From Chalara sp. BL73 (taxonomy: Eukaryota; Ascomycota; Leotiomycetes; Helotiales): 64,000 nucleotides of DNA. The translations under genes and the position numbers were made by a program. Where the stretch lies: positions 372,001 to 436,000 of the forward strand of contig CAKJVC010000012.1 of NCBI GenBank assembly GCA_918026815.1, in the 5' to 3' direction. Shown one piece after another: positions 1 through 64,000 of the stretch; the stretch's first letter is position 1; each line of letters starts with the position of its first letter. The notes beneath the pieces are model-generated. The model worked only from the letters and a program-made list of their open reading frames with translations. It had not been told where the DNA came from and did not search any database.

Positions 1-915
1 GGCCTGAAAGCTGTAGTTCTCGCAGCTCAGAATATCCAATTGGGGCTTGCCGAGGCACAAATCGCAGGAGGCATGGAAAATATGAGCCGCGTTCCATATT
101 ACATTCCACGAGCAAGCTCTTTGCCGGCTTTTGGCGCCATCCAAGTTGATGACGGTATAATCAAGGACGGCCTGTGGGACGTTTATAATCATTTCCATAT
201 GGGTCGCTGTGCCGAATTGACAGCGAAGAAGTATCAAATTACACGAGAATCCCAAGATGAGTATGCAATTCAATCTTACATGCGAGCACAGCAGGCTTGG
301 AAAGCTGGGCTGTTTAAGGATGAGATCGTACCTATCACCGTGTCTGCCAAAAATAGGGTGAACAATATTGATACTGACGAAGGATACCTCGATATCAAAC
401 TCGACAAGCTGCACACGTTAAAACCTGCGTTCCTTGACAATGGAACCATAACAGCAGCCAACTCTTCCACATTAAACGACGGTGCAAGCGCCTTGGTTCT
501 ATGTAACAGGGCTCTTGCGGCGAAGTTTGGGAGTGGTTCTAGGGTTCTTGCTCGCATTTGTAGCTCTGCGGACGCGGCTGTAGATCCAGTAGATTTTTCA
601 ATTGCGCCGTCAAAGGCTGTCCCGCTCGCATTAGCAAGAGCTGGACTTACAAAAGATCAAATCGCCATTTGGGAATTCAATGAAGCATTTGCTTCGGTGG
701 TTAAAGCGAACGAGAAGATCCTTGGCTTAGACCAAGCTCGTGTGAATCTTCTTGGCGGAGCGATCTCTCTAGGCCATGCCCTTGGTAGCTCTGGGTCAAG
801 GATTTTGGTTACTTTACTACATCAGTTGGAGATTGGCGAATATGGCGTAGTGGCTATCTGTAATGGTGGAGGGGCAGCGACAGCAATGGTTATACAAAGA
901 ATTAAAGGGATTTGA
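1..915 (+). CDS. Acetyl-CoA C-acetyltransferase (thiolase), 3' part
   Basis: This is the C-terminal 304 residues of a thiolase II, which condenses two acetyl-CoA into acetoacetyl-CoA, the first step of the mevalonate/ergosterol route. The frame is open from base 1, so the 5' end lies outside the window. The first residues, [10 protein letters not shown], directly follow the place where the nucleophilic Cys of the CASGLKA motif sits; that Cys is therefore just off the edge. Visible family motifs are [33 protein letters not shown] (with the catalytic His) and [11 protein letters not shown] near the C-terminus (second catalytic Cys). It ends without a peroxisomal SKL-type tripeptide (last residues IKGI), so a cytosolic ERG10-like enzyme is more likely than a peroxisomal one. 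The family call is sure; the ERG10 assignment is inference. Confidence 0.93.
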
Positions 916-2938
916 GGAAAGTTAGTCGGTTTTAACCTGGTATGAGTTCTCAAATCACCACACAAATGCATTTCACCTGATCAGACCTCTAATTAATTAG
1001 CTTGGCACTGCTGTGAGTTGTTCTAGCTGGTTAATATTTCGAGATTGTCATGTCCTAGCTTGTGCACGCTCCTCGATCCTGGTATGTGACGTAACCTGAG
1101 CAACTATTCCTTATTGTAGGACCCTACACTTATCGACAAGGTTAATGATTTCGTGGACTTTACTTTGCTTCCATATAACCAGCACCTGGAAGCTTGGGAG
1201 ATTTCGTAATATATATAGAATAAGAATATATAGAATATTGAAGTTTACGATACCTAAAAAATTTAAGTACTAATAAGAAGAGTTTTCCTCTTTTGCTTCA
1301 TTCTTTCCTGGCAAGGCAGACATAAGCCATTTCATCAACCTTAACGACTTCCATCCTGCTCAGCTTTCCCATCACATTAAGAATCGGAGGGTAGGATTTG
1401 GTTGTGCATATAAGTGCTCTGATTTCTCGTTATCTTTGGAGGAGGGTTGTGTGTCGCCGTTGTCGCTTCGCACAAGTGTTTGTTCTCCCAGGCAGGATCA
1501 AGCAATAATCACAACATTATTATGTAAATGTTAACCATTTGCCGCGCTTTCAGAGAACCTGGCGGTTCCCATAGTTACCGGTACCAAAATTCGGCCTTGT
1601 CGGGGCTTGTTTGTAGGTTGACTCAAGGTCTGTTTACTGTGAGGCTGACTGGGCGCCCGATTTAGGCAGGGTTGCGGGCTCTGCATGCATTTCGTTACCC
1701 AGGGGCTTCGATGCAATCCAATCTTTTATGCGGCACATCGAAAAAAAAGAGACATCTCGAGCACCACACTTCTATTTATCATATCTGGAGTTGGAAGATC
1801 TGTATGAGTATGCCAGTGTTTAAAACACTAATTTCTTAGTGGTATTTGCGACTCGCATACAGGATGTTCATGACAGTTGTTTTGAAATCCTATTGCCTTT
1901 TCGAAGGCATTAGCTTAGAGAAGTTCGCACCTATCACCAAAAGGCATGTACAACTACCTTCAAAGGCCACAAATACTCTCGTGCCGAATTTTTGTTAGCA
2001 TTGATTTGTATTTAAGCTTGAGTACTAGGTTCACCTCTTTTAATGGCTTGAATTTCGGCTGATCCTGTTTGCAGCTAAAGTTGGGTTTTGCTTGTATTAC
2101 TACATTCGTGATAGGCTCTTTCTGCTCCAGATTGTAACGGCCTGCACATGGATCGTCAAATTACGTGTTTAAAATTTGACATCGCCAGTTGGAGGCTTGC
2201 TTGAGAGCATGAATTGTTCCAGAGTTCAATCATCAATTTGCTGGCCTGAGGAAAGGAGTCTTCTTATGAATCAGAAATGTATTGTTTCACCATCTTTCGT
2301 ACATCCGATCTTCAGCCCTCGACTTGCAGCCTAAGCAACATCCATCGCCCCCCATCTCCAACTATAGACCCCCTTGCAATGTGCTGACCAGTCCCATTCC
2401 AAATTATACGCTGACGTTTGTGCATCCCATAACCTGATGTTCCTTGAGCTGGCTACACATCTGCCACTTAATGTACTGTATGTTAGTTCTATTCAGATTA
2501 AGTAGAGGCTTTAGCCTATGCTAAAATTCCATACTCACATCAAACCAGCCGTAAACACGACCAACTCCTCCTCAGCATTCCCTTTCCATGCGATGCTGAT
2601 ATTGTTAATTATTCAACGCTACTTGATCAAATACACTAAGGATGTTACTGACTAGCGCAGGACTCCTTATTTTTAGACATGAATGCTTGTGGCTTATTTG
2701 TTTATCACCCCAAAATAAAGCCAAATAGCTAACTGTCCTATAAGATGCTAAAAATCTCTAATTACAAAGCATAGAATTGGCTCCAAAAGCTGTCCAGTAG
2801 CGCAATTTGCTTTATAGTGTATTTATTTGTTCATGTGCTTTTCTTCTTAATGTGATTTCGGTGCTGCAAATCTACAACGCGCATAGAGTACCTTGCCTTT
2901 TAGCATTAGCAGTTCGCCTACCTTCCAATTGCTAACTC
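916..2938. other. Intergenic, no gene seen
   Basis: About 2 kb between the convergent thiolase and 2EXR genes. It is AT-rich, with short runs such as a TATA/ATAGAATA stretch near 1210-1245. No open frame has family-like content, and no tRNA or repeat was recognised. Confidence 0.5.
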
Positions 2939-3859
2939 TTAATTAACCCTGCCGATATTTCTCACCCAAGCGCATTTCAGCACCTCGTCTGGACTCGCTC
3001 CGTTCTTCAACAGTAACTCTCTCAAATGATGTCCCTTATTCAGGCCGCTCTCACAGATATTTCTCAACCCCTCCATACCCTCACCATTGACTACAACACC
3101 CAATGCCTCAAGTGCAGTTCTCCATCTACCCACAAACTCCCATGCCCTGCCCCCATCACCTTCCTCCTTCATGTTCTCTCTCAAGTCCACGAGCTCCACT
3201 CCCTGCCTCGGATCCACATCATCAGCTTCCAGACACAGATACAGCTTGTTCAGCCTCTGAAAGCTCCCTAACTTTGCATGTCGATTTAAATAGAAAACCA
3301 TACTCCACATGGAATCCAAATCCGAGCCCGTACTTATACTCAACCCCAAGCGCTCGATCCTCTGCAGCTGCCCAAAGTCGAAATGTTTTCCGTACGGAAA
3401 TTTAGCCATGATCCTCCCGCGCTGGCCGGGCGCCTCCCCGCGAGGCAACAACGTCCGGCCGAAAACCACGGTGTCGCACGCGAAATTGAAATAAATCTTC
3501 GGCGCACACCTCGCCACCTCAGCTTCGTTGCTCTCGATCACCGTTTCGAACGGTATGCCGTCGATGCCGAACCAGTGCTTATACACTGTTCGGGGCATCA
3601 AGACGGGAGCGTTGGCGCGGCCGAAAGCGAGCTCGTAGTGCGCGAGAGCGATGGCGCGTGTTTCACTGCAGAGGTGGAGCAGCACGGGGACGGGTGTCGA
3701 GCAAAGGCATTCGAATTCCGGGCCTTCATCGCTGTTCCCGCAAATAAAGGCGACTGGGTCGTCGGGGAGGTAGCGCATGTTTATGTATACGATGCGGGGT
3801 TGGTGGAGGATGGTTTCCCAGATGAGGAGACGGATTTCGAGGGGAAGGCGGGTAAACAT
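2939..3859 (-). CDS. 2EXR domain protein
   Basis: A 306-residue single-exon protein that opens with FTRLPLEIRLLIWE. This F-box-like start is the hallmark of the fungal 2EXR family, which has no established biochemical role. A second family-typical segment follows: PVPVLLHLCSETRAIAL around residues 57-73, where such proteins carry a conserved 'LLxVCxESRxxAL' block. The rest is less conserved. The ATG at 3859 places the motif at the very N-terminus; a short upstream exon cannot be excluded, since TTTTTCCAG directly precedes the ATG on the coding strand. The + strand frames over this gene are shadows. Confidence 0.8.
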   Translation of the reverse strand: MFTRLPLEIRLLIWETILHQPRIVYINMRYLPDDPVAFICGNSDEGPEFECLCSTPVPVLLHLCSETRAIALAHYELAFGRANAPVLMPRTVYKHWFGIDGIPFETVIESNEAEVARCAPKIYFNFACDTVVFGRTLLPRGEAPGQRGRIMAKFPYGKHFDFGQLQRIERLGLSISTGSDLDSMWSMVFYLNRHAKLGSFQRLNKLYLCLEADDVDPRQGVELVDLRENMKEEGDGGRAWEFVGRWRTALEALGVVVNGEGMEGLRNICESGLNKGHHLRELLLKNGASPDEVLKCAWVRNIGRVN

Positions 3860-4172
3860 CTGGAAAAACGACTTTGGTTTGTGTTGATAATGCTGTTTTT
3901 TTGGTTTTATTTTTTGGATCTGCGAGACGGATGGGATAACGGTACTACAATGACGTTGATTCCCTAGTTATTTAATATAAGATAATGGTCCCTAGAGAGT
4001 GGGATAGGTATACGTAAGGCCATGTTAGTCCTGGTACAAAAGTGGATCATGTGATCCCTCAACAGGAAATTAGTGAATGCAAGTTTACAGGATAGAGCCA
4101 TAATTGTTCAGAAATGTCTAATCCCACACTATATCGAAATGGCTCTGGAACTCGCAAGAGAAATGTCAAAAG

Positions 4173-4598
4173 GTGCAAAGCAGCAAACAAGCGCTCAGCA
4201 TTTATTCTTGCGCGAGTCACTGCGAAAAACAAGCCCAGGCTAACCAAATGAATCTGCCTCGGGGAACCAAAATCCGGTATTACAAGGCGAGCGGGGAAAG
4301 GATGGATCAAACTGAGCTCGCCGCAAATTTCAACTCATCGTACAAGGCCGCGAAGTCATGCGGCTATAGCGATGGCGACATGCTGGGCAAATATGGAAAA
4401 GCATTCAAAATGCACCTGTATGCTTTCAGAAACTCAGTTATATTGAATGCCCATTCGGTCGCTGCTCTTCTATATCGAAATGCCTTAGGGGGATCGCTTA
4501 CACAATGTCCATCGATAACCACGAGCGCTCAACTAACGAAGCCCAGACACCCTTCGAGTATCAGCTTGGCATACTTCTTGCCATCAAAGATGCTCTAA
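4173..4598 (+). CDS. Uncertain small ORF
   Basis: A 141-codon frame I do not recognise. Its middle part (about residues 28-90, with charged and aromatic residues such as RYYKASGERMDQTE) looks more protein-like than the ends, and the C-terminus reads like untranslated sequence. It may be a decayed gene or a chance frame. No partner exon with clear splice sites was found. Confidence 0.2.
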   Translation: MQSSKQALSIYSCASHCEKQAQANQMNLPRGTKIRYYKASGERMDQTELAANFNSSYKAAKSCGYSDGDMLGKYGKAFKMHLYAFRNSVILNAHSVAALLYRNALGGSLTQCPSITTSAQLTKPRHPSSISLAYFLPSKML

Positions 4599-4873
4599 TA
4601 ATTCAAACAACAACATTGTGCTTAGTCTCGTGGTGATGAGGGGCAGCTGTCACGGTATGTTTACCGGGCGAGTGGCGGACGTATGGTCTCTATGCTTCCA
4701 AGCTAAGCCGATTGCGAGGATGTCAAAAGGAAAAAGAGGAAGCTGTTGCGAATAAATTTTTCATAAGAGTTATAAATCTTAATATTCAAGCTATCGATAA
4801 ATGAAAATGGGTATTCAAGTATTCAGTATCGGCTTCCACGAACCAATTTCAACACTACCAATAAATTTCCAGC

Positions 4874-7800
4874 TTATATGCACAGCAATCCAGTGCCCTT
4901 CTCTTTGACAGCCACGAAGCTTATCTCGCCTTTTGTCTTGGCGCTTAAAGCTTGATCTAAGCGAGTTGGATCATCATTGGGACTTCTCCATCCGTTCCCT
5001 TCCAGTTCAAAACCATCAATTTCTTCTGGTGTAGGTGGCAATTTCAAATTGCTTAGTAGATCAGTAATCTCCTTTTCACGTGGCGATGTAGCCTCCTTTC
5101 CCTTCTCTGATGACGCTTCTGATGTATAGACGACTTTGCCTCCTGGGAATGCAACAGTGGTAGCATTCAACGTCTCCCCAATATCACGGAGTAGAACGTC
5201 CATGGGACATATATAAGCAATGCGTTTTCTTTCGCTCCAAGCCAGAACATGACCGGCTGCCCTGCCGTCCTCATTGCCCATAACCCAGGCGCCGCTGTCG
5301 CCCGGCACACCGAGCTTTCCAGCTACCGCATAGGAAGAGGATGGTGTTTGGCGACCGTAGATCTTGACGCTAACCATAGCTGGAAGGATACGGCCAGATT
5401 GCAGGCCAGAGGTGCGAGCCATGCAGTGAACTTCGAGGTCTGACAGTGAATCAGTTGGAGCAACGTTCAACGGATATTTTTCAGCGCCACAGAATCTTCG
5501 GCTTGATGTAGGCCGGTTGAAATCGGGGCAGCGAGAAGGTTCGAAGGAGAAGAGCGCCCAATCAATCTCATGCACATTTCCATCCTCGGTCCTGCGTCGA
5601 CGGATGCCTGATGAAGCGTATACCTCGCCTAGTGTGAAAGAGTCGAGATGGTCTTCATCACGTGTCTCTTCGTCAGGATAGAAATCTTCATCGACATCAT
5701 CCATAGCTGGTTGCGTAATAGTATATGAGTCTCCGCATCCTTGAGGGATGCCTTTGATATCTCCTGGCTCCAGCTCATCATCACTGTCATTCTCTTCTTC
5801 ATCTTCCTCCTCATCTTCGTCTTCGGCATCAGACGCACTGTTTGTTGAAAAATCGGATTCATAATCCGAAAGTTCATACATGAACTCCTCGTCACCACTA
5901 CTATACACGGATGACTCGGAATGTGTAAGGTCGGGCATATCGTAATAGTGTGAGCTGGATCGGAGTATTGGTTCGCGCGCCTCGGGTCCAGTGTCTGACT
6001 CCGAATCCGAGGGATCATCCAGCATATGGTGGACAGTCATCCCATATGGCTTGTCATCTACGAGAATCATGCCTCCGAAAGATACCGGAGGGAGATGACG
6101 TGAGTTGACATATGCACCTATGGATGCACCATTGGATGGGCGTTCTTGGTGGTCGGAATTTGCCGGCTTCTTGATCAAGTCGTTCGCCATGGATCGTCTG
6201 GCCCCTTGCTTCCGAGAGCGAACAACCTTTCCTCGACATACTTTTAATCCAAACTGGGACTTATCGTATACCAATGACTTTTTGAGTATACTCCGAACCT
6301 TCTGTACACTAGTGCAGATAACAAGGATCGTGGGTTTGGTAGTCGAAGATGATTCGCCTATGCTCTCCAGACTTATCTCAACAGATTCTGGATATTTTTT
6401 GTAGAATCCTCGAAGGACATGGTTGATATGCGGCATTAGCCCAGTGTGCCAGAAGTCCAAATGTTCCTGACTGATTCTGATAGCGGGGTATGTTCGGAGT
6501 TTAGATTTTTGTTTCGGCAGTTGTTGGATGGGAGCTGTACACAATTAGAATAGAAAATGTAAATAGCGATATAATACATACTGTGTACTTTGGAGGATGG
6601 TTTCTCTCCCCAATTGATCTTATCCGGGAAGGAAGTGGTGGTTTTTGGTGGGGATATTTTTTCCGACCAATCAATGCGCTTTTCGGTGATGGGATTGGAG
6701 TTGTAGGAGCGAAGTGGAGCCACGGGCTTGGGAGGTGCTCTTGCTAAAGGCGTAGATGAAACTGGGGTAAATGCGGTTGCGACCAATGTAGGGCTTGATG
6801 GAGCAAGAGACGAATCTTCACTCTCTGTATCAGAAACTTCATCGATTGCACAGCAGGCATCGAGGGCCTTTGACACCTTGCAAAAGACCTTTTGGTGCAT
6901 AACATCAGGCCGCGCTTTTTGAGATAGCTCATCTTCAGGCGCATGCCAGCATGACTGAACGGCCTTGACATAGAGGCTCCCACATCGAGCAGCGAGCTTT
7001 TTGAATACATTGATGGGGTTTTCTGGGATGACAGAAGTGTTTGAGAAGATATCCGGTAATGCGGTCCATAGACCAATTTCCAGTAGAAGCATAGCCAGGC
7101 TGTATAGATCCAGTGACTTGCTTTCAGAAGTGAGTCGTGTGTATCGCGTAGTTCGAGGATCCAAGAGATGCCTATGCAGAAGACCTGTTTGTGGTTCAGA
7201 GCTATCTGTAGCGTTATCAGAAAAGAGGTCGAATGATGCGAGGAAAGATTCGCGCATGTTAACTTGGCTGAGATCGATTCGGTTCTGAGGTTGGTTTTCA
7301 ATGAATAGAACGTTGGACGAGATAACATTTCCGTGAACACAACCTTTTGAGTGCAGATCGAAGACGGCCGTGGCAACATTATGAGCCAATCTATACTTGA
7401 CCTCCAGGCTAGGCTCATAGTTCCTGCTGTATAGTAGATCCGACAAGATGGTAATCGTAGGTATCCTTGGAGAGAGAACATCGATAGGTCCAAAGTGCTG
7501 CGGTAACGCATATAGAAGGCAGAATCGGGAGTGATCCGGCTCCTCAAAATATCCTATCAAGCGCAAAAGGCAAGAAACCACTCTTCCTGATGTGACAAAT
7601 GCTTGCGAGAGCGCTGTAGACAGCTTCTCAAACCTTGCCATCGAGGGCGTGATGCCAGTGATAGAATAAATAGGATCATAAGGAGCATGCTCAAGAAGAA
7701 CCGGTACAGTTGGGGAAGACTGGTACCCCATCGGGCGACGCATAAAGACGACTTGCCTAGGAGATTTCGCTGGCTGTAACATACCGGATTGGATATTTCT

Positions 7801-8436
7801 GAAGTCGCGCGGCCAAATGATGGACTTCGGGTCGATCTGCTGAGGAGCCTGCATTCTTGTGGACTCGAATTGTCTCTCTTCCGACAACGGAGATTTCGGC
7901 GTTATTGAGCTCGTCGCAACAGCTTCAGACTCCTTTATGGCAGTAATGTTCCTGGATGTCTGCCTCGTCCTGGACAGATCATAAAGAGTATCAATTGACA
8001 TCGTTAAATCTCTCACCAAATCCTCAAATCTCGACTTATCCCAGACGATCAAGCTCTGTTTCCTGTCAACGCTCTTCTCCCCAGCACCACTCGACAGCTT
8101 CTCATCTAGCCCTCTTCTGGTGCTCGCCTGCCATAGGGGTTCCGCCTCCGCCAGAATCTCTTTAATCGTACTCATCACGCTTCCCACCAGCTCCGAAAGC
8201 CCAGCTCTCTGAATCGATTCGTCGATGTCAGGTGACTGGCTTGGATCACTCCATTCCAAGCCCCAAGACACCAGTCGATCTTTTTGGATTCTCAACTTCC
8301 GGTGCAGCAACAGAAGCTCGGGATCTTCCGAGCTCTTGACAGGTTCTTTCACAAAGTCGTATGAGATCTTGGTATCGGTATACATCTTGGTCAGACGCCG
8401 CTGAAAGGGCAGCTGGATGTTGAAGAGAGACTCCAT
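4874..8436 (-). CDS. HeLo-like + pseudokinase + trypsin-like protease fusion
   Basis: A predicted 1171-residue protein from two exons (8436-6582 and 6534-4874). The 47-bp intron 6535-6581 (GTATGT...TACAG) joins the frames exactly. Residues 1 to about 150 resemble the HeLo prion-inhibition/propagation helical bundle ([19 protein letters not shown]). A protein-kinase fold follows, but the HRD motif reads HGN (H368) and DFG reads FDLF, so it should be a pseudokinase. After a linker with repeated WSEK/WGEK-type segments, the C-terminal third carries a possible chymotrypsin-like triad: His787/788 in TVHHML, Asp943 in EIDWALF and Ser1032 in GDSGAW, with a long acidic insert between His and Asp. HeLo plus pseudokinase recalls MLKL-type cell-death executors. 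The start is the first ATG in frame; the very first HeLo helix looks short, so an upstream exon is possible. Confidence 0.75.
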
Positions 8437-9566
8437 TGTTGGTCTCAAATCAACGCGGAACAAATTGGGGAAAAGATTAAACGGAGAAGTAACAGAAATG
8501 GCTAAGGATCCCTCATGAATGAAATGGCGGTGGTTCCCTTCAGAGCGTTTGGCGATACTTCACTATCTCGTCTGCCTGTTCAGTTATTTGGTACAGAAGT
8601 GGTTGCCTGAAGCTTCTTCATTCTTCAATCATCTGATAGGCTGACACGTAGGCGGCCGCTTAGAGACATGTTTGTGGCAAGCGGTATTTTGTCTTGGCGG
8701 CAGAATTGTCCACTATTCATCCAATCAACGCTCTTTGACGCCAATTCCTCTTTTTTTTTTGTTGCACGTCGCAAAAATCACGTCGGTCTTATCTCCTTCT
8801 CTTGGCCTTGCCTCTTGCCTCTTGCCTCTTGCCTATGCCCCCTTCTCTTTCAGCCCTGATCACGTGATATACCCACCAGCCAACTGTCGTATATACATTT
8901 TCTCTTGATTAAGTGCGGTTTTTCGTCTTACGGGATTGGCATCGGCTTGACAGGAGATGCCAAGAACCCTTCGCAGAAGTTTTCGTAGATAGTCGTAAGC
9001 TGTTTGCGCAGTGGCGGCCAAGAATCCGTAGGCTGTACAAAAAAGAAAAGTGGTACGAAGGCAGATGATGTAAGGGTACCAGATAATCCAAGTTTCTGAG
9101 CCCTAATCCCCATCCGAACCCTTTATGTTTGGGAACAGAAAGAATGTGCAGAGACAAGCATGGTAACTTGTAGAAAGTACATATATTCTGCTCACCTTTG
9201 TCATAGAGAATGTTGCAAGCAGGCTCATCTGCATTCACGAAGCAGAACCTTGATCAGTAGGAGCGGTTTATCTTCATTGGTTCTACTTCGACAGGTGGTT
9301 CTTCCGCCAAGGGTTGTTAAGAAGATTTAAATATTTAATTGAATCATGGGTGAATTATCAAGACTGATTTCGATGTTGATCACTTCATGCAGCTGTAAAA
9401 GTGTGTCTGTAACCCCTTTGCTGTTGTGATTCGGTGCTGCGATGAGTTTGCAGAGAATTTGTCACAGACTGCTGGGTAGAGTCAAGTATTGTAACACAAT
9501 TTGCCGTACAAACTAGTCAGGACTCTAGGATTGACCGTTAATCTTGGTCGGCATTAACCCAGGCCA
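8437..9566. promoter_or_regulatory. Upstream region of the HeLo fusion gene
   Basis: About 1.1 kb without a supportable gene. It holds the promoter of the HeLo fusion gene and a pyrimidine-rich stretch with a tandem heptamer at 8807-8834. The minus-strand frame at 8909-9238 has no recognisable content. Confidence 0.4.
8807..8834. repeat. Tandem CTTGCCT repeat, four copies
   Basis: Four perfect head-to-tail copies of the 7-mer CTTGCCT lie upstream of the HeLo fusion gene. This is a simple minisatellite with no evident function. Confidence 0.8.
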
Positions 9567-10257
9567 TTGGCCCGCATGATCAAATTTCCTTATGAACCCC
9601 TTCCTCGATATTTGGGAGGAAAGAAAACTATACACGGAATCAAATGCGATCTCATATCCAACTATTCAGAATTTCTAAGCCAATCATTGATCATATCTAC
9701 TGCCCTTGAAAAGTGTTTAAGCATTCGGGAATCATTCTTGAGATTCTTCGACGCCCTTGCATCAATAACAATCAATAATCTAGCAGCTGCCCTTGATGTT
9801 ACAAGACTCTCTGTTACCTTGCTAGTATGTCCTTATGTTGTTCCATACTGGACCATGGTTTTGACCCGACCAACTCGGTCACTTAGATTATTGCTGCAGA
9901 TATTCGTGAAAATATGCGCCGGAACTTCGTTCCTCCTGGTCTCAGCGGTGCTGATGCTCAACTGGGTCACATCCAGTCAAGTCTTCGGCCGCCGGCCTGT
10001 CATCGTCACTGCATTACTGGTCTCCACAGTTGAATACGTTCTCTGTACAGCCGCCAGAACATTTACTTTGATGTTGGTTGGAAGCATGTCCAAGGAGCTG
10101 GGAAGGTGATTTCGTCGCTATCGCGCAAGTTCTCATCCCCAATACGATCGCCCTACGACACCGGAGAAGGTATTGTGCCTTAGTTAGTTCTGTCTATGCA
10201 GCAGGCAACATGACCTGGACTGTTATTGAGGTTGCCTTAGCACAAAGAGCAGTTTAG
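9567..10257 (+). pseudogene. Decayed MFS drug-transporter gene
   Basis: The open frame to 10109 contains TM2-TM3-like sequence with motif A in the form SSQVFGRRPVI, preceded by FLLVSAVLMLNW and followed by VLCTAARTFTLMLVG. That frame stops at TGA 10107-10109. The next expected MFS block continues in another frame (10108-10257): IAQVLIP, LRHRRRYCALVSS, then AAGNMTWTVIEVALAQR and a stop. The glycines of the TM5 motif C are mutated (VIE instead of VIGG). The upstream part (9567 to about 9760) has no clear transporter sequence and the C-terminal half is missing. The gene therefore carries at least one frameshift, stops and a large truncation. The best match by eye is the DHA2-like multidrug group. 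Confidence 0.75.
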
Positions 10258-10397
10258 CGACGGATATTCTGATCACGCTGTACTTACCACATATTTCCAT
10301 AGAACCTGCGAAGGTAGCTGCTGGCAATTAAGTAGCTTATTTATTGATTTGCACGAATTTTAGGTCTTTTCGTCACTACTTCATTTAGCCACATGCT

Positions 10398-10688
10398 CTA
10401 AGAGTTGTACCGCGTTTGGGCAGATACTATATAGCGCTCAATCTCCTCTCCTTCAGTTGCAAATCCAATATGCTCTGGCGAAGCCAGCCAGAAGTTATTC
10501 CCAGCTTTGGATATCCCAGCGACTGCATTTCCATTTACAAGCCAGCACCTAAGAAAATGATGCTTCAAGGGAATGAAGGAAGCCATCAACCTAAAATGGT
10601 AGTGCCCTGCACCTGAACAGGCAACGCTACACTCTGGTGAACCGAGAAGTACGCCAAAGCGTACCAAAGAATATCGCCTCATGCCCAA
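10398..10688 (-). CDS. Uncertain small ORF
   Basis: A 96-codon frame starting MGMRRYSLVRFGVL, with a fairly protein-like middle (GNAVAGISKAGNNFW). I do not recognise a family. It lies just beyond the decayed transporter and could be a fragment of another dead gene. Confidence 0.2.
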   Translation of the reverse strand: MGMRRYSLVRFGVLLGSPECSVACSGAGHYHFRLMASFIPLKHHFLRCWLVNGNAVAGISKAGNNFWLASPEHIGFATEGEEIERYIVSAQTRYNS

Positions 10689-11616
10689 GTCCTCCTGATC
10701 GAAGCCAAGATGTGAATACCACCCACGTCTCTTCTCATGGTTTGCGTAGAATGAACTACACGATTGGTCAGTGTGAGACCGAAGTTGCTGACTAGCCCAG
10801 ACAAAACAACAACACCTTTCTAATATATATTTTTTCGTTGATTTAAGCTTTATACATTTTCCACCCCCCCCCTCCTTTTGTTTATTAAAGAATACCCCTG
10901 ATTTCTGAGCCTAAATCCAAGCCCGGCAATCTGGGCTAAAAATTGTCACGTACTACCCAGCCGTAGCTCTGTCGCCTACTCACGTAACATCCCAACACCT
11001 ACCACCACCTAACCTTTACACGCGTAAATAGCTCTGTCCTCTCGCTTGATTTCCTAGTTAATAAAGTACTGTATTGTATCGGGTTCTGCAGACGTGCTCG
11101 CGTGACGGTAAAGCTTTTGATCTTTTTGAATAATAAAATTAAAAGCGTTCGTATTATGGGCGTGGTGCTGATTTCGCTCATGGGGTTGGCTATTCCTACG
11201 CTCTGGCATTGCTCAACGTGACTATGTGCTAAGCCATTTTTACGCGTTGTGCTGTAAAAAGCTCGTTGTTCAGTGACCCACTTGATTAGGCACGACAGTG
11301 AGGTTAGGACCCACCTTTAGTCATTATTGTGGTCTGAGTCATCTGATACAGTCTCATCTGTTTCTTATTCGAACATTTACCTTGTTGCCACATGACTCAG
11401 TGGCGGTGAAGATACATTATAGCAGGCTGATTCAGGAGGAACCGGTACTTTTATTTTCACTAATTGGGTCAATAATCCATAACCCATCCACGCCCAAGAG
11501 CGTTTCATTCTAGAGGATATCATCCATCCCATCCATCCCAACGCCAAATATTAATATCTAAGTTCGCAGAGCGAAGGTATCCTTTTGTGTGCCATCCTTT
11601 TAATCCTTACATCTGT
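10689..11616. other. Intergenic, no gene seen
   Basis: About 0.9 kb downstream of the malic enzyme gene. It includes a C-run near 10861-10875 and a CATCCATCC repeat near 11521-11540. Nothing else could be supported. Confidence 0.4.
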
Positions 11617-13791
11617 CTAAAATCTTGGGTCATAGACCTGTTTCTTGATCCACGCAGTGAGGGCGACATCGCCCCACTCTTCCCACTCAATCCACGTCTC
11701 CTCAGGTAAAGTGCTTACGCCGTCGCGTCTTGCAGCCTTCATGACCTCACGAGCCACAATAACACTCGCGTCACGTACTCGCTCAATCTTGGGATAAATC
11801 AAGCCCATACGGATCTCCTCTGCATTGAGACTGCGAGATAAGGCTTCGGCAGCTGTGTAGACCATAAGGTCGGTAACACGGGATGCTTTGGCGAGTATGG
11901 CACCAAGACCCAAACCTGGGAAAACATACACATTATTTCCTTGATTAGGATAGTAGGTGGTGACCATGTCGTGACTCTTCATGGTAAACGCTGAGAAAGG
12001 AGATCCTGAAGCGAAGATGGCAGTTCCCTCTGTCCACGTGATCGCTTGCTCAAAGGTACATTCGGCTTTCGTCAATGGGTTGCTCAAAGGGAAGAGGATA
12101 GGTCGTCGGCCGAGTCCGCCATAGTCAACCGATGCTTTTAATGAGCGTACGACGCCTTCCGTGAATACTCCAAAGGTCGCGGTCAAACCAATCAAGGCGG
12201 TTGGTTTGACATACTCAATGACTTCTTCGAGTGTGCGGAATTGGTGACCATTGTTGTCGCTTCGAGCGAAAATCTTCTTGTGCTCAGCGAGTCTGTCTCC
12301 ACGGTCCTTTGTCACAAGTCCCTTTGTGTCGACGAGGTAGAACTTATCACGGGCTTCCTTCTCGGAAAGACCACGACGAGTATAATATTCCATAACTTGT
12401 TTAGCAACACCAACTCCAGCAGAGCCAGCCCCCATGAAAACCAGCCTCTGGTCCTCCATTGGTACGCCAGAAAGGTTGACAGCACCAATATATCTAGTAT
12501 ATAAGTTAGCAAAGCATTGAGAACCGGACCTGAGCCAAGCTTACCCAGCCAAGACGACAGCCCCAGTACCTTGAATATCATCATTGAAGCACTTCTCCTT
12601 CTTGTACCTCTCAAGATATTCAAAAGCCTTCTCCGTTTCGAAATCCTCAAACTGGACAAGCATATCAGGGTAGACCTCCTTCACGGCCGTCATGAACTCA
12701 TCCATGAATTCGCGTTGAACTTCTATAGATGGCCTCTTGGCACGAAGACCAAGATATAATGGATCACGAAGATTATCTTCATTGGCGGTTCCACAGTCAA
12801 GGACGATAGGAAGGGTATTTTCAGGGTGAATACCGGCTGCACCAGTGTACAACGCCAATTTTCCGATCTGATTTATTTTATTAGCAATCTTTAAGGTAGG
12901 GGAATGAAAATGACTCACCGAAATACCAACACCATTTACACCAAGGTCACCAAGTCCAAGAATGCGAGAGCCATCTGTAACTACACAAATCGAGGGATTT
13001 GGGTATGGCCAATTCCTAAGAATGGTAGCGATGGACTTCCTCTGCTTGATGGAGATGTATAGAGCTTCGGGTCTGGTATAAAGGGTGGAGTACTGAAGGC
13101 AGACATCACCAATGGTTGGCGTGTAGACTAATGGCATCAATTGGGCGACATGATCGATTAAGAGGCGGTAGAATAAATCCGTATTTGAAGCCTTAAGACT
13201 AGACAGATATAGGTATTTATCGATGTTGGTACTCCTAGTATTTATCATCTTCATAGCTCGGGCACATTGTGTCTCCATGCTTTCCATAACGTGTGGAATA
13301 AGTCCGCTGAGGTTCTTCGATACTCGTTCGTCGGGGCTGAATGATGTTCCTGTACATGTTAGCCTAGCCCAGGATAATTGTAGCGGAAGATATATACCTT
13401 TGTTCCATGCGGGTTCTCTCAATACCTGGTAGCCGCCTGCATTGTTCTTGGAGACATAGTCCGTCTCCCGATATTGTCTGACTGTGCCATAATGATCTTG
13501 GGAATATCCCCGAAGTCCGTCCAGGGCGGTTGCTTTCATGGCGGCCTCAATAGCGTCTATGTCGACGGAAGCCATTGGATTGAAGGGTGCAGAGATTCGG
13601 CGGGAGGAGAGAGACATTCGTTTACTGACGGTCGTTGCAGACGACCTACTTGTCGTAGATGTGGGGGATGAAGAACGGGGAGTAGATAAATCAGAGCTTG
13701 CTGATGAAAAAGTGCTGTACGATGCCATTGAGGTAGATGGAAGAGAAAAAAGAGATCGGATGAAGCTTGCAGACCTGGGAACCGGAGCCAT
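11617..13791 (-). CDS. NAD-dependent malic enzyme, mitochondrial type
   Basis: Decarboxylates malate to pyruvate and CO2 with reduction of NAD. Four exons (13791-13398, 13349-12919, 12867-12545, 12493-11617) give 674 residues. The introns are 13350-13397, 12868-12918 and 12494-12544; the first two are multiples of three and leave the frame open if unspliced. Motifs in order: YTPTIGDVC, LGLGDLGVNGVGIS (divided from IGKLALYTGA by intron 2), CFNDDIQGTGAVVLAG, MGAGSAGVGVAKQ (the nucleotide-binding fold) and FPLSNPLTKAEC. The Ser/Arg-rich first 70 residues look like a mitochondrial presequence followed by a low-complexity linker. The length is somewhat above the usual ~600 because of that extension. 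The NAD rather than NADP preference is inferred from the family. Confidence 0.95.
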
Positions 13792-15321
13792 GATATGGGG
13801 ACAACATACGATTATTTGCGTGCCAGGAACAATTCTTTTTTTTTCCCTTCAAGGTTCTCCTGAGCAAGGACCCTTGCCCTGTTTCGTCGAAGTTTCAATA
13901 AGTCGATTATCGTGAAGGAGCTTGGGGGGACGGCCGAACCTCACTTTTGCTGCCCTATGAAAACAAGGTCCGTCTCTTAAAAGTCTGGACTATGGGAGGG
14001 ACCCTTTTAGGCTCCTTGCCGCCCGGAATCCACATTGAACGCTACTACCACCCTCTGATCCGATGAGTCGGGCAGCTTCAAACCTTCCGCACAGCTTGCT
14101 TACTTTATTTTGTATTATTGTTGAGAATATAAGTTTCGGGGTTGGGCGGCGGCAGGTGGCGGTGGGGAGATTGGACAGTTGGCAGTGGTAACAGCAGCCC
14201 ACCTCATTGTCATCCTCCCTGGCCGGGCATCTGGGGGACGGGACGGGACATTTTGACTTTTTTTTTTTTTTCGGTGTCCGGCATTTGGGATTATGGTACG
14301 GTATAAGCAGTCTATGAAGCAGATTGTTGTGGTTAAGCTGATGGTGGAAGTTGCTGACAAGGACGTACTGCATATGATTGATGATAAGTTTTCCTGGGAT
14401 TCGTTACATTTCGTCTGGGACGGGATGCCAAGCCATGCCGTTGAGGGCTCCACTGCTGTACTGCTACTGCACTCCACTTCCGACCCGAATCTGTGACTTC
14501 AGACAAATTCCCAGACGGGTTTTAGATTGCATCGATCCCATGTTCGTCTGATCGTCCCTGGCTTAACGTTCCGACTTTTTATCGCCCCAAACCAGCCTCA
14601 AACAATTCCCTTCCAATCTGCGGCGATGCGAGGCCACACTAAGTTACGCCACCTTGCCTCAGGCACCAAATTTTCATGTGTAGTCGCGTGCTCGCCAACC
14701 ACCCAGACCCAAGTTCCGAACTTCCCGTCAAAGTCCGAAGTGGTGGAGAGAGGGGAAGATGCAGCCCATCGTCAACTACTTGGGGAAACCCGGCAATACA
14801 GTAACAGTAAGTAAAGACGAACTTTGGTTCATCTGCCATCTCAACCAGACGCGAACTTCACCGCTAAAGAAGGGGAAAACGCTGGGGTTACTGTCATAAC
14901 CAATACTCAACCCTTACGCAATCCTTTGAGGAAGTCCTTGCTGCTGTTTCCTTGATTGGACGGACTGCCAGTCGAGTCCGGAGCATAAGCCCGCCGTCTC
15001 AATATCTCATGCAGCCTTCTCACACGTCGGTAGAAACGAGAAGTAAGGCTCATGAATATCCCAAGCCTCCGGATCTATAGTCTTTCTACAAAGCAGGCTT
15101 GCTTGGCAAAGGACCAATCAAAGCGTGGCTCATTATTGCAAAAGTTCGGACTAGAGCTTCTGATGCTTTGAACATGTGCAAATACACTAAAGTCTACTAT
15201 GGTCAAGGCAGACGAAATGAAACTTTGCCCAATGTGGAAGACTCAAGATAAGCAAGTCCTTGCTTAAAATAATGGACTTAAACCTAGTGCTAAACAATTG
15301 ATCAGATGAGTCCCAAGGACA
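13792..15321. promoter_or_regulatory. Malic enzyme promoter and intergenic region
   Basis: About 1.5 kb between the malic enzyme start and the 3' end of the FAD monooxygenase. It contains a T-run at about 14257-14271. The frames at 13990-14839 lack family-like content and none has supporting splice structure. Confidence 0.4.
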
Positions 15322-16643
15322 TCAACTAAGATGATTTTCAACCCACTCATTCACCGTTGCCTCTATAGGTGGATCGTACAGCCAGGCCATCTGACGCGGA
15401 TTGGTGTTGCTTTCGTCAGCCCAAAGATCATTCGGCCCAAGGAGTGCTTGCTTTTCCAATGGCATACGCTTGTTGTTCAGTCTCTTGGTTAGGTCCATCA
15501 GCTCACCCATGCGCTTTTGGCGAATGTTCTGCCAGAAATCGAGCACATCCTCCCACTTGAGTTCCTGGTGCTGCTTTAACTTAGCAACCAGTAATGCAAA
15601 CGAAAACACGTCTTCAAATGCTTGCGAAGCTCCTTGTCCTGTCGTGGGCGGCACGGCGTGTGCTGCATCCCCCAGGATTATGACGCGGCGATAGTTCTCT
15701 GAGGCCCAGCGCTCAAGAGCTGGCAGTGCGCGGAATGGCCAAATATTGATTGTGGACTCGTCAATATTTTCAATGGAGGATTTGACGATATCGGGCCAAG
15801 CCTCAAAGTTCTGTCGAGCTCTATTCTTCAAGAACTCCTTGTCAGCAAGCAAGTTTTCCCAGTCTTCCCTACTACGATCCGCGATAGGAAATTGGGTGCC
15901 AGCAAGCATGGCAGATCCATCTGGCTTTTGCGGTGCAAGGATAAAGGCACCATTCGAAGTAAGCACACCTGTCGGAAATGCGTAGTCTTTCTCAGCGGGT
16001 ATGCGGAGCTGCTTCGTGGGCGTCTCCCAGGTCAAAGCAGTCAAACCCATAAACTTTGGCTCGATACCAGGAGAGACGTAGTTCCTGATCTTTGAGTGGA
16101 TGCCTTCTGCTCCAATAAGAAGTGCAGCTGATTCTTTAGTTCCATCACTAAACTCAAACTCGACCTCATTCTCCGTTTCGCTTGTAATATGGGTGAACTT
16201 CTTCTCAAAAACAACGGGAATCCCTTTCTCCGCGCATACATCATACAATGTGTCTAGCAATTCTTGGCGATAAATCCTCATAGCTTTGTAGCCATAGACT
16301 TCATGACCTTGAGGAAATCTGTCAATAGTCACCTCTTCGGCATTCTTGTAGTACACCCAGTCGAACTGAAAGCCCATTGGTAGGAGGCGCTGATAAACAC
16401 CAAGTCGATCAAGCACGCGCAAACCGTTCGGCGACAACATCATTGCGCCGCCTGCTGTTCGTGGTGCCAACTGCGTGCTTCGCATCTCATAAACTGTGCA
16501 GCTGATGGACATCTCTTTCAAAGCGAGGGCCATGGCCATTCCCTGTCACACTCTTAGTCTTGTGAAAGGGCTACCTAACAATAAACACCCACTGCAATGC
16601 CCCCGCCGATTATGGCAGCCTTGTCCGTGGAATCATTGAACAT
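15322..16643 (-). CDS. FAD-dependent monooxygenase (aromatic hydroxylase type)
   Basis: A 423-residue group A flavoprotein monooxygenase encoded by exons 16643-16593 and 16542-15322 around a 50-bp intron (16543-16592). Exon 1 supplies MFNDSTDK and the dinucleotide-binding GGGIAG, and splicing restores GGGIAGMAMALAL, which confirms the small first exon. Later motifs are the LIGAEGIHSKIR block (a variant of the family DG motif) and LGDAAHAVPPTTGQGASQAFED, which binds the FAD ribityl and the phosphate. Such enzymes hydroxylate phenolic or other aromatic substrates using NAD(P)H and O2; the substrate cannot be read here. It is the nearest enzyme upstream of the 17-41 kb cluster, but its promoter lacks the shared G-rich motif, so membership is open. 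Confidence 0.9.
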
Positions 16644-17341
16644 TGTATCGAACCGCTATGATTGCGCCGTAGTTTGTGTAAGTTAAACTGGTTTTGACTG
16701 TGTCTCCTGTGCACTTTTTACTGCTGAAGCTCGGCGGTGTTGCTTCCCAGAGGTAAAAGCAGTTCCCATGATTGCGGCCAGTCTTTGAGCTTTATATACA
16801 TAATCCCACCGCCAGAGCCTGGGGGATTGGGAATTCACTCTTTGGCACAGCCGCATTTTAAAGTGAGCAACGAGAAGTTCTATTGTCAGTTTGCTCTTTC
16901 AGTAACTTTTACTACCCATACTAGGCGAAAGCACTTCCGGAATTTCCAAATCTGGAAAAGCTCCACTTTGTACCATTGGTCCAGACTTACGAGTGAAGCT
17001 TGGACCCCGTTGGCATCCTCAGGCACCAACCTTGTCTTACACGACTCCTCTTCTTGGCTCAGATGTTAAACACAAAACGTATTTTATTATTTTTCTATAA
17101 TTGGACCTTAGGTTAACAGAACTTAGTCATTGTCATATATGCCTGCTTCATCTGATATATACTATTTTTGCAGGCCATTGACAGTCGGGACTGGTGCTTA
17201 GAATATCCAAACAATCTCAAGACGTGTGATAGTAGATACCAACGGCACAAACTCATGTGAAAATATTACTAACTCCAGTATAGTGAGTAGACAAATCAGC
17301 AGTTCTATTTTTCGTGTGTATAATATGCCACTCTATTTCCC
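16644..17341. promoter_or_regulatory. Upstream region of the FAD monooxygenase
   Basis: About 0.7 kb between the FAD monooxygenase start and the 3' end of the GH1 gene. No gene is supported. The frame at 16737-17069 has no recognisable content. Confidence 0.4.
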
Positions 17342-19201
17342 TCACTGCTTCCCCGTCCTCGTCGCCACAAAATCTACGAGGTCGAAGAAACTTTTCTTGT
17401 ACCTCCGCTCCTGCGTCGTACGGTTCACCGTCTGAATGCCGAATCGCTGGCTAAAGTCGCCAAACTCCCAGTTATCAGCGAAGCTCCAGGCGAACGCGCC
17501 AGCGACGTGTACGCCGTCTTCCCAGATGGCCTTGAGCACCTCGCTCATGAAGCTGACATAATAGAGACTGCGTGGCGTGTCGAACAGCTGGTCCGACAGC
17601 GTCGCCTTCTCGGCCTCGTCAAACACCGGGTACCCGAACTCGGTGATGACGACGGGCTTGCGGAACGTGTTCCACAGGTAGTTGAGGTACGTGCGCAGGT
17701 ACGTCGGCGTCAGGTAGACGTACGAGTTGGAGCGGTAGCCGATGTTCCACCCCGTGCTCGTCAACGTGCTCTGCTCTACGCAGTACGGCCACAGCGGATC
17801 CGAGGCGTTGGCAGCGCACGCGGCGATCCCTTTAATGGGCGGCGTGATTACCGTCGCCGTGTATGGGTCGATGCCGAAGAGGTCGGCAGTCCCGTTGATG
17901 TAGGCCAGGTCCTCGGCTGTTAGCGGCACGTGGTTGGGGAAGGTTATTTTGAAGGCCTCTGGGTAGTCCTTGCCAAGAAAAATGGGGTTGGCGAAGGTGG
18001 CCAGCTGGTACTCGTTGAAGTGGTTGGCGGCATTAACGTCGTCCGGGTTCTCAGGGTTAAGGGGGACGCCAAAATTATCATTGAACTTGATGCTGACCTT
18101 GCCCGTGCCGTTGAGGACGTCGTGGTAGAAGTGGTAGAGGCGGGCGTGCGACTTGATGACCGTATCGATGCTCCTGGGGTCGTTGTTTGAGAACAGCAAC
18201 GGCTCATTGTACGTGAACCACACGGGCACGCGGTCTGCAAAATGCGTCATGACGATCTTCCCGTAGTTGACGAAGGCGTCCGCGAATGTTTCGTTGGCAT
18301 ACCCATCACTGCCCTGCCCGTTGCCGTAGAACTGGAGAGGCCCGTCAAAGTGCGTCAGCGTCGCGACAGGCTTCATCCCCTTCTCAATAACGAAATTGAT
18401 CAGGTCATCGTAGTGATCGAGCCCCTGCTGGTTGACGGGGCTTCCCTCCAGCACGAACGGCAAGATGCGCGTCCAGGCGATGGAGAAGGAATAGTACTTC
18501 ACCCCTATAGCGGCCAAGCGCTCAATATCTTGCTTGTACAAGTAGTAATTCTCGATCGTCACGTAGTTGGGCTCTCCGGTTACTCTCGTCAATAACAATA
18601 GATCCAAATTGGTCGGTGTCCGGCCCTCATCTGCAACGGCGCCCTCGATCTGGGCAGCGGACCCAGCGACACCCAACATAAAGTCATCAGGGAAGCTATA
18701 GCAGTCTTGGGGCTGAAAGTATTCAGGTGGAGGGAAGACGAGCTCGCTAGTAGGAACTGGGGTCGGCGCGACTGTTGTGGAGTATAACCCGCGAAATGTG
18801 AAATTTGGCAGTGCAGCACTCTCCCATCTCGCAGACCAAGCAACTTGCCCATAGGGGTCTTCGGAGTCGGCGGCCGTAGCCGTGGCATTAGGATCCCAGT
18901 TACCCCAGGCTCTAGTGGACAGGTTAGGGACGAGGTGGCTCAAAGCCTCATACGGTGGTGCGTAGGTCGTCGTCGGTCCTGGCGTTACTGAGGTTGCAGT
19001 CCGGACGGTCTCGGTCTGAGTGAAAGAGAACTGTGAGAACGAATAACTCGGACTAGCGGTCACATAGGAGCCATTAGAAGGGCATTGGGTACGGGTTACT
19101 GGTCCCTCTGCTGGCAGGTAGACTTGCTGGCCATATACAACTCCGGCATAGGAACCCAGAAACGCGAGCTCAAACAACATGTTGAACGCTCTCCTTCTCA
19201 T
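17342..19201 (-). CDS. Secreted GH1 beta-glucosidase
   Basis: A single-exon 619-residue glycoside hydrolase family 1 enzyme that removes terminal beta-linked glucose from glucosides. The first ~24 residues (a basic MRRR start, then a hydrophobic stretch ending VVYG) form a secretion signal, so it should act outside the cell. About 140 Thr/Ser/Pro-rich residues follow before the catalytic barrel. The barrel starts around QDCYSFPDDFMLGVAGSAAQ and includes YSFSIAWTRILP. The acid/base Glu333 lies in FTYNEP and the nucleophile Glu521 in ITEFGYP, where the usual form is TENG. AFAWSFADNWEF near the C-terminus is the aglycone-site W motif. It sits at the edge of the enzyme cluster and its upstream region carries a copy of the G-rich motif, which suggests it releases an aglycone for the neighbouring enzymes. 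Confidence 0.93.
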   Translation of the reverse strand: MRRRAFNMLFELAFLGSYAGVVYGQQVYLPAEGPVTRTQCPSNGSYVTASPSYSFSQFSFTQTETVRTATSVTPGPTTTYAPPYEALSHLVPNLSTRAWGNWDPNATATAADSEDPYGQVAWSARWESAALPNFTFRGLYSTTVAPTPVPTSELVFPPPEYFQPQDCYSFPDDFMLGVAGSAAQIEGAVADEGRTPTNLDLLLLTRVTGEPNYVTIENYYLYKQDIERLAAIGVKYYSFSIAWTRILPFVLEGSPVNQQGLDHYDDLINFVIEKGMKPVATLTHFDGPLQFYGNGQGSDGYANETFADAFVNYGKIVMTHFADRVPVWFTYNEPLLFSNNDPRSIDTVIKSHARLYHFYHDVLNGTGKVSIKFNDNFGVPLNPENPDDVNAANHFNEYQLATFANPIFLGKDYPEAFKITFPNHVPLTAEDLAYINGTADLFGIDPYTATVITPPIKGIAACAANASDPLWPYCVEQSTLTSTGWNIGYRSNSYVYLTPTYLRTYLNYLWNTFRKPVVITEFGYPVFDEAEKATLSDQLFDTPRSLYYVSFMSEVLKAIWEDGVHVAGAFAWSFADNWEFGDFSQRFGIQTVNRTTQERRYKKSFFDLVDFVATRTGKQ

Positions 19202-19535
19202 GAACTCGGGCCTGTGTCAACGAACTGCATACCTACATAGGCATCCCAGAGTACCAATTACTTATAGTTGCCATCGAAGAGTCCGTGATGCGGATAATTA
19301 CATTCGAGAACATTTCGTATACAATTTTCGGGGCATCTTCGGTGCTTAAAAAGCATCTTGGAGAGTACAATAACTATGCATGCTAGAGATGCTGTAACCG
19401 ACTTCCCCGCAAACCCCAACTTTTTTGTTCATTAACCAACCACATAGAGCTCCCCAGATTGAAGTGGAATAGTCGCCTACGCCCACGAACTAAGAACCCG
19501 GCACCTGTTTCCCCGCAAAATCCAGGATACCGCTA

Positions 19536-19544
19536 CACCCCCAC
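19536..19544 (-). promoter_or_regulatory. Shortened G-rich cluster motif
   Basis: On the minus strand this reads GTGGGGGTG, about 340 bp upstream of the GH1 start codon. It matches nine of the eleven bases of the core found in the other cluster promoters. Confidence 0.4.
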
Positions 19545-20685
19545 TTATGGCATACTATCGGCCAGATTACTCTCGTATTTCGTACTTCGTATTTCGAATT
19601 GGGGATGCGAATATCTTAGTTGGTGGTAAATATGTCTATATTTTTATATACTCAAGGCTTAATATTATAGGAATGCTAAAAACTGATGTAGGAGCCACCG
19701 ACCATTGATATATTACCGAAATACTTCATTATGCGTATGTTGCGAGGAGTGTCTAATTCGCTCGGCCTTTTTGCCCTGGCGGCTTCCTCGGTCATTTTCC
19801 ACAAGGACTTACCCTAGGATGTGGGGATAACTGATGCTTCCTCGATCGTATTTAGTGTTAGAAATGGGGAATCGTTAGGATGGTATCGGCGGTATTATTC
19901 CATGCAGTTCTGCCGATGAGCTCCAATTCTGCCCTTCCCCACCTTGGCATTCATACCCAGCAAGTGTCGGTGGGAGCAATTAGGAGAACTGTTTATATCA
20001 TGTCAGGATTGATTTTGATCTTCCACAGTGAGCGGGTCGAATCTTGTCACAAGTGTGGCACAACTAGGCTGTTTATCCGGATTTGCCGGAATCAAGCGGC
20101 CACTTCAGAAATGCATCTTCTTCTTTTTTTGGTTAAAGTTTGTCGTTGTCACAACTCTGTGACTAGGTAGTTGAGGTATTAGTGGCAAAATGCCATAATC
20201 GCGGCTCTGTATAGTCTCCGTGGATTGACCCTCCTTGGCATTTATCAAGCTTCATCCCACTCTTCTTGGTCGGGACATTGAGTAAGCTTCCTGCCACGCA
20301 GGTCCCATTTTCGCGGCGCTGAGCGGAACAAATTTTAACCTTAACTTTGTTCTGACGACAAGTGCTCTTGCCTCTCGCCGAGTACGGATTTTGGGTGAAC
20401 GATGAAAATTGCGTGACGGCGTTGAGACATAATGACTTCAGGTCAAGAAGGACCAGCTTCTCTTGCGCTCTTCACAGTCAGCCACCGGCGGGAAGTTCGT
20501 ATTCTCGGATTATACGCAAGCCAAGTGGTATACATGATCAACTACGTTTTTGCCACTCTCAGGTGCCGAACCAGATGCCTCCAGAAAGTGCTACCGCGGG
20601 GAAGATTATGATAGCCAAAATGACTGCTTAATCCTCGCTCCAAATGAGCATGTTACTGTGGAGGCCCCCTTCACGTGGTTTTGAG

Positions 20686-20700
20686 CCGGTGGGGGTGGGT
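20686..20700 (+). promoter_or_regulatory. G-rich cluster motif with CGG
   Basis: Reads CCGGTGGGGGTGGGT, a full GTGGGGGTGGG core preceded by CCG(G), 255 bp upstream of the FAD-ADC start codon. It is proposed as a site for the cluster's C2H2/Zn2Cys6 regulator. Confidence 0.5.
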
Positions 20701-20954
20701 GACTTTTTGACGAGCTTGTGTGGATCCGGAGCTTGACCACACCCAACTCCTTGGTACGGATGGATGTGGGTGTAGATCTCTCCGTAATCGTCAGTCATAG
20801 CATATCGATAATAAGATATGCGAGATATAGAAAAAGCCCATGTTTCGCATAATGTATAGTTCATCTCATTATAATTCTAGAATTTTTCTTCATATTAGCT
20901 AGGACAATCTATTCAAATTCCGCAGCATATTTTGAGCTTCTAAGCTAACATTCA

Positions 20955-23118
20955 ATGTCTCAAAACGGTGATATATCCGAAGGGGATAGGCCTCTAAAGG
21001 TATTGATAGCTGGAGGGGGAATTGGTGGTCTCTCAGCAGCCATATTTTTACGGCGCGCAGGGCATCAAGTTGAGGTGCGAAACCGTCCGTTTTGCTTTGT
21101 GTTACTACTGGTCTGGTTGCTGATATATAACCTAGATTTTCGAATCCTCCAAATTCTCCTCAGAGACTGGTGCTGCTATCCACATCCCAAGCAATGTCAA
21201 TGGTCTCCTACGAAGAATGGGAATGGTTCCGGAGGACCACGGAGCGAACCAAACAGAATGGGTGTCCGAATACCGGCCAAGCGGGGAGTTAGTGTTTTCG
21301 AAGGACGTCAGGCATTTGTCTTCCGTATTTCCCTACCCGTGGCAGCTCATACATCGAGTGGACCTTCACAATGCTCTGAAAGACATTGCTACCTCTCGGA
21401 GAGGGAAAGGAACTCCCGCCATTTTGCGCCTACGAAGTAAGGTCGTGTCCATCGACATTGAGGCTCCGTCTATAACACTAGATGATGGATCTACTCATGT
21501 AGGCGACCTCGTTATAGGAGCTGATGGCGTGCATTCAAAGCTTCGGGCTACAATAGCCCGGAACAAGGTTCCGCCCACTCCATCCGGCTCTAGTGCTTTC
21601 AGATTCATGATACCTACCGACGCAGTACGATCCGATCCCAGAACTGCCCACTTCACGGAGAAGACAGGAGAGTTGCGTCTCTTGTACGGAGCCGATCGCA
21701 GAATTGTGATATATCCATGCAGAAACAATACGTTACTGAATTTCGTGGCACTGCATCCTGATGAAGAGACGGAGGCTAACGCGGATGACTGGAATCAGGA
21801 CGCTTCCAGAGAAACCATGCTATCCTGCTTCACCTCCTATCCTGAAGACGTACAGTTGCTACTCTCTAAGGCATCACCGGAGTCAATCAAGTTATGGAAG
21901 CTACTAGACCACGATGAGCTAGGGAAAGAGAACTGGGTTCGCGGTAAAGCATGTTTGCTTGGAGACGCAGCACACGCATTTCTTCCTCACCAAGGCCAGG
22001 GCGGCGCTCAAGCTATAGAAGATAGTGCAGCCTTAGGCGCACTCTTTCCTTTAGGTACACGAGCCTCTGATATTCCTCAGCGGCTTCAACTCTACGTCCA
22101 GGCTCGTTACGACCGAGCGACACTTGTTCAAGACTTTACGCGGCAGGCAGCATTCAAAACGTCACGGGGAAACCATGGCGGTCAGGTCATTGACCCGATG
22201 CAGTTCACCGAAATAAACTTTACCCATGATGCACATGATCATGCAAAAGGCATCCTCCTTAGAGATCTGGCTAGGGCGTCCTCATATCAGCGTATGCCAC
22301 TCTCTTTTGGCCCTAGCCCAGGTCCAAGACAGGATCGTCATGGAAAGGCACGAGCTTTAGGAAATCCTACGTATAAGACGAGTTATATCACTTTCAGAAC
22401 ACATAAAAGCTATTTGGATTCTCTACTGCCGAGTGACGAGCTAATTATCAATGCTCCTGGCAGCTGGGCCACCGCATCGTTCTCAGTCACACGTCTAGGA
22501 AATCTGGACTGGCTTGGTGGGCGAGGCTACTCTTTCTTCGGGTTATATATCCATAATGTTGCCAGTAGCAATTCAGCACATCACAATGGCTCTGAGAATG
22601 GGCCTAACGGCACCAACAGCGAAACTGTGAGCGGGCATAAAATAAACGGCGACTTCCTCCCCGTACTTTTCGAGAACATGGCCGACCCGATCATCACCGG
22701 CAGGGAGGAACTCGGGTTCTCCAAGGTATTCGCGACGCTAGACGAAACCTCTTCAAGCTCCTCATTCGCCCTCAGCGCCGGCTGGCAAGGTACCGAGTTC
22801 TGCAAGCTGACCCTCCACGACTTGGTAGAGGCTCCATCCTCGGAGCCCATCCTCCAAGCACCAACTCTGCACTGGAAGGTCATGGCGTCGCATAAAAATG
22901 CCGCTCGCGTAGACGGCGGTGCCGTTGCCGTGCACCCCGCTCTTCCGGCGGCGGAACGGCAGAAGGAGTGGAAGGCTGGGTCAGCGGAGATCAAGTTCAC
23001 GGAGATTGAAGGCTGGGAGTTGGAGCGGGCGTTTCCGACCCTGGTGAATATTATCGAGGGGTTGAGGGAGATCAAGATTGTGGAGGTGCTCAGAAGTGGT
23101 ATTGTGGCTTCTGACTGA
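20955..23118 (+). CDS. FAD monooxygenase fused to acetoacetate-decarboxylase-like domain
   Basis: A 700-residue protein from exons 20955-21074 and 21136-23118; the 61-bp intron ends in AACCTAG. The N-terminal ~430 residues are a group A flavoprotein hydroxylase: GGGIGG at 20-25, GADGVHSKLR, and GDAAHAFLPHQGQGGAQAIED from residue 316. The C-terminal ~220 residues match the acetoacetate decarboxylase (ADC) family. FENMADPIITGREELGFSK includes Lys570 at the position expected for the Schiff-base lysine of decarboxylating members. A Ser/Asn/Gly-rich insert lies just before it. The two activities together suggest hydroxylation followed by decarboxylation or another Schiff-base step on one intermediate. 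The ADC fold also occurs in non-decarboxylating enzymes, so the second reaction is inferred. Confidence 0.9.
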
Positions 23119-23780
23119 TGGGTAGCATTGGAAATATAATCTTCTCAATTTTGCGACTGGCTGCACGAACATAAGATGTATTCTAGTAGCCACGCCGCTT
23201 TATGCTGCAATTTGGCAGTTGGTTAGAATGTACTTAAATTTGAGTTTCGACTGATTATCACTGATGCTGGGCACCACTACTATTGTTCCCATCAACGTAA
23301 TCTCGTCTACAGATATATTATAACGCCTTTACATAGATAGCTATAATACATGCTTCCTATGAAATTTTTACGATGAAGAGCGTGATGATTAAGATTGAAA
23401 CTATTTATTTGTAATAAGCATGAAGAAACAGATTGGTGCCTCTGGGACTGATATTATGCGGGGAGCCACCCGCTGCTGCTCATCTCTACCTACCTACTCC
23501 GACTTTATTTATATTGCTTGATTGGGCGTGGTTAGTCAAGTCATGCTTTCCCCACCATCTTGAGATTCGTTTTCCTACAGATTACTAGAAGATTAATGAG
23601 CTCAATTGATAATAGTGTTCGAAATTCAATTCTGCATCTGGCGTTCTCATAACTTAAATGGAGATATAAACATTAATTGATTGGATGGCACTAATATTCA
23701 CGACATGACAATATATTTTCTGGATCTAAAAGCTAGCTAGAAAAGAACCACTTCTTCTTATTCCCGTACCAGATCTGGTG
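23119..23780. other. Convergent intergenic region
   Basis: About 0.66 kb of AT-rich sequence between the 3' ends of the FAD-ADC and MFS genes. It should hold both polyadenylation regions. No gene was seen. Confidence 0.4.
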
Positions 23781-25494
23781 TCAATTGCTGACTTGCGGTT
23801 GTTCCTTGGTATCCTCATGCACAATCCACATCGTTTTCTGTCTGAGCCAGGGGCCAGCAAAGTAAAGTGGGAGGCCCAGGCCCAGAACAGCCCACTCAAT
23901 TGCTGCCATTTCCCAGGTCATCCTGACCAAGCCCTTGCGTGCCTGCCAACTAGGCAAGCTGACTGTGATGGCAAAAGCCACCAGGTTCTTACCGGCATTG
24001 ATAAGCACCATTGCTTCTGATCCAGCTGCTGGCCAACCATCCACCATGACGGATAGGACAACGGAGGGGACAAAGGTTACAGAGGATACCTGTAAGGCGG
24101 CGCCAATGGCAGCGATGTATACACTGCGGCCCTCGGAAATTATGTAGGAGAACAGGAGAAGCCCAGGGGGAGCTAATATGAAAGGTATGATGAGGGCTGG
24201 CATGCGGTACTCTGGTACATGGAACTCGGAGCGAGATCTGCGACCCAAATAGCGGGAAAGCCAGTCGGTGAAGGGACCCGCGATGGGATACGCGACGAGA
24301 ATACCGAGAGCAGTGGCAAGGGAGAAAAGGCCAAGGCCGGAGGCTTTGAACAGGTATGGCGGCGGAAGGAAATATTGCGGCGAAAACGTGGAGATCATTA
24401 CAATGCTATTCTATGTCAGAGTAGATCCGCGTATCTGAGGCATGGAGAAATCAAGTATAAGTCTTACCCTCCAAGAAAGACCCCGTAAGAGGCGGCAGCA
24501 AAGAGAGCTTGTGGAACCAAGACGAAGCGGAATGGGAGAGAAAATCTCCGAAACCAGCTTATTACCCCCGCCGGTTCTGTGCCACGGTTTTTGAAGTTGA
24601 CGAGATCTTTCCAATATGAGCCTGCATATGGCGGGTTTAATCCAGATGCTGAGATGCCTGCGGGTGGGCTTCCTGCTTCCTCTTTATGTTCGATTGCATG
24701 GATTGCATCCTTATCGACTTCCTGAGCCGTCTCACCATCGATAAGAACACGTCGGTAATTTGTCTCTGGCAAGAAAAACAGGACGAGGAGCAGATTGGCA
24801 CTAATAAGGATAGCACATAGGATGAAAAACCATCTCCAGCCTTTAGCGGTGATGAGAAAACCAGCAATCATGGGCCCAACCTGTGCACCGCCAGAAAGGA
24901 AAAATGAGAACACGGCCATGGATGTAGCGAAGTAGCGCTCCATGTACATATCTACATAGCTGCTCGTTAGGACTCTGATGTGCTAAGGCTTCTGGGGCAT
25001 AAAAGAAGGCTCACCTGCAATGATGGCTGGGCCGAGTGACTCGACGCTTCCCGCGCCAAAGCACGCCACCACGCGCGACGCAGTAAGGCTGTCAAAAGTC
25101 GGGGCTTTAATGCTCCATATACAGCAACCCAAGAAGATGAGCATAGACGCGATGATGGTCGGCCTTTTCCCTAATATGGCCGCCGTCGGCGTCCAGATGA
25201 TGTTCCCAACGCCAAGCGCCATCACTGGATAGGAGACCGTGTCAGTCAACTTAGAGTTGCCGACGTGGAACTCCATTGCGAGTTCGCCGAACCCAGTTGT
25301 AATGCCTGCAGTATACATATTTCCAAGAAATATAAAGAAACAAACGTTGGCAAGAGTTAGATGTCTAATCCATGCTGGCCAGAGCTAGTGGTCAATCGGT
25401 TAGTAGGGGCTTGTGATAGAATATGACAGCCTGCGAAGCTACGCACTTTTGGATCGCCAGCAGTGCACTGGGCGAAGGAAACTGAGCGAGACAT
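23781..25494 (-). CDS. MFS transporter
   Basis: A 508-residue major facilitator with about 12 membrane spans, from four exons: 25494-25447, 25384-25015, 24951-24468 and 24405-23781. Introns are 25385-25446, 24952-25014 and 24406-24467. The first exon encodes only 16 residues, but the join restores GDPKLWPAWIRHLTLANV, the conserved entry to TM1. Later features are GNMYTAGITTGFGE, a motif A-like WTPTAAILGKRP, the AGSVESLGPAIIADMYMER helix, GPMIAGFLITAKGWRWFF (motif C region), and a second half ending TKEQPQVSN. The second half-site GPFTDWLSRYLGRRSR is also seen. By eye it fits fungal DHA1-like exporters or uptake carriers. The substrate is unknown; the context suggests the cluster's substrate or product. 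Confidence 0.92.
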
Positions 25495-26030
25495 TGTGTG
25501 AGGTGCTCGGACTGAACCTTGCACGAGATTCTTCACACAGATCAAAGGAACGACAGCGATAGGGGTATCGTTGGAGAGCAGATGGCCGAGGCAAGAATAA
25601 TGCGGTCTTGATGATTATTTTGAAAAAGGCAATATGAAGATACAAGCAAGGCACCTTTAATATCAACAAAGCCAAGTGCCTAGGTTTTGGGACACTACGC
25701 TCAGCACAGTAGTTAATGAAACCCCACATTCCCCGGTCAGGGTTGAGTGGAGTTGTGGGGGAAGGTTAAGGCTAATAACAAAGAACGAACTATTGGGCAG
25801 TCATTTTGGAGCACATTTTTATCATAGGAATTGTTCGCATTGTTCAACACAAGAATCCTGGTGCAACGCTTACACAATGCCATATCACAAACAAACCTTA
25901 AATGAACCGCTTTCGGCACTCTGAAGCCAGTACGAAACGAGATCCAAGTTTTACCAAGACCCTGTAATGTGAACTTGGATTGAAACTTTAATTAGAATAA
26001 TACATGTAGGTTTGCCTAAGCCCTTTCCGT
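25495..26030. promoter_or_regulatory. MFS promoter region
   Basis: About 0.54 kb between the MFS start and the 3' end of the 122-aa gene. It contains a partial motif GTGGGGG at 25755-25761 and CCCCGG at 25732-25737, weaker than the other promoter sites. No gene was seen. Confidence 0.35.
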
Positions 26031-26461
26031 CTACCATTCCCCTCCAATTGCATAGCTAAAAACGCCTGGAAGCACCTTCCCACCAGTACGGCCCCATAGC
26101 TGCGCGATCCCCTAAAATTGAGGTTCAGATTAGCTCGTATAGCGCCACAGCGCGATAGCTCGAGTTGACGTACCGCGTTAAGGGCCACACCATTGAACAT
26201 GACGGCAAGAAATACCTGCTCGATCCCGTTGCTCCCTCTTGGACGCTCAGCCAAATTCAAGTTCCGGTTGATGGGACGGTAATTGGGAATCCGATGCCGG
26301 TCACGTGGCCAATAATGAGGATTTCCAATTGCGGCTGATGTTTCGAAGATATTCAGCCCTGTGTCGATGTTACTGTTGTCGCCTGTCACATGTATCTCGT
26401 AGTCTTGTAGCGTATCATGGAGAGTGCTGGTTATGGGATTGTCCGTGGTTGTGACCGACAT
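26031..26461 (-). CDS. 122-aa protein of unknown function
   Basis: Two exons (26461-26174 and 26111-26031) around a 62-bp intron with donor GTACGT, branch-like GCTAATC and acceptor TTTTAG. They give a 122-residue product ending YAIGGEW. Without splicing the frame runs on for 157 residues of less protein-like sequence, so the spliced form is preferred. There is no signal peptide and no recognised domain. The C-terminal 40 residues are Gly-rich (GRTGGKVLPGVF). It shares a divergent promoter with the aldehyde-dehydrogenase-like gene and lies between enzymes of the cluster, so a small cluster-specific enzyme or accessory protein is possible. No function is assigned. Confidence 0.6.
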
Positions 26462-26856
26462 GGCGATGTGAAGGGAGAGGACGAAGATGTCTGGTTTGGA
26501 TTTTGGGATAGAAGAGCTTCGAGTTGGCTCAACATGTATCTACATGGACACTAAACGGGATCGTGCTGGATTCGGGCTCTGAAAGCCCGAAACGCGCCGT
26601 GACATTTGCTGTAACTGTAAGTTCCGGTGGGGGTTCCCAACCGACTCCCACATCCCGAAGCATGCAACAATCACCGCACCTTACCACGGATGATCGAGAA
26701 TGGGCGGGAAATAGGAAGCATATTCCATGTAGCTTTAATGTATTCGCTCGGTCAAGCTCCGAAAACTCCGTTGAGCGAAACTATTTGATGTATTGATGAT
26801 TCTTTCTCCTACACTCATGTTATTCCATAATTTAGTCATTAGATACATGCGTCAAG
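26462..26856. promoter_or_regulatory. Divergent promoter, 122-aa and ALDH-like genes
   Basis: A 395-bp divergent promoter with a partial cluster motif at 26624-26634. The frame at 26524-26796 looks like chance. Confidence 0.45.
26624..26634 (+). promoter_or_regulatory. Partial G-rich cluster motif with CGG
   Basis: Reads CCGGTGGGGGT, the same CCGG-T-GGGGG start as the copy at 20686 but followed by TCCC. A CCGACTCCCAC block follows at 26641-26651. It lies between the divergent 122-aa and ALDH-like genes. Confidence 0.4.
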
Positions 26857-28499
26857 ATGTCCTCCAGAAACAATCTTGAACAGCTGCGCGCTGCTGTGGT
26901 CGATGGCAGAACAGAAAATATTCGGTACAGGCAAAAAGAGCTTCAAAGTTTGCATACTAGCCTGCGCCAATATGGCGCCACAATAATTTCCAGCATCTCG
27001 AAGGACTCGGACGCTCTATCGCCTAAGATTACCTTTGAGGCGGAAGCAGAATATTGGCTAGCTTTGAATGCGGTTGAAAAGCAATTCGAATTGCTCGACT
27101 TCGAAGTCTTGGCCAAGCAAGAATACTTGGTTGCGAAGGGGTTTGATAATAGGGATAGAAGGGTCGGTAAGGGCCTGGTAATAATCAGACCTACGACACA
27201 CACGAGGTTTTATTCCATTATAATTGCGCTTGCGGCGGCTATTACTGCCGGGAATTGTATTGCTTTAGAGGTGAACTTGCACCTGAAGCTACCTACAAGG
27301 TATTTTACTGATTAGAATTGCAAATAGCTCGCAGACACAATGTTGAATGTCGATTCAGTTCTGAAAGAGCTTTTGCCCCAAGCATTAGACCCTGACACAT
27401 TCGCCATTACAAACGCTGCTCTCGGAAACCCATCTGACGCGTTCCTTGTTGATCAAACGAGTAACCAATCAGTTTCGTCAATCAATCAACTCTCCTCGAA
27501 TACTTCTCTCCGCATAGTCGCGGTCGTTGATCGGACGGCGGACATTGAAGCTTCAGCGAAAGCTATTGTTACGGCGCGCTTCTCGTTTCAGGGAACGTCA
27601 TCATACAGCCCGGACTTGATCATAGTCAATGGCTTTATCAAGAATGAGTTCGTAGAATCGTGCTCACGTTATGCGGGAAAATTCTTTCCCAACAATGAAA
27701 AGACAACACGGGCACGAAACAATGATTCGCTGGCCATCAAGAAAAGATTGGCGGAAGCTGAAGAGAAACACCAAGTTTCTCAATCTGGCTCGGGCAGCTT
27801 TAGGATTGTGGATATCCATGACAGGTCAGGATCTGCTTTTCCGCCATGCAGGATGGGTGTATTGACAACGTTTAGGAACTCTCCCATAGCCAAGCTGAAG
27901 TTTAGCGGCTTTTATCTTCCTATCATAGCAGCCACCAGCCTCACTGACAGCATTAACATTGGCAATTCAGAGTATATCCCGCTCCCACCCAATTTCCAAT
28001 ACTTCTGCTAACCACACTTCTCAGCTCTAATCTTCTCGCCCTCTACACCTTCTCGGACGCTCCAACAGCCAAGTTTCTTTCTCAGCACTTCAATGCCATA
28101 ACCTCATACTCCAACAGCATCCCTTCCCACCTGCTCGTTGGACCCGCAGCACCCATCACGCCTCTTCCCCCACCACCTAGCCACAAGTATAGCGCGGAGA
28201 TGTTCTCTTCACCACGCCCACAGTACACATCCCGTCCTCCGGCGACTGATGACCTGACCCTGATCGATAACGTGCTAAGCGGATTTCACGACCCCACAAG
28301 GCGAGCCAAGACTTTACAACAGCTAGGAGATAAGCTCGAGGGAAAGAAGAAGGCAGTTCTACAGCCGAAGAAAATCCAGCCCAGGGGCGACCAGCTTGGT
28401 TTCTTTGAGCAAGGCCTAGTGCTGGGAGCAGGTATATTCTTGACCATGATCGTTTCGACGGTAGGAGGCGGCATTTGGTTCTTGAGGAAACATCTTTGA
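26857..28499 (+). CDS. Aldehyde-dehydrogenase-like protein, catalytic residues lost
   Basis: A 510-residue ALDH-fold protein from exons 26857-27270, 27328-27971 and 28025-28499. Introns are 27271-27327 and 27972-28024; the second restores NSDSNLLALYTFSD, a conserved C-terminal ALDH segment. It resembles the fungal membrane-anchored fatty-aldehyde dehydrogenase group (Hfd1-like): the last ~25 residues are a hydrophobic span (LVLGAGIFLTMIVSTVGGG) followed by FLRKHL. The catalytic Cys region, normally GQxCxxPD, reads GTSSYSPD with Ser230 in the Cys position. The LELGGK segment carrying the general-base Glu is replaced by an Asn/Ser-rich sequence without that Glu. The frame is intact over three exons, so this looks like a selected non-catalytic or altered protein rather than a dead gene. 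Confidence 0.85.
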
Positions 28500-28942
28500 G
28501 ATCCATTGATTTGTATGATTCCGGGATGGACCTTGAGAGTTGTGAGAACGTAGGAAACAATTTGTAATTATATCTGCGTAGAGACACGCTCCTATCATAG
28601 ATCACAGGCTTAAATACGATCAAGCGGTTCCATTTGAGTGATTTACTTTTGGAGAGAAACAGACTGAAGCACACGCTTTGCACGAAGTAAAATTTCGCCT
28701 CAACCATAAATGGTAAGTGTCAGTTAAAGATGCGCAAATATTCAGATACTTCCTATGATAGTGGCTGCACTTAGATCGTAAGGCTTATGTATCATTAAAT
28801 CTTGAATTCGTTTCAACATTTGAGAGATTCGCAATCGCTGTGCTTCCTCGTTGTACACGACCATATCTGGCTAAAGTACAAATATTAATAGACAAAAGCA
28901 TTTGTATTCACCAGTCGCTCAAAAATTTCCCGTTTTAGACGC
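28500..28942. other. Convergent intergenic region
   Basis: About 0.44 kb between the 3' ends of the ALDH-like and dioxygenase genes. Nothing was recognised. Confidence 0.4.
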
Positions 28943-29995
28943 TCAATTTACCTTCCCCTGCTTCCCGCCTACCTCCGGCCATCTTCCTAGCGTAAACTGG
29001 CTATTGCACATATTGCGCAGCTCCCAGTCCTCAGCACCAAGTTCCGCCGGCGTTCCCACATCTTCAAAAGATCCGCAGAGCCCCGCGACGAACATGGCGG
29101 CCATGAAATGGTCATCGGTAGCATGGGCGTCACGATACTTGGGAATTTTCATGAGCCTCGTCATGGCGCGGCGCAGATCGGGGCCGCTGTTCTTGGTAAT
29201 GGCATCCTCGAACTCTTGTCTGAAATCGAGCATCTCGTTGTCCGGAGGCTTCTCCATCGCGAAGTTATCTGGGAGCAGAAGCCTTAAATTAGCATTTCTC
29301 GAGGACCGCGTGCGCAGAAAGGCAGGGAAAAAAAAATCGAGTTTGTGAAGGAATGGGGGAAGGATGTCTTACCCCGGAATTGCAGCATCTGGTACCAGTT
29401 ATTTCGGTAGAGGTTATGTACCGCGCCGCCGGTGCCAATGAACAGAACTTTCTCTTTCCTTAGCGGCCGAAGCGCAGAGCCTACCTTCACGTGGTAATGT
29501 GGATCATATCCGGCATTCATGCTGACGATTGTGGTTGGGGGACTTCCGTTAGGAAACATGCGGATCAGGATAAGGTAAGTGTCGTGGATCCAATCGAACT
29601 TGTCGTTGAGCTTGGCCTTCAGCCCGGCTTTCCGCAGAAGGTCAACACAGCGAGATGCCATTGGGATGTCGGGATTCAGCTCATAGTTGACATATTTGGA
29701 TGGCTCAACGTAGGCGACAGGAGACTTGGCTGGCGAGGGATTGGCTGCAACTTCGATCTCATCGCCGGACGTGGCCCAGTGCGCACCCTGAGAGGGAGTT
29801 GTTAGTGGTAAGGTCTTGGGCGCGGAATTGGATTTCGATATGGTGGTTTACCATCATGACAATGTGCTCGATTCCGTTTGCGAGGGCTATGTCACCACAT
29901 TTCTTCCAGTAGCTGGCAGAGGCTGATTGCTCGCCTAGCATCATCGTTGAGCCATGAGAAAAGAAGTGTATGGGCGTCAATGTGCTCTGCGACAT
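28943..29995 (-). CDS. LigB/DODA-type extradiol dioxygenase
   Basis: A 294-residue member of the LigB superfamily, DODA (4,5-DOPA extradiol dioxygenase) branch, which opens catechol-type rings with O2 and non-haem Fe(II). Exons are 29995-29852, 29787-29373 and 29268-28943; the introns are 64 bp and 104 bp. Conserved histidines are visible: His14 in FFSHGST, His51 in MGAHWATSG, His145 and His147 in DPHYHVKVG, and one in GTGGAVHNLYRNNW. The final exon gives DNFAMEKPP and a family-typical acidic and helical tail ending GKQGKVN. It has no signal peptide and should be cytosolic. It is divergently paired with the cluster regulator. Ring opening here is the strongest hint that the cluster handles a catechol or other vicinal diol. 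Confidence 0.92.
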
Positions 29996-30336
29996 TGTGA
30001 GGTTGACGTGTAGAAGATCAGGCGGGTGAGAGGTATCACAAGTAAAGAGTGGTAGTTTTGAGGAGACTTAAAGTACAAAGGCCCACAATAGACTTATAAG
30101 GATATAGCGACTAACGGTGCATAATTCGTGGCCGAGCCGACTTCTATGTACGGGATAGCTACTACAATGTTTGCGATAGGCCTCAAGATGTTATGGTGTT
30201 TTTAATTCGCTTGTCTATATTGCAGCACCTTGTCCTACCTGTCGGAGGCTCGGAACAGCGAGAATCAAATCCAATGCCGTCAGAAGTTCTAAGGAATAGC
30301 TTCCAAAGCTTGAGACACAACATGATGCTATCCAGA

Positions 30337-30353
30337 GCGGGGGTGGGGGCCGG
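30337..30353 (+). promoter_or_regulatory. G-rich cluster motif with CCGG
   Basis: Reads GCGGGGGTGGGGGCCGG, one base from the GTGGGGGTGGG core and followed by CCGG and GGTGGG. Because it lies between the dioxygenase and the regulator, it could also be an autoregulatory site. Confidence 0.45.
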
Positions 30354-30540
30354 TAGGTGGGAAGCTTGGCGGAAAACAATTTTGTCCCGGCAAAAAGCCT
30401 TATTGATATTGTGCATGGGCTGGTGGGTACCGGAATGTGGCTGTGGACTTTCTGTGTCACATCCTCCTCAGCCAAGATATTAAGTTCGGGATTTACCCGT
30501 CTGGATAAACTTAAACAGGATGAGAGTTGAAAGACATATA

Positions 30541-30559
30541 TTTATATATATATATATTG
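30541..30559. repeat. TA microsatellite
   Basis: A short TATATA run in the dioxygenase/regulator intergenic region. It is simple sequence only. Confidence 0.7.
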
Positions 30560-31045
30560 TTTTAGGAAGGCCGAAACCTGTTTCATGAATCGTCTGATAG
30601 GGAGCAGATAAGATCAAATAAAGGTTATCTATGTTAGTCGCACTGTAAACTTGAGGCGGGACCTTTCTTGTCTCAGGTTTCCTTGTAGCAGCTACAAAGC
30701 AAGCTAGTCAGATTTCAACTTGGGTTTTTTTCTGTAGTCCTGTAGCAGCAGTACGTCGACAAACACGCGTGTGAATGAAAATGTGACCGTGCCCAGGAAA
30801 AGTCGAGATACAATAGCTTACTTGGCGCACCTATATCATGCACTCCACATAATTAAAAGGCGGTAGCCTCCCCCGCCTCCACTCGCAAACAAACTTCCGT
30901 TTCCCTTACCCATAATGTTTTCAGACCCCGACTCTGTACCTTATTCATCTTGTTTGTAAGCAGAATTCGTGACTTACCACCACCACCTGATCCGGCGGCT
31001 GGGACATTGTCGCTCCCTTGTCCAGGTTCTGCAGCGTTTGGCACA

Positions 31046-34000
31046 ATGGAAATGCTGCTGGACGCGATGACAAGAATGTCTGATACGACCATGGCCCGGA
31101 ATCATTCGCTTGATGCAGCCGCCGGACCTCTTTCGCTGCCACACGGCACAGGCGGATCTAGCGACGCTCTGGAGGCAGAAGACGGATTCCACAGCATTGA
31201 GGTTGGTGGGGCATCAATCCGCAAACGACAACGACGAGCTTCCCAGCCAGTGGCCACGCATCAATGTCGGATCTGCCAGCGCTCCTATGCAAGGGCAGAT
31301 AGGCTCAGTCGGCACATGAAGACGCATGAGAATGCCCGGCGCTACGTCTGTCAGCGCTGCCAGAAAAGCTTCAACAGAGCGGATCTTCTAACTCGTCACA
31401 TGACCACACACACTCGAAACGACGAAGCAGAGTTTTATCCTAACCATACGGGTGTTCATCGATCCGATAGAGCTGGCCAAGCGTGTATCGCTTGTGCAAC
31501 TGCCAAAGCCCGTTGTGAGGATCAGAAGCCATGTCGACGATGTAAAACGAAGAATATAACGTGCCAAGTGACGGGCCAGACCTCCAACCAGACATCATAC
31601 GAAGCCCAATGGCAAACGATAACCAACCAAGGACTACAAAACTACCCGACGCGGTCGGCGAATGATAATATGGATCATACAGCCGAGCAGCAGGTAATTG
31701 CTTTGAGACAACATCAACAACATACAGTCCCAACCGACAGTGCTCCTCTGTCTGAAACGCAGTCAAGTGCTCTGAACGTTAGTACGAATCCCCATATTGT
31801 ATCTCAGGTCAACCAGGTTACAAATCATAATGAGGCGGTGCACCATGGTGTCACCGATGCGATACTGGCGCAGCGGATGCTTGAACCGCCAGAAACGTAT
31901 GAAATGCCATCCGCCGCTATGGACGGGAATCAGCTGGTCTTCGACAATATCATGAACGAGATCATGTTCACGCCTAATGCACCTGGCTTCAACAATCAGT
32001 TCCTTGATATTAACTTCCATGACTTCACCTTTCCCAACGAGCAATTGGATACAATTCTTGAGCAAACTAATCATGACGAACAAACAATTATCGAGGCATC
32101 AGGCCAGGCACCACGACCTACCCGCGATGTGCGTGCTGGTTATGCTGCTTTCACGCGTTCTCCGTGGCTCTGGACTCCAGTACCACGAGATGCTGTTCTT
32201 GGGGAAGGAGAGAACCTGACGTTAGACGAGGAAAGTATATCCTCGGTGCTGACACCTAAATCCACAAATCTAATGCCTACTGTTCCAAGTTGTGGGTATC
32301 CCACGATTACATATTCAATGCGTGATAAAATGTATCATCTCGTCTCAACAATGGACAGATACTCGAGTCGAGTACCCGGTTTTCCTTCTCTTGATATAAT
32401 CAATTATGTAGTGGAAGCTTTTTTTGTCAGGCACAGCTATCAAATAGATAATTGGATCCACGTACCAAGTATCATGCTGTCAGATATCCGCCCTGAATTT
32501 GTATTAGGTCTTGTCGTCGCTGGTTCAACTGTTATATCAGAGCCTGCAATATGGAAAATGGGACTCGTACTTCAGGATGTAGTCCGTATTAAACTGGGGG
32601 AATCGGTAGGTAGCTTAGTTCAGAGCTGTGTAGTACATTGACTGAGCTTTGCAGTGGGAGCGGAAGAATAGTACCACGCGTGATTACCAACCTATGCAAG
32701 GATTTCTGCTTGCATTGGATGCAGGACTATGGAGCGGGTTTCAGAGGCAGATGGAACTCGCAGAGAGTTTTGCGCAACCCTTAATTACGGTAAAAAAATT
32801 GAAATCCCTACTAAAATATCTCTTACCAGCTTAAACACTAACAGAAAGCAGATGATGCGACGTAGTGGTATGTTTGGAGCGACCGCCGACAGCCAGGCTC
32901 TTGTTCCTCATGAATCCGATGTTGGCCAAATACTTGAAACAAAGTGGAAGAAGTGGGCACAGCGGGAAACATTCAAAAGGTGAGCAAGAAGACGGTGTTG
33001 TATAGTCTTGTAACACTAACTTGGTATGAAGGCTCGCCATTCATCTACTTCTGCATGATACTCGAGCGTCAATTGCTCTTCAAAAATGCCCTTTGATATC
33101 CGTCACGGAGATCACAATTTCCTTACCAGCATCACGGACCCTTTTCATTGCTGGCTCTGCCTCTGAGTGGAAATCTTCTTTCCTAAAACACAAAGCTTCT
33201 CTGTTCACCTCCCACATACGAATACTCGAGGTCATGCACGACATCAGTATTCTAGATGATTTACACACCGAGGTTGATATAGACCTCTGCTACACAGCTG
33301 CAATCCATGGCTTCTGGTGCCAGATCTGGGCGTTTCAAGAATCTCGCAGATTTCATGCTATTGACGAGAATAGAGATTCCGTGCATCGCCTATGGCTCGT
33401 AACACAACAGCGCGAAGTATACCAGCAACTCCAAGCGTTCGAGAAGCATTTGCTCAACACTCCTGCTAGTCGATCCGAACTACTCATCATAGCCGAGCTT
33501 CTATTAATGATCCTCCACATATCTCCCGACGAACTACAACGTTTTGCGGGTAAGTACGGCGAAGAGGCAGCATCGCAGGCCCTGGTCAGCCTCGAACGTT
33601 GGTTTAATAGCGAGAACTCTCGACGCGCAGTCTGGCACGCGGGGCAAGTATTTCGTTGGGCATTACTGATGCCACCTGCTGAATTACGAGATTTTTATGC
33701 CATAGCTGTATACTTTGCCAGCCTTGCACTGTGGACATTTGGACATCTATCAAGATCTAGGGACTCCATCAGCGGAGCTTTGGAAAGCCAGGATCATTCC
33801 TTAGCAGTACTTCCAGAGGCCGCCTCTCCATTCCTTATCATCAACGGCGAGGAGAATCCTGGGACACGGTCTTTTCTAAATGGAAGGCAAACTACTCTCA
33901 TCTTGAGGCCTGTACCCACAAGGCTTCAATCTGCTGGCCTCGAGCACCAGCATGACACTTTCATTCGACTCGACAACCCAAGCGCAGTGCTACAGATCGC

Positions 34001-34184
34001 GCGGGACCTATACCGAAATAATTTCCCATTCGAGGGCGATGCACTACCACCCCTTGTGGAAAGTATGGGAAACTTAATTAGAGACCTTGGAAATTTACCC
34101 GACTCTCGATTTTCTAGATGCGCAAGTCCAGTCGACAAAGTGAGCATTTCGCAAGAACATTTAAATGCGTCCGCAGCGAAATAA
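31046..34184 (+). CDS. C2H2 plus Zn2Cys6 transcription factor
   Basis: A 991-residue regulator from exons 31046-32605, 32655-32789, 32852-32979 and 33032-34184 (introns of 49, 62 and 52 bp). Two C2H2 fingers come first: HQCRICQRSYARADRLSRH and YVCQRCQKSFNRADLLTRH. A fungal binuclear cluster follows at once: ACIACATAKARCEDQKPCRRC. A long Gln/Asn/His-rich middle leads to the fungal_trans-type helical domain (YHLVSTMDRYSSRVPGFPS, SEPAIWKMGLVLQD, RRSGMFG, HLLLHDTRASIALQ). The start is the first ATG in the open frame. A short upstream exon from the ATG at 30915 (MFSDPDSVPYS..., donor GTAAGC) is an alternative. Its place inside the enzyme group and the G-rich sites around it make it the likely pathway-specific activator. 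Confidence 0.88.
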
Positions 34185-34522
34185 TGTAGATTAGCAGATG
34201 TATGTGCTAGAGAATGAATGAATAATCCACAAGTAAGAAACCGAAGACAATTCATTTATGAAAACTTAACATCTCCTTATTAAATGCCCCATGCCACACG
34301 AAACGACTCATTGGGATAGTTGGACCGATCCTGAGGAGGGATGAAGTCGACCCACCCCCACTTGCCGGTCGCTCACTCCCAAACGCAACTTATTGTCTCG
34401 CTACAAAATATGAGCTCATATGTCGTATATTGGAATGTAATCCGAGTTACCATTTATAACTCCCGAGATAACAATTCCTCCTAACAATTCCAAAAGTACA
34501 CCCGCCTTGACATCCACCCAAC
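34185..34522. promoter_or_regulatory. Promoter of the CocE/NonD hydrolase gene
   Basis: A 338-bp region between the regulator's stop codon and the hydrolase start, with the G-rich motif in reverse orientation at 34351-34368. Confidence 0.45.
34351..34368 (-). promoter_or_regulatory. G-rich cluster motif with CCGG, reverse
   Basis: On the minus strand this reads CCGGCAAGTGGGGGTGGG, a full 11-base core with CCGG four bases away, about 155 bp upstream of the hydrolase ATG. Confidence 0.5.
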
Positions 34523-36556
34523 ATGGCCTACGAGACTAACAAGATTATCGATCTTCTCGAGATCACGGAAGACAACGAGAACGGTTTGATTTTTGAAAAG
34601 AATGTCTCCATCCCTCTCAAAGCTTCTTCCCTCCCTGTAAGATGTAATGTATATCGCCCTATACCACAAACGCCAAACCGAAAATTTCCCGTGCTGGTGA
34701 CCTATGGGCCATATGGGAAGGATATTCCTTATGACAAGTAAGTGTTCCGGATTTTGCACTGTAGTGCTAGTCCATCCAATATCATAGTTAAAGCTCATGG
34801 GATGTATAGCTTTTTCGCAAAATCCTTCTCTGAGGTGAATCCGGAGCACAAGAGTAAATACAGTGCCTGGGAGACCCCGGACCCGGTATTCTGGACATCA
34901 AAGGGATATGTGATTGTTCGCTGTGATGAGAGAGGCTTGGGACAGAGTCCTGGGCTGCTAGACACCATGTCTCGGGGCACAAGTGAATGCTTCTTTGACG
35001 TTGTCGAGTGGGCTGCGGAACAGCCTTGGTCATCTGGCAAGGTCGGATTACTGGGAATTAGTTATTATGCCGGTATATATCGCTTTCGTCTACGCATCAG
35101 CGCTCGTGAGCTAACCTGCGTGAACAGGCAGTCAATGGCGTGTGGCGGCGCGCAGGCCGAAAGGCTTGGCAGCAATCATCCCTTGGGAAGGGATGACGGA
35201 CTACTATCGTGACCGCTGCCGACACGGTGGCATATTCTCGGACGGCTTCATTCAATTCTGGTGGAATCGGCAGGTTATCATGAATCAGTATGGAAGACCC
35301 GGCCGTGCCGCTTCGAGATGGGGAGAAGACACGATCGAAGGAGATCTGCCAGAGGAGGTCCTCGCTCAGAACCGGAATGATCAAAATATCGACAACGAGA
35401 ATAACAGATTTCTCGATGATCCATACTACGCCTCAAAGGAATTCAACCTGGAGGACATTGAAGTGCCGGTTTTGTCTGTGGCCAACTGGGGCGGGATCCT
35501 GCTGCATCTAAGGGGTATGTCAAAAGTAGCCTGAATTGACTTGGCTCGTGCTTACACCTCTTCTAGGTAATGTTAATGGGTACTCATGGGCGGGATCAAA
35601 GTTCAAATATTTGCGATTCATAACCGGTCGTCACGATTTGCCTTTCTATTACAAAGAGGAGGTTGAAGTACAAAAGTCATTCCTCGATGCTTTCCTTAAA
35701 GACGAAGACACGGTCGGATGGTCCGTTCCCGGGAAAGTGTCGCCTGTAAGCGTGGTTCTCCGTAAAGGGAATGTCGGATTCAATAATGCCGAAGCAGAGA
35801 AGGTATATGAGAGACGAAGCGAGAAGGCATGGCCATTGGAAGGAACTCAATACACGAAGTTCTACCTCACGCCGGAAAAGCAGCTTCAAGTACAGGCGCC
35901 GATACTTGATTCACCGGTCCTATCTTACGAAGCACTTGGGACTATACAGGATCCAAAGATTGTGCAATTCACAAGCGCGCCATTCGAAGAAGATACAGAG
36001 ATCACTGGTCATGTAACTGCACATCTCAATATTTCCACGACACCAGATTCGCAATCCATTGATCCAGAAAAAGACATCGATGTCTTCCTGACTTTGCGTT
36101 ACATTTCTCCAGCTGGCACAGAAGTCTTCTATACCGGTACAGCAGGAGATCCTGTTCCCTTGTCTAAGGGCTGGCTGCGCGTATCGCTTCGCAAGGTCGC
36201 CACGGATCATCCTCGCCACTCATCCTACCAACCACACCGCGAGTATCGCTCTAAAGATGTGCAGGAGGTCAAGCCAGATGTGCCATATGCGTTTGATGTT
36301 GAGATCTGGCCAACAAATGTTGTTGCTGAGAAGGGTGGACGAATTGTATTGGAGGTTTCCTCTGGTGACACCCAGGGCTGTGGGATTTTCACCCATAATA
36401 ACGAGAAGGATCGGTAGGTTTTGCTCATATAGACCCAGTTTCATGTTGCTAACCACTCCTGAAAGGTCCAAAGCGAAATTTTCCGGCTTGAACAACATCC
36501 ATTTTGGAGATGGGAAGGAAAACTATGTCACCCTGCCAATTGTGCCTCGCAGATAG
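34523..36556 (+). CDS. CocE/NonD family serine hydrolase
   Basis: A 600-residue alpha/beta hydrolase of the X-Pro dipeptidyl-peptidase S15/CocE group. It is encoded by five exons (34523-34737, 34810-35072, 35128-35514, 35567-36413 and 36466-36556), and all four introns were fixed by frame. The N-terminal catalytic fold includes YGPYGKDIPYD, VRCDERGLGQSPG and the nucleophile elbow GLLGISYYAG. GMTDYYRD and GRHDLPFYY (candidate catalytic Asp and His region) follow. The C-terminal half (ITGHVTAHLNISTTPDS, DVFLTLRYISPAG, WPTNVVAEKGGRIVLEV) is the jelly-roll domain of CocE-type esterases. No signal peptide is seen. The likely reaction is ester or amide hydrolysis of a cluster intermediate; the substrate is not readable from sequence. 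Confidence 0.92.
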
Positions 36557-36698
36557 AAGATAGCTTTTAACATAGAACTTACCTGGTGGGTAGATTGGAA
36601 AATGAAAGCAATCATGGTTCAAAATCGGTTTATATCTATTTTCCTTATAAATCAGCCGCTATATGTTGAGCAAGAGCCTTTATCCACAATTTACATCG

Positions 36699-37271
36699 CT
36701 ATATCTCATCTGATTCTCCACTTTTCCTCACGCCAATCATTCCGCCCAGATCCTCCTCCAACTTCTTCCCGCCCTCCAACTCCACGGGCTTCGCCTCCGA
36801 CAAAACATACAGCATCCGCGACCAGCTCGTGGCGCTCGTGTTCCGCCACGCATGATTCGTCCCCCGCTGTACGCACGTGTCGCCGCGCTTCAAAACCCTC
36901 GTCTCCCCACCGTCAAGAATCAGCTCCACCTCGCCCTCCAGCACAACGCCGTAGTCCAGGCTGGTGGTCCGGTGCATCGGCGAGGTCTGCCCGGGTTGCA
37001 TGTCCACGATGCGCAGCACCGTGCCGCCTGGGATCACGAGCCCCGGCGGCGCAGACAGGTAGCTGCTGTAGGAGCTGATATCGGCGGGCTTAGATAGGTC
37101 CGCTGGGAACGCCGACGTGCAGTACCCGAGGAAGAACTTCGCGCCTCCGGCATCGGTCCATGATGCGCTGGTTGGGATGGTGCTGTCTATGGTTGCGGTG
37201 CCGTCTGCGGCATGCGTTGTTATGTAACGGTTCAGTGCTGGGAGTGGGCTGGGGTCGGTGTGGTTGGCCAT
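36699..37271 (-). CDS. Small cupin-domain protein
   Basis: A 190-residue protein with a single C-terminal cupin barrel. The typical core runs through PGQTSPMHRTTSLDYGVVLEG, then VELILDGGETRVLKRGDTCVQRGTNHAW. The His/Glu metal set of enzyme cupins is only partly present (one His in MHRT, none directly with DYG, and NHAW), so both a metal enzyme and a binding or isomerase role remain possible. The ATG at 37271 (MANHTDPSPLP) is preferred because the open frame upstream of it looks like 5' untranslated sequence. It is convergent with the hydrolase and divergent from the fumarylacetoacetase paralogue, sharing that promoter and its G-rich motif. Confidence 0.85.
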   Translation of the reverse strand: MANHTDPSPLPALNRYITTHAADGTATIDSTIPTSASWTDAGGAKFFLGYCTSAFPADLSKPADISSYSSYLSAPPGLVIPGGTVLRIVDMQPGQTSPMHRTTSLDYGVVLEGEVELILDGGETRVLKRGDTCVQRGTNHAWRNTSATSWSRMLYVLSEAKPVELEGGKKLEEDLGGMIGVRKSGESDEI

Positions 37272-37889
37272 GGTGAAGGTTTGATGAGGAAATAGAATGG
37301 GCTGGGGTACGGGCATGAAATTTTGATCGCTCTGCAACCTAAATATGAACGCCAATTCGCAATTATCTAGAATATTACAGTGAACCGGTCTCGAACAGGT
37401 CATGGTTCCGGATAACGGTACGGTGGGGGTGGGGGTGGATAGACGGCTCGGTCTTCGGAGTATGCTTTGTATTTTACCTCGCCATTATTGACTAGTTGTT
37501 CTTGAATTACGACCTTGCACTCTTTTCCCATGCCGATACACAGCTCAGCGATGTGTGGACAATTAATACTTGCATTGTAACAGCCATCCTTGCATGAGCC
37601 AAAAAGGTGGATCATTGCTGAAAGTATTGAGCCGTGATAAACTAGAAAATTCTACCGATTAAGACGAAAGACTTCGCACAAAAACGTAAGTATTATCCAA
37701 GGAGATAGGGTCCATAATTAATTATTTCCTTTTGGAACAGGAAGTGAAACCTCACTCTCTAAGTTTCAGCGATACTTACGCCGTGGCAGTTGCATAATTA
37801 CCAATTTGCTACATCCCTTCAAGCATCACTTAAATAATATATTCCTCCACAACAGGCTCACATTCAAGGTTAAACATCCTTAGATAGTC
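37272..37889. promoter_or_regulatory. Divergent promoter, cupin and FAH-like genes
   Basis: A 618-bp divergent promoter. It has the longest G-rich motif of the window at 37421-37438. A 71-codon minus-strand frame at 37400-37615 lies here and was not accepted as a gene. Confidence 0.5.
37421..37438 (+). promoter_or_regulatory. Extended G-rich cluster motif with CGG
   Basis: Reads CGGTGGGGGTGGGGGTGG, two overlapping copies of the core beside CGG, between the divergent cupin and FAH-like genes. Confidence 0.5.
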
Positions 37890-39205
37890 ATGTTCGCCTC
37901 TCACTTCTCCATTCGCAATATTCCATTTGGAATTGCAAGTAGTGAAGGGCATCCGAAGCACTCAGCAGCTACTCGAGTCGAAGATATAGTCATATTTCTC
38001 GATGAACTTGCAAAGTATGGCTTTTTAAAATCACTGCCAGCTGCAGCAATAGATTCATTGTCTCAGGTAGGTTTCTGCCTTATGGAATCATCCACATAGC
38101 GGCATATGCTTATCTGAATATAACAGCCCGTACTCAACGACTTTGCCGCCCTACCAATATCCGTGCATCAACAAACCCGCAGTATCCTTCAGTCACTGCT
38201 CACCGAACATCCGTTAACATCTCTGCCATTAGGAACGACTGAGGCACTCAAGGATGTAACTGTGCACCTGCCAGTATTCTGCCGGGACTTCACCGATTTT
38301 TCGTGCTCCAAGGACCATGTGTTAAACGCCGGCGAGGCGATACAGAAGAATCGCTTCCTGCCCCCTGGTTTCCTACACTTTCCGATAGGTTACTCTGGCC
38401 GAGCATCTTCTATTGTTGTGTCCGGCACACCAGTCGTCAGGCCAAAAGGGCAATTCCGAAATGCTAGCGGGGATGTGATATATGGCCCAACAGAGCAGCT
38501 AGACTACGAGCTGGAACTTGGCTGTATAGTTGGTAAGCCAAGCGAACACGGCAAAAGTGTGGCAAGCAAGGATGCCGACGAGCATATATTTGGGCTAGTT
38601 CTTGTAAATGACTGGAGTGGTACGTTTGATATGCTCAAGCAGATGGGGGTTACTGCTAAACTATCGGTACAGCACGAGACATTCAAGGCCTGGAAATGCC
38701 TCCACTTGGCCCACTTAACGGGAAAAGCTTTGCGACCTCTATTTCGCCTTGGGTTATCACCTTGGATGCGCTAAAGGAATCCGCGGTCGAAGGACAGCCA
38801 CGCGAACTACAAGTAGCACCTCACCTTGCTGACCCTAACCCGAATAACAGCTATGATATAAGTCTACGGGCTGATCTGGTAACAAACCTGGGTCCTACCA
38901 CTATATGCGAGACGAACCTCAAGACAATGTACTGGAGCTTCCGGGACCTGATAGTACAGCTTACAAGCAATGGATGCAATATAAATACGGGCGATCTGTT
39001 GGCAACGGGAACGATTTCGGGCTCGACAGATGAAAGTCATGGATGTTTATTAGAGCTTACTAGTGGTGGCCAAGCAAGCTTCTCCGTGAGGGAGGGAGGA
39101 AAGAGGGTGTACCTTGAGGACAGTGATACAGTACAGATATCCGCATTGGCTTCTAATGGTGTTGGATTTGGAGAATGTAGTGGCAAGATTCTTCCAGCTC
39201 TATAG
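37890..39205 (+). CDS. Fumarylacetoacetase paralogue, His to Ser in active site
   Basis: A 400-residue FAH-family protein from exons 37890-38066, 38127-38619 and 38673-39205. The second intron (38620-38672) restores NDWSARDIQGLEMPPLGPLNGKSF, a hallmark of true fumarylacetoacetases. Metal ligands and substrate residues are kept: DFTDF, LDYELELG, NDWSARDIQ, GKSFATSISPWV and GTISG...LLELTSGG. The segment IGYHGRASS, whose His is the catalytic base in characterised FAH (His133 in mammals), reads IGYSGRASS; the codon at 38394-38396 is TCT (Ser149). FAH cleaves a C-C bond of beta-diketo acids in tyrosine catabolism. This copy is diverged and probably works on, or only binds, a cluster intermediate made after ring opening. 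Confidence 0.92.
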
Positions 39206-39861
39206 AATGAGATACTGCTTGACTTAGACAAAAACTGTACGATGGCAACAATGATGAAGTCTTCTACGCTAATCGCAGCGATAATTAAGCTAAGGAGAGT
39301 GAGATCTGTAGTGATGGTGCTCTAGCTAACCAAAGCTCTGACTAAAACCAGGGATAGCCTAACTGGTGAAGTAGTTCCTGTTTCTCTAGTTGATCGAAAA
39401 CAGAAATCACCCAAAGTTATCAGTACAAAACCACTTAATAGCACTGTTACAAATATTACTGCTGATAAATGGTCTTTAGCACTGCTTCATGACTGATTGT
39501 AGAAGTGTCTAGTATATGCTGTCAGATACCATGAGACATAAGTGAGCCCAATTCATCTACCTCCAGCAACATCTCTCCAAATAGATTTATAATCCCACGC
39601 CAGAGATTGGTGGTCGGGTGGGGGTGGGGTAAGGAGTTGAGGGTATGAATAGCGGGGTGTGGATCTGGGGTTGACATTCCCTATCTGAACTGCCGTTACA
39701 ATTCCTAGATCGGGCCGAGTTTAACCTGATCTGCGGACGGTGCTCTGCTTCCCCTCACCCAAACCCTCAACTTAGAAATTGATAGGAAACTTAAGTTGGA
39801 TCATAACGAACACGGTTTTTCAAATGCATGTTCAAAAGCTCATGCTCTAGTTGCTGCAATC
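39206..39861. promoter_or_regulatory. P450 promoter region
   Basis: About 0.65 kb upstream of the P450 start codon, with the G-rich motif at 39615-39629. No gene was seen. Confidence 0.45.
39615..39629 (+). promoter_or_regulatory. G-rich cluster motif with CGG
   Basis: Reads CGGGTGGGGGTGGGG, the full core with CGG at its 5' side, 233 bp upstream of the P450 ATG. Confidence 0.5.
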
Positions 39862-41466
39862 ATGTTGACCGACGCACTAGACCCCTCTGTGTCCTGGCTC
39901 ATTCTTGTTGCTATCTCCTCCTATATAATTTTCGTTCTAATACGTGCAGCTCTTGATCCCCTCCGCCATATACCTGGGCCTTTTCTGGCAAGACTCACTC
40001 GATTATGGTATCTTTACAGGATCTACAAAGGAGATTTCGAACTGACAAACGTTGCACTTCATGAGAAGTACGGCCCAGTCGTTCGCATAGCTCCCAACGA
40101 GTACTCTATCGACGATGTTGAGGCCGCCAAAATAATCTATGGGCATGGAAGCAACTTCATCAAAGTTTGTAACATCTCTACTATGAAAACTTTCGAAGCT
40201 TGGGGATGTAAAGTAACGTTTTTGTTCTGACTTTTGCAGGCTCCGTGGTATCTAGCATGGATGCCTCCAGATCCTAAAAAAGCATCTCTCTTTTCGGATG
40301 TAGATGCGCATCGTCATGGAATACAACGACGCAAATTTGCTTCGGCTTACTCGATGAGCAGCCTTGTTGGCTATGAGCCATTCGTCAACAATTGCACGGC
40401 GCTCTTCAAGACCAGGCTCCAAGAGGTCGCCGCGGTCGGAATTAAGGTTAATCTAGCCCATTGGTTCCAATGTTATGCTTTCGACGTCATAGGAGAGGTC
40501 ACATTTGGTCATCGATTTGGTTTCCTTGATAGCGGCAAAGATGAGCCTGGGGTTTTCGCGGCAATAGATACTAGAACTGTCTACAGTACACATATTGGAG
40601 TGTTTCCCGCTCTCCATCGTATCTGCTTCCCTTTCCTACCGAGCACTGGCGGCCACGGATATGTTGGCAAGTACACTAATGAACAAATAACGGCACGCCA
40701 AAAAGAGCTCCAGAACCCCGAGGAAAAAGAACGAGATGGCGCACCAGATTTCGTATCCAAGTTCCTCCACATCCATGAACAGAATCCGACGAAAATGACG
40801 AAACTAGACATTTTCACAGCCTGCCAGAGCAATATTGGTGCTGGGAGTGATACGACAGCCATCACTCTGTCTGCAATTTTGTACTATCTCATAAAAAATC
40901 CGGCTACTTACAAACGTCTGCAAGATGAGATCGATGAAGCTACAATGCAGGGTAAAATTTCGGACCCAATCACATTCAAGGAGGCGCAGCAACTCCCCTA
41001 TCTTCAAGCCGTCATTAAAGAAGCTCTCCGCCTACATCCAGCTACTGGCTTGCCTCTGGCCCGCGTCGTACCGGCTGCCGGTGCAACGATCGCCGGGATC
41101 GATTTCCCTGGCGGCGCTACTGTTGGGATCAACGCATGGGTTGCCCATCAGAATACGTACATCTACGGAGCAGACGCACATATCTGGCGACCCGAGCGGT
41201 GGTCGGAATTTGAGCGGGACGGGAAAGGCGCGCAGGTGGAAGGTTATTTCTTCGCTTTTGGCATGGGAAGTCGGACATGCATCGGCAAGAACCTGAGTCT
41301 CCTCGAGATCAGCAAGCTGATACCGCAGCTGCTGAAGGCCTTTGATTTTGTACTCGACGAGGAGCTACAAGATACGAAGTGGAAGTCGCTGAGCAGATGG
41401 TTTGTTAAACCAGAGAACTTTTATGGGAAGGTGCATTTGCGACAGCGGCATGTGGCGGAGAAGTAA
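39862..41466 (+). CDS. Cytochrome P450 monooxygenase
   Basis: A 509-residue membrane-anchored P450 from exons 39862-40164 and 40240-41466. The 75-bp intron has the uncommon donor GTTTGT and acceptor TTGCAG, and the join gives NFIKAPWYLAWMP. An N-terminal hydrophobic anchor (WLILVAISSYIIFVLI) precedes the Pro-rich hinge HIPGPFLA. The I-helix oxygen motif is GAGSDTTAI, the K-helix ExxR is EALR, and the haem loop FGMGSRTCIGKN contains the thiolate Cys448. The sequence looks like the fungal pisatin-demethylase/benzoate-hydroxylase-like group (CYP57/CYP53-type neighbourhood), but the exact family needs a search. It should act at the ER on a hydrophobic or aromatic substrate and forms the right edge of the cluster. 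Confidence 0.93.
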
Positions 41467-42016
41467 TTCAAGATGTATGACTTGAAGTCATTCTTGCAGC
41501 CTATGGCGAGCTTGGCTGAGGCTAGCTGTGCACGTTACCCAGATTTAGAATTGAAGCCTTATCTGAATATCTAGTGCCTACGTAAAAGAAGAGCTCGGTT
41601 TCTATGGGCACAAAATAAGGATTCTGCTCCACACTTCTGATATTATGAATTGGATAGTTAGTCCTGCGGTGTTGCGTTCTAATGTATATGCCTATAACCA
41701 TGGCGCATGAGGGCTTGGTACCTCATGCTCTCGCTGTATATGACTCTGAACTAAGCAATTCTATGAGCAGCTTCGAGGTAGGACTAAATTCTCGTAGAAT
41801 TAATCAAATGAGAATGGTGTGTTGCCGAAATGATTATATCACATTGTCCCAAAAACTGTTGGCATTTCTCGAAGCCTGAATGTGGCAGAATATCTAACAC
41901 AATCTAAGGCCCGATCATTTCATTTATGCCAAGTTCTGTTCCCTAACAAACTTAACCATGCTTCACCAATAGTCCTACTCGGTGTAAGAACTACCTGACC
42001 GTATTGGCTATAATGC
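41467..42016. other. Convergent intergenic region
   Basis: About 0.55 kb between the 3' ends of the P450 and deaminase genes. Nothing was recognised. Confidence 0.4.
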
Positions 42017-43376
42017 TTATTTTACTACGGCCGGGACAAACGAAGCATAAAAAGCATCAATCTCCCCAATCAACCTCCTCTTCGTCTCCGCATCAGCCCA
42101 ACACATCTCCACAGAATCCTTCTCCACCTTGGCGATCTCCTCATTCGTGAAACCGCATTTCTGCCTTACTAAAAGCAGATTATGAATCACCCAGTTACCC
42201 TCCATAAGAGCCGGGCCATCGCTGCTGATATTAATCTTGATCCCGGCGTTGAAGAGCGTGTGGATGTGGCTGAAGAGGTTCGGTTCCGTGTGGTGTCGAA
42301 CGTATGCCCATGGACAGAGCGTCATTCCAATTGCTCTCTCCTTTATTAGCTTGACAAGCTCTGGAAGCTCAGCGGTGTCCAGGCCGTGGTCTATACGGTC
42401 TGCTCCTGTTTTGGCAACAGACTCTGCTACCCTGTAACACTTATCAGTACTTTATGAGTCAAACGCACTTTCATTTGGAATATTGAGCTCGTGGCGCCTT
42501 TGAAATGCTCAGATTATGTCAGGGATTCACTTACTGACGGATGTGTTCATGTGTGTCTTTCTGCGTTACATCGCAATGACAAGTAACCCGAAACCCATCC
42601 TTCCTCGCCCGCACGAAGAGCTCCTCAAACAACGCAGGCGGACGATCGTACTCATTTCCATCGAGTCCGATAGCTACAATGATATCTCTATACGGAAGTG
42701 CAGCCTCATACGTCGCCAACGCTTCTTCAGGAGGAAGATCGCGCAGCATACACATGATCCACTGCGATTTCACCTGCCGCCGTCAGCTTATCCACCCTAA
42801 TGCACGATCACGAACTAACATTAAACTCCTTCTCAGCCTCAATACTCGCCTTTCGGAGACCACCCATCGCAAGCTCCAGCGCCACGCCACGCCGCGTATG
42901 CGCCTGTGGATCGAAAAATACCTCAACATATCTAACATTCATCTCCGCAACTCGCACGAAATACTCCATCGCGAGCTCATAGAAATCCTCCTCCTTCCTT
43001 AAAACCTCCATTCCTCCATAATAAGCCTCAAAGAATGCGGATACGTGGTTCGCGCCCTTGATACTACGCGGTTCAAGGAGATTATACGCCTCTTTCAGCT
43101 CCTCCAGCGAATGGAAGTCTTTGTTGAGGCGATTGGAATGGAGAGTGATGCCGTTGCGTTGGGCGAGCTTCCAGCGGAGTTCCGGGAATAGGGTCCCTTC
43201 GACGTGGACGTGGAGCTCGATCTTGGGGACTGCGAGCTCGAAAAGGTAAGTAAGTGGGATTGCAATGGGCTGGTTGACGGTGGGGGATGCTCGCCTCCAG
43301 CTATAAAGGGATCTTTCGCCTCCTGAACCTCATGCTTCCATTGCTGTATGGTTTTATATGGAATCGGTCGTTCCAT
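42017..43376 (-). CDS. Adenosine-deaminase-family protein
   Basis: A 383-residue amidohydrolase from exons 43376-43329, 43269-42820, 42773-42535 and 42431-42017. The metal-binding start PKIELHVHVEG, the RIDHGLDTAE His and the SSDGP Asp place it in the adenosine/adenine deaminase family. Three signatures differ from standard enzymes: HAGE reads HCDV, TxCPxSN reads TLCPWAYV, and the SDDP pair reads SDGP. This subgroup may therefore use another N-substituted purine or a different substrate. The first intron (43270-43328, weak donor GTTCAG) is the least certain. It is chosen because the catalytic frame has a stop upstream and no ATG, and this join gives a plausible 16-residue start MERPIPYKTIQQW. 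Confidence 0.82.
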
Positions 43377-44362
43377 CTCGATAGGCACTTCAACAAATTC
43401 AAGTGTTGCTCTCACAAAAAGTGACGATGTTTGAATACGTGCCTGAAGAATGGCTGGTCAGCCACAGTATATTAAGATACGAGAACTTGCCACTTTTGAC
43501 CTAGCCTGTTTTAACTACTCTTATGATGGCCGGAGCCGACCACGTCTGTTGCATGTATGTCTGGTATTAATTCCAGTTTAGGCGTATTCTAGCTTATGAT
43601 CCGTGGTCTTGAAGCAGCGCGGAAACAGGGCGTGTGATGTCAAAGAGTCACGTGCTCATTCCCTTGACAATTAAGTCTCGTTCTACATCCATTGTTGCTT
43701 TGAGGCTCATGGATTGCATCTTTGCTAGGCTCCTTATAATCCGACAAGCTCGGTATTTACGCATCATCAAAATAAGCCACGAGTTACAGGCCTGGTTGAA
43801 TCACGTCACAAATGGTGAATTAACCACGATTTAAATCGTGAATCAGACTTTAGATGGCTAGACAATCTTCCAAAATTATAGTTCATAAAATGTTATAATT
43901 GAAAAGACGAACTGTATGTCAAGTTCCGAAGCATTGATCGTGCTGTGTCTGGTGGTGGTCACTGCATCATTTTCGGGATTGGTATGTCAGTCAATGTAGT
44001 GCAGCAGCCTACGATAGATTCACAAATTGACTTTGAGCGCGTATGGAATATATGTTTTGTAGAATTCAGTTCAAAGGGTCTGAGTTCGTCAGCTGATGGC
44101 TGGACGAATCTTCCCCCGTGGCTTCCTGTCGTAGCTTGTATTAATTGATTTATAAATGCTCTTCGACCTTCTTATGTCGGCGATTACTCTAATTCGACTC
44201 TGCCCTCAACTTCTCCTGCGCCTTCCAGTAGTATTACCAAATCAAAAAACCTGGAGGCTTTGAGAGGGAGACTGACAAGTTTCAGCAGGATTATTTGACA
44301 TTGTCTGGACCGTTGAGATGCTTTAGCAGTGTACCGGGGCCAGCTGATGAGACCCAATGCAG
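43377..44362. promoter_or_regulatory. Deaminase promoter and intergenic region
   Basis: About 1 kb between the deaminase start and the end of the HET gene. No gene was supported; the frames at 43634-44148 are unconvincing. Confidence 0.4.
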
Positions 44363-45754
44363 TCACCCCCCTTTGATGTTATGGGAAATAATGCATAAAG
44401 TTAACACAGAGGTCATAAACCTTGGCCTTTTCGTCATAAATGTCAATCCTTTTGGTGCCTCTGTCTTGGGCGTCTTTCTCTGTGGTACATCAGGCGGATT
44501 CTCAATCTGAAGCTTTTTCCACGCTCGAAACGTAGTAACGTGGTCATGAATCGCTTTGCCAGCAGAATCAACAATCGGCTGCCTAATATCACGCGCCTCT
44601 GGCTGGTTTGCAGCCATATTTTGAAGCTCACTGTCCAGGCTGCGATCAGCAAAGCGCAAGAACAGAAAGACCCACGTCCTCGGCCAGTATCTGGTCTTCC
44701 GCAAAATTACTTGACGAGCCGTCCATTGTGTCGTGGAGGGAACGGTGATCCCAAATGACCGCCACAGAGCTAGGGCATTGGCATAGTTATGCTGGATTTG
44801 GTTCATCTCATGCATTTGCATCTCGTGCTTGAGCAGCCGCATAAAGATCTCCTGCGCGGACAGGGAGTAATCCACAGGTAGTGCGTCTTGACAACAATTT
44901 CGCATCATGCTACGGATGCCGAAAATCCTGTCGCGACTATCTTGACATTCTGCATCGGTGTATTCGAGCAGCCAGTGCATGCCTGTTTCGCGGTATACCT
45001 TTAAATTACAACAGATGACGGTGCCTGCAACATATCGCATGGGACTGCACCACCAACTAATCTTCTGCAGGATTTCACATACGCTAATGAGAGTATCCCA
45101 AGATAGAACCAGCGAGCCTATATGTAGACTTTTCTCTGATGAGAGAAGGATTTCCTGGATGATCCAGACGCGATGCCAGTATGATCTTCCTAGCAATGCA
45201 GCAACGCCATTCAGGCTTCGTTCCTCCATTACCCACTCCGGTATCACAAGTTTCCCCGCACGTGCTTGATGAAGCTCTCCAAGCTTACCCAAATAAGTAA
45301 AAGTCTCACGATCGGAAGAAAAATCAGCGCCCAAATCCTCATGCTCTCGACCAGGCCAGATTAAAGTCTTCCACGCCTTTCGATATATCTGTTCCATCAG
45401 CCCAACTTGGTAGTTCCTCTCCTGGACATCATCCTGATTGATGCATAGCGCATCGATCCAGAGAGCTCGTGGTTTGGAGGTACGGAGGTGGAAGAGCGCC
45501 CACCAGAGGTTCTCCTGGATTTCTTGAGGGACACCGTTGAGGAGGACAGGAAATGAACTCTTGGGAGGGTTTGCAGGGCCCCACTCGTAAGATAAAGCTT
45601 CATAGGATGGTGATGAGGCAAGGTCTGCGGTGAAAATGGCGCATTCTATGGCGTATTGATTTGGTGTGAGAGGGTATAGACGGGGATGGAGACGTATGAG
45701 TCGGATCGAGGAGGTGCTGCTGTCGAGAGGTTTATAGTGAGTCGGAGAGGTCAT
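44363..45754 (-). CDS. HET domain protein (heterokaryon incompatibility)
   Basis: A single-exon protein of about 463 residues with an N-terminal HET domain, found in fungal allorecognition genes that trigger cell death on hyphal fusion. The three conserved blocks are visible: YEALSYEWG, then LWIDALCINQDDVQERNYQ leading to QIYRKAWKTLIWPG, then GRSYWHRVWIIQEI. The following region (DSRDRIFGIRSM) is also typical. The C-terminal 150 residues carry no known domain and become basic. The ATG at 45754 (MTSPTHYKPL) is chosen; an in-frame ATG nine codons upstream (45781) is possible. Whether it functions in incompatibility is unknown; most HET genes are untested. Confidence 0.9.
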   Translation of the reverse strand: MTSPTHYKPLDSSTSSIRLIRLHPRLYPLTPNQYAIECAIFTADLASSPSYEALSYEWGPANPPKSSFPVLLNGVPQEIQENLWWALFHLRTSKPRALWIDALCINQDDVQERNYQVGLMEQIYRKAWKTLIWPGREHEDLGADFSSDRETFTYLGKLGELHQARAGKLVIPEWVMEERSLNGVAALLGRSYWHRVWIIQEILLSSEKSLHIGSLVLSWDTLISVCEILQKISWWCSPMRYVAGTVICCNLKVYRETGMHWLLEYTDAECQDSRDRIFGIRSMMRNCCQDALPVDYSLSAQEIFMRLLKHEMQMHEMNQIQHNYANALALWRSFGITVPSTTQWTARQVILRKTRYWPRTWVFLFLRFADRSLDSELQNMAANQPEARDIRQPIVDSAGKAIHDHVTTFRAWKKLQIENPPDVPQRKTPKTEAPKGLTFMTKRPRFMTSVLTLCIISHNIKGG

Positions 45755-46241
45755 TTTGGGCCGTGAAATCAGACCAGTCATAAGTAGTCTCAATAGCAAG
45801 CTGATCTGGCGCTCTTTAGGTTCTCACGCTGGGCGTATGGCTTGAAACCTCATGTTAGTACAGCAGGTGCATAGCTCCCGGCTACGAATATGACTGTTGC
45901 TCAGAGCTCATTGTGTGAATAGAGAACATCCTGAATATTTCGTGATACGAGCGTTAAGCAGCTACATCTGAAATTCTGAGATGTGACTGAGCACCAGATA
46001 ATTTTCGTGTTAAGCTGACATCGGCTGCAGTTGCCTCTTTCGAAGAAGACTCGAACTATAAATAGACACCTCCACATCTTTACAGTCACGATCGAAAACT
46101 TCACTCACTCCAGAGCACAATATATGTGTGACGTGTGTCTTTTTGGCTCTACTTTATTATTATATTCCATTTGCCAAGCATTTGTTGGACTTATCTAACA
46201 TCTTGGTCAAAGACACCCCAGCCGGGCCGACTCCCAGCATC
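45755..46241. promoter_or_regulatory. HET gene promoter region
   Basis: About 0.49 kb between the HET gene start and the end of the secreted-protein gene. Nothing was recognised. Confidence 0.35.
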
Positions 46242-47615
46242 TCACATGCCCTCGAAGCCATTGTAACCTTTCAACTGCTCACAAGGCATGTAATTGTTCT
46301 CTAAGAACGCAACATCAACTTGAATGCCAAACACATTCTTGAACTTTTGGGATGTTGGAAGCAGAGGAGCCTTGATTTCGACCGAACCGCAGACGGGAAC
46401 TGGGGCGTAAGCGCCGGTGGAGAGGGTGGTGTTGAAGAAATTTATTTGTTGGTAGCATGTTGAACCGTTACCAACGATAGGCTGGTTGGTGACGTTTTTA
46501 AAGCTTTATTTTTTGTTAGTCATGTAGAGGCCAAGAGAAAAGATAATGAGTGAAAGATGGAGACTCACAAAGCTAGTGGGTATGGTGAGTACGAATACTG
46601 TGCATGCTGATTATTCAACTTAACGTCCAACCAAGGCTCCTTATCCACGCTCGCCACAAGTGAGATGCCGACAGGACGGGAGGTGGAAGTGGCGGGAACG
46701 GATTCGTAAGCCTCGAGGAAAGGCTGGAAGGTTGCGGTGATGGGAGTTTGACCGTAGCCCAAAATGCCGTTTTGGATGAGCTCATTCCCATTGATAAGGG
46801 TCTTGTTTATCCAGGTAAAGCTAGAATAGCCATCGCCAAGAACATCGACGAAGGGAAACATGAGCTTGGTAAGTTGGAAATCTGGAAGGCGGATGCCGAT
46901 ACCAGCAACCTGAATGTCATGGTCCAGGCAAGTACGAAGGACTAACTGTAAATGAGGTCAGCGCGTGTTATGCGAAAGGCCGAGGCGGGTTAACTTACGG
47001 GGTACGCATTCTTAGGGAAGAAAGGAAGAGCTGCATTGATGGCCTTGGTCAAGATCGCGCTAAAGGATGTAGGTTAGCACTTACCATAGTATCTTTATAA
47101 CGGGGCATAACCTACAATTTGGCAGGAATGATACTGCGAGCGAGTGCAAGGGGAATAGGAATTACGGTGAGGGTGCCATTGAGGGTACCGGTGACCGAGT
47201 AAGGGTAGAGCGATGCAATTGGATTGGGTGCTGACTCAACGCTGGTATTCTTGATATCGCGAGCCCAGAATCGTGGACTTGCGGACAAGGCTGGATCGTG
47301 TTGAGCTCGCTTGTTTCGAGCAAAGAGTTGAATAGCAGGGACGACAGGAGTTGGTGACTTGACCTGAACATCACGAGTGAATAAGGGAGAACGGGGAGCG
47401 CCTTGCTGAAATTGCTTGCCGCGAGCCCAGAAATTTGCAACAGTACCAGCAGGAATCTTCTCTGCCTCACGAGCAAGGAATTTGGCACCGCTACTTCCAC
47501 CACTGAGACCAGAACCTTGGACACCGTTGTTCTCACGAGTGATGGGCTGGGGTCCTGGAAGGGCAGCGACGGCGCCGAGAACGGTGAGGAAGACGGTAGG
47601 TGTGAAGAGACGCAT
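46242..47615 (-). CDS. Secreted protein with F-x-A-R repeats
   Basis: A 399-residue protein from exons 47615-47116, 47059-46999, 46945-46569 and 46503-46242; the joined length is exactly 400 codons. A clear signal peptide (MRLFTPTVFLTVLGAVAALP) is followed by a basic, disordered region. There the short motif [FL]-[FWL]-[AT]-R recurs: FLAR at 46-49, FWAR at 62-65, LFTR at 78-81, LFAR at 97-100 and FWAR at 116-119, spaced 16, 16, 19 and 19 residues. From about residue 125 a folded domain begins (YPYSVTGTLNGTLTVIPIPLALARSIIP, then FPFVDVLGDGYSS, GYGQTPITATF, STSRPVGISLVASVDKEPW) with several N-glycosylation sites and a few cysteines near the end. The domain is not recognised. The repeats could be protease-processing or binding sites. 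Confidence 0.8.
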
Positions 47616-49343
47616 GATGAAGGTCTTTAAAAGTGTCTTGATTATTTATTGATTTAGTGATTGTATGTATTAACGGGCAAGTTAAACGGTTGAAGTAGGT
47701 AACGAATGTGTTGTGTGAAGGTGACGGGTGTGGTTTGTTGTAAAGGTAGGAAGAGGTTAGGAGGTGCTTTGCAGCAGGAAGGGAGGAGAGACAGCCTTGT
47801 CCGGTATATTTTCCTTAGTCCATATATGGAAAAGCGGATCTTGAGGAGGTGAATTGACAATGTCGGAAGTCTAGCGACAATGACAACCTGAATCTGAGAT
47901 ATCTTCGATCCTTTGTTCGAACTTGGGATATCTACTCTTTTTCGGTATGAAAATTTAAGGGTTCTGGGTGCATTATATAGAGAATATATTCCCTCAATCT
48001 GCACGTCACGTATCCGTAGCTTTTGTTTACCACACAAAACCACAATTGGACTAAAACCAACCCGAAATGAGCCTAAGCATGCATATACGTGCAGCAAAAA
48101 ACAGCCAATCAACAACCATTGCTAGTCGACCCTTGCAGCTCAAATATAACGCTCGTTGGTTGTACCACTGTTGCCAGGAAATCGGCAAGCTGTCCAGGGG
48201 TGGTAACTAGTCGCTCGGCTCGGGGGATAAATATCCGGAGCGGGATACCCGATTCTCAGCCATTTCAACCACACATCCCGCCTTCACCTTCACAACAAGA
48301 CTTAACCAGGTCATCCTTCCATACATGAAGAACGCCTTCCACAGCGAACCATCACAGCGAACCATCAGTCACGAATTCCCCTATCCTCCACCCACAAAAA
48401 AACAAAAACCAACAAAAGATCGATCTCAATCCTTTTTCCCCAGGTAAGCTACCCGCCACACATCCATAGCGCAAGGCACAGCAGTACCACCGAACAAATC
48501 AAAACAGCCTATTAGATACCACGCCCTCTCTGTCCGAAAAAACAACCCCCCTCCAGCCAACCAATCAGCAGCCAGCCTCCCAAGTCATCCCAATTTCCCC
48601 CGAAATAAGAAAAACAAGCGAGCGAGAGCGAGTTCGTTCTTCGCACCACTCAGAATCCGCTAACGTGCTTCCCCTGCTTTTTTTTTTTAACCACAGAACC
48701 AAAAAAAAAGCGAAAGCCTGCTGCAACCGCTCCGTCGTCCGTCTTCAGGGAAAAGAAAGATATTCCTTCTTCTTCTTTAAACCAAAAAACCTTTGTTGTG
48801 CGAGATATTTTGTTATGGGCAGAAATATAATTCTTTTAAATATCTCCAAAGATTTCTAATGGTTTGAGATGTGGCGTTAGGATGTGAGATTGTGGGAGGA
48901 GTGGCTGAGGATTTTGGAATCGGAGCGCTGTGTTGGGATTTGGATATCGGGTTGGATTCTGCTGGTGCGAGTACGTCTGGATTCTTATCAGATCTCTGAA
49001 TAAGATTGGAAGTCGTCACATCATGATTTCGATATCTGAATACTTCAGGAGTAAACAAATTCCTGGCGTCCATCTTTTTCAGAGAAGCTGAGTTTCGCGT
49101 TATACCATGATTGAGACTCAATAATACCAAGATAAAATCATGCCATTCATCTATAAAGTATCGGCTCCTCCCTTCATCACCACCTGTAAGAAAGGACAAC
49201 GCCTATAAGTATATACCAGGTTTTACAATAAACTCGTTGCTGCACAAAAGCAAGCATAATACACGCCGAGCAGAACGAACACACGCCCCCATTCTCCAAT
49301 AGTAACAAACCCATCATCTATAACCATTTTCCTCTCTTGTGCT
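47616..49343. promoter_or_regulatory. Promoter of the secreted-protein gene and ACC 3' flank
   Basis: About 1.7 kb. It contains A- and C-rich low-complexity DNA around 48400-48780 and a 13-bp tandem duplication (CACAGCGAACCAT, twice) at 48338-48363. Frames at 47654-48115 and 48813-49199 are not convincing genes. Confidence 0.4.
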
Positions 49344-52300
49344 CTACTGCTTGTTCAAGAATGCCAACGCCTTCTGTCGCTCCTCCGCTGGCAACATGCT
49401 CAGATACTGCTGCACGCCCTTCAAAGCATGGTCCTTGTTGGCGCTTAATAGGCCGTTGATCTCAAAGGCGGCGCCTTCGGCCTTAAGTGCCTCGATCTTG
49501 TCGCGCACCTGCGAGCCGTGTTCTTCGTACCACATCGCGACCTCACGATCCGCTGTAGCGAACTTGGGTATACCGGTCCAAGCAGCAAGGGTCTGGAGAT
49601 TACGAGCACGGCTGGCAAGGGGATTCTTATTATAGATCGCTAGACGTCTCAAGAGGTATTCCTCGTTGACACGGCGACGCACACGCCAGTAGAAGAAGCG
49701 TCTCGCCTCGCGCCATTGGAGTTCTCCACGGATAACATCCTTTGCTTTCATGCGTCCGGCTCTGTCGTGGAGGTCGGCGAACTGTAATGAAATCTGCAAA
49801 TAGACAGGCAGGAGAAGTTGTTCACGAGCAAGGACCTTCTGTTTGACTTGATCCATCTGCTCCTTGCTTAGGCTTTGATCACCCAATTGCTTGCGTAATG
49901 AACTATACTCAGGATCCAACCGTGCCATTGTGTCGAGTTGCTTCTCGCGACGATACTTTATGTTGACGATACCCTCTGGCTCTAAAACGCCTCCACGGGC
50001 CTCTTGATCGGCGTACATCTCCATGAACTCGGGATTAATGGTAGGATCAACGACAACCCATGAGCCACCACGAAGCTCTCCGAATGGTGGAATGTAGACA
50101 AAGATAGGCTGCTCGTATTTGACAAGAGCATCAACAATGTACGATCCATACTTCAAGACCTCGTTATACATATCCTTCTGTCCTCCAGAGAAGCCTCTCC
50201 AGTTGGCCAAAATCATCAATGGCAGTTGCTCACCATTGTTGAAATCTTTGATCGCCTGAGCAGTTTTGAAAGCGGAGTTAGGATACCAAACACCACCAGC
50301 CTCATTTGTAATCTGCTCAGTTGAATCTGGGTTGGCGGGATCAGCTGGAGTGATGTTCTCGACAGAGCGAGTCTCAACGGCAATAACACCCATTGGGATA
50401 CCGCCAAGACGAGCGCGACCAACAACAACAGTCTTCGCCCAACCGCCAAGAGTCTCAACAAAAGAGTCCTTATCGAAAAGACCAGGCTGATAGCCTTCCT
50501 CATCCTGCTTACCACCAATGAGGAATCTGACATCGTAGGCTTGCTTCGCAGGTGGAGTGTAGATAATGTCACGGTCCCAGGTGTCGACAGCAGGACCAAT
50601 TGGAATAGGGTTGTTTCGCTTATTTGGGACGAAAGACATCCATTCGACGATTCTAGAAACACCCTCAAAGTCATCGTTGGCGGTCATGTGAGAGACACCG
50701 TTCTTGTACATAATTTGAGTACCACCAAGTTGCAAGTTGGAGGTGTAGACGTCGCGTCCGAGAAGCTTGTTGATGGCAGGTGCACCAGTGAGAATAATTG
50801 GCTGGCCCTCGATTTGAATGGCGCGCTGACCAAGACGGACCAAATATGCACCAATACCTATTACTATTAGCATAATGAAAACTTGAGTGGAATAAAGAAA
50901 AATAACGTACCGACTGATCGGCAGGTCACTAATGTGATAGTGAAGATGTCTTCATACGCTCTGCTAGTTGCGCCAGCGATGAGACCAGACCCTTTCAGAC
51001 ACTCAACACCAAGGCCATCCTCTGCACCAATGATGGAGACAATCTTATGTCTAGTCTCGCCATCCTCAGAAATCTCCTCAGTAATAACATCTCTGGACTT
51101 GCCATCCTCGAACTTCTTCTTTGACTCGGGCAGCAGGTAGAGATATTTGAACCCAGCCTCGGGGCGTTCAGGATCATTCCACGCGACATTGAAATGTGGA
51201 ATAAGCTCCTCAGCCATGCCAATACGAGCACCCGAGTTTGCGGAAAGGTAGATACGTGGGATACCGAGCAATCTCGCATATTCAGTACACTTGTGGAAGA
51301 ATTGATCTTCCTTTGGCCCGAAGCTGCCAATCTTGTAGGTGATGTCGTTTGCAATGATGACAAACTTCCTGCCTTGAGGATACTCAGGCGTCTTTGCAGT
51401 TACAATCCATCCCACCATACCATGGTTGTTGGTACCTGGGTCACGATTGACTTCTGTAAGGTTATCTTGCTCATCCAACACAAGCTCAGAATACTCAATA
51501 CATTGTCCAGCTGGAGGTTGCTTGTCAGCTAAAGGCGCATATTTCTTGACCGCCTTGATCCAGCTGTTTTGGATTGCTTGTCTAAAGAGCTCAGGAAAGT
51601 CGTAAACATATTGTGTGCCCATTAGGTGAGCCTTGTATCTCTTTGGCTGAAGCCATTCTTTGGTAGGATATGGCGTAGTTACTGGTCTCAAGTGCATTGA
51701 GCCAACCTTAGGGCGATCTTTGTCGTCACCGATGCTGAAGAAGACCCAATCACTACCCTTCGAGGACTTGCGCTCAGCGTACAACTCTACTTGGACAACG
51801 TATCCCGATGTGTTCTGGATCATAACACGAAGAGGATATGGCTGGTTTGTGGCGGGATCAGTGCAAATGATACGGATCTCGGCACCAGTGACGCGAAGAC
51901 GCCAAAGCCGACGTCCGAATCTTTCCAAGAATGGACCAAGAGCATCACTAACCTGATGTGGCTCGAGAGGGAAGACAGGCGAGAAGTTGATAAAGATGTG
52001 GTTGAGATCAGAGTTATTGTTGCCAATGATTTCCAAAGCATCCAGAATGTCGTTCATAAGTCTATCACTCTCAGAAATGAGATACTCAGCAGTCGGGAGC
52101 TCATTCTCTCGAAGCCTGCCAGGGCGGACAACAGCACGTGTGAAGTATCTCTTGTCGCCAGAGGTATCTCTGCCTATAGCTTCGTAGATATGAATATTTC
52201 TATTTTCAGTGAAAACAGGCTTGATATTAAACTTAGACAGTCGCCCTAGTTCAAGTTGGAAAGCAAGAGCTGGTTCGCTGTGGCGAATACTTTCATCCTC

Positions 52301-55300
52301 CTCATACTGAGGGCCACGGAAAGTATAGTATCCAGGATAAGATCCGTCTTTATGGCCACAGATGAATGTTAGGCGACGGATGCGGCGAGCCACAAGCTCT
52401 TCCTTGTAGTCATTGATAATCAGCTTGATTCTAGCCAGCGTTTCGTTGTCGTCTAGACTCTCAGAGTCTCGAACAGCAATGTTGCAAACTGCAGTCAGCT
52501 CGTCGTCACTCTGCAATTGAGGTGCAGTGGCCCTCCTCTTTCCTTCAAGATCTGGCATGAGCCCGTTTGGGAAGCTCTTCTTTCTGCCACCAGCAACTGG
52601 GAAGACATCAAGTGCTCGGGACAAATATTCTTCAGCTTCGTCGAGATACTGAACTGGTACGATGACACCTTTTCTGGTTGGTTCACGGTCTGTATTACTT
52701 CCCAAGTATGACAAATCACTGATTGAGCTGACACGCTTGAAAGGATTGCCGCTTTCAGCAGATGGCGTTGCTGGGGTGGATGGAGCAGATGGTTGGAAAG
52801 GCATGCCGAATTCTGCAAAACCGACCTTGCGGAGGACGAAGTCCCAGGAAACGATGAAAGGAGGCTCCGTTGTCTCATTGTGATACTCGATCCGCTTCAG
52901 AGAGTATGCACGATAGGCTCTTCGAATGTAAACCTCTAATGCAGCAAGAGATACCCAAGGATCTTGATGACCAAAGAAAATAGGCAAGACGTCAAAAACT
53001 GTATACTTGGAGTCAACAACTTCCTTAAGAACCTCAAGATCAGGCTCCCGGTGCTCCCAGCCAGTCTCTCCATATCTTGATTCTACAACCGACGATCGGA
53101 GAATGTGTTCCATTTGAGCAGCGCGCTCCTCCAGTGAAGGCAGGGCACACTGAATGAGGACCTCTCGAGCCTTAAGAGACACTTTAGCGGTCTGCCGCGA
53201 CTCCAAGTCAATAAGTTTTCGCAAAGCTGGTTTAAAATATTTGGCGACATTACCAACATTTGGCTTGTTTGGTTTGTACTCTTCCAAGATGGCAAGGATG
53301 AGGTTGTTCTTGGATCCAACTCGACTATGTGAGAGTACGGTTTGAACGACTTTGAAGGTGTCCTCCTTATTCTCGTCTCTAAGTTGCAAGACAACTGCAT
53401 CTTCTCCCTCTCCACGTCGAATGCCAGAGAAAAGGCCTTCAACCGAGGCATATTTCTTCATCAATCCGGAGAAAATCGCAAACTCGTGAACCTTCTGGCC
53501 TTCGGCATAATTGTCAAGCACCTCAATCAGCGGAGCCAGAGTTCCTTTGAGAAGTTCGACGTCGCTTGGAGCAACATTCTCATCCAAGAACTTCTGTACT
53601 GCTTTAGTGAGAGACTTGGCGGGAAATTCCACCTTCCGCGACTTGGCACGATCTACGATTTGGGTCAAGGTTGCATCAAGCTTTTGAGGCATTCTCGAGT
53701 GGAGGGCGGAGAATTGTGCGTTCCACTCCCCATAAGGAAGGTCTGGGTCGCGAAGAACATCGATCAGCTCTTTTAGCGTTGGATGCATAATGACTTGATT
53801 GTCAAAACCGTCAAGGATATTGGTAAGGATGCCATAGAGAAGGGAAAATCGCTGAGAGGGCTTGGTACCAACAATCTGAGGTGGTCCAAGATCTGGAAGA
53901 TGGCCAAGGAAGGGTTGGGCGGACTTGACCTTGGAAGGGTCATCTAAGGCAAGTATACCGAGAATATCACCTGCTTCTAAAGTTGCTCCCGGTTGCTTGA
54001 TCAATTGTACGATACCATCTTCTTGAGCAAGAAGTGGCATATACATTTTCATGACCTCAACTTCGGCGAAAGCCTGGCCGGCCTTGACGTGCTCCCCATT
54101 CTCGACCGTAAATTTAACGAGCTTGCCAGGGGATGGTGTTTTGAGCTGAGTGGGGTCATTCTCTTGCTCCAGGAGACAGGTTTTGCTATCCACGCTCAAT
54201 CTAGTGGCTCCCACCTCTTCCTTCCAGTAAACGCTGTGACTACGACCATTCAGAAGAACCAGTAGGCCACCGTCAGCCAAAGCTCGAATACCAACTGCAC
54301 ATTTCGAGCCGTTGATAAATAGATGGTAACTGTCTAAACTTGATCGAGTAGCTGTGAACTTATATCGATGGCCATCGTAGATAAAATCGATCGGGAAAAC
54401 AGTCTTCAAGATGTCCTTCGCAGGTACTTGACCCTTGTCTAGACTTGTTCTATACTCCGAGATGCATTCCTCGCTTGCAATATGTGCTTTGCACACGGCG
54501 CCGCACACAACAGCCAGCATGGGATCTGGTCGCTCTACAGTCAATTTCTTGGATATAAGCTCATCAAGCCATCCTGTAGTGATGGTGTTGCCCTCGAATG
54601 CAGGGGTCTCTAGAAGCTTGATCAGGTACTCGACAGTCGTGCGGAAGTCACCACGAATGCTCAGTTCCTTCAGTGCAACGACCATATGTTTTCTGGATGC
54701 AGCACGGTTCTCACCATATGCGAAAATGTGACCAAATTGACTGTCTGAAAAACTGTGGATACTCGACGCATTACTAACAGAGAAGTAACCCCAGACATTG
54801 GAACTACTTCTGAAGTTGAGATCGTGCATCATACCGCTTGAAGGCTTGAAGCCCTCTCCTGGATCCTCTGATGTAATACGGCAAGCAGTTGTGTGACCTT
54901 TGGGTTTTGGTCGGCGCTGTGTCTGGGAGCTGTTCTCCTTGGAGAAGTCGAAGTCGATTTCGCTGGAGGTTTGAGGATCTACTCCATAGAGTAATCTGAT
55001 GTCGCGGATTCTGTGCAATGGCAGACCCATAGCAATTTGCAATTGTGCCGCTGGCAAGTTTACACCACTAACCATCTCGGTCGTGGGATGCTCCACTTGC
55101 AATCTGGGGTTCAACTCCAAAAAGTAGAATTTGTCGTCAGCATGCGAATACAAGTATTCGACAGTACCCGCGGAAACATATCCTACGAGACGACCGAGAC
55201 GCACGGCTGCCTTCTCCATTTCTTGGAAGGTAATGGGTTTCGCAATCGTGACGGGAGCTTCCTCGATAATTTTCTGATGTCGTCGCTGAACGGAACAATC

Positions 55301-56365
55301 CCTGCCAAACAGCGAGATATTGTTTCCGTACTCGTCAGCCAGCAACTGAACCTCCAAATGGCGGGCATTTCCTGCAAGCTTCATGATGAAGATTGGGGAA
55401 CCAGGGATCTCGCTGGCAGCGGCTTTGTAAAGACTCTCAAAACCTTCCTCCGTTTCGGCTTTTCGAATACCCTTTCCACCACCACCTTCTGAGGCCTTGA
55501 TCATGACCGGAAATCCAATGGCTCTCGCCTTTTCTAAACCTTCCTGCCATGATTGTACGCACCCCCGACTATAGACCTCATCATCGACCGTGACTATGCC
55601 GTCCTCGTTGACCTCCACCTGATCCACTCCAGTTCCGGACCAGGGTATACAAGGGACTTTGGCATGCTGTGCAACAATTGTGGATGAGATCTTGTCACCG
55701 AGCGATCGCATCGCAGAGCCCGGGGGGCCAATGAAAACAATCTTTTTTGGTGATGCAGCTAGGGATTCCGGCAGCTTGGGGTTTTCCGAGGCGTGGCCCC
55801 TTCATAATGTCAGCATTCATCCCTTACCAGGGAAAGAAGGAACACCTACCATCCAGCCCAAACAGCATGTACGTCCATCCGCTCAGCAATATCTACGATC
55901 AGTTCTACATTGGCGTAGTTGTTGTTGTTTGTACCGCCAGGAACCTCTACATATTGATCTGCCATTCGGATGTAGTCTGCATTTGCTTGTAGATCCTCCG
56001 GCGTAGCCATGACTGTGAATTGAATCGCCTTTTCATTGCCAAATGTTTCGTAGGCCCATTTTCGTACCGATCTGATCTCCTTGACCGCCGCAATACCATT
56101 GTTGGCAATCAGGATCTGTGAATTGCGTTAGCTGAGCTCTAGGAAGTATATCCCGGGGGCTCTTCACATTTGTGATGACCGTGTGGCCATCATGCTTGGC
56201 CACAAAGTCCTTTACAACGCTTGCAGGAGCATTCTCGAGCTTGTTCCCACCGATAAAGTGATCCGCCAACTTATGCCTCGCTGCGTAGGATAGTTGTTGC
56301 CGGTTGGTAACAGGAACGGTGCCATTCGAGCGGGATTTGACGTTGCCGCCATTAGTGGTTGCCAT
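49344..56365 (-). CDS. ACC1: Acetyl-CoA carboxylase, multidomain
   Basis: The cytosolic biotin enzyme that makes malonyl-CoA for fatty-acid and polyketide synthesis. Four exons (56365-56168, 56115-55850, 55799-50911 and 50857-49344) give 2288 residues, the usual fungal length. In order: the biotin carboxylase domain ([28 protein letters not shown], a glycine-rich ATP loop [35 protein letters not shown]), the biotinyl domain ([12 protein letters not shown]), a long central regulatory region, and the carboxyltransferase halves ([60 protein letters not shown]). Introns are 52, 50 and 53 bp. The upstream ATG ([11 protein letters not shown]) is used. A phosphorylation-site-rich Ser/Pro segment lies in the central region. 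It is a single essential housekeeping gene in most fungi. Confidence 0.97.
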
Positions 56366-58369
56366 GGTGTCTGAATTACAGCTCGTTGGTGACGAGCAGA
56401 GAAGAAGATGTCGTCGCCAGTGAGAGGGTGGTAAGCAACAGGGGAGGGCAAAAAGGATAGTAGTATACAACCAATCCCGATTATGTTCGGGTCATTAATG
56501 GAAGAGAGTAGAAGCTACCACAGCACCAAAGGCTGAAAAACAAAGAACAAAAAGGTATGCAAGTTTGTACGTCTCGAAGAGTTTGAGGTGGAGAGACAAT
56601 GTATATTAGAGAGGGTATGTTGACTCTTTCCGTATGGGAGAAAAGTATGGGTGGAGTTTTAAGTCTCAACAGGGAGAAGGTGTTGTTCGGGCATCCTGAC
56701 CGAGAAAGCTCCAAAAAAAAATGTCGGGGTTCAACATCTTCAACACTTGCCCACGCTAAAATTTACCCACTACAGACTACAACAAATACTGAGAGAGAGG
56801 ACGATCATTCTCAACATTCAGTTTAATTTTAATTGTTATTATTTGTTTCGGAGAGTTTATTTATGAAAGATTCTCTTATATCATTCTCCTCTCAAATTCT
56901 GTGGTTTTTTCCTCCATCACTACCATTAATTCCCGTGAGAATTTGCGTCTTTCTTGTCACGGACGCGCTTTGCATCATCTCCCATTTGATTTTCCGTTGA
57001 GAGGCCCCCCAGCCCAGACACTTGGGTGCAGCCCCCTTGCTCATGACGCGCCGGGACGAAGTTCATCTGCAGACCCAGGAGGCGGACCTGTTGGGGGAGT
57101 GCGGCATTACGGTGGGGTTCCGATCTCAGCCTTAGCCATGAATGTCCTAGCTGCCAATTTATTTGACTTCAAGACAAAGATCAAACTGGTTGTCGTGGGG
57201 CGCGTTTGTTGGATAAAGGCTTAATGGCTTGATGTGCTGATGTGGGATGCCTTTCAGCCTGCTGGTGTCAAGGAAGACTCATTGGTAAGCCATGTATTGC
57301 CATTGTAAATAGAGCTGACGGCGCTGGTAAGAAAAAGAGAAACACGTCGCAGCGGGAGACACCCAAACGCCTAGCGTGCACGTGACACGAGCCATGGGAA
57401 AGCGCCACCCGTGGATCTGAAGCGGACGGACGGGAATCCTGTTGGTGTTGCTAGATCAATGAAGAACGGTAGGTTCTTGTATATCGAGATTCGCAGGCGT
57501 CGAGAGGGCCGGGGATCATGTGCAGATAAATTGGGGCCTAGGTGATATCCGAATGTTGGCATAGTTTTCGGTTCCCGAAGCATACAGTAGGTCTGGCAAA
57601 CGCAAGGAATCCCTCTGCCGATGAGGTGAGGGGACGTCACACAGAATAAGATTTTCTAAAAATTTGGGCCATTAGTGCTTGGGAATGCTTTTGTTTCAAA
57701 ACTACCCTGTATCGAAAAAAGGGAGATCTCCAAGTATATCTAGTCGAGGTTTGGGGAGAACTGATACGTGAACATATCTAATAATATTCGGAATATCCCG
57801 ATTGGGAGTATCCCAAAGTGGATCGAATTCTCAGAAATGCTGCCCGGATATGTTAGACCCAAAGACATCGACGAGAGATGATAAGATGATGAGATGAACC
57901 GGATTCCGGAATCCAGATTTACATTGAATTTCAGGCAATGGAGTAGCGTCAACCTTGTCATGCTTGCGAGGCACGATGAAGCCCTTTAGAAGCCAACTTG
58001 CAAGGACTCTTCTATCATCACTGCATCATGACATCTTTAGCGCATGGACCAATGCCTGCTATATAGCAAACATGTGTTATACGCATTATAGACAAGTTCC
58101 AGACCAGTAGAAAATGAGGCTCAAGATCCACAATAGAGGAGAAAATTGTAGCACAGCCAGGAGCACAAAAGTGGCCATCCTTATCAGAGTTTTCATACCA
58201 TAAATTATCATATTGCTAGCAATAAATCGGCCGTCACTCATATCAATACGTGAACCCATTATGCTCATATGTAGCCACGAGCCATGCCAAAACGCCATCC
58301 GCCATGCTAGCAATGCGACCCATATCTTCATAAGTCATTCCTATGTACTGTTCATAGACCATACCCTGA
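56366..58369. promoter_or_regulatory. ACC promoter and intergenic region
   Basis: About 2 kb between the ACC start and the 3' end of the NudE-like gene. The 300 bp next to ACC should hold its promoter and leader. No gene is supported in the remainder; the short frames there have no recognisable content. Confidence 0.45.
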
Positions 58370-60185
58370 TCAATATGTCTCCCCCACACCACTCAATTTG
58401 CGCGGCCTGCCAGGTGGCTTCATTCCGCTCTCTCCTTCCCTAAGTGCTTGTCCGCTACTTGACCGCCGAGGCATCGGCGTCATGGAAAGACCTCCACTCT
58501 GCCTCCTAGGAAGAGGAATCGCGCTTGCCTCACCAGATGGGAGTGCGCCTCTCCTGCTAGGCGTGCCGTCAATATCTCGCTCCAGCTCCGGCACGCCGGA
58601 GACACTTTGACTATGTCCATGTCCATGAGCCGCGCCATAACTGCCACCAACACTGCTCCTTGGCCTTCTTGATTCCATTAATTGGCTTTGAGAATAATGC
58701 CCCAATGGAGTACGGGCACCACTCATCGATGTCCGACTAAGCGGTCTAGCAATTTCTGTTCTACTTATTGGGCGATCGGGACGAACATAACTACTATTGC
58801 TCGTGCTTGCACGGCTACTAGGTCTACTATCCCCTTCGCGATTAGGTAGGGGTCCAAAAGATAGCCTGCTAATGCCTGATGTAGAGAGTCGCGGAACATG
58901 CTTGGTCGAAGGCGTCTCCTCGCCTGCTACCGAAGAACTGCTCGCTGCGCTTCCCCCCGTGCGTTTCCTGCTTCTTATTGTGACACTTGGAGGCATATAC
59001 CCCATCGCAGAAGAGTTTCGTGGTGACGCACGAGGAGGGGTGTTGACTGGCGCAGGAAGTTTCGAACGGGCCGATTGTACACGTTGCTCGAGGCGTTGCA
59101 TTTGTGCGGTGAGGGTTCGGATATGGGTAAGAGAGGTAGAGTTCGGTAAACCTCTTGTAGCTGGTGCTTTGGCTTTCGTACTTCGAATAACAGCTGGCGT
59201 GGCATTGCGATTTCGGACAGAAGGAGTTGGAACCCCAGGGCCTCGTGAACTTCGTAGACCATTTGACGGATAGCGTTGTGCAGCAGGCTTAGGTGTAGTG
59301 CTAGAGTCCCCAGAGGGAAGTTTGAGTTTGCTCTTAGGAGGGTTGCTTGGTGTCATAGCGATAGCCTGTCGCGCAGTTGCGGAGGCATCCGACATTGGCG
59401 GTGAAGGAGGCGTTGGTGCTCCGGATACTGAGGCCCCGGTAGAGATAGACTTTGTATCTGGTGGAGTTGTGATCATGGGCGAGGATGAGGCAGAGCTCAG
59501 GGGGGACTCATTGGCAGGAGAATTGGGAGCCGTGATGTCAGTCGCGATTGGAGTAAGTTGCCGCTTCCGTAGCTTATCTTGCATGATCTCGGCCTCAATC
59601 TTGAGATCAGATAGTTCATCCCGAAGCCGTTGAGTCTCGATCCGCAGACTCTCTCTTTCTTGCTCGCCCAGCTTCATCTCCTCTTCCATCATCACCGCCC
59701 GCTCGATTGCGATATTATATTTCGATTCAAGATCTTCATACGACGAAGTTGTATTTCGCGCCTGCCTCTCGAAATCATCATTCTGGACCTCGATGTCGCG
59801 TAACTGTAGCTGCAAGGTTCGGTTTGTATCGCGAAGTGTGGTGATTTCCTTCTGCAGGTTGTTCTGCGCCGTGCCGGCCTCTAATTTAGATTGCTTGTAT
59901 TTGGTCTATGTGACCAGTTCAGCCTAGACCTCTCAGAAACAAATTGATTTTACGTACCTTCCACTCCTCGACCTCAAATTCCAAGCCTTCAGCCTTCTCC
60001 TTCAAGGCTCGCTCTCTTTTCTCAGCTGCTTCGACATCCCTTTCTAACTCAGCTTCAAGCTCCTGACTGGATTCTTGAAACTCTTTCAACTCATGTTCTA
60101 AGATCTCATACTGCGCCTTATACCATGCAAGCGCACTCTCTGGGGATGAGTCGGAGGATGGTGGGGAGGATGGTACCTCATCCAT
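58370..60185 (-). CDS. NudE-like dynein regulator
   Basis: A 587-residue homologue of NudE/RO11, the coiled-coil partner of LIS1 (NudF) that regulates cytoplasmic dynein in nuclear migration. Exons are 60185-59958 and 59905-58370 around a 52-bp intron; the join reads [13 protein letters not shown]. Residues ~15-195 form a long heptad-rich coiled coil beginning [20 protein letters not shown], the conserved NudE N-terminus that binds LIS1 and dynein. A Ser/Thr/Pro-rich disordered region follows, with a short second helical segment ([19 protein letters not shown]) that corresponds to the NUDE_C region. The tail is basic and low in complexity, as in other fungal NudE proteins. The identification is by the N-terminal motif and the overall layout. 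Confidence 0.92.
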
Positions 60186-60540
60186 AGGCGGCGACTCTGA
60201 TGTTTACCTTCGTGTCCGTGGGGCGCAAATTAGTGTTGAGATGGCCTTGCTGTTATGTCGTGTTATAAGCTAGTGAATAGCTGCCCTTCTGCTCATTAAT
60301 CAAAGTGTCGATATGTGTCGATATATTGTCGATCTGATGTCGTCGCCGTTGTCGATGTCGTTGTCGTGGTCGTCGTTGTCGTTGAGCGCTGAAGGGCGAC
60401 TTTTGTTGCTCCCCTGAATGATGCATGCGTCTGAAATCTTGGCCAAGGCTGGCTGGCCTGGAAACGAAACGTCACATGTTCCTCAGCTCCACTTTTGATC
60501 CCCCTACTTTCTTCACCTCAATCAACTTATAAATAGAGTA
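60186..60540. promoter_or_regulatory. NudE promoter region
   Basis: About 355 bp upstream of NudE. It contains a GTCG/TCGT-rich simple repeat at 60306-60385 and then the left flank of the MITE. Confidence 0.4.
60306..60385. repeat. GTCG-rich imperfect simple repeat
   Basis: An imperfect run of GTCGAT, GTCGTC and GTCGTT units in the NudE leader or promoter. It is low-complexity DNA; any role is unknown. Confidence 0.65.
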
Positions 60541-60973
60541 ACGTAGTTCACAAGCGAGTGGGCAAAACAAGCTCATGCACACTTTTTTTTACATACAAAA
60601 AACGTCTGTGCGTAACCGTACACTTTCTTTAATTGTTTATAAAAAAGTTTATAATTTATAATAGAGATTTTCTACTTTAAATATAAGTATTATTTTAAAT
60701 CTTAAAGCTGTAGGATTTATAGTTATTAAAATATGAAGTAAAATGTAAAAATACAAGGATTATTTGGCCCCCAAATTTTATATCTTAATAAATATAAATT
60801 AAAAAGCTATTAAACTGTAAATAGTGTTTCTTTATAGCATAGATAAACTGTATTTTAAATTATAAAATTTTATATAAACAATTAAAAAAGGTGCACGGTT
60901 ATGCACAGACGTTTTTTGTATGCAAAAAAAAGTGTGCATGAGCTTGTTTTGCCCACTCGCTTGTGAACTACGT
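60541..60973. mobile_element. MITE, 433 bp, TA target duplication
   Basis: A non-coding element with long terminal inverted repeats of about 115-120 bp (60541 to about 60660 and about 60855 to 60973). The outermost 50 bases of both arms match perfectly, starting ACGTAGTTCACAAGCGAGTG. Most mismatches in the next 40 bases are transitions. TA dinucleotides at 60539-60540 and 60974-60975 flank it, as expected from Tc1/mariner-type insertion. The ~200-bp centre is very AT-rich and holds no reading frame, so movement would depend on a transposase elsewhere. The element lies between the NudE promoter and the 3' end of the last gene, with no sign that it breaks a gene. Confidence 0.85.
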
Positions 60974-61497
60974 TATACCGAAGCTTGATTCATTGATTAC
61001 TGTATTTTTCCATATCCCACGCCCCAGATTATTCCTGGGCACCAGATTAATTGGTTTCAAAAGCGTATGACTAGGCAATCCAGTTCTACATTATGCTTGA
61101 ATGCTACGAGGCATTTGGCTTAATCATAGCTAAGAGTTCATCTAGGATATATGATGTGCATGTCAAAGACGCATTCATACTCTCCTTCGTATTATTCAAG
61201 TAGATGCATCTTCCAAGGCAACTGCAGTCATTGATCTAATTGCGAAACACAAAGTTACCAACTTAACTGTAATCATATCCTTTCCGTTCTTACCTTAAGA
61301 CATGTTCGGTTTACTGCTAGATGCTATGGACAATATGCAATTGAGTATTGTGTCTACAGTCTCTAACCAGAGAATTGCTTCCATCACCAATGCTAGCACT
61401 CTCTAAACAAGCACCCAAAAAGTCCAACCCAATCGTATATGCCGAGCAGCAGAAAAGAAAAATACAGCAACAATGCTAGGCCTTCTCAACTACCATC
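60974..61497. other. Intergenic, no gene seen
   Basis: About 0.5 kb between the MITE and the stop codon of the last gene. No feature was recognised. Confidence 0.4.
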
Positions 61498-64000
61498 TCA
61501 GACGGGACCATTATTGGCCCCGAAAGCTTTCGCTCCCGTCAACTCCTCATGCTTCCATTTCTTGACAGATTTCGCACTACGCCAATCATCGATGGGGCGG
61601 TCTCTTCTCGCATTCGCTACAGAATCGCGAATAGCATTCTCCAACTGCGGGCTAAAGTTCTTCTTATTCCTGTCAATCCAGCCCGTCCTTAGCCTCGTGC
61701 ACCGCCTCCAGTGATTATACACGAGTTTCTTATAGCCATCGATGTGATCCTTCTCAGCGCTCTTGAAGTAGGCTGTCAAACCCGGTTCATACTTGCAAAA
61801 GTAAGCGTTTGCCTCGAAGTTATTCATATACCAGGTGTCACGCTTGACCTCGTCACAGTATTTGTCCCTCCGGTACTCCTTGAGGCGGTACATCAGGTCG
61901 CCGTCATTGTAGGTCTTAGCGGACTTTGGCCAATCTAGATTAAGTTCGCAAAGCATTAGGTAGCCTTCGACAGGATCTAGCTTTGATAATTCCTGTGTCC
62001 TATGTTAGTTTCTTCTATGATAACAAGATCTGAAGTGTGCTTACCCTGGCGACATGATATCGCCGATATTCTCTCTCCTCCTCAGCGACATCGAGACCGA
62101 TTCTATTGTGGAAACGAGTAGTCTCCTCAGAACGAAAGCCGCAAGATACGGGTATTCCATCGCTCCGTTTCTCAACTTCGTGGGGTAGAATGAGTCCTTT
62201 CTGTGTCTTATGCTTGCCTAACTCCGAGATGCGCTTTTGGCCTTTAAATGGCATGCATACTGGTAAACGCAATGCATCGTAAGCAGTCTCCAGCATTCCG
62301 TTCCTTGGCAAAATATCCATTGCTTCAAATGAGTTGATTCCCATTTCTTTCCAAGCATTCCAGGAGTTACCAAGCAAGGCCGTGGAATTGATACCAAACT
62401 CTTCGAGTCTATCCAGACCATAGAGCGGCATTTTAACATTATTCCGTTCTTGCTTCGTTAAGCACTGCATTTGGCATCGGACTTGGAGGTTAGGATCACA
62501 TAGACGCGATACGTAATTCAGTTGTGGCTTTTTGTATCTACGCACGTCATTAGGTTGAGTGCCTGAGCAGACTTCTGAGTATGGATCATTCCCATCCCTG
62601 CGGGTTTCGCAATCCAAGTAGCATCTACTACCGGCCCAAAGCTCTGACGCAAAAAGATTCATTGCAGCTTGCTTTGCTTCCCTTGGAAATATTAGCGGGT
62701 AATTCCAGAAGAAAAGAGAGACGAAAACACATATCACATACCCCTTTACCAAGCTCAGTGATTTTTCCGCCTGAGATGCGCTAACCGGCCACTGATCTGC
62801 AGACATGTATAGGTTTAATATGGGGCTTTTCCCTGCATGCTCCTTATTGTAATTCATCATAGCCTCGAAGTTATAGATAAGCTTCTCTTGGTTTGCATTG
62901 AAGTGGTCAAGTACGAATCTCTGGAGCTCATCAGTCCGAACTGCGTTATCGTCGTTACCAACACCAAATTGGTTCCCACACATTCCCCTGACAGTTGTGA
63001 CAGAAAGTTTCAACATCTCAGCCTGCCCTTGCCAAGGATTGGCAGCAGGCTGTCTAGCATTCTTGCGGTCCATTATGATATTATGAATATGTTCACCACT
63101 GTCTGCCCAAGTCTTCGCATTATTAATAAAGAACTCCTGAATATTTGACGAGATGCCCATATCGCCTAAGATACTGAGAGCTTCATCGGTGAGCATCTTC
63201 ATGTCAACAAATTTCGATGCCGCCGACAAGGCTGTATTTGCGATCTGAAATCCGAGGGCAACGGCCAAACGAACAAGATTCTCAGCGAGTTGGCACTTGG
63301 CTGCTTGTATATAATCCTTCTGTGGAGTGAAGGCTTCAACAAGAGATCTGGCTTTGAGCCCGAACTCAATCTTCATCTCATTCAGCAAATCCTGCAACAT
63401 CACAGTCAGCAGTCATAAAAATAGTAAGGGGTGGGGAATATCATACGTAAAGTGACTTGTGATTCAAGGCGACGGTCTCAAAGTTCTTCATGGTGAAATA
63501 AACTCCAATGGCAGTGTCGACTTTCTCCTTTGTGGTCAAATTTGGGAAACGCTTGTCGATATTGGAAAGAACAACCTCAGCCGATGGGATTGCACAACGG
63601 CCGAGCTGGTCAAGACGACATTTAAAGTTGGAGTCGCCCCAGAAATGCGACGCGTAACATTGTAAGGGAGCGAATTCCAACTATCAGCCGTGTTAATAGT
63701 GTTTACCCAATTTAGGAATGATCAATACGAACCTTGTGACAATTCCATCTATCATTTGTTTCATACTCCTTGTACCAGTCATCCCAATCTGTTAAGACGG
63801 AAGATTTAAGAACGTTCTCCGCATTCTTGACCCAAGCTTCCTTAGGACCAACGATTCGATGTTTCTCCCAGCACTCTTCAGGTGTGTCGCACTTGACCTA
63901 ATTATTCCATTGTCAGCCATAACCTCCAATAATACAGACATCGAGTTTATATGCCATGAAGGCAAGCAACGATGCTGTTTGCTAGGGTAATCACTTACAG
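61498..64000 (-). CDS. Unrecognised multi-exon gene, C-terminal part
   Basis: The last six exons of a gene whose start is beyond base 64000. Exon pieces are 64000-63999, 63897-63733, 63680-63447, 63391-62742, 62681-62045 and 61992-61498; the introns are 101, 52, 55, 60 and 52 bp. About 727 codons are visible. The frame agrees across every junction, which makes this a real gene although I recognise no domain. Cysteines occur in clustered pairs (CDTPEECWEKH, WNCHKLEFAPLQCYASHFWG, CRLDQLGRC, CYLDC, LCDPNLQVRCQMQC), which suggests a disulphide-rich extracellular protein. A helical region lies between (LAENLVRLAVALGFQIANT). The C-terminus is basic. A large secreted enzyme such as a chitinase with extra C-terminal modules is one option; it is only a guess. 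Confidence 0.75.

Follow-up and report, generated by a model that had tools for sequence, protein, structure and literature searches.

The bacterial homoprotocatechuate meta pathway, with HpaD, HpaE and HpaG, and the fungal homogentisate (tyrosine) cluster, which contains FahA, are established examples of aromatic ring-opening routes, and fungal degradative gene clusters built around an aromatic ring-opening dioxygenase (ARD) were reportedly described by Gluck-Thaler and Slot in 2018. The ARD scheme is used in PMC10735191, in which salicylate hydroxylase (SAH) is another anchor class. In the table of Grosmannia clavigera genes published in 2010 (PMC3091685), 'cluster 2' comprises ULs 3999-4004; phloem extract of lodgepole pine causes overexpression of its cupin (p = 0.03), the sole significant member, the other five of the six being marked 'ns', three of the ULs occur only in phloem-extract libraries and, according to its authors, the cluster is not conserved in Aspergillus, Fusarium, Magnaporthe or Neurospora. 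For Bipolaris cookei, the expression data of PMC5722872 give four genes of one region, Bc_04816, 04818, 04819 and 04820, as responsive in planta during sorghum infection, with aldehyde dehydrogenase (ALDH), ARD and S15 peptidase genes induced at 67 vs 3, 79 vs 2 and 78 vs 0 reads, respectively. A 3-hydroxyanthranilate cluster of Ascomycota is described in PMC7842363 as salicylate-induced in A. terreus. Fungal DODA enzymes are already in print, and growth of A. niger on gallate persisted after deletion of 17 ring-cleavage genes, LigB types included, a result that weighs against the catabolic reading given below.

We report the analysis of an eleven-gene locus from a helotialean fungus, a near relative of Bisporella sp. 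PMI_857. Our best reading, to which we give a probability of roughly 0.55, is that this is a catabolic or detoxifying extradiol cluster with a hydroxybenzoate-like phenolic as candidate substrate, its core linked in other ascomycetes and partly recurring in its own genome. The predicted ring-opening route of the cluster is seldom credited to fungi. As a LigB extradiol cluster with defined partners, the locus is a candidate at which catabolic meta cleavage in ascomycetes, including plant pathogens and root associates, can be put to the test, and it would help to explain the role of the widespread fungal LigB family. Furthermore, it would give a function to fusion proteins that are currently named salicylate hydroxylase at most and would show a conserved, dead ALDH within a catabolic cluster.

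Gene content and predicted active sites

The locus occupies positions 17342-41466 of the window, by which we mean the whole 64,000-nucleotide stretch of DNA that was analysed. Open reading frames, intron models and Pfam matches confirm all eleven genes of the original prediction at these positions, with a further gene beyond the left edge:

15322-16643: further FAD monooxygenase, directly outside the left edge of the eleven-gene set (gene model and Pfam)
17342..19180, minus strand: GH1 beta-glycosidase, 612 aa (ORF, gene model, Pfam GH1 269 bits)
20955..23118, plus strand: FAD hydroxylase - acetoacetate-decarboxylase-like fusion (FAD-ADC), 700 aa (exons 20955-21074, 21136-23118)
23781..25318, minus strand: MFS transporter, at least 470 aa, first exon(s) upstream of 25318 unsettled (gene models, Pfam MFS_1)
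26031..26461, minus strand: 122-aa protein (gene model)
26857..28499, plus strand: ALDH3-like protein, 510 aa (gene model, alignment to human ALDH3A1 3sza)
28943..29995, minus strand: LigB/DODA-type extradiol dioxygenase, 294 aa (exons 29852-29995, 29373-29787, 28943-29268)
31046..34184, plus strand: C2H2 + Zn2Cys6 transcription factor, about 968 aa, some introns unsettled (gene model, Pfam)
34523..36417, plus strand: CocE/NonD (S15-type) alpha/beta hydrolase, about 571 aa (gene model, Pfam Peptidase_S15 + PepX_C)
36699..37271, minus strand: small Cupin_2 protein, 190 aa (gene model, Pfam Cupin_2)
37890..39205, plus strand: fumarylacetoacetase-like C-C hydrolase paralogue (FAH), 400 aa (exons 37890-38066, 38127-38619, 38673-39205)
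39862..41466, plus strand: cytochrome P450, 509 aa (gene model, Pfam p450 234.9 bits)

The regulator is present as predicted, with the correction that it is a single large protein carrying two C2H2 fingers together with Zn_clus and Fungal_trans domains (Pfam). The stated absence of a PKS, NRPS or terpene synthase holds for the Pfam matches of the eleven proteins and for a reading of the flanking ORFs; nor does Pfam find a prenyltransferase, methyltransferase or backbone synthase among the eleven. The description of the locus as a catabolic-type cluster that lacks a backbone synthase is supported.

The FAD-ADC fusion combines FAD_binding_3 and ADC domains (Pfam). Amongst named PDB entries the nearest relatives of the FAD domain are a decarboxylative vanillate 1-hydroxylase (8x38, the closest solved relative), a '4-hydroxybenzoate decarboxylase' and salicylate hydroxylase, and the fusion is rejected by the salicylate 1-monooxygenase equivalog model TIGR03219 (141.2 bits, cut-off 446.35). 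The ADC domain has the fold and the Schiff-base lysine of the acetoacetate decarboxylase superfamily; this residue, Lys570, is kept in 105 of 120 relatives, and Val lies at what we take to be the position of the second lysine of bacterial ADC.

The dioxygenase scores 48.3 bits against the Pfam LigB cut-off of 26.3. Its histidines H51, H116, H147, H172 and H240 are present in all 120 relatives and H14 in 113, the other seven having gaps. By sequence and by fold its best solved relatives are bacterial YgiD and the plant DOPA dioxygenases (DODA), DODA being the nearest fold; the protein is DODA-like but is not filed with the 4,5-DOPA dioxygenases, since it reaches 73 bits where the PRK10628 equivalog demands 233.

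Both the N and C domains of FAA_hydrolase are found in the FAH paralogue (Pfam), which falls short of fumarylacetoacetase proper (TIGR01266 equivalog, 367.1 bits, cut-off 375.3) and resembles HpaG models weakly. D126, H133, E199, E201, D233, R237, Q240 and K253, which we take to be the catalytic and metal residues of mouse fumarylacetoacetase, are all kept, as they are in 119-120 of 120 relatives. The pocket is changed: at Y128, R142 and Y244, presumably the substrate-pocket residues of fumarylacetoacetase and Y, R and Y in 4qku and 5ti1, we find Ser, Gln and Met. Met is invariant in the 120 relatives and Ser occurs in 117, while the R142 site is variable. Another FAH of this genome, on contig C60, carries the canonical WEY motif; the FAH beside LigB represents a Met-type subfamily.

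The CocE/NonD protein belongs to the TIGR00976 subfamily (NCBIfam, 161.3 bits, cut-off 66.3). The Ser of its GISYYA motif aligns to GVSYLA of 3ib3; the placements of the triad Asp and His carry no confidence. The cupin has 3es1 and 8x0u as relatives, and the 122-aa protein has no Pfam match.

The ALDH-like protein barely passes the Pfam Aldedh cut-off (23.1 bits against 23.0). Aligned with human ALDH3A1 (3sza) it has Ser at the catalytic Cys position and lacks the ELGG stretch, which bears the catalytic Glu of class 3 aldehyde dehydrogenases. With both residues missing, action as an aldehyde dehydrogenase is impossible by known chemistry. For the same reason the protein is no semialdehyde dehydrogenase of the classical meta pathway, and no such enzyme of the cluster would act. 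Its paralogue on contig C156, the only other close homologue in a search of the same genome, which found these two loci, aligns with it over the same region, where Pro stands at the Cys position. A hydrophobic stretch is visible by eye at the C terminus, and the protein is likely to be a membrane-tethered, non-catalytic partner.

Recurrence within the genome and in other fungi

A second cluster in the same genome (C156:32-51.5 kb) carries seven of the eleven families within 20 kb: FAD-ADC, regulator, CocE, cupin, ALDH-like, LigB and the 122-aa protein. The eleven-gene locus and C156 are the two places matched by an own-genome search with the ADC profile. On C156 the regulator homologue adjoins the FAD-ADC gene, the CocE copy is 67-74% identical and the cupin 56%, and beside LigB lies a homologue of the 122-aa protein (C156:51046-51495, tblastn, 30%, E 3e-17), the model of which shares the ...GGEW end. 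The C156 accessory genes comprise SDRs (by eye), a histidinol-dehydrogenase-like gene and a BBE-like protein. As a cluster member the MFS carrier is weakly supported: a weak match (24-37%) adjoins this cluster. FAH is absent from the C156 cluster, and FAH-based C-C hydrolysis is therefore not obligatory. A third group, at C9:198-212 kb, contains five families, partly shortened: LigB, cupin (201.9-202.5 kb, 49% identical), CocE, FAH and a FAD monooxygenase without ADC.

Searches in other fungi took in three of the eleven genes: FAD-ADC, LigB and FAH. Linkage was counted over the organisms present in both best-120 lists of a gene pair, with contigs of equal size taken, as a proxy, to be the same contig; tags were readable as positions in 11 organisms, and expected values assume a 40-Mb genome. 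On this basis FAD-ADC and LigB share a contig in 10 of 14 organisms (expected 0.54), FAD-ADC and FAH in 12 of 22 (expected 1.08) and LigB and FAH in 9 of 15 (expected 0.73), the pairs lying on different contigs in the remaining 4, 10 and 6. Tag distances are 2-8 in the five tagged cases of the first pair and 1-8 in the six of the second; taking all pairs together, 12 of the 13 with tags lie within 1-8 tags of each other. In Elasticomyces LTR50, FAH, LigB and FAD-ADC bear tags 5520, 5522 and 5524, whereas in Bogoriella LigB and FAH, though scored as linked, are 136 tags apart. For the near relative Bisporella PMI_857 the matches listed include one LigB, of the C156 type and 99% identical, which lies on a separate contig from the FAD-ADC gene.

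The cluster thus exceeds chance grouping, on the strength of core linkage above expectation elsewhere and the recurrence of seven of the eleven families in its own genome. Conservation of the genes together, proposed as a means of refutation, did not refute it. As is expected of ARD-type clusters, a LigB/ARD core gene is clustered with others and the association recurs in several genomes.

The edges of the set are less secure. There is about an even chance that the conserved core runs from FAD-ADC to FAH and that GH1, the FAD monooxygenase at 15322 and the P450 are edge genes of other functions, which is compatible with the catabolic reading. Own-genome searches find no counterpart of GH1 inside the C156 or C9 clusters and none of the P450 in the C156 locus or inside the C9 cluster, the sole C9 match to the P450 (185.6-187.2 kb) being at least 11 kb outside that cluster. 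GH1 also lies nearer to the outer FAD monooxygenase (698 bp) than to FAD-ADC (1774 bp). Against this, the paralogous clusters vary in accessory genes anyway, so that absence from them is weak evidence. The membership claimed for GH1 and P450 is nonetheless unsupported, and glucoside hydrolysis as the first step is consequently a guess. GH1 itself has a signal-like stretch at its N terminus (by eye), and alignment to its best solved relative, 6m4e, pairs the NEP and TEFG glutamates, which we presume to be catalytic.

Proposed pathway and alternatives

The families and their conserved active sites agree with the predicted order, in which hydroxylation precedes extradiol cleavage and C-C hydrolysis or decarboxylation follows. 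A plant phenolic acid would be taken up, the FAD hydroxylase domain would exchange its carboxyl for a hydroxyl group, likely yielding a catechol, and LigB would perform extradiol (meta) cleavage beside one hydroxyl. From family chemistry, isomerisation or hydration of the ring-fission product might follow, with the cupin as a possible catalyst, after which the FAH paralogue could split the resulting diketo acid; the ADC domain could decarboxylate a keto-acid intermediate, or cleave it in an aldol fashion, through a Schiff base on Lys570, so that the fusion would couple the first and late steps. CocE would likely hydrolyse an ester or amide, in an incoming conjugate or a lactone intermediate, and the C2H2-Zn2Cys6 protein would likely activate the cluster in the presence of plant material.

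A more tentative extension is that this is a eukaryotic meta-cleavage pathway of its own kind. In place of the dehydrogenase-tautomerase-hydratase-aldolase sequence of bacteria it would use the hydroxylase-Schiff-base-decarboxylase fusion, the DODA-type dioxygenase and the Met-type FAH. Its conserved non-catalytic partners would be an ALDH3 pseudoenzyme tethered to the membrane and a small protein of a new family, and several copies per genome would match different plant phenolics.

It is unlikely, by comparison, that LigB opens a self-made catechol, DOPA-like or polyketide-derived, in the tailoring of a pigment or antibiotic. The kinship of LigB to YgiD and the plant DOPA dioxygenases would suit such a role, as would the P450, MFS and pathway-type regulator; DODA makes betalains, and AlfB (PMC12105029) is an extradiol-type ring-cleavage dioxygenase in a fungal biosynthetic cluster, that for allantofuranone. 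However, the eleven proteins include no backbone synthase, prenyltransferase or methyltransferase, the recurring partners are FAH- and ADC-type enzymes, LigB falls far below the DOPA-dioxygenase cut-off, and a response to plant material is recorded for like-named clusters of two further fungi. A classical bacterial-style meta pathway for catechol or homoprotocatechuate, in which ALDH oxidises the semialdehyde before tautomerisation, decarboxylation, hydration and aldolase action, is improbable despite the company of LigB-type, ALDH-like and FAH-fold proteins that recalls HpaD, HpaE and HpaG, given the lost Cys and ELGG Glu (Pro at the Cys site in the C156 paralogue), the two fumarylacetoacetase domains and weak HpaG-model match of FAH, and the lack of any tautomerase, hydratase or HpcH-type aldolase among the eleven proteins.

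Comparison with described clusters

With the homoprotocatechuate pathway the cluster, read as catabolic, shares a class III extradiol dioxygenase and a FAH-fold enzyme, but here there is no active aldehyde dehydrogenase, the FAH is of fumarylacetoacetase type and the FAD-ADC fusion is present. The homogentisate cluster likewise places a FAH-type hydrolase after oxygenolytic ring opening, whereas the FAH of the window is the Met-type beside LigB. The 3-hydroxyanthranilate cluster is also catabolic and joins to ring cleavage (3HAO) a decarboxylase (ACMSD) and a semialdehyde dehydrogenase (AMSDH); in the gene list given in PMC7842363, however, 3HAO rather than LigB cleaves the ring, a working dehydrogenase is included, and FAD-ADC, CocE and FAH are not among the members.

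The combination of genes, originally put forward as unrecognised, is not wholly without record. A similar set was tabulated in 2010: in Grosmannia cluster 2 an S15 X-Pro peptidase (CocE), an unknown protein, an ARD, a PutA-type protein (ALDH) and a cupin are adjacent, a likeness by name only, with an SDR in place of FAH and FAD-ADC absent from that table (PMC3091685). In the Bipolaris cookei region Bc_04816-Bc_04820, three like-named members, ALDH, ARD and S15 peptidase, were published in 2017, with a galactonate dehydratase within the region; a cupin (Bc_05113) and a salicylate hydroxylase (Bc_09836) are induced, their gene numbers being distant from it (PMC5722872). Fungal ARD clusters, as outlined in PMC10735191, similarly join a ring-opening-dioxygenase core gene to other degradative genes with predicted handling of plant phenolics. 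Compared with that outline, the partners are here resolved, as FAD-ADC, an ALDH3-like pseudoenzyme, CocE, cupin, FAH and a new small family, and one genome holds three copies, two of them partial. Set against the fungal ring-opening-dioxygenase degradative clusters already described, the locus is best read as a variant with a defined partner set.

Gene content and surroundings of the cluster

The cluster in the window is real and recurring. The genes of the window, which is C9:372001-436000 of a genome of 58.66 Mb in 199 contigs, were modelled with a small splice-aware script. All eleven genes of the original prediction could be modelled and Pfam supports ten of them, the 122-aa protein having no Pfam match. 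A tRNA was also looked for in the window and none was found. The flanking genes are as follows.

Genes flanking the cluster
Left flank, 15322-16643: FAD_binding_3 monooxygenase, just beyond the edge of the original prediction; gap to the GH1 gene 698 bp
Left: malic enzyme
Right: adenosine deaminase
Right, beyond adenosine deaminase: acetyl-CoA carboxylase

The FAD hydroxylase fused to an acetoacetate-decarboxylase-like domain (FAD-ADC; VIA-align was applied to the ADC model only) is 96% identical to a protein of Bisporella sp. PMI_857, with 28 substitutions and 0 gaps in 700 residues; the genus Bisporella belongs to Helotiales, Leotiomycetes. The extradiol dioxygenase (LigB) is not classed as DODA proper, as it scores below the equivalog cut-off, and the fumarylacetoacetase-like hydrolase (FAH) is not the canonical enzyme of the tyrosine pathway, the WEY-type gene for which sits on contig C60.

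Partial copies in the same genome

Among the best-scoring candidates in this genome, the ADC profile and the ALDH-like query each matched two places, the window and contig C156, and the other cupin and CocE genes nearest to those of the window lie on C156 and at 202-207 kb of C9, the contig that bears the window. Twelve window proteins (the eleven and the flanking FAD monooxygenase) were compared by tblastn with 50 kb around the C156 cluster and 40 kb around the C9 locus, the latter a diverged third cluster some 180 kb from that of the window.

Copies found by tblastn (identity unless stated)
C156, 32-51.5 kb: FAD-ADC, 33-43%
C156, 32-51.5 kb: regulator, 25-59%
C156, 32-51.5 kb: CocE, 67-74%
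C156, 32-51.5 kb: cupin, 56%
C156, 32-51.5 kb: ALDH-like, 32-46%
C156, 32-51.5 kb: LigB, 67-77%
C156, 32-51.5 kb: 122-aa family, 30%, E 3e-17
C156, 28-30 kb: MFS, weak match
C9, 198-212 kb: LigB, 38-41%
C9, 198-212 kb: cupin, 49%
C9, 198-212 kb: CocE, 41-68%, C-terminal part unmatched
C9, 198-212 kb: FAH, 31-39%
C9, 198-212 kb: FAD monooxygenase, matches end before the ADC domain
C9, 198-212 kb: ALDH-like trace, E 0.008

The FAD hydroxylase, LigB, cupin and CocE are common to all three loci. For GH1, FAH and the P450 there is no tblastn match in the 50 kb around the C156 cluster, and GH1 and the P450, which the original prediction had counted as members, fall outside the supported core. The C156 cluster (G000:C156:28000-51500), whose LigB matches a further Bisporella sp. 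PMI_857 protein at 99% identity, has accessory genes of its own: a histidinol-dehydrogenase-like gene, a BBE-like flavoprotein, an MFS carrier and, by eye, two SDRs. In the third cluster the C-terminal part of CocE finds no match and the FAD monooxygenase is without the ADC domain, a state that may reflect decay or an older form. A diverged ALDH-like ORF, seen by eye at C9:198.6-199.8 kb, is absent from the matches of the ALDH-like search.

Further LigB and FAH genes were considered as possible clusters and set aside. Around the LigB genes of C62 and C133 (20 kb around each, E <= 1e-5) LigB is the sole window-protein match, so these loci do not look like paralogous clusters; beside the FAH paralogues on C60, C169, C129 and C16 there is only a 28% P450 match (C60). 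Two CocE relatives (G000:C7:1469700-1471378 and G000:C77:330041-331720) have equal lengths, near-equal scores and the same stop pattern; they would be either the result of a recent duplication or two haplotypes that the assembly left uncollapsed.

Linkage in other fungi

Protein searches were made with FAD-ADC, LigB and FAH, taking the best 120 relatives of each with one name per 90% cluster. Organisms seen named in at least two of the three lists were tallied, contigs of equal size serving as the proxy for the same contig. By this tally 10 of the 14 organisms listed for both FAD-ADC and LigB have the two linked; for FAD-ADC and FAH the figure is 12 of 22, and for LigB and FAH 9 of 15. The numbers of linked organisms expected if the second gene is placed anywhere in a genome of an assumed 40 Mb are 0.54, 1.08 and 0.73, respectively. 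On the point of conservation together in other genomes, the original prediction is not refuted for these three pairs. Together with the recurrence in the cluster's own genome, this linkage leads us to reject a chance neighbourhood.

Locus tags give distances of 4, 2, 6, 4 and 8 from FAD-ADC to LigB, of 1, 4, 8, 6, 1 and 6 from FAD-ADC to FAH, and of 2 from LigB to FAH, with the exception of Bogoriella (136 tags); 12 of 13 tagged pairs (11 organisms) lie at most 8 tags apart, Bogoriella being the outlier. Here the tags of Malbranchea and Oculimacula were taken as positions, those of Neocucurbitaria VM-36 were divided by ten, and no distance was taken from the drafts of Oidiodendron, Tricladium and A. 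karnatakaensis, which carry six-figure numbers. The FAD-ADC/LigB spacing is exactly four tags in Botryotinia globosa and Pseudogymnoascus 24MN13, and likewise in the window. In these best-120 lists the pairs are unlinked in 4/14 (FAD-ADC/LigB), 10/22 (FAD-ADC/FAH) and 6/15 (LigB/FAH) organisms; some of these cases are probably non-orthologues, since the FAH list extends down to 47% identity.

Proposed chemistry and known systems

We consider the cluster to be probably a degradative extradiol cluster. From the chemistry of its families, a hydroxybenzoate-like acid would be hydroxylated and lose its carboxyl, and the ring of the resulting catechol would be opened by extradiol cleavage. The semialdehyde would not be oxidised by the cluster's own enzymes; the ring-fission product would instead give a diketo acid for hydrolysis by the FAH paralogue, with the Schiff-base lysine of the ADC domain (Lys570) the putative site of decarboxylation or retro-aldol cleavage. 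We are least sure of the steps assigned to the cupin and CocE. A classical meta pathway via the cluster's own ALDH is rejected because the ALDH-like protein lacks the catalytic residues. A link to gallate was weighed because an extradiol dioxygenase gene of A. niger, NRRL3_08632, rises 232-fold on deletion of the tannin repressor tanX (PMC10512348, Table 2), a hint to its regulation; it was dropped, as the gene is dispensable for growth on gallate (PMC10512348) and a 17-gene deletion still grows on it.

Fungal ring cleavage as such is already in print, as in a 3-hydroxyanthranilate ring-cleavage cluster described in Ascomycota (PMC7842363). Degradative clusters have also been defined around two anchor genes, aromatic ring-opening dioxygenase and salicylate hydroxylase (PMC10735191). 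The literature searched yielded no paper naming this gene set as one pathway, or its substrate. In Grosmannia clavigera an S15 peptidase, an unknown protein, an aromatic ring-opening dioxygenase, a PutA dehydrogenase, a cupin and an SDR follow one another. Phloem extract of lodgepole pine gives significant over-representation for the cupin (p = 0.03) but not for the remaining five, and three members are specific to the phloem-extract libraries (PMC3091685). An ALDH, a ring-opening dioxygenase, an S15 peptidase and a galactonate dehydratase are among the genes described as induced in Bipolaris cookei in sorghum (PMC5722872). In a benzoxazolinone-responsive region of Fusarium verticillioides the FAH, FAD protein and cupin are given as induced and the ALDH as not (PMC10512309). 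This region, FVEG_03394-03402, may be a related module: it has an FAH, a TF, an FAD protein, a cupin, an ALDH and a transporter, whereas LigB and CocE are not among the genes listed (PMC10512309, Table 1).
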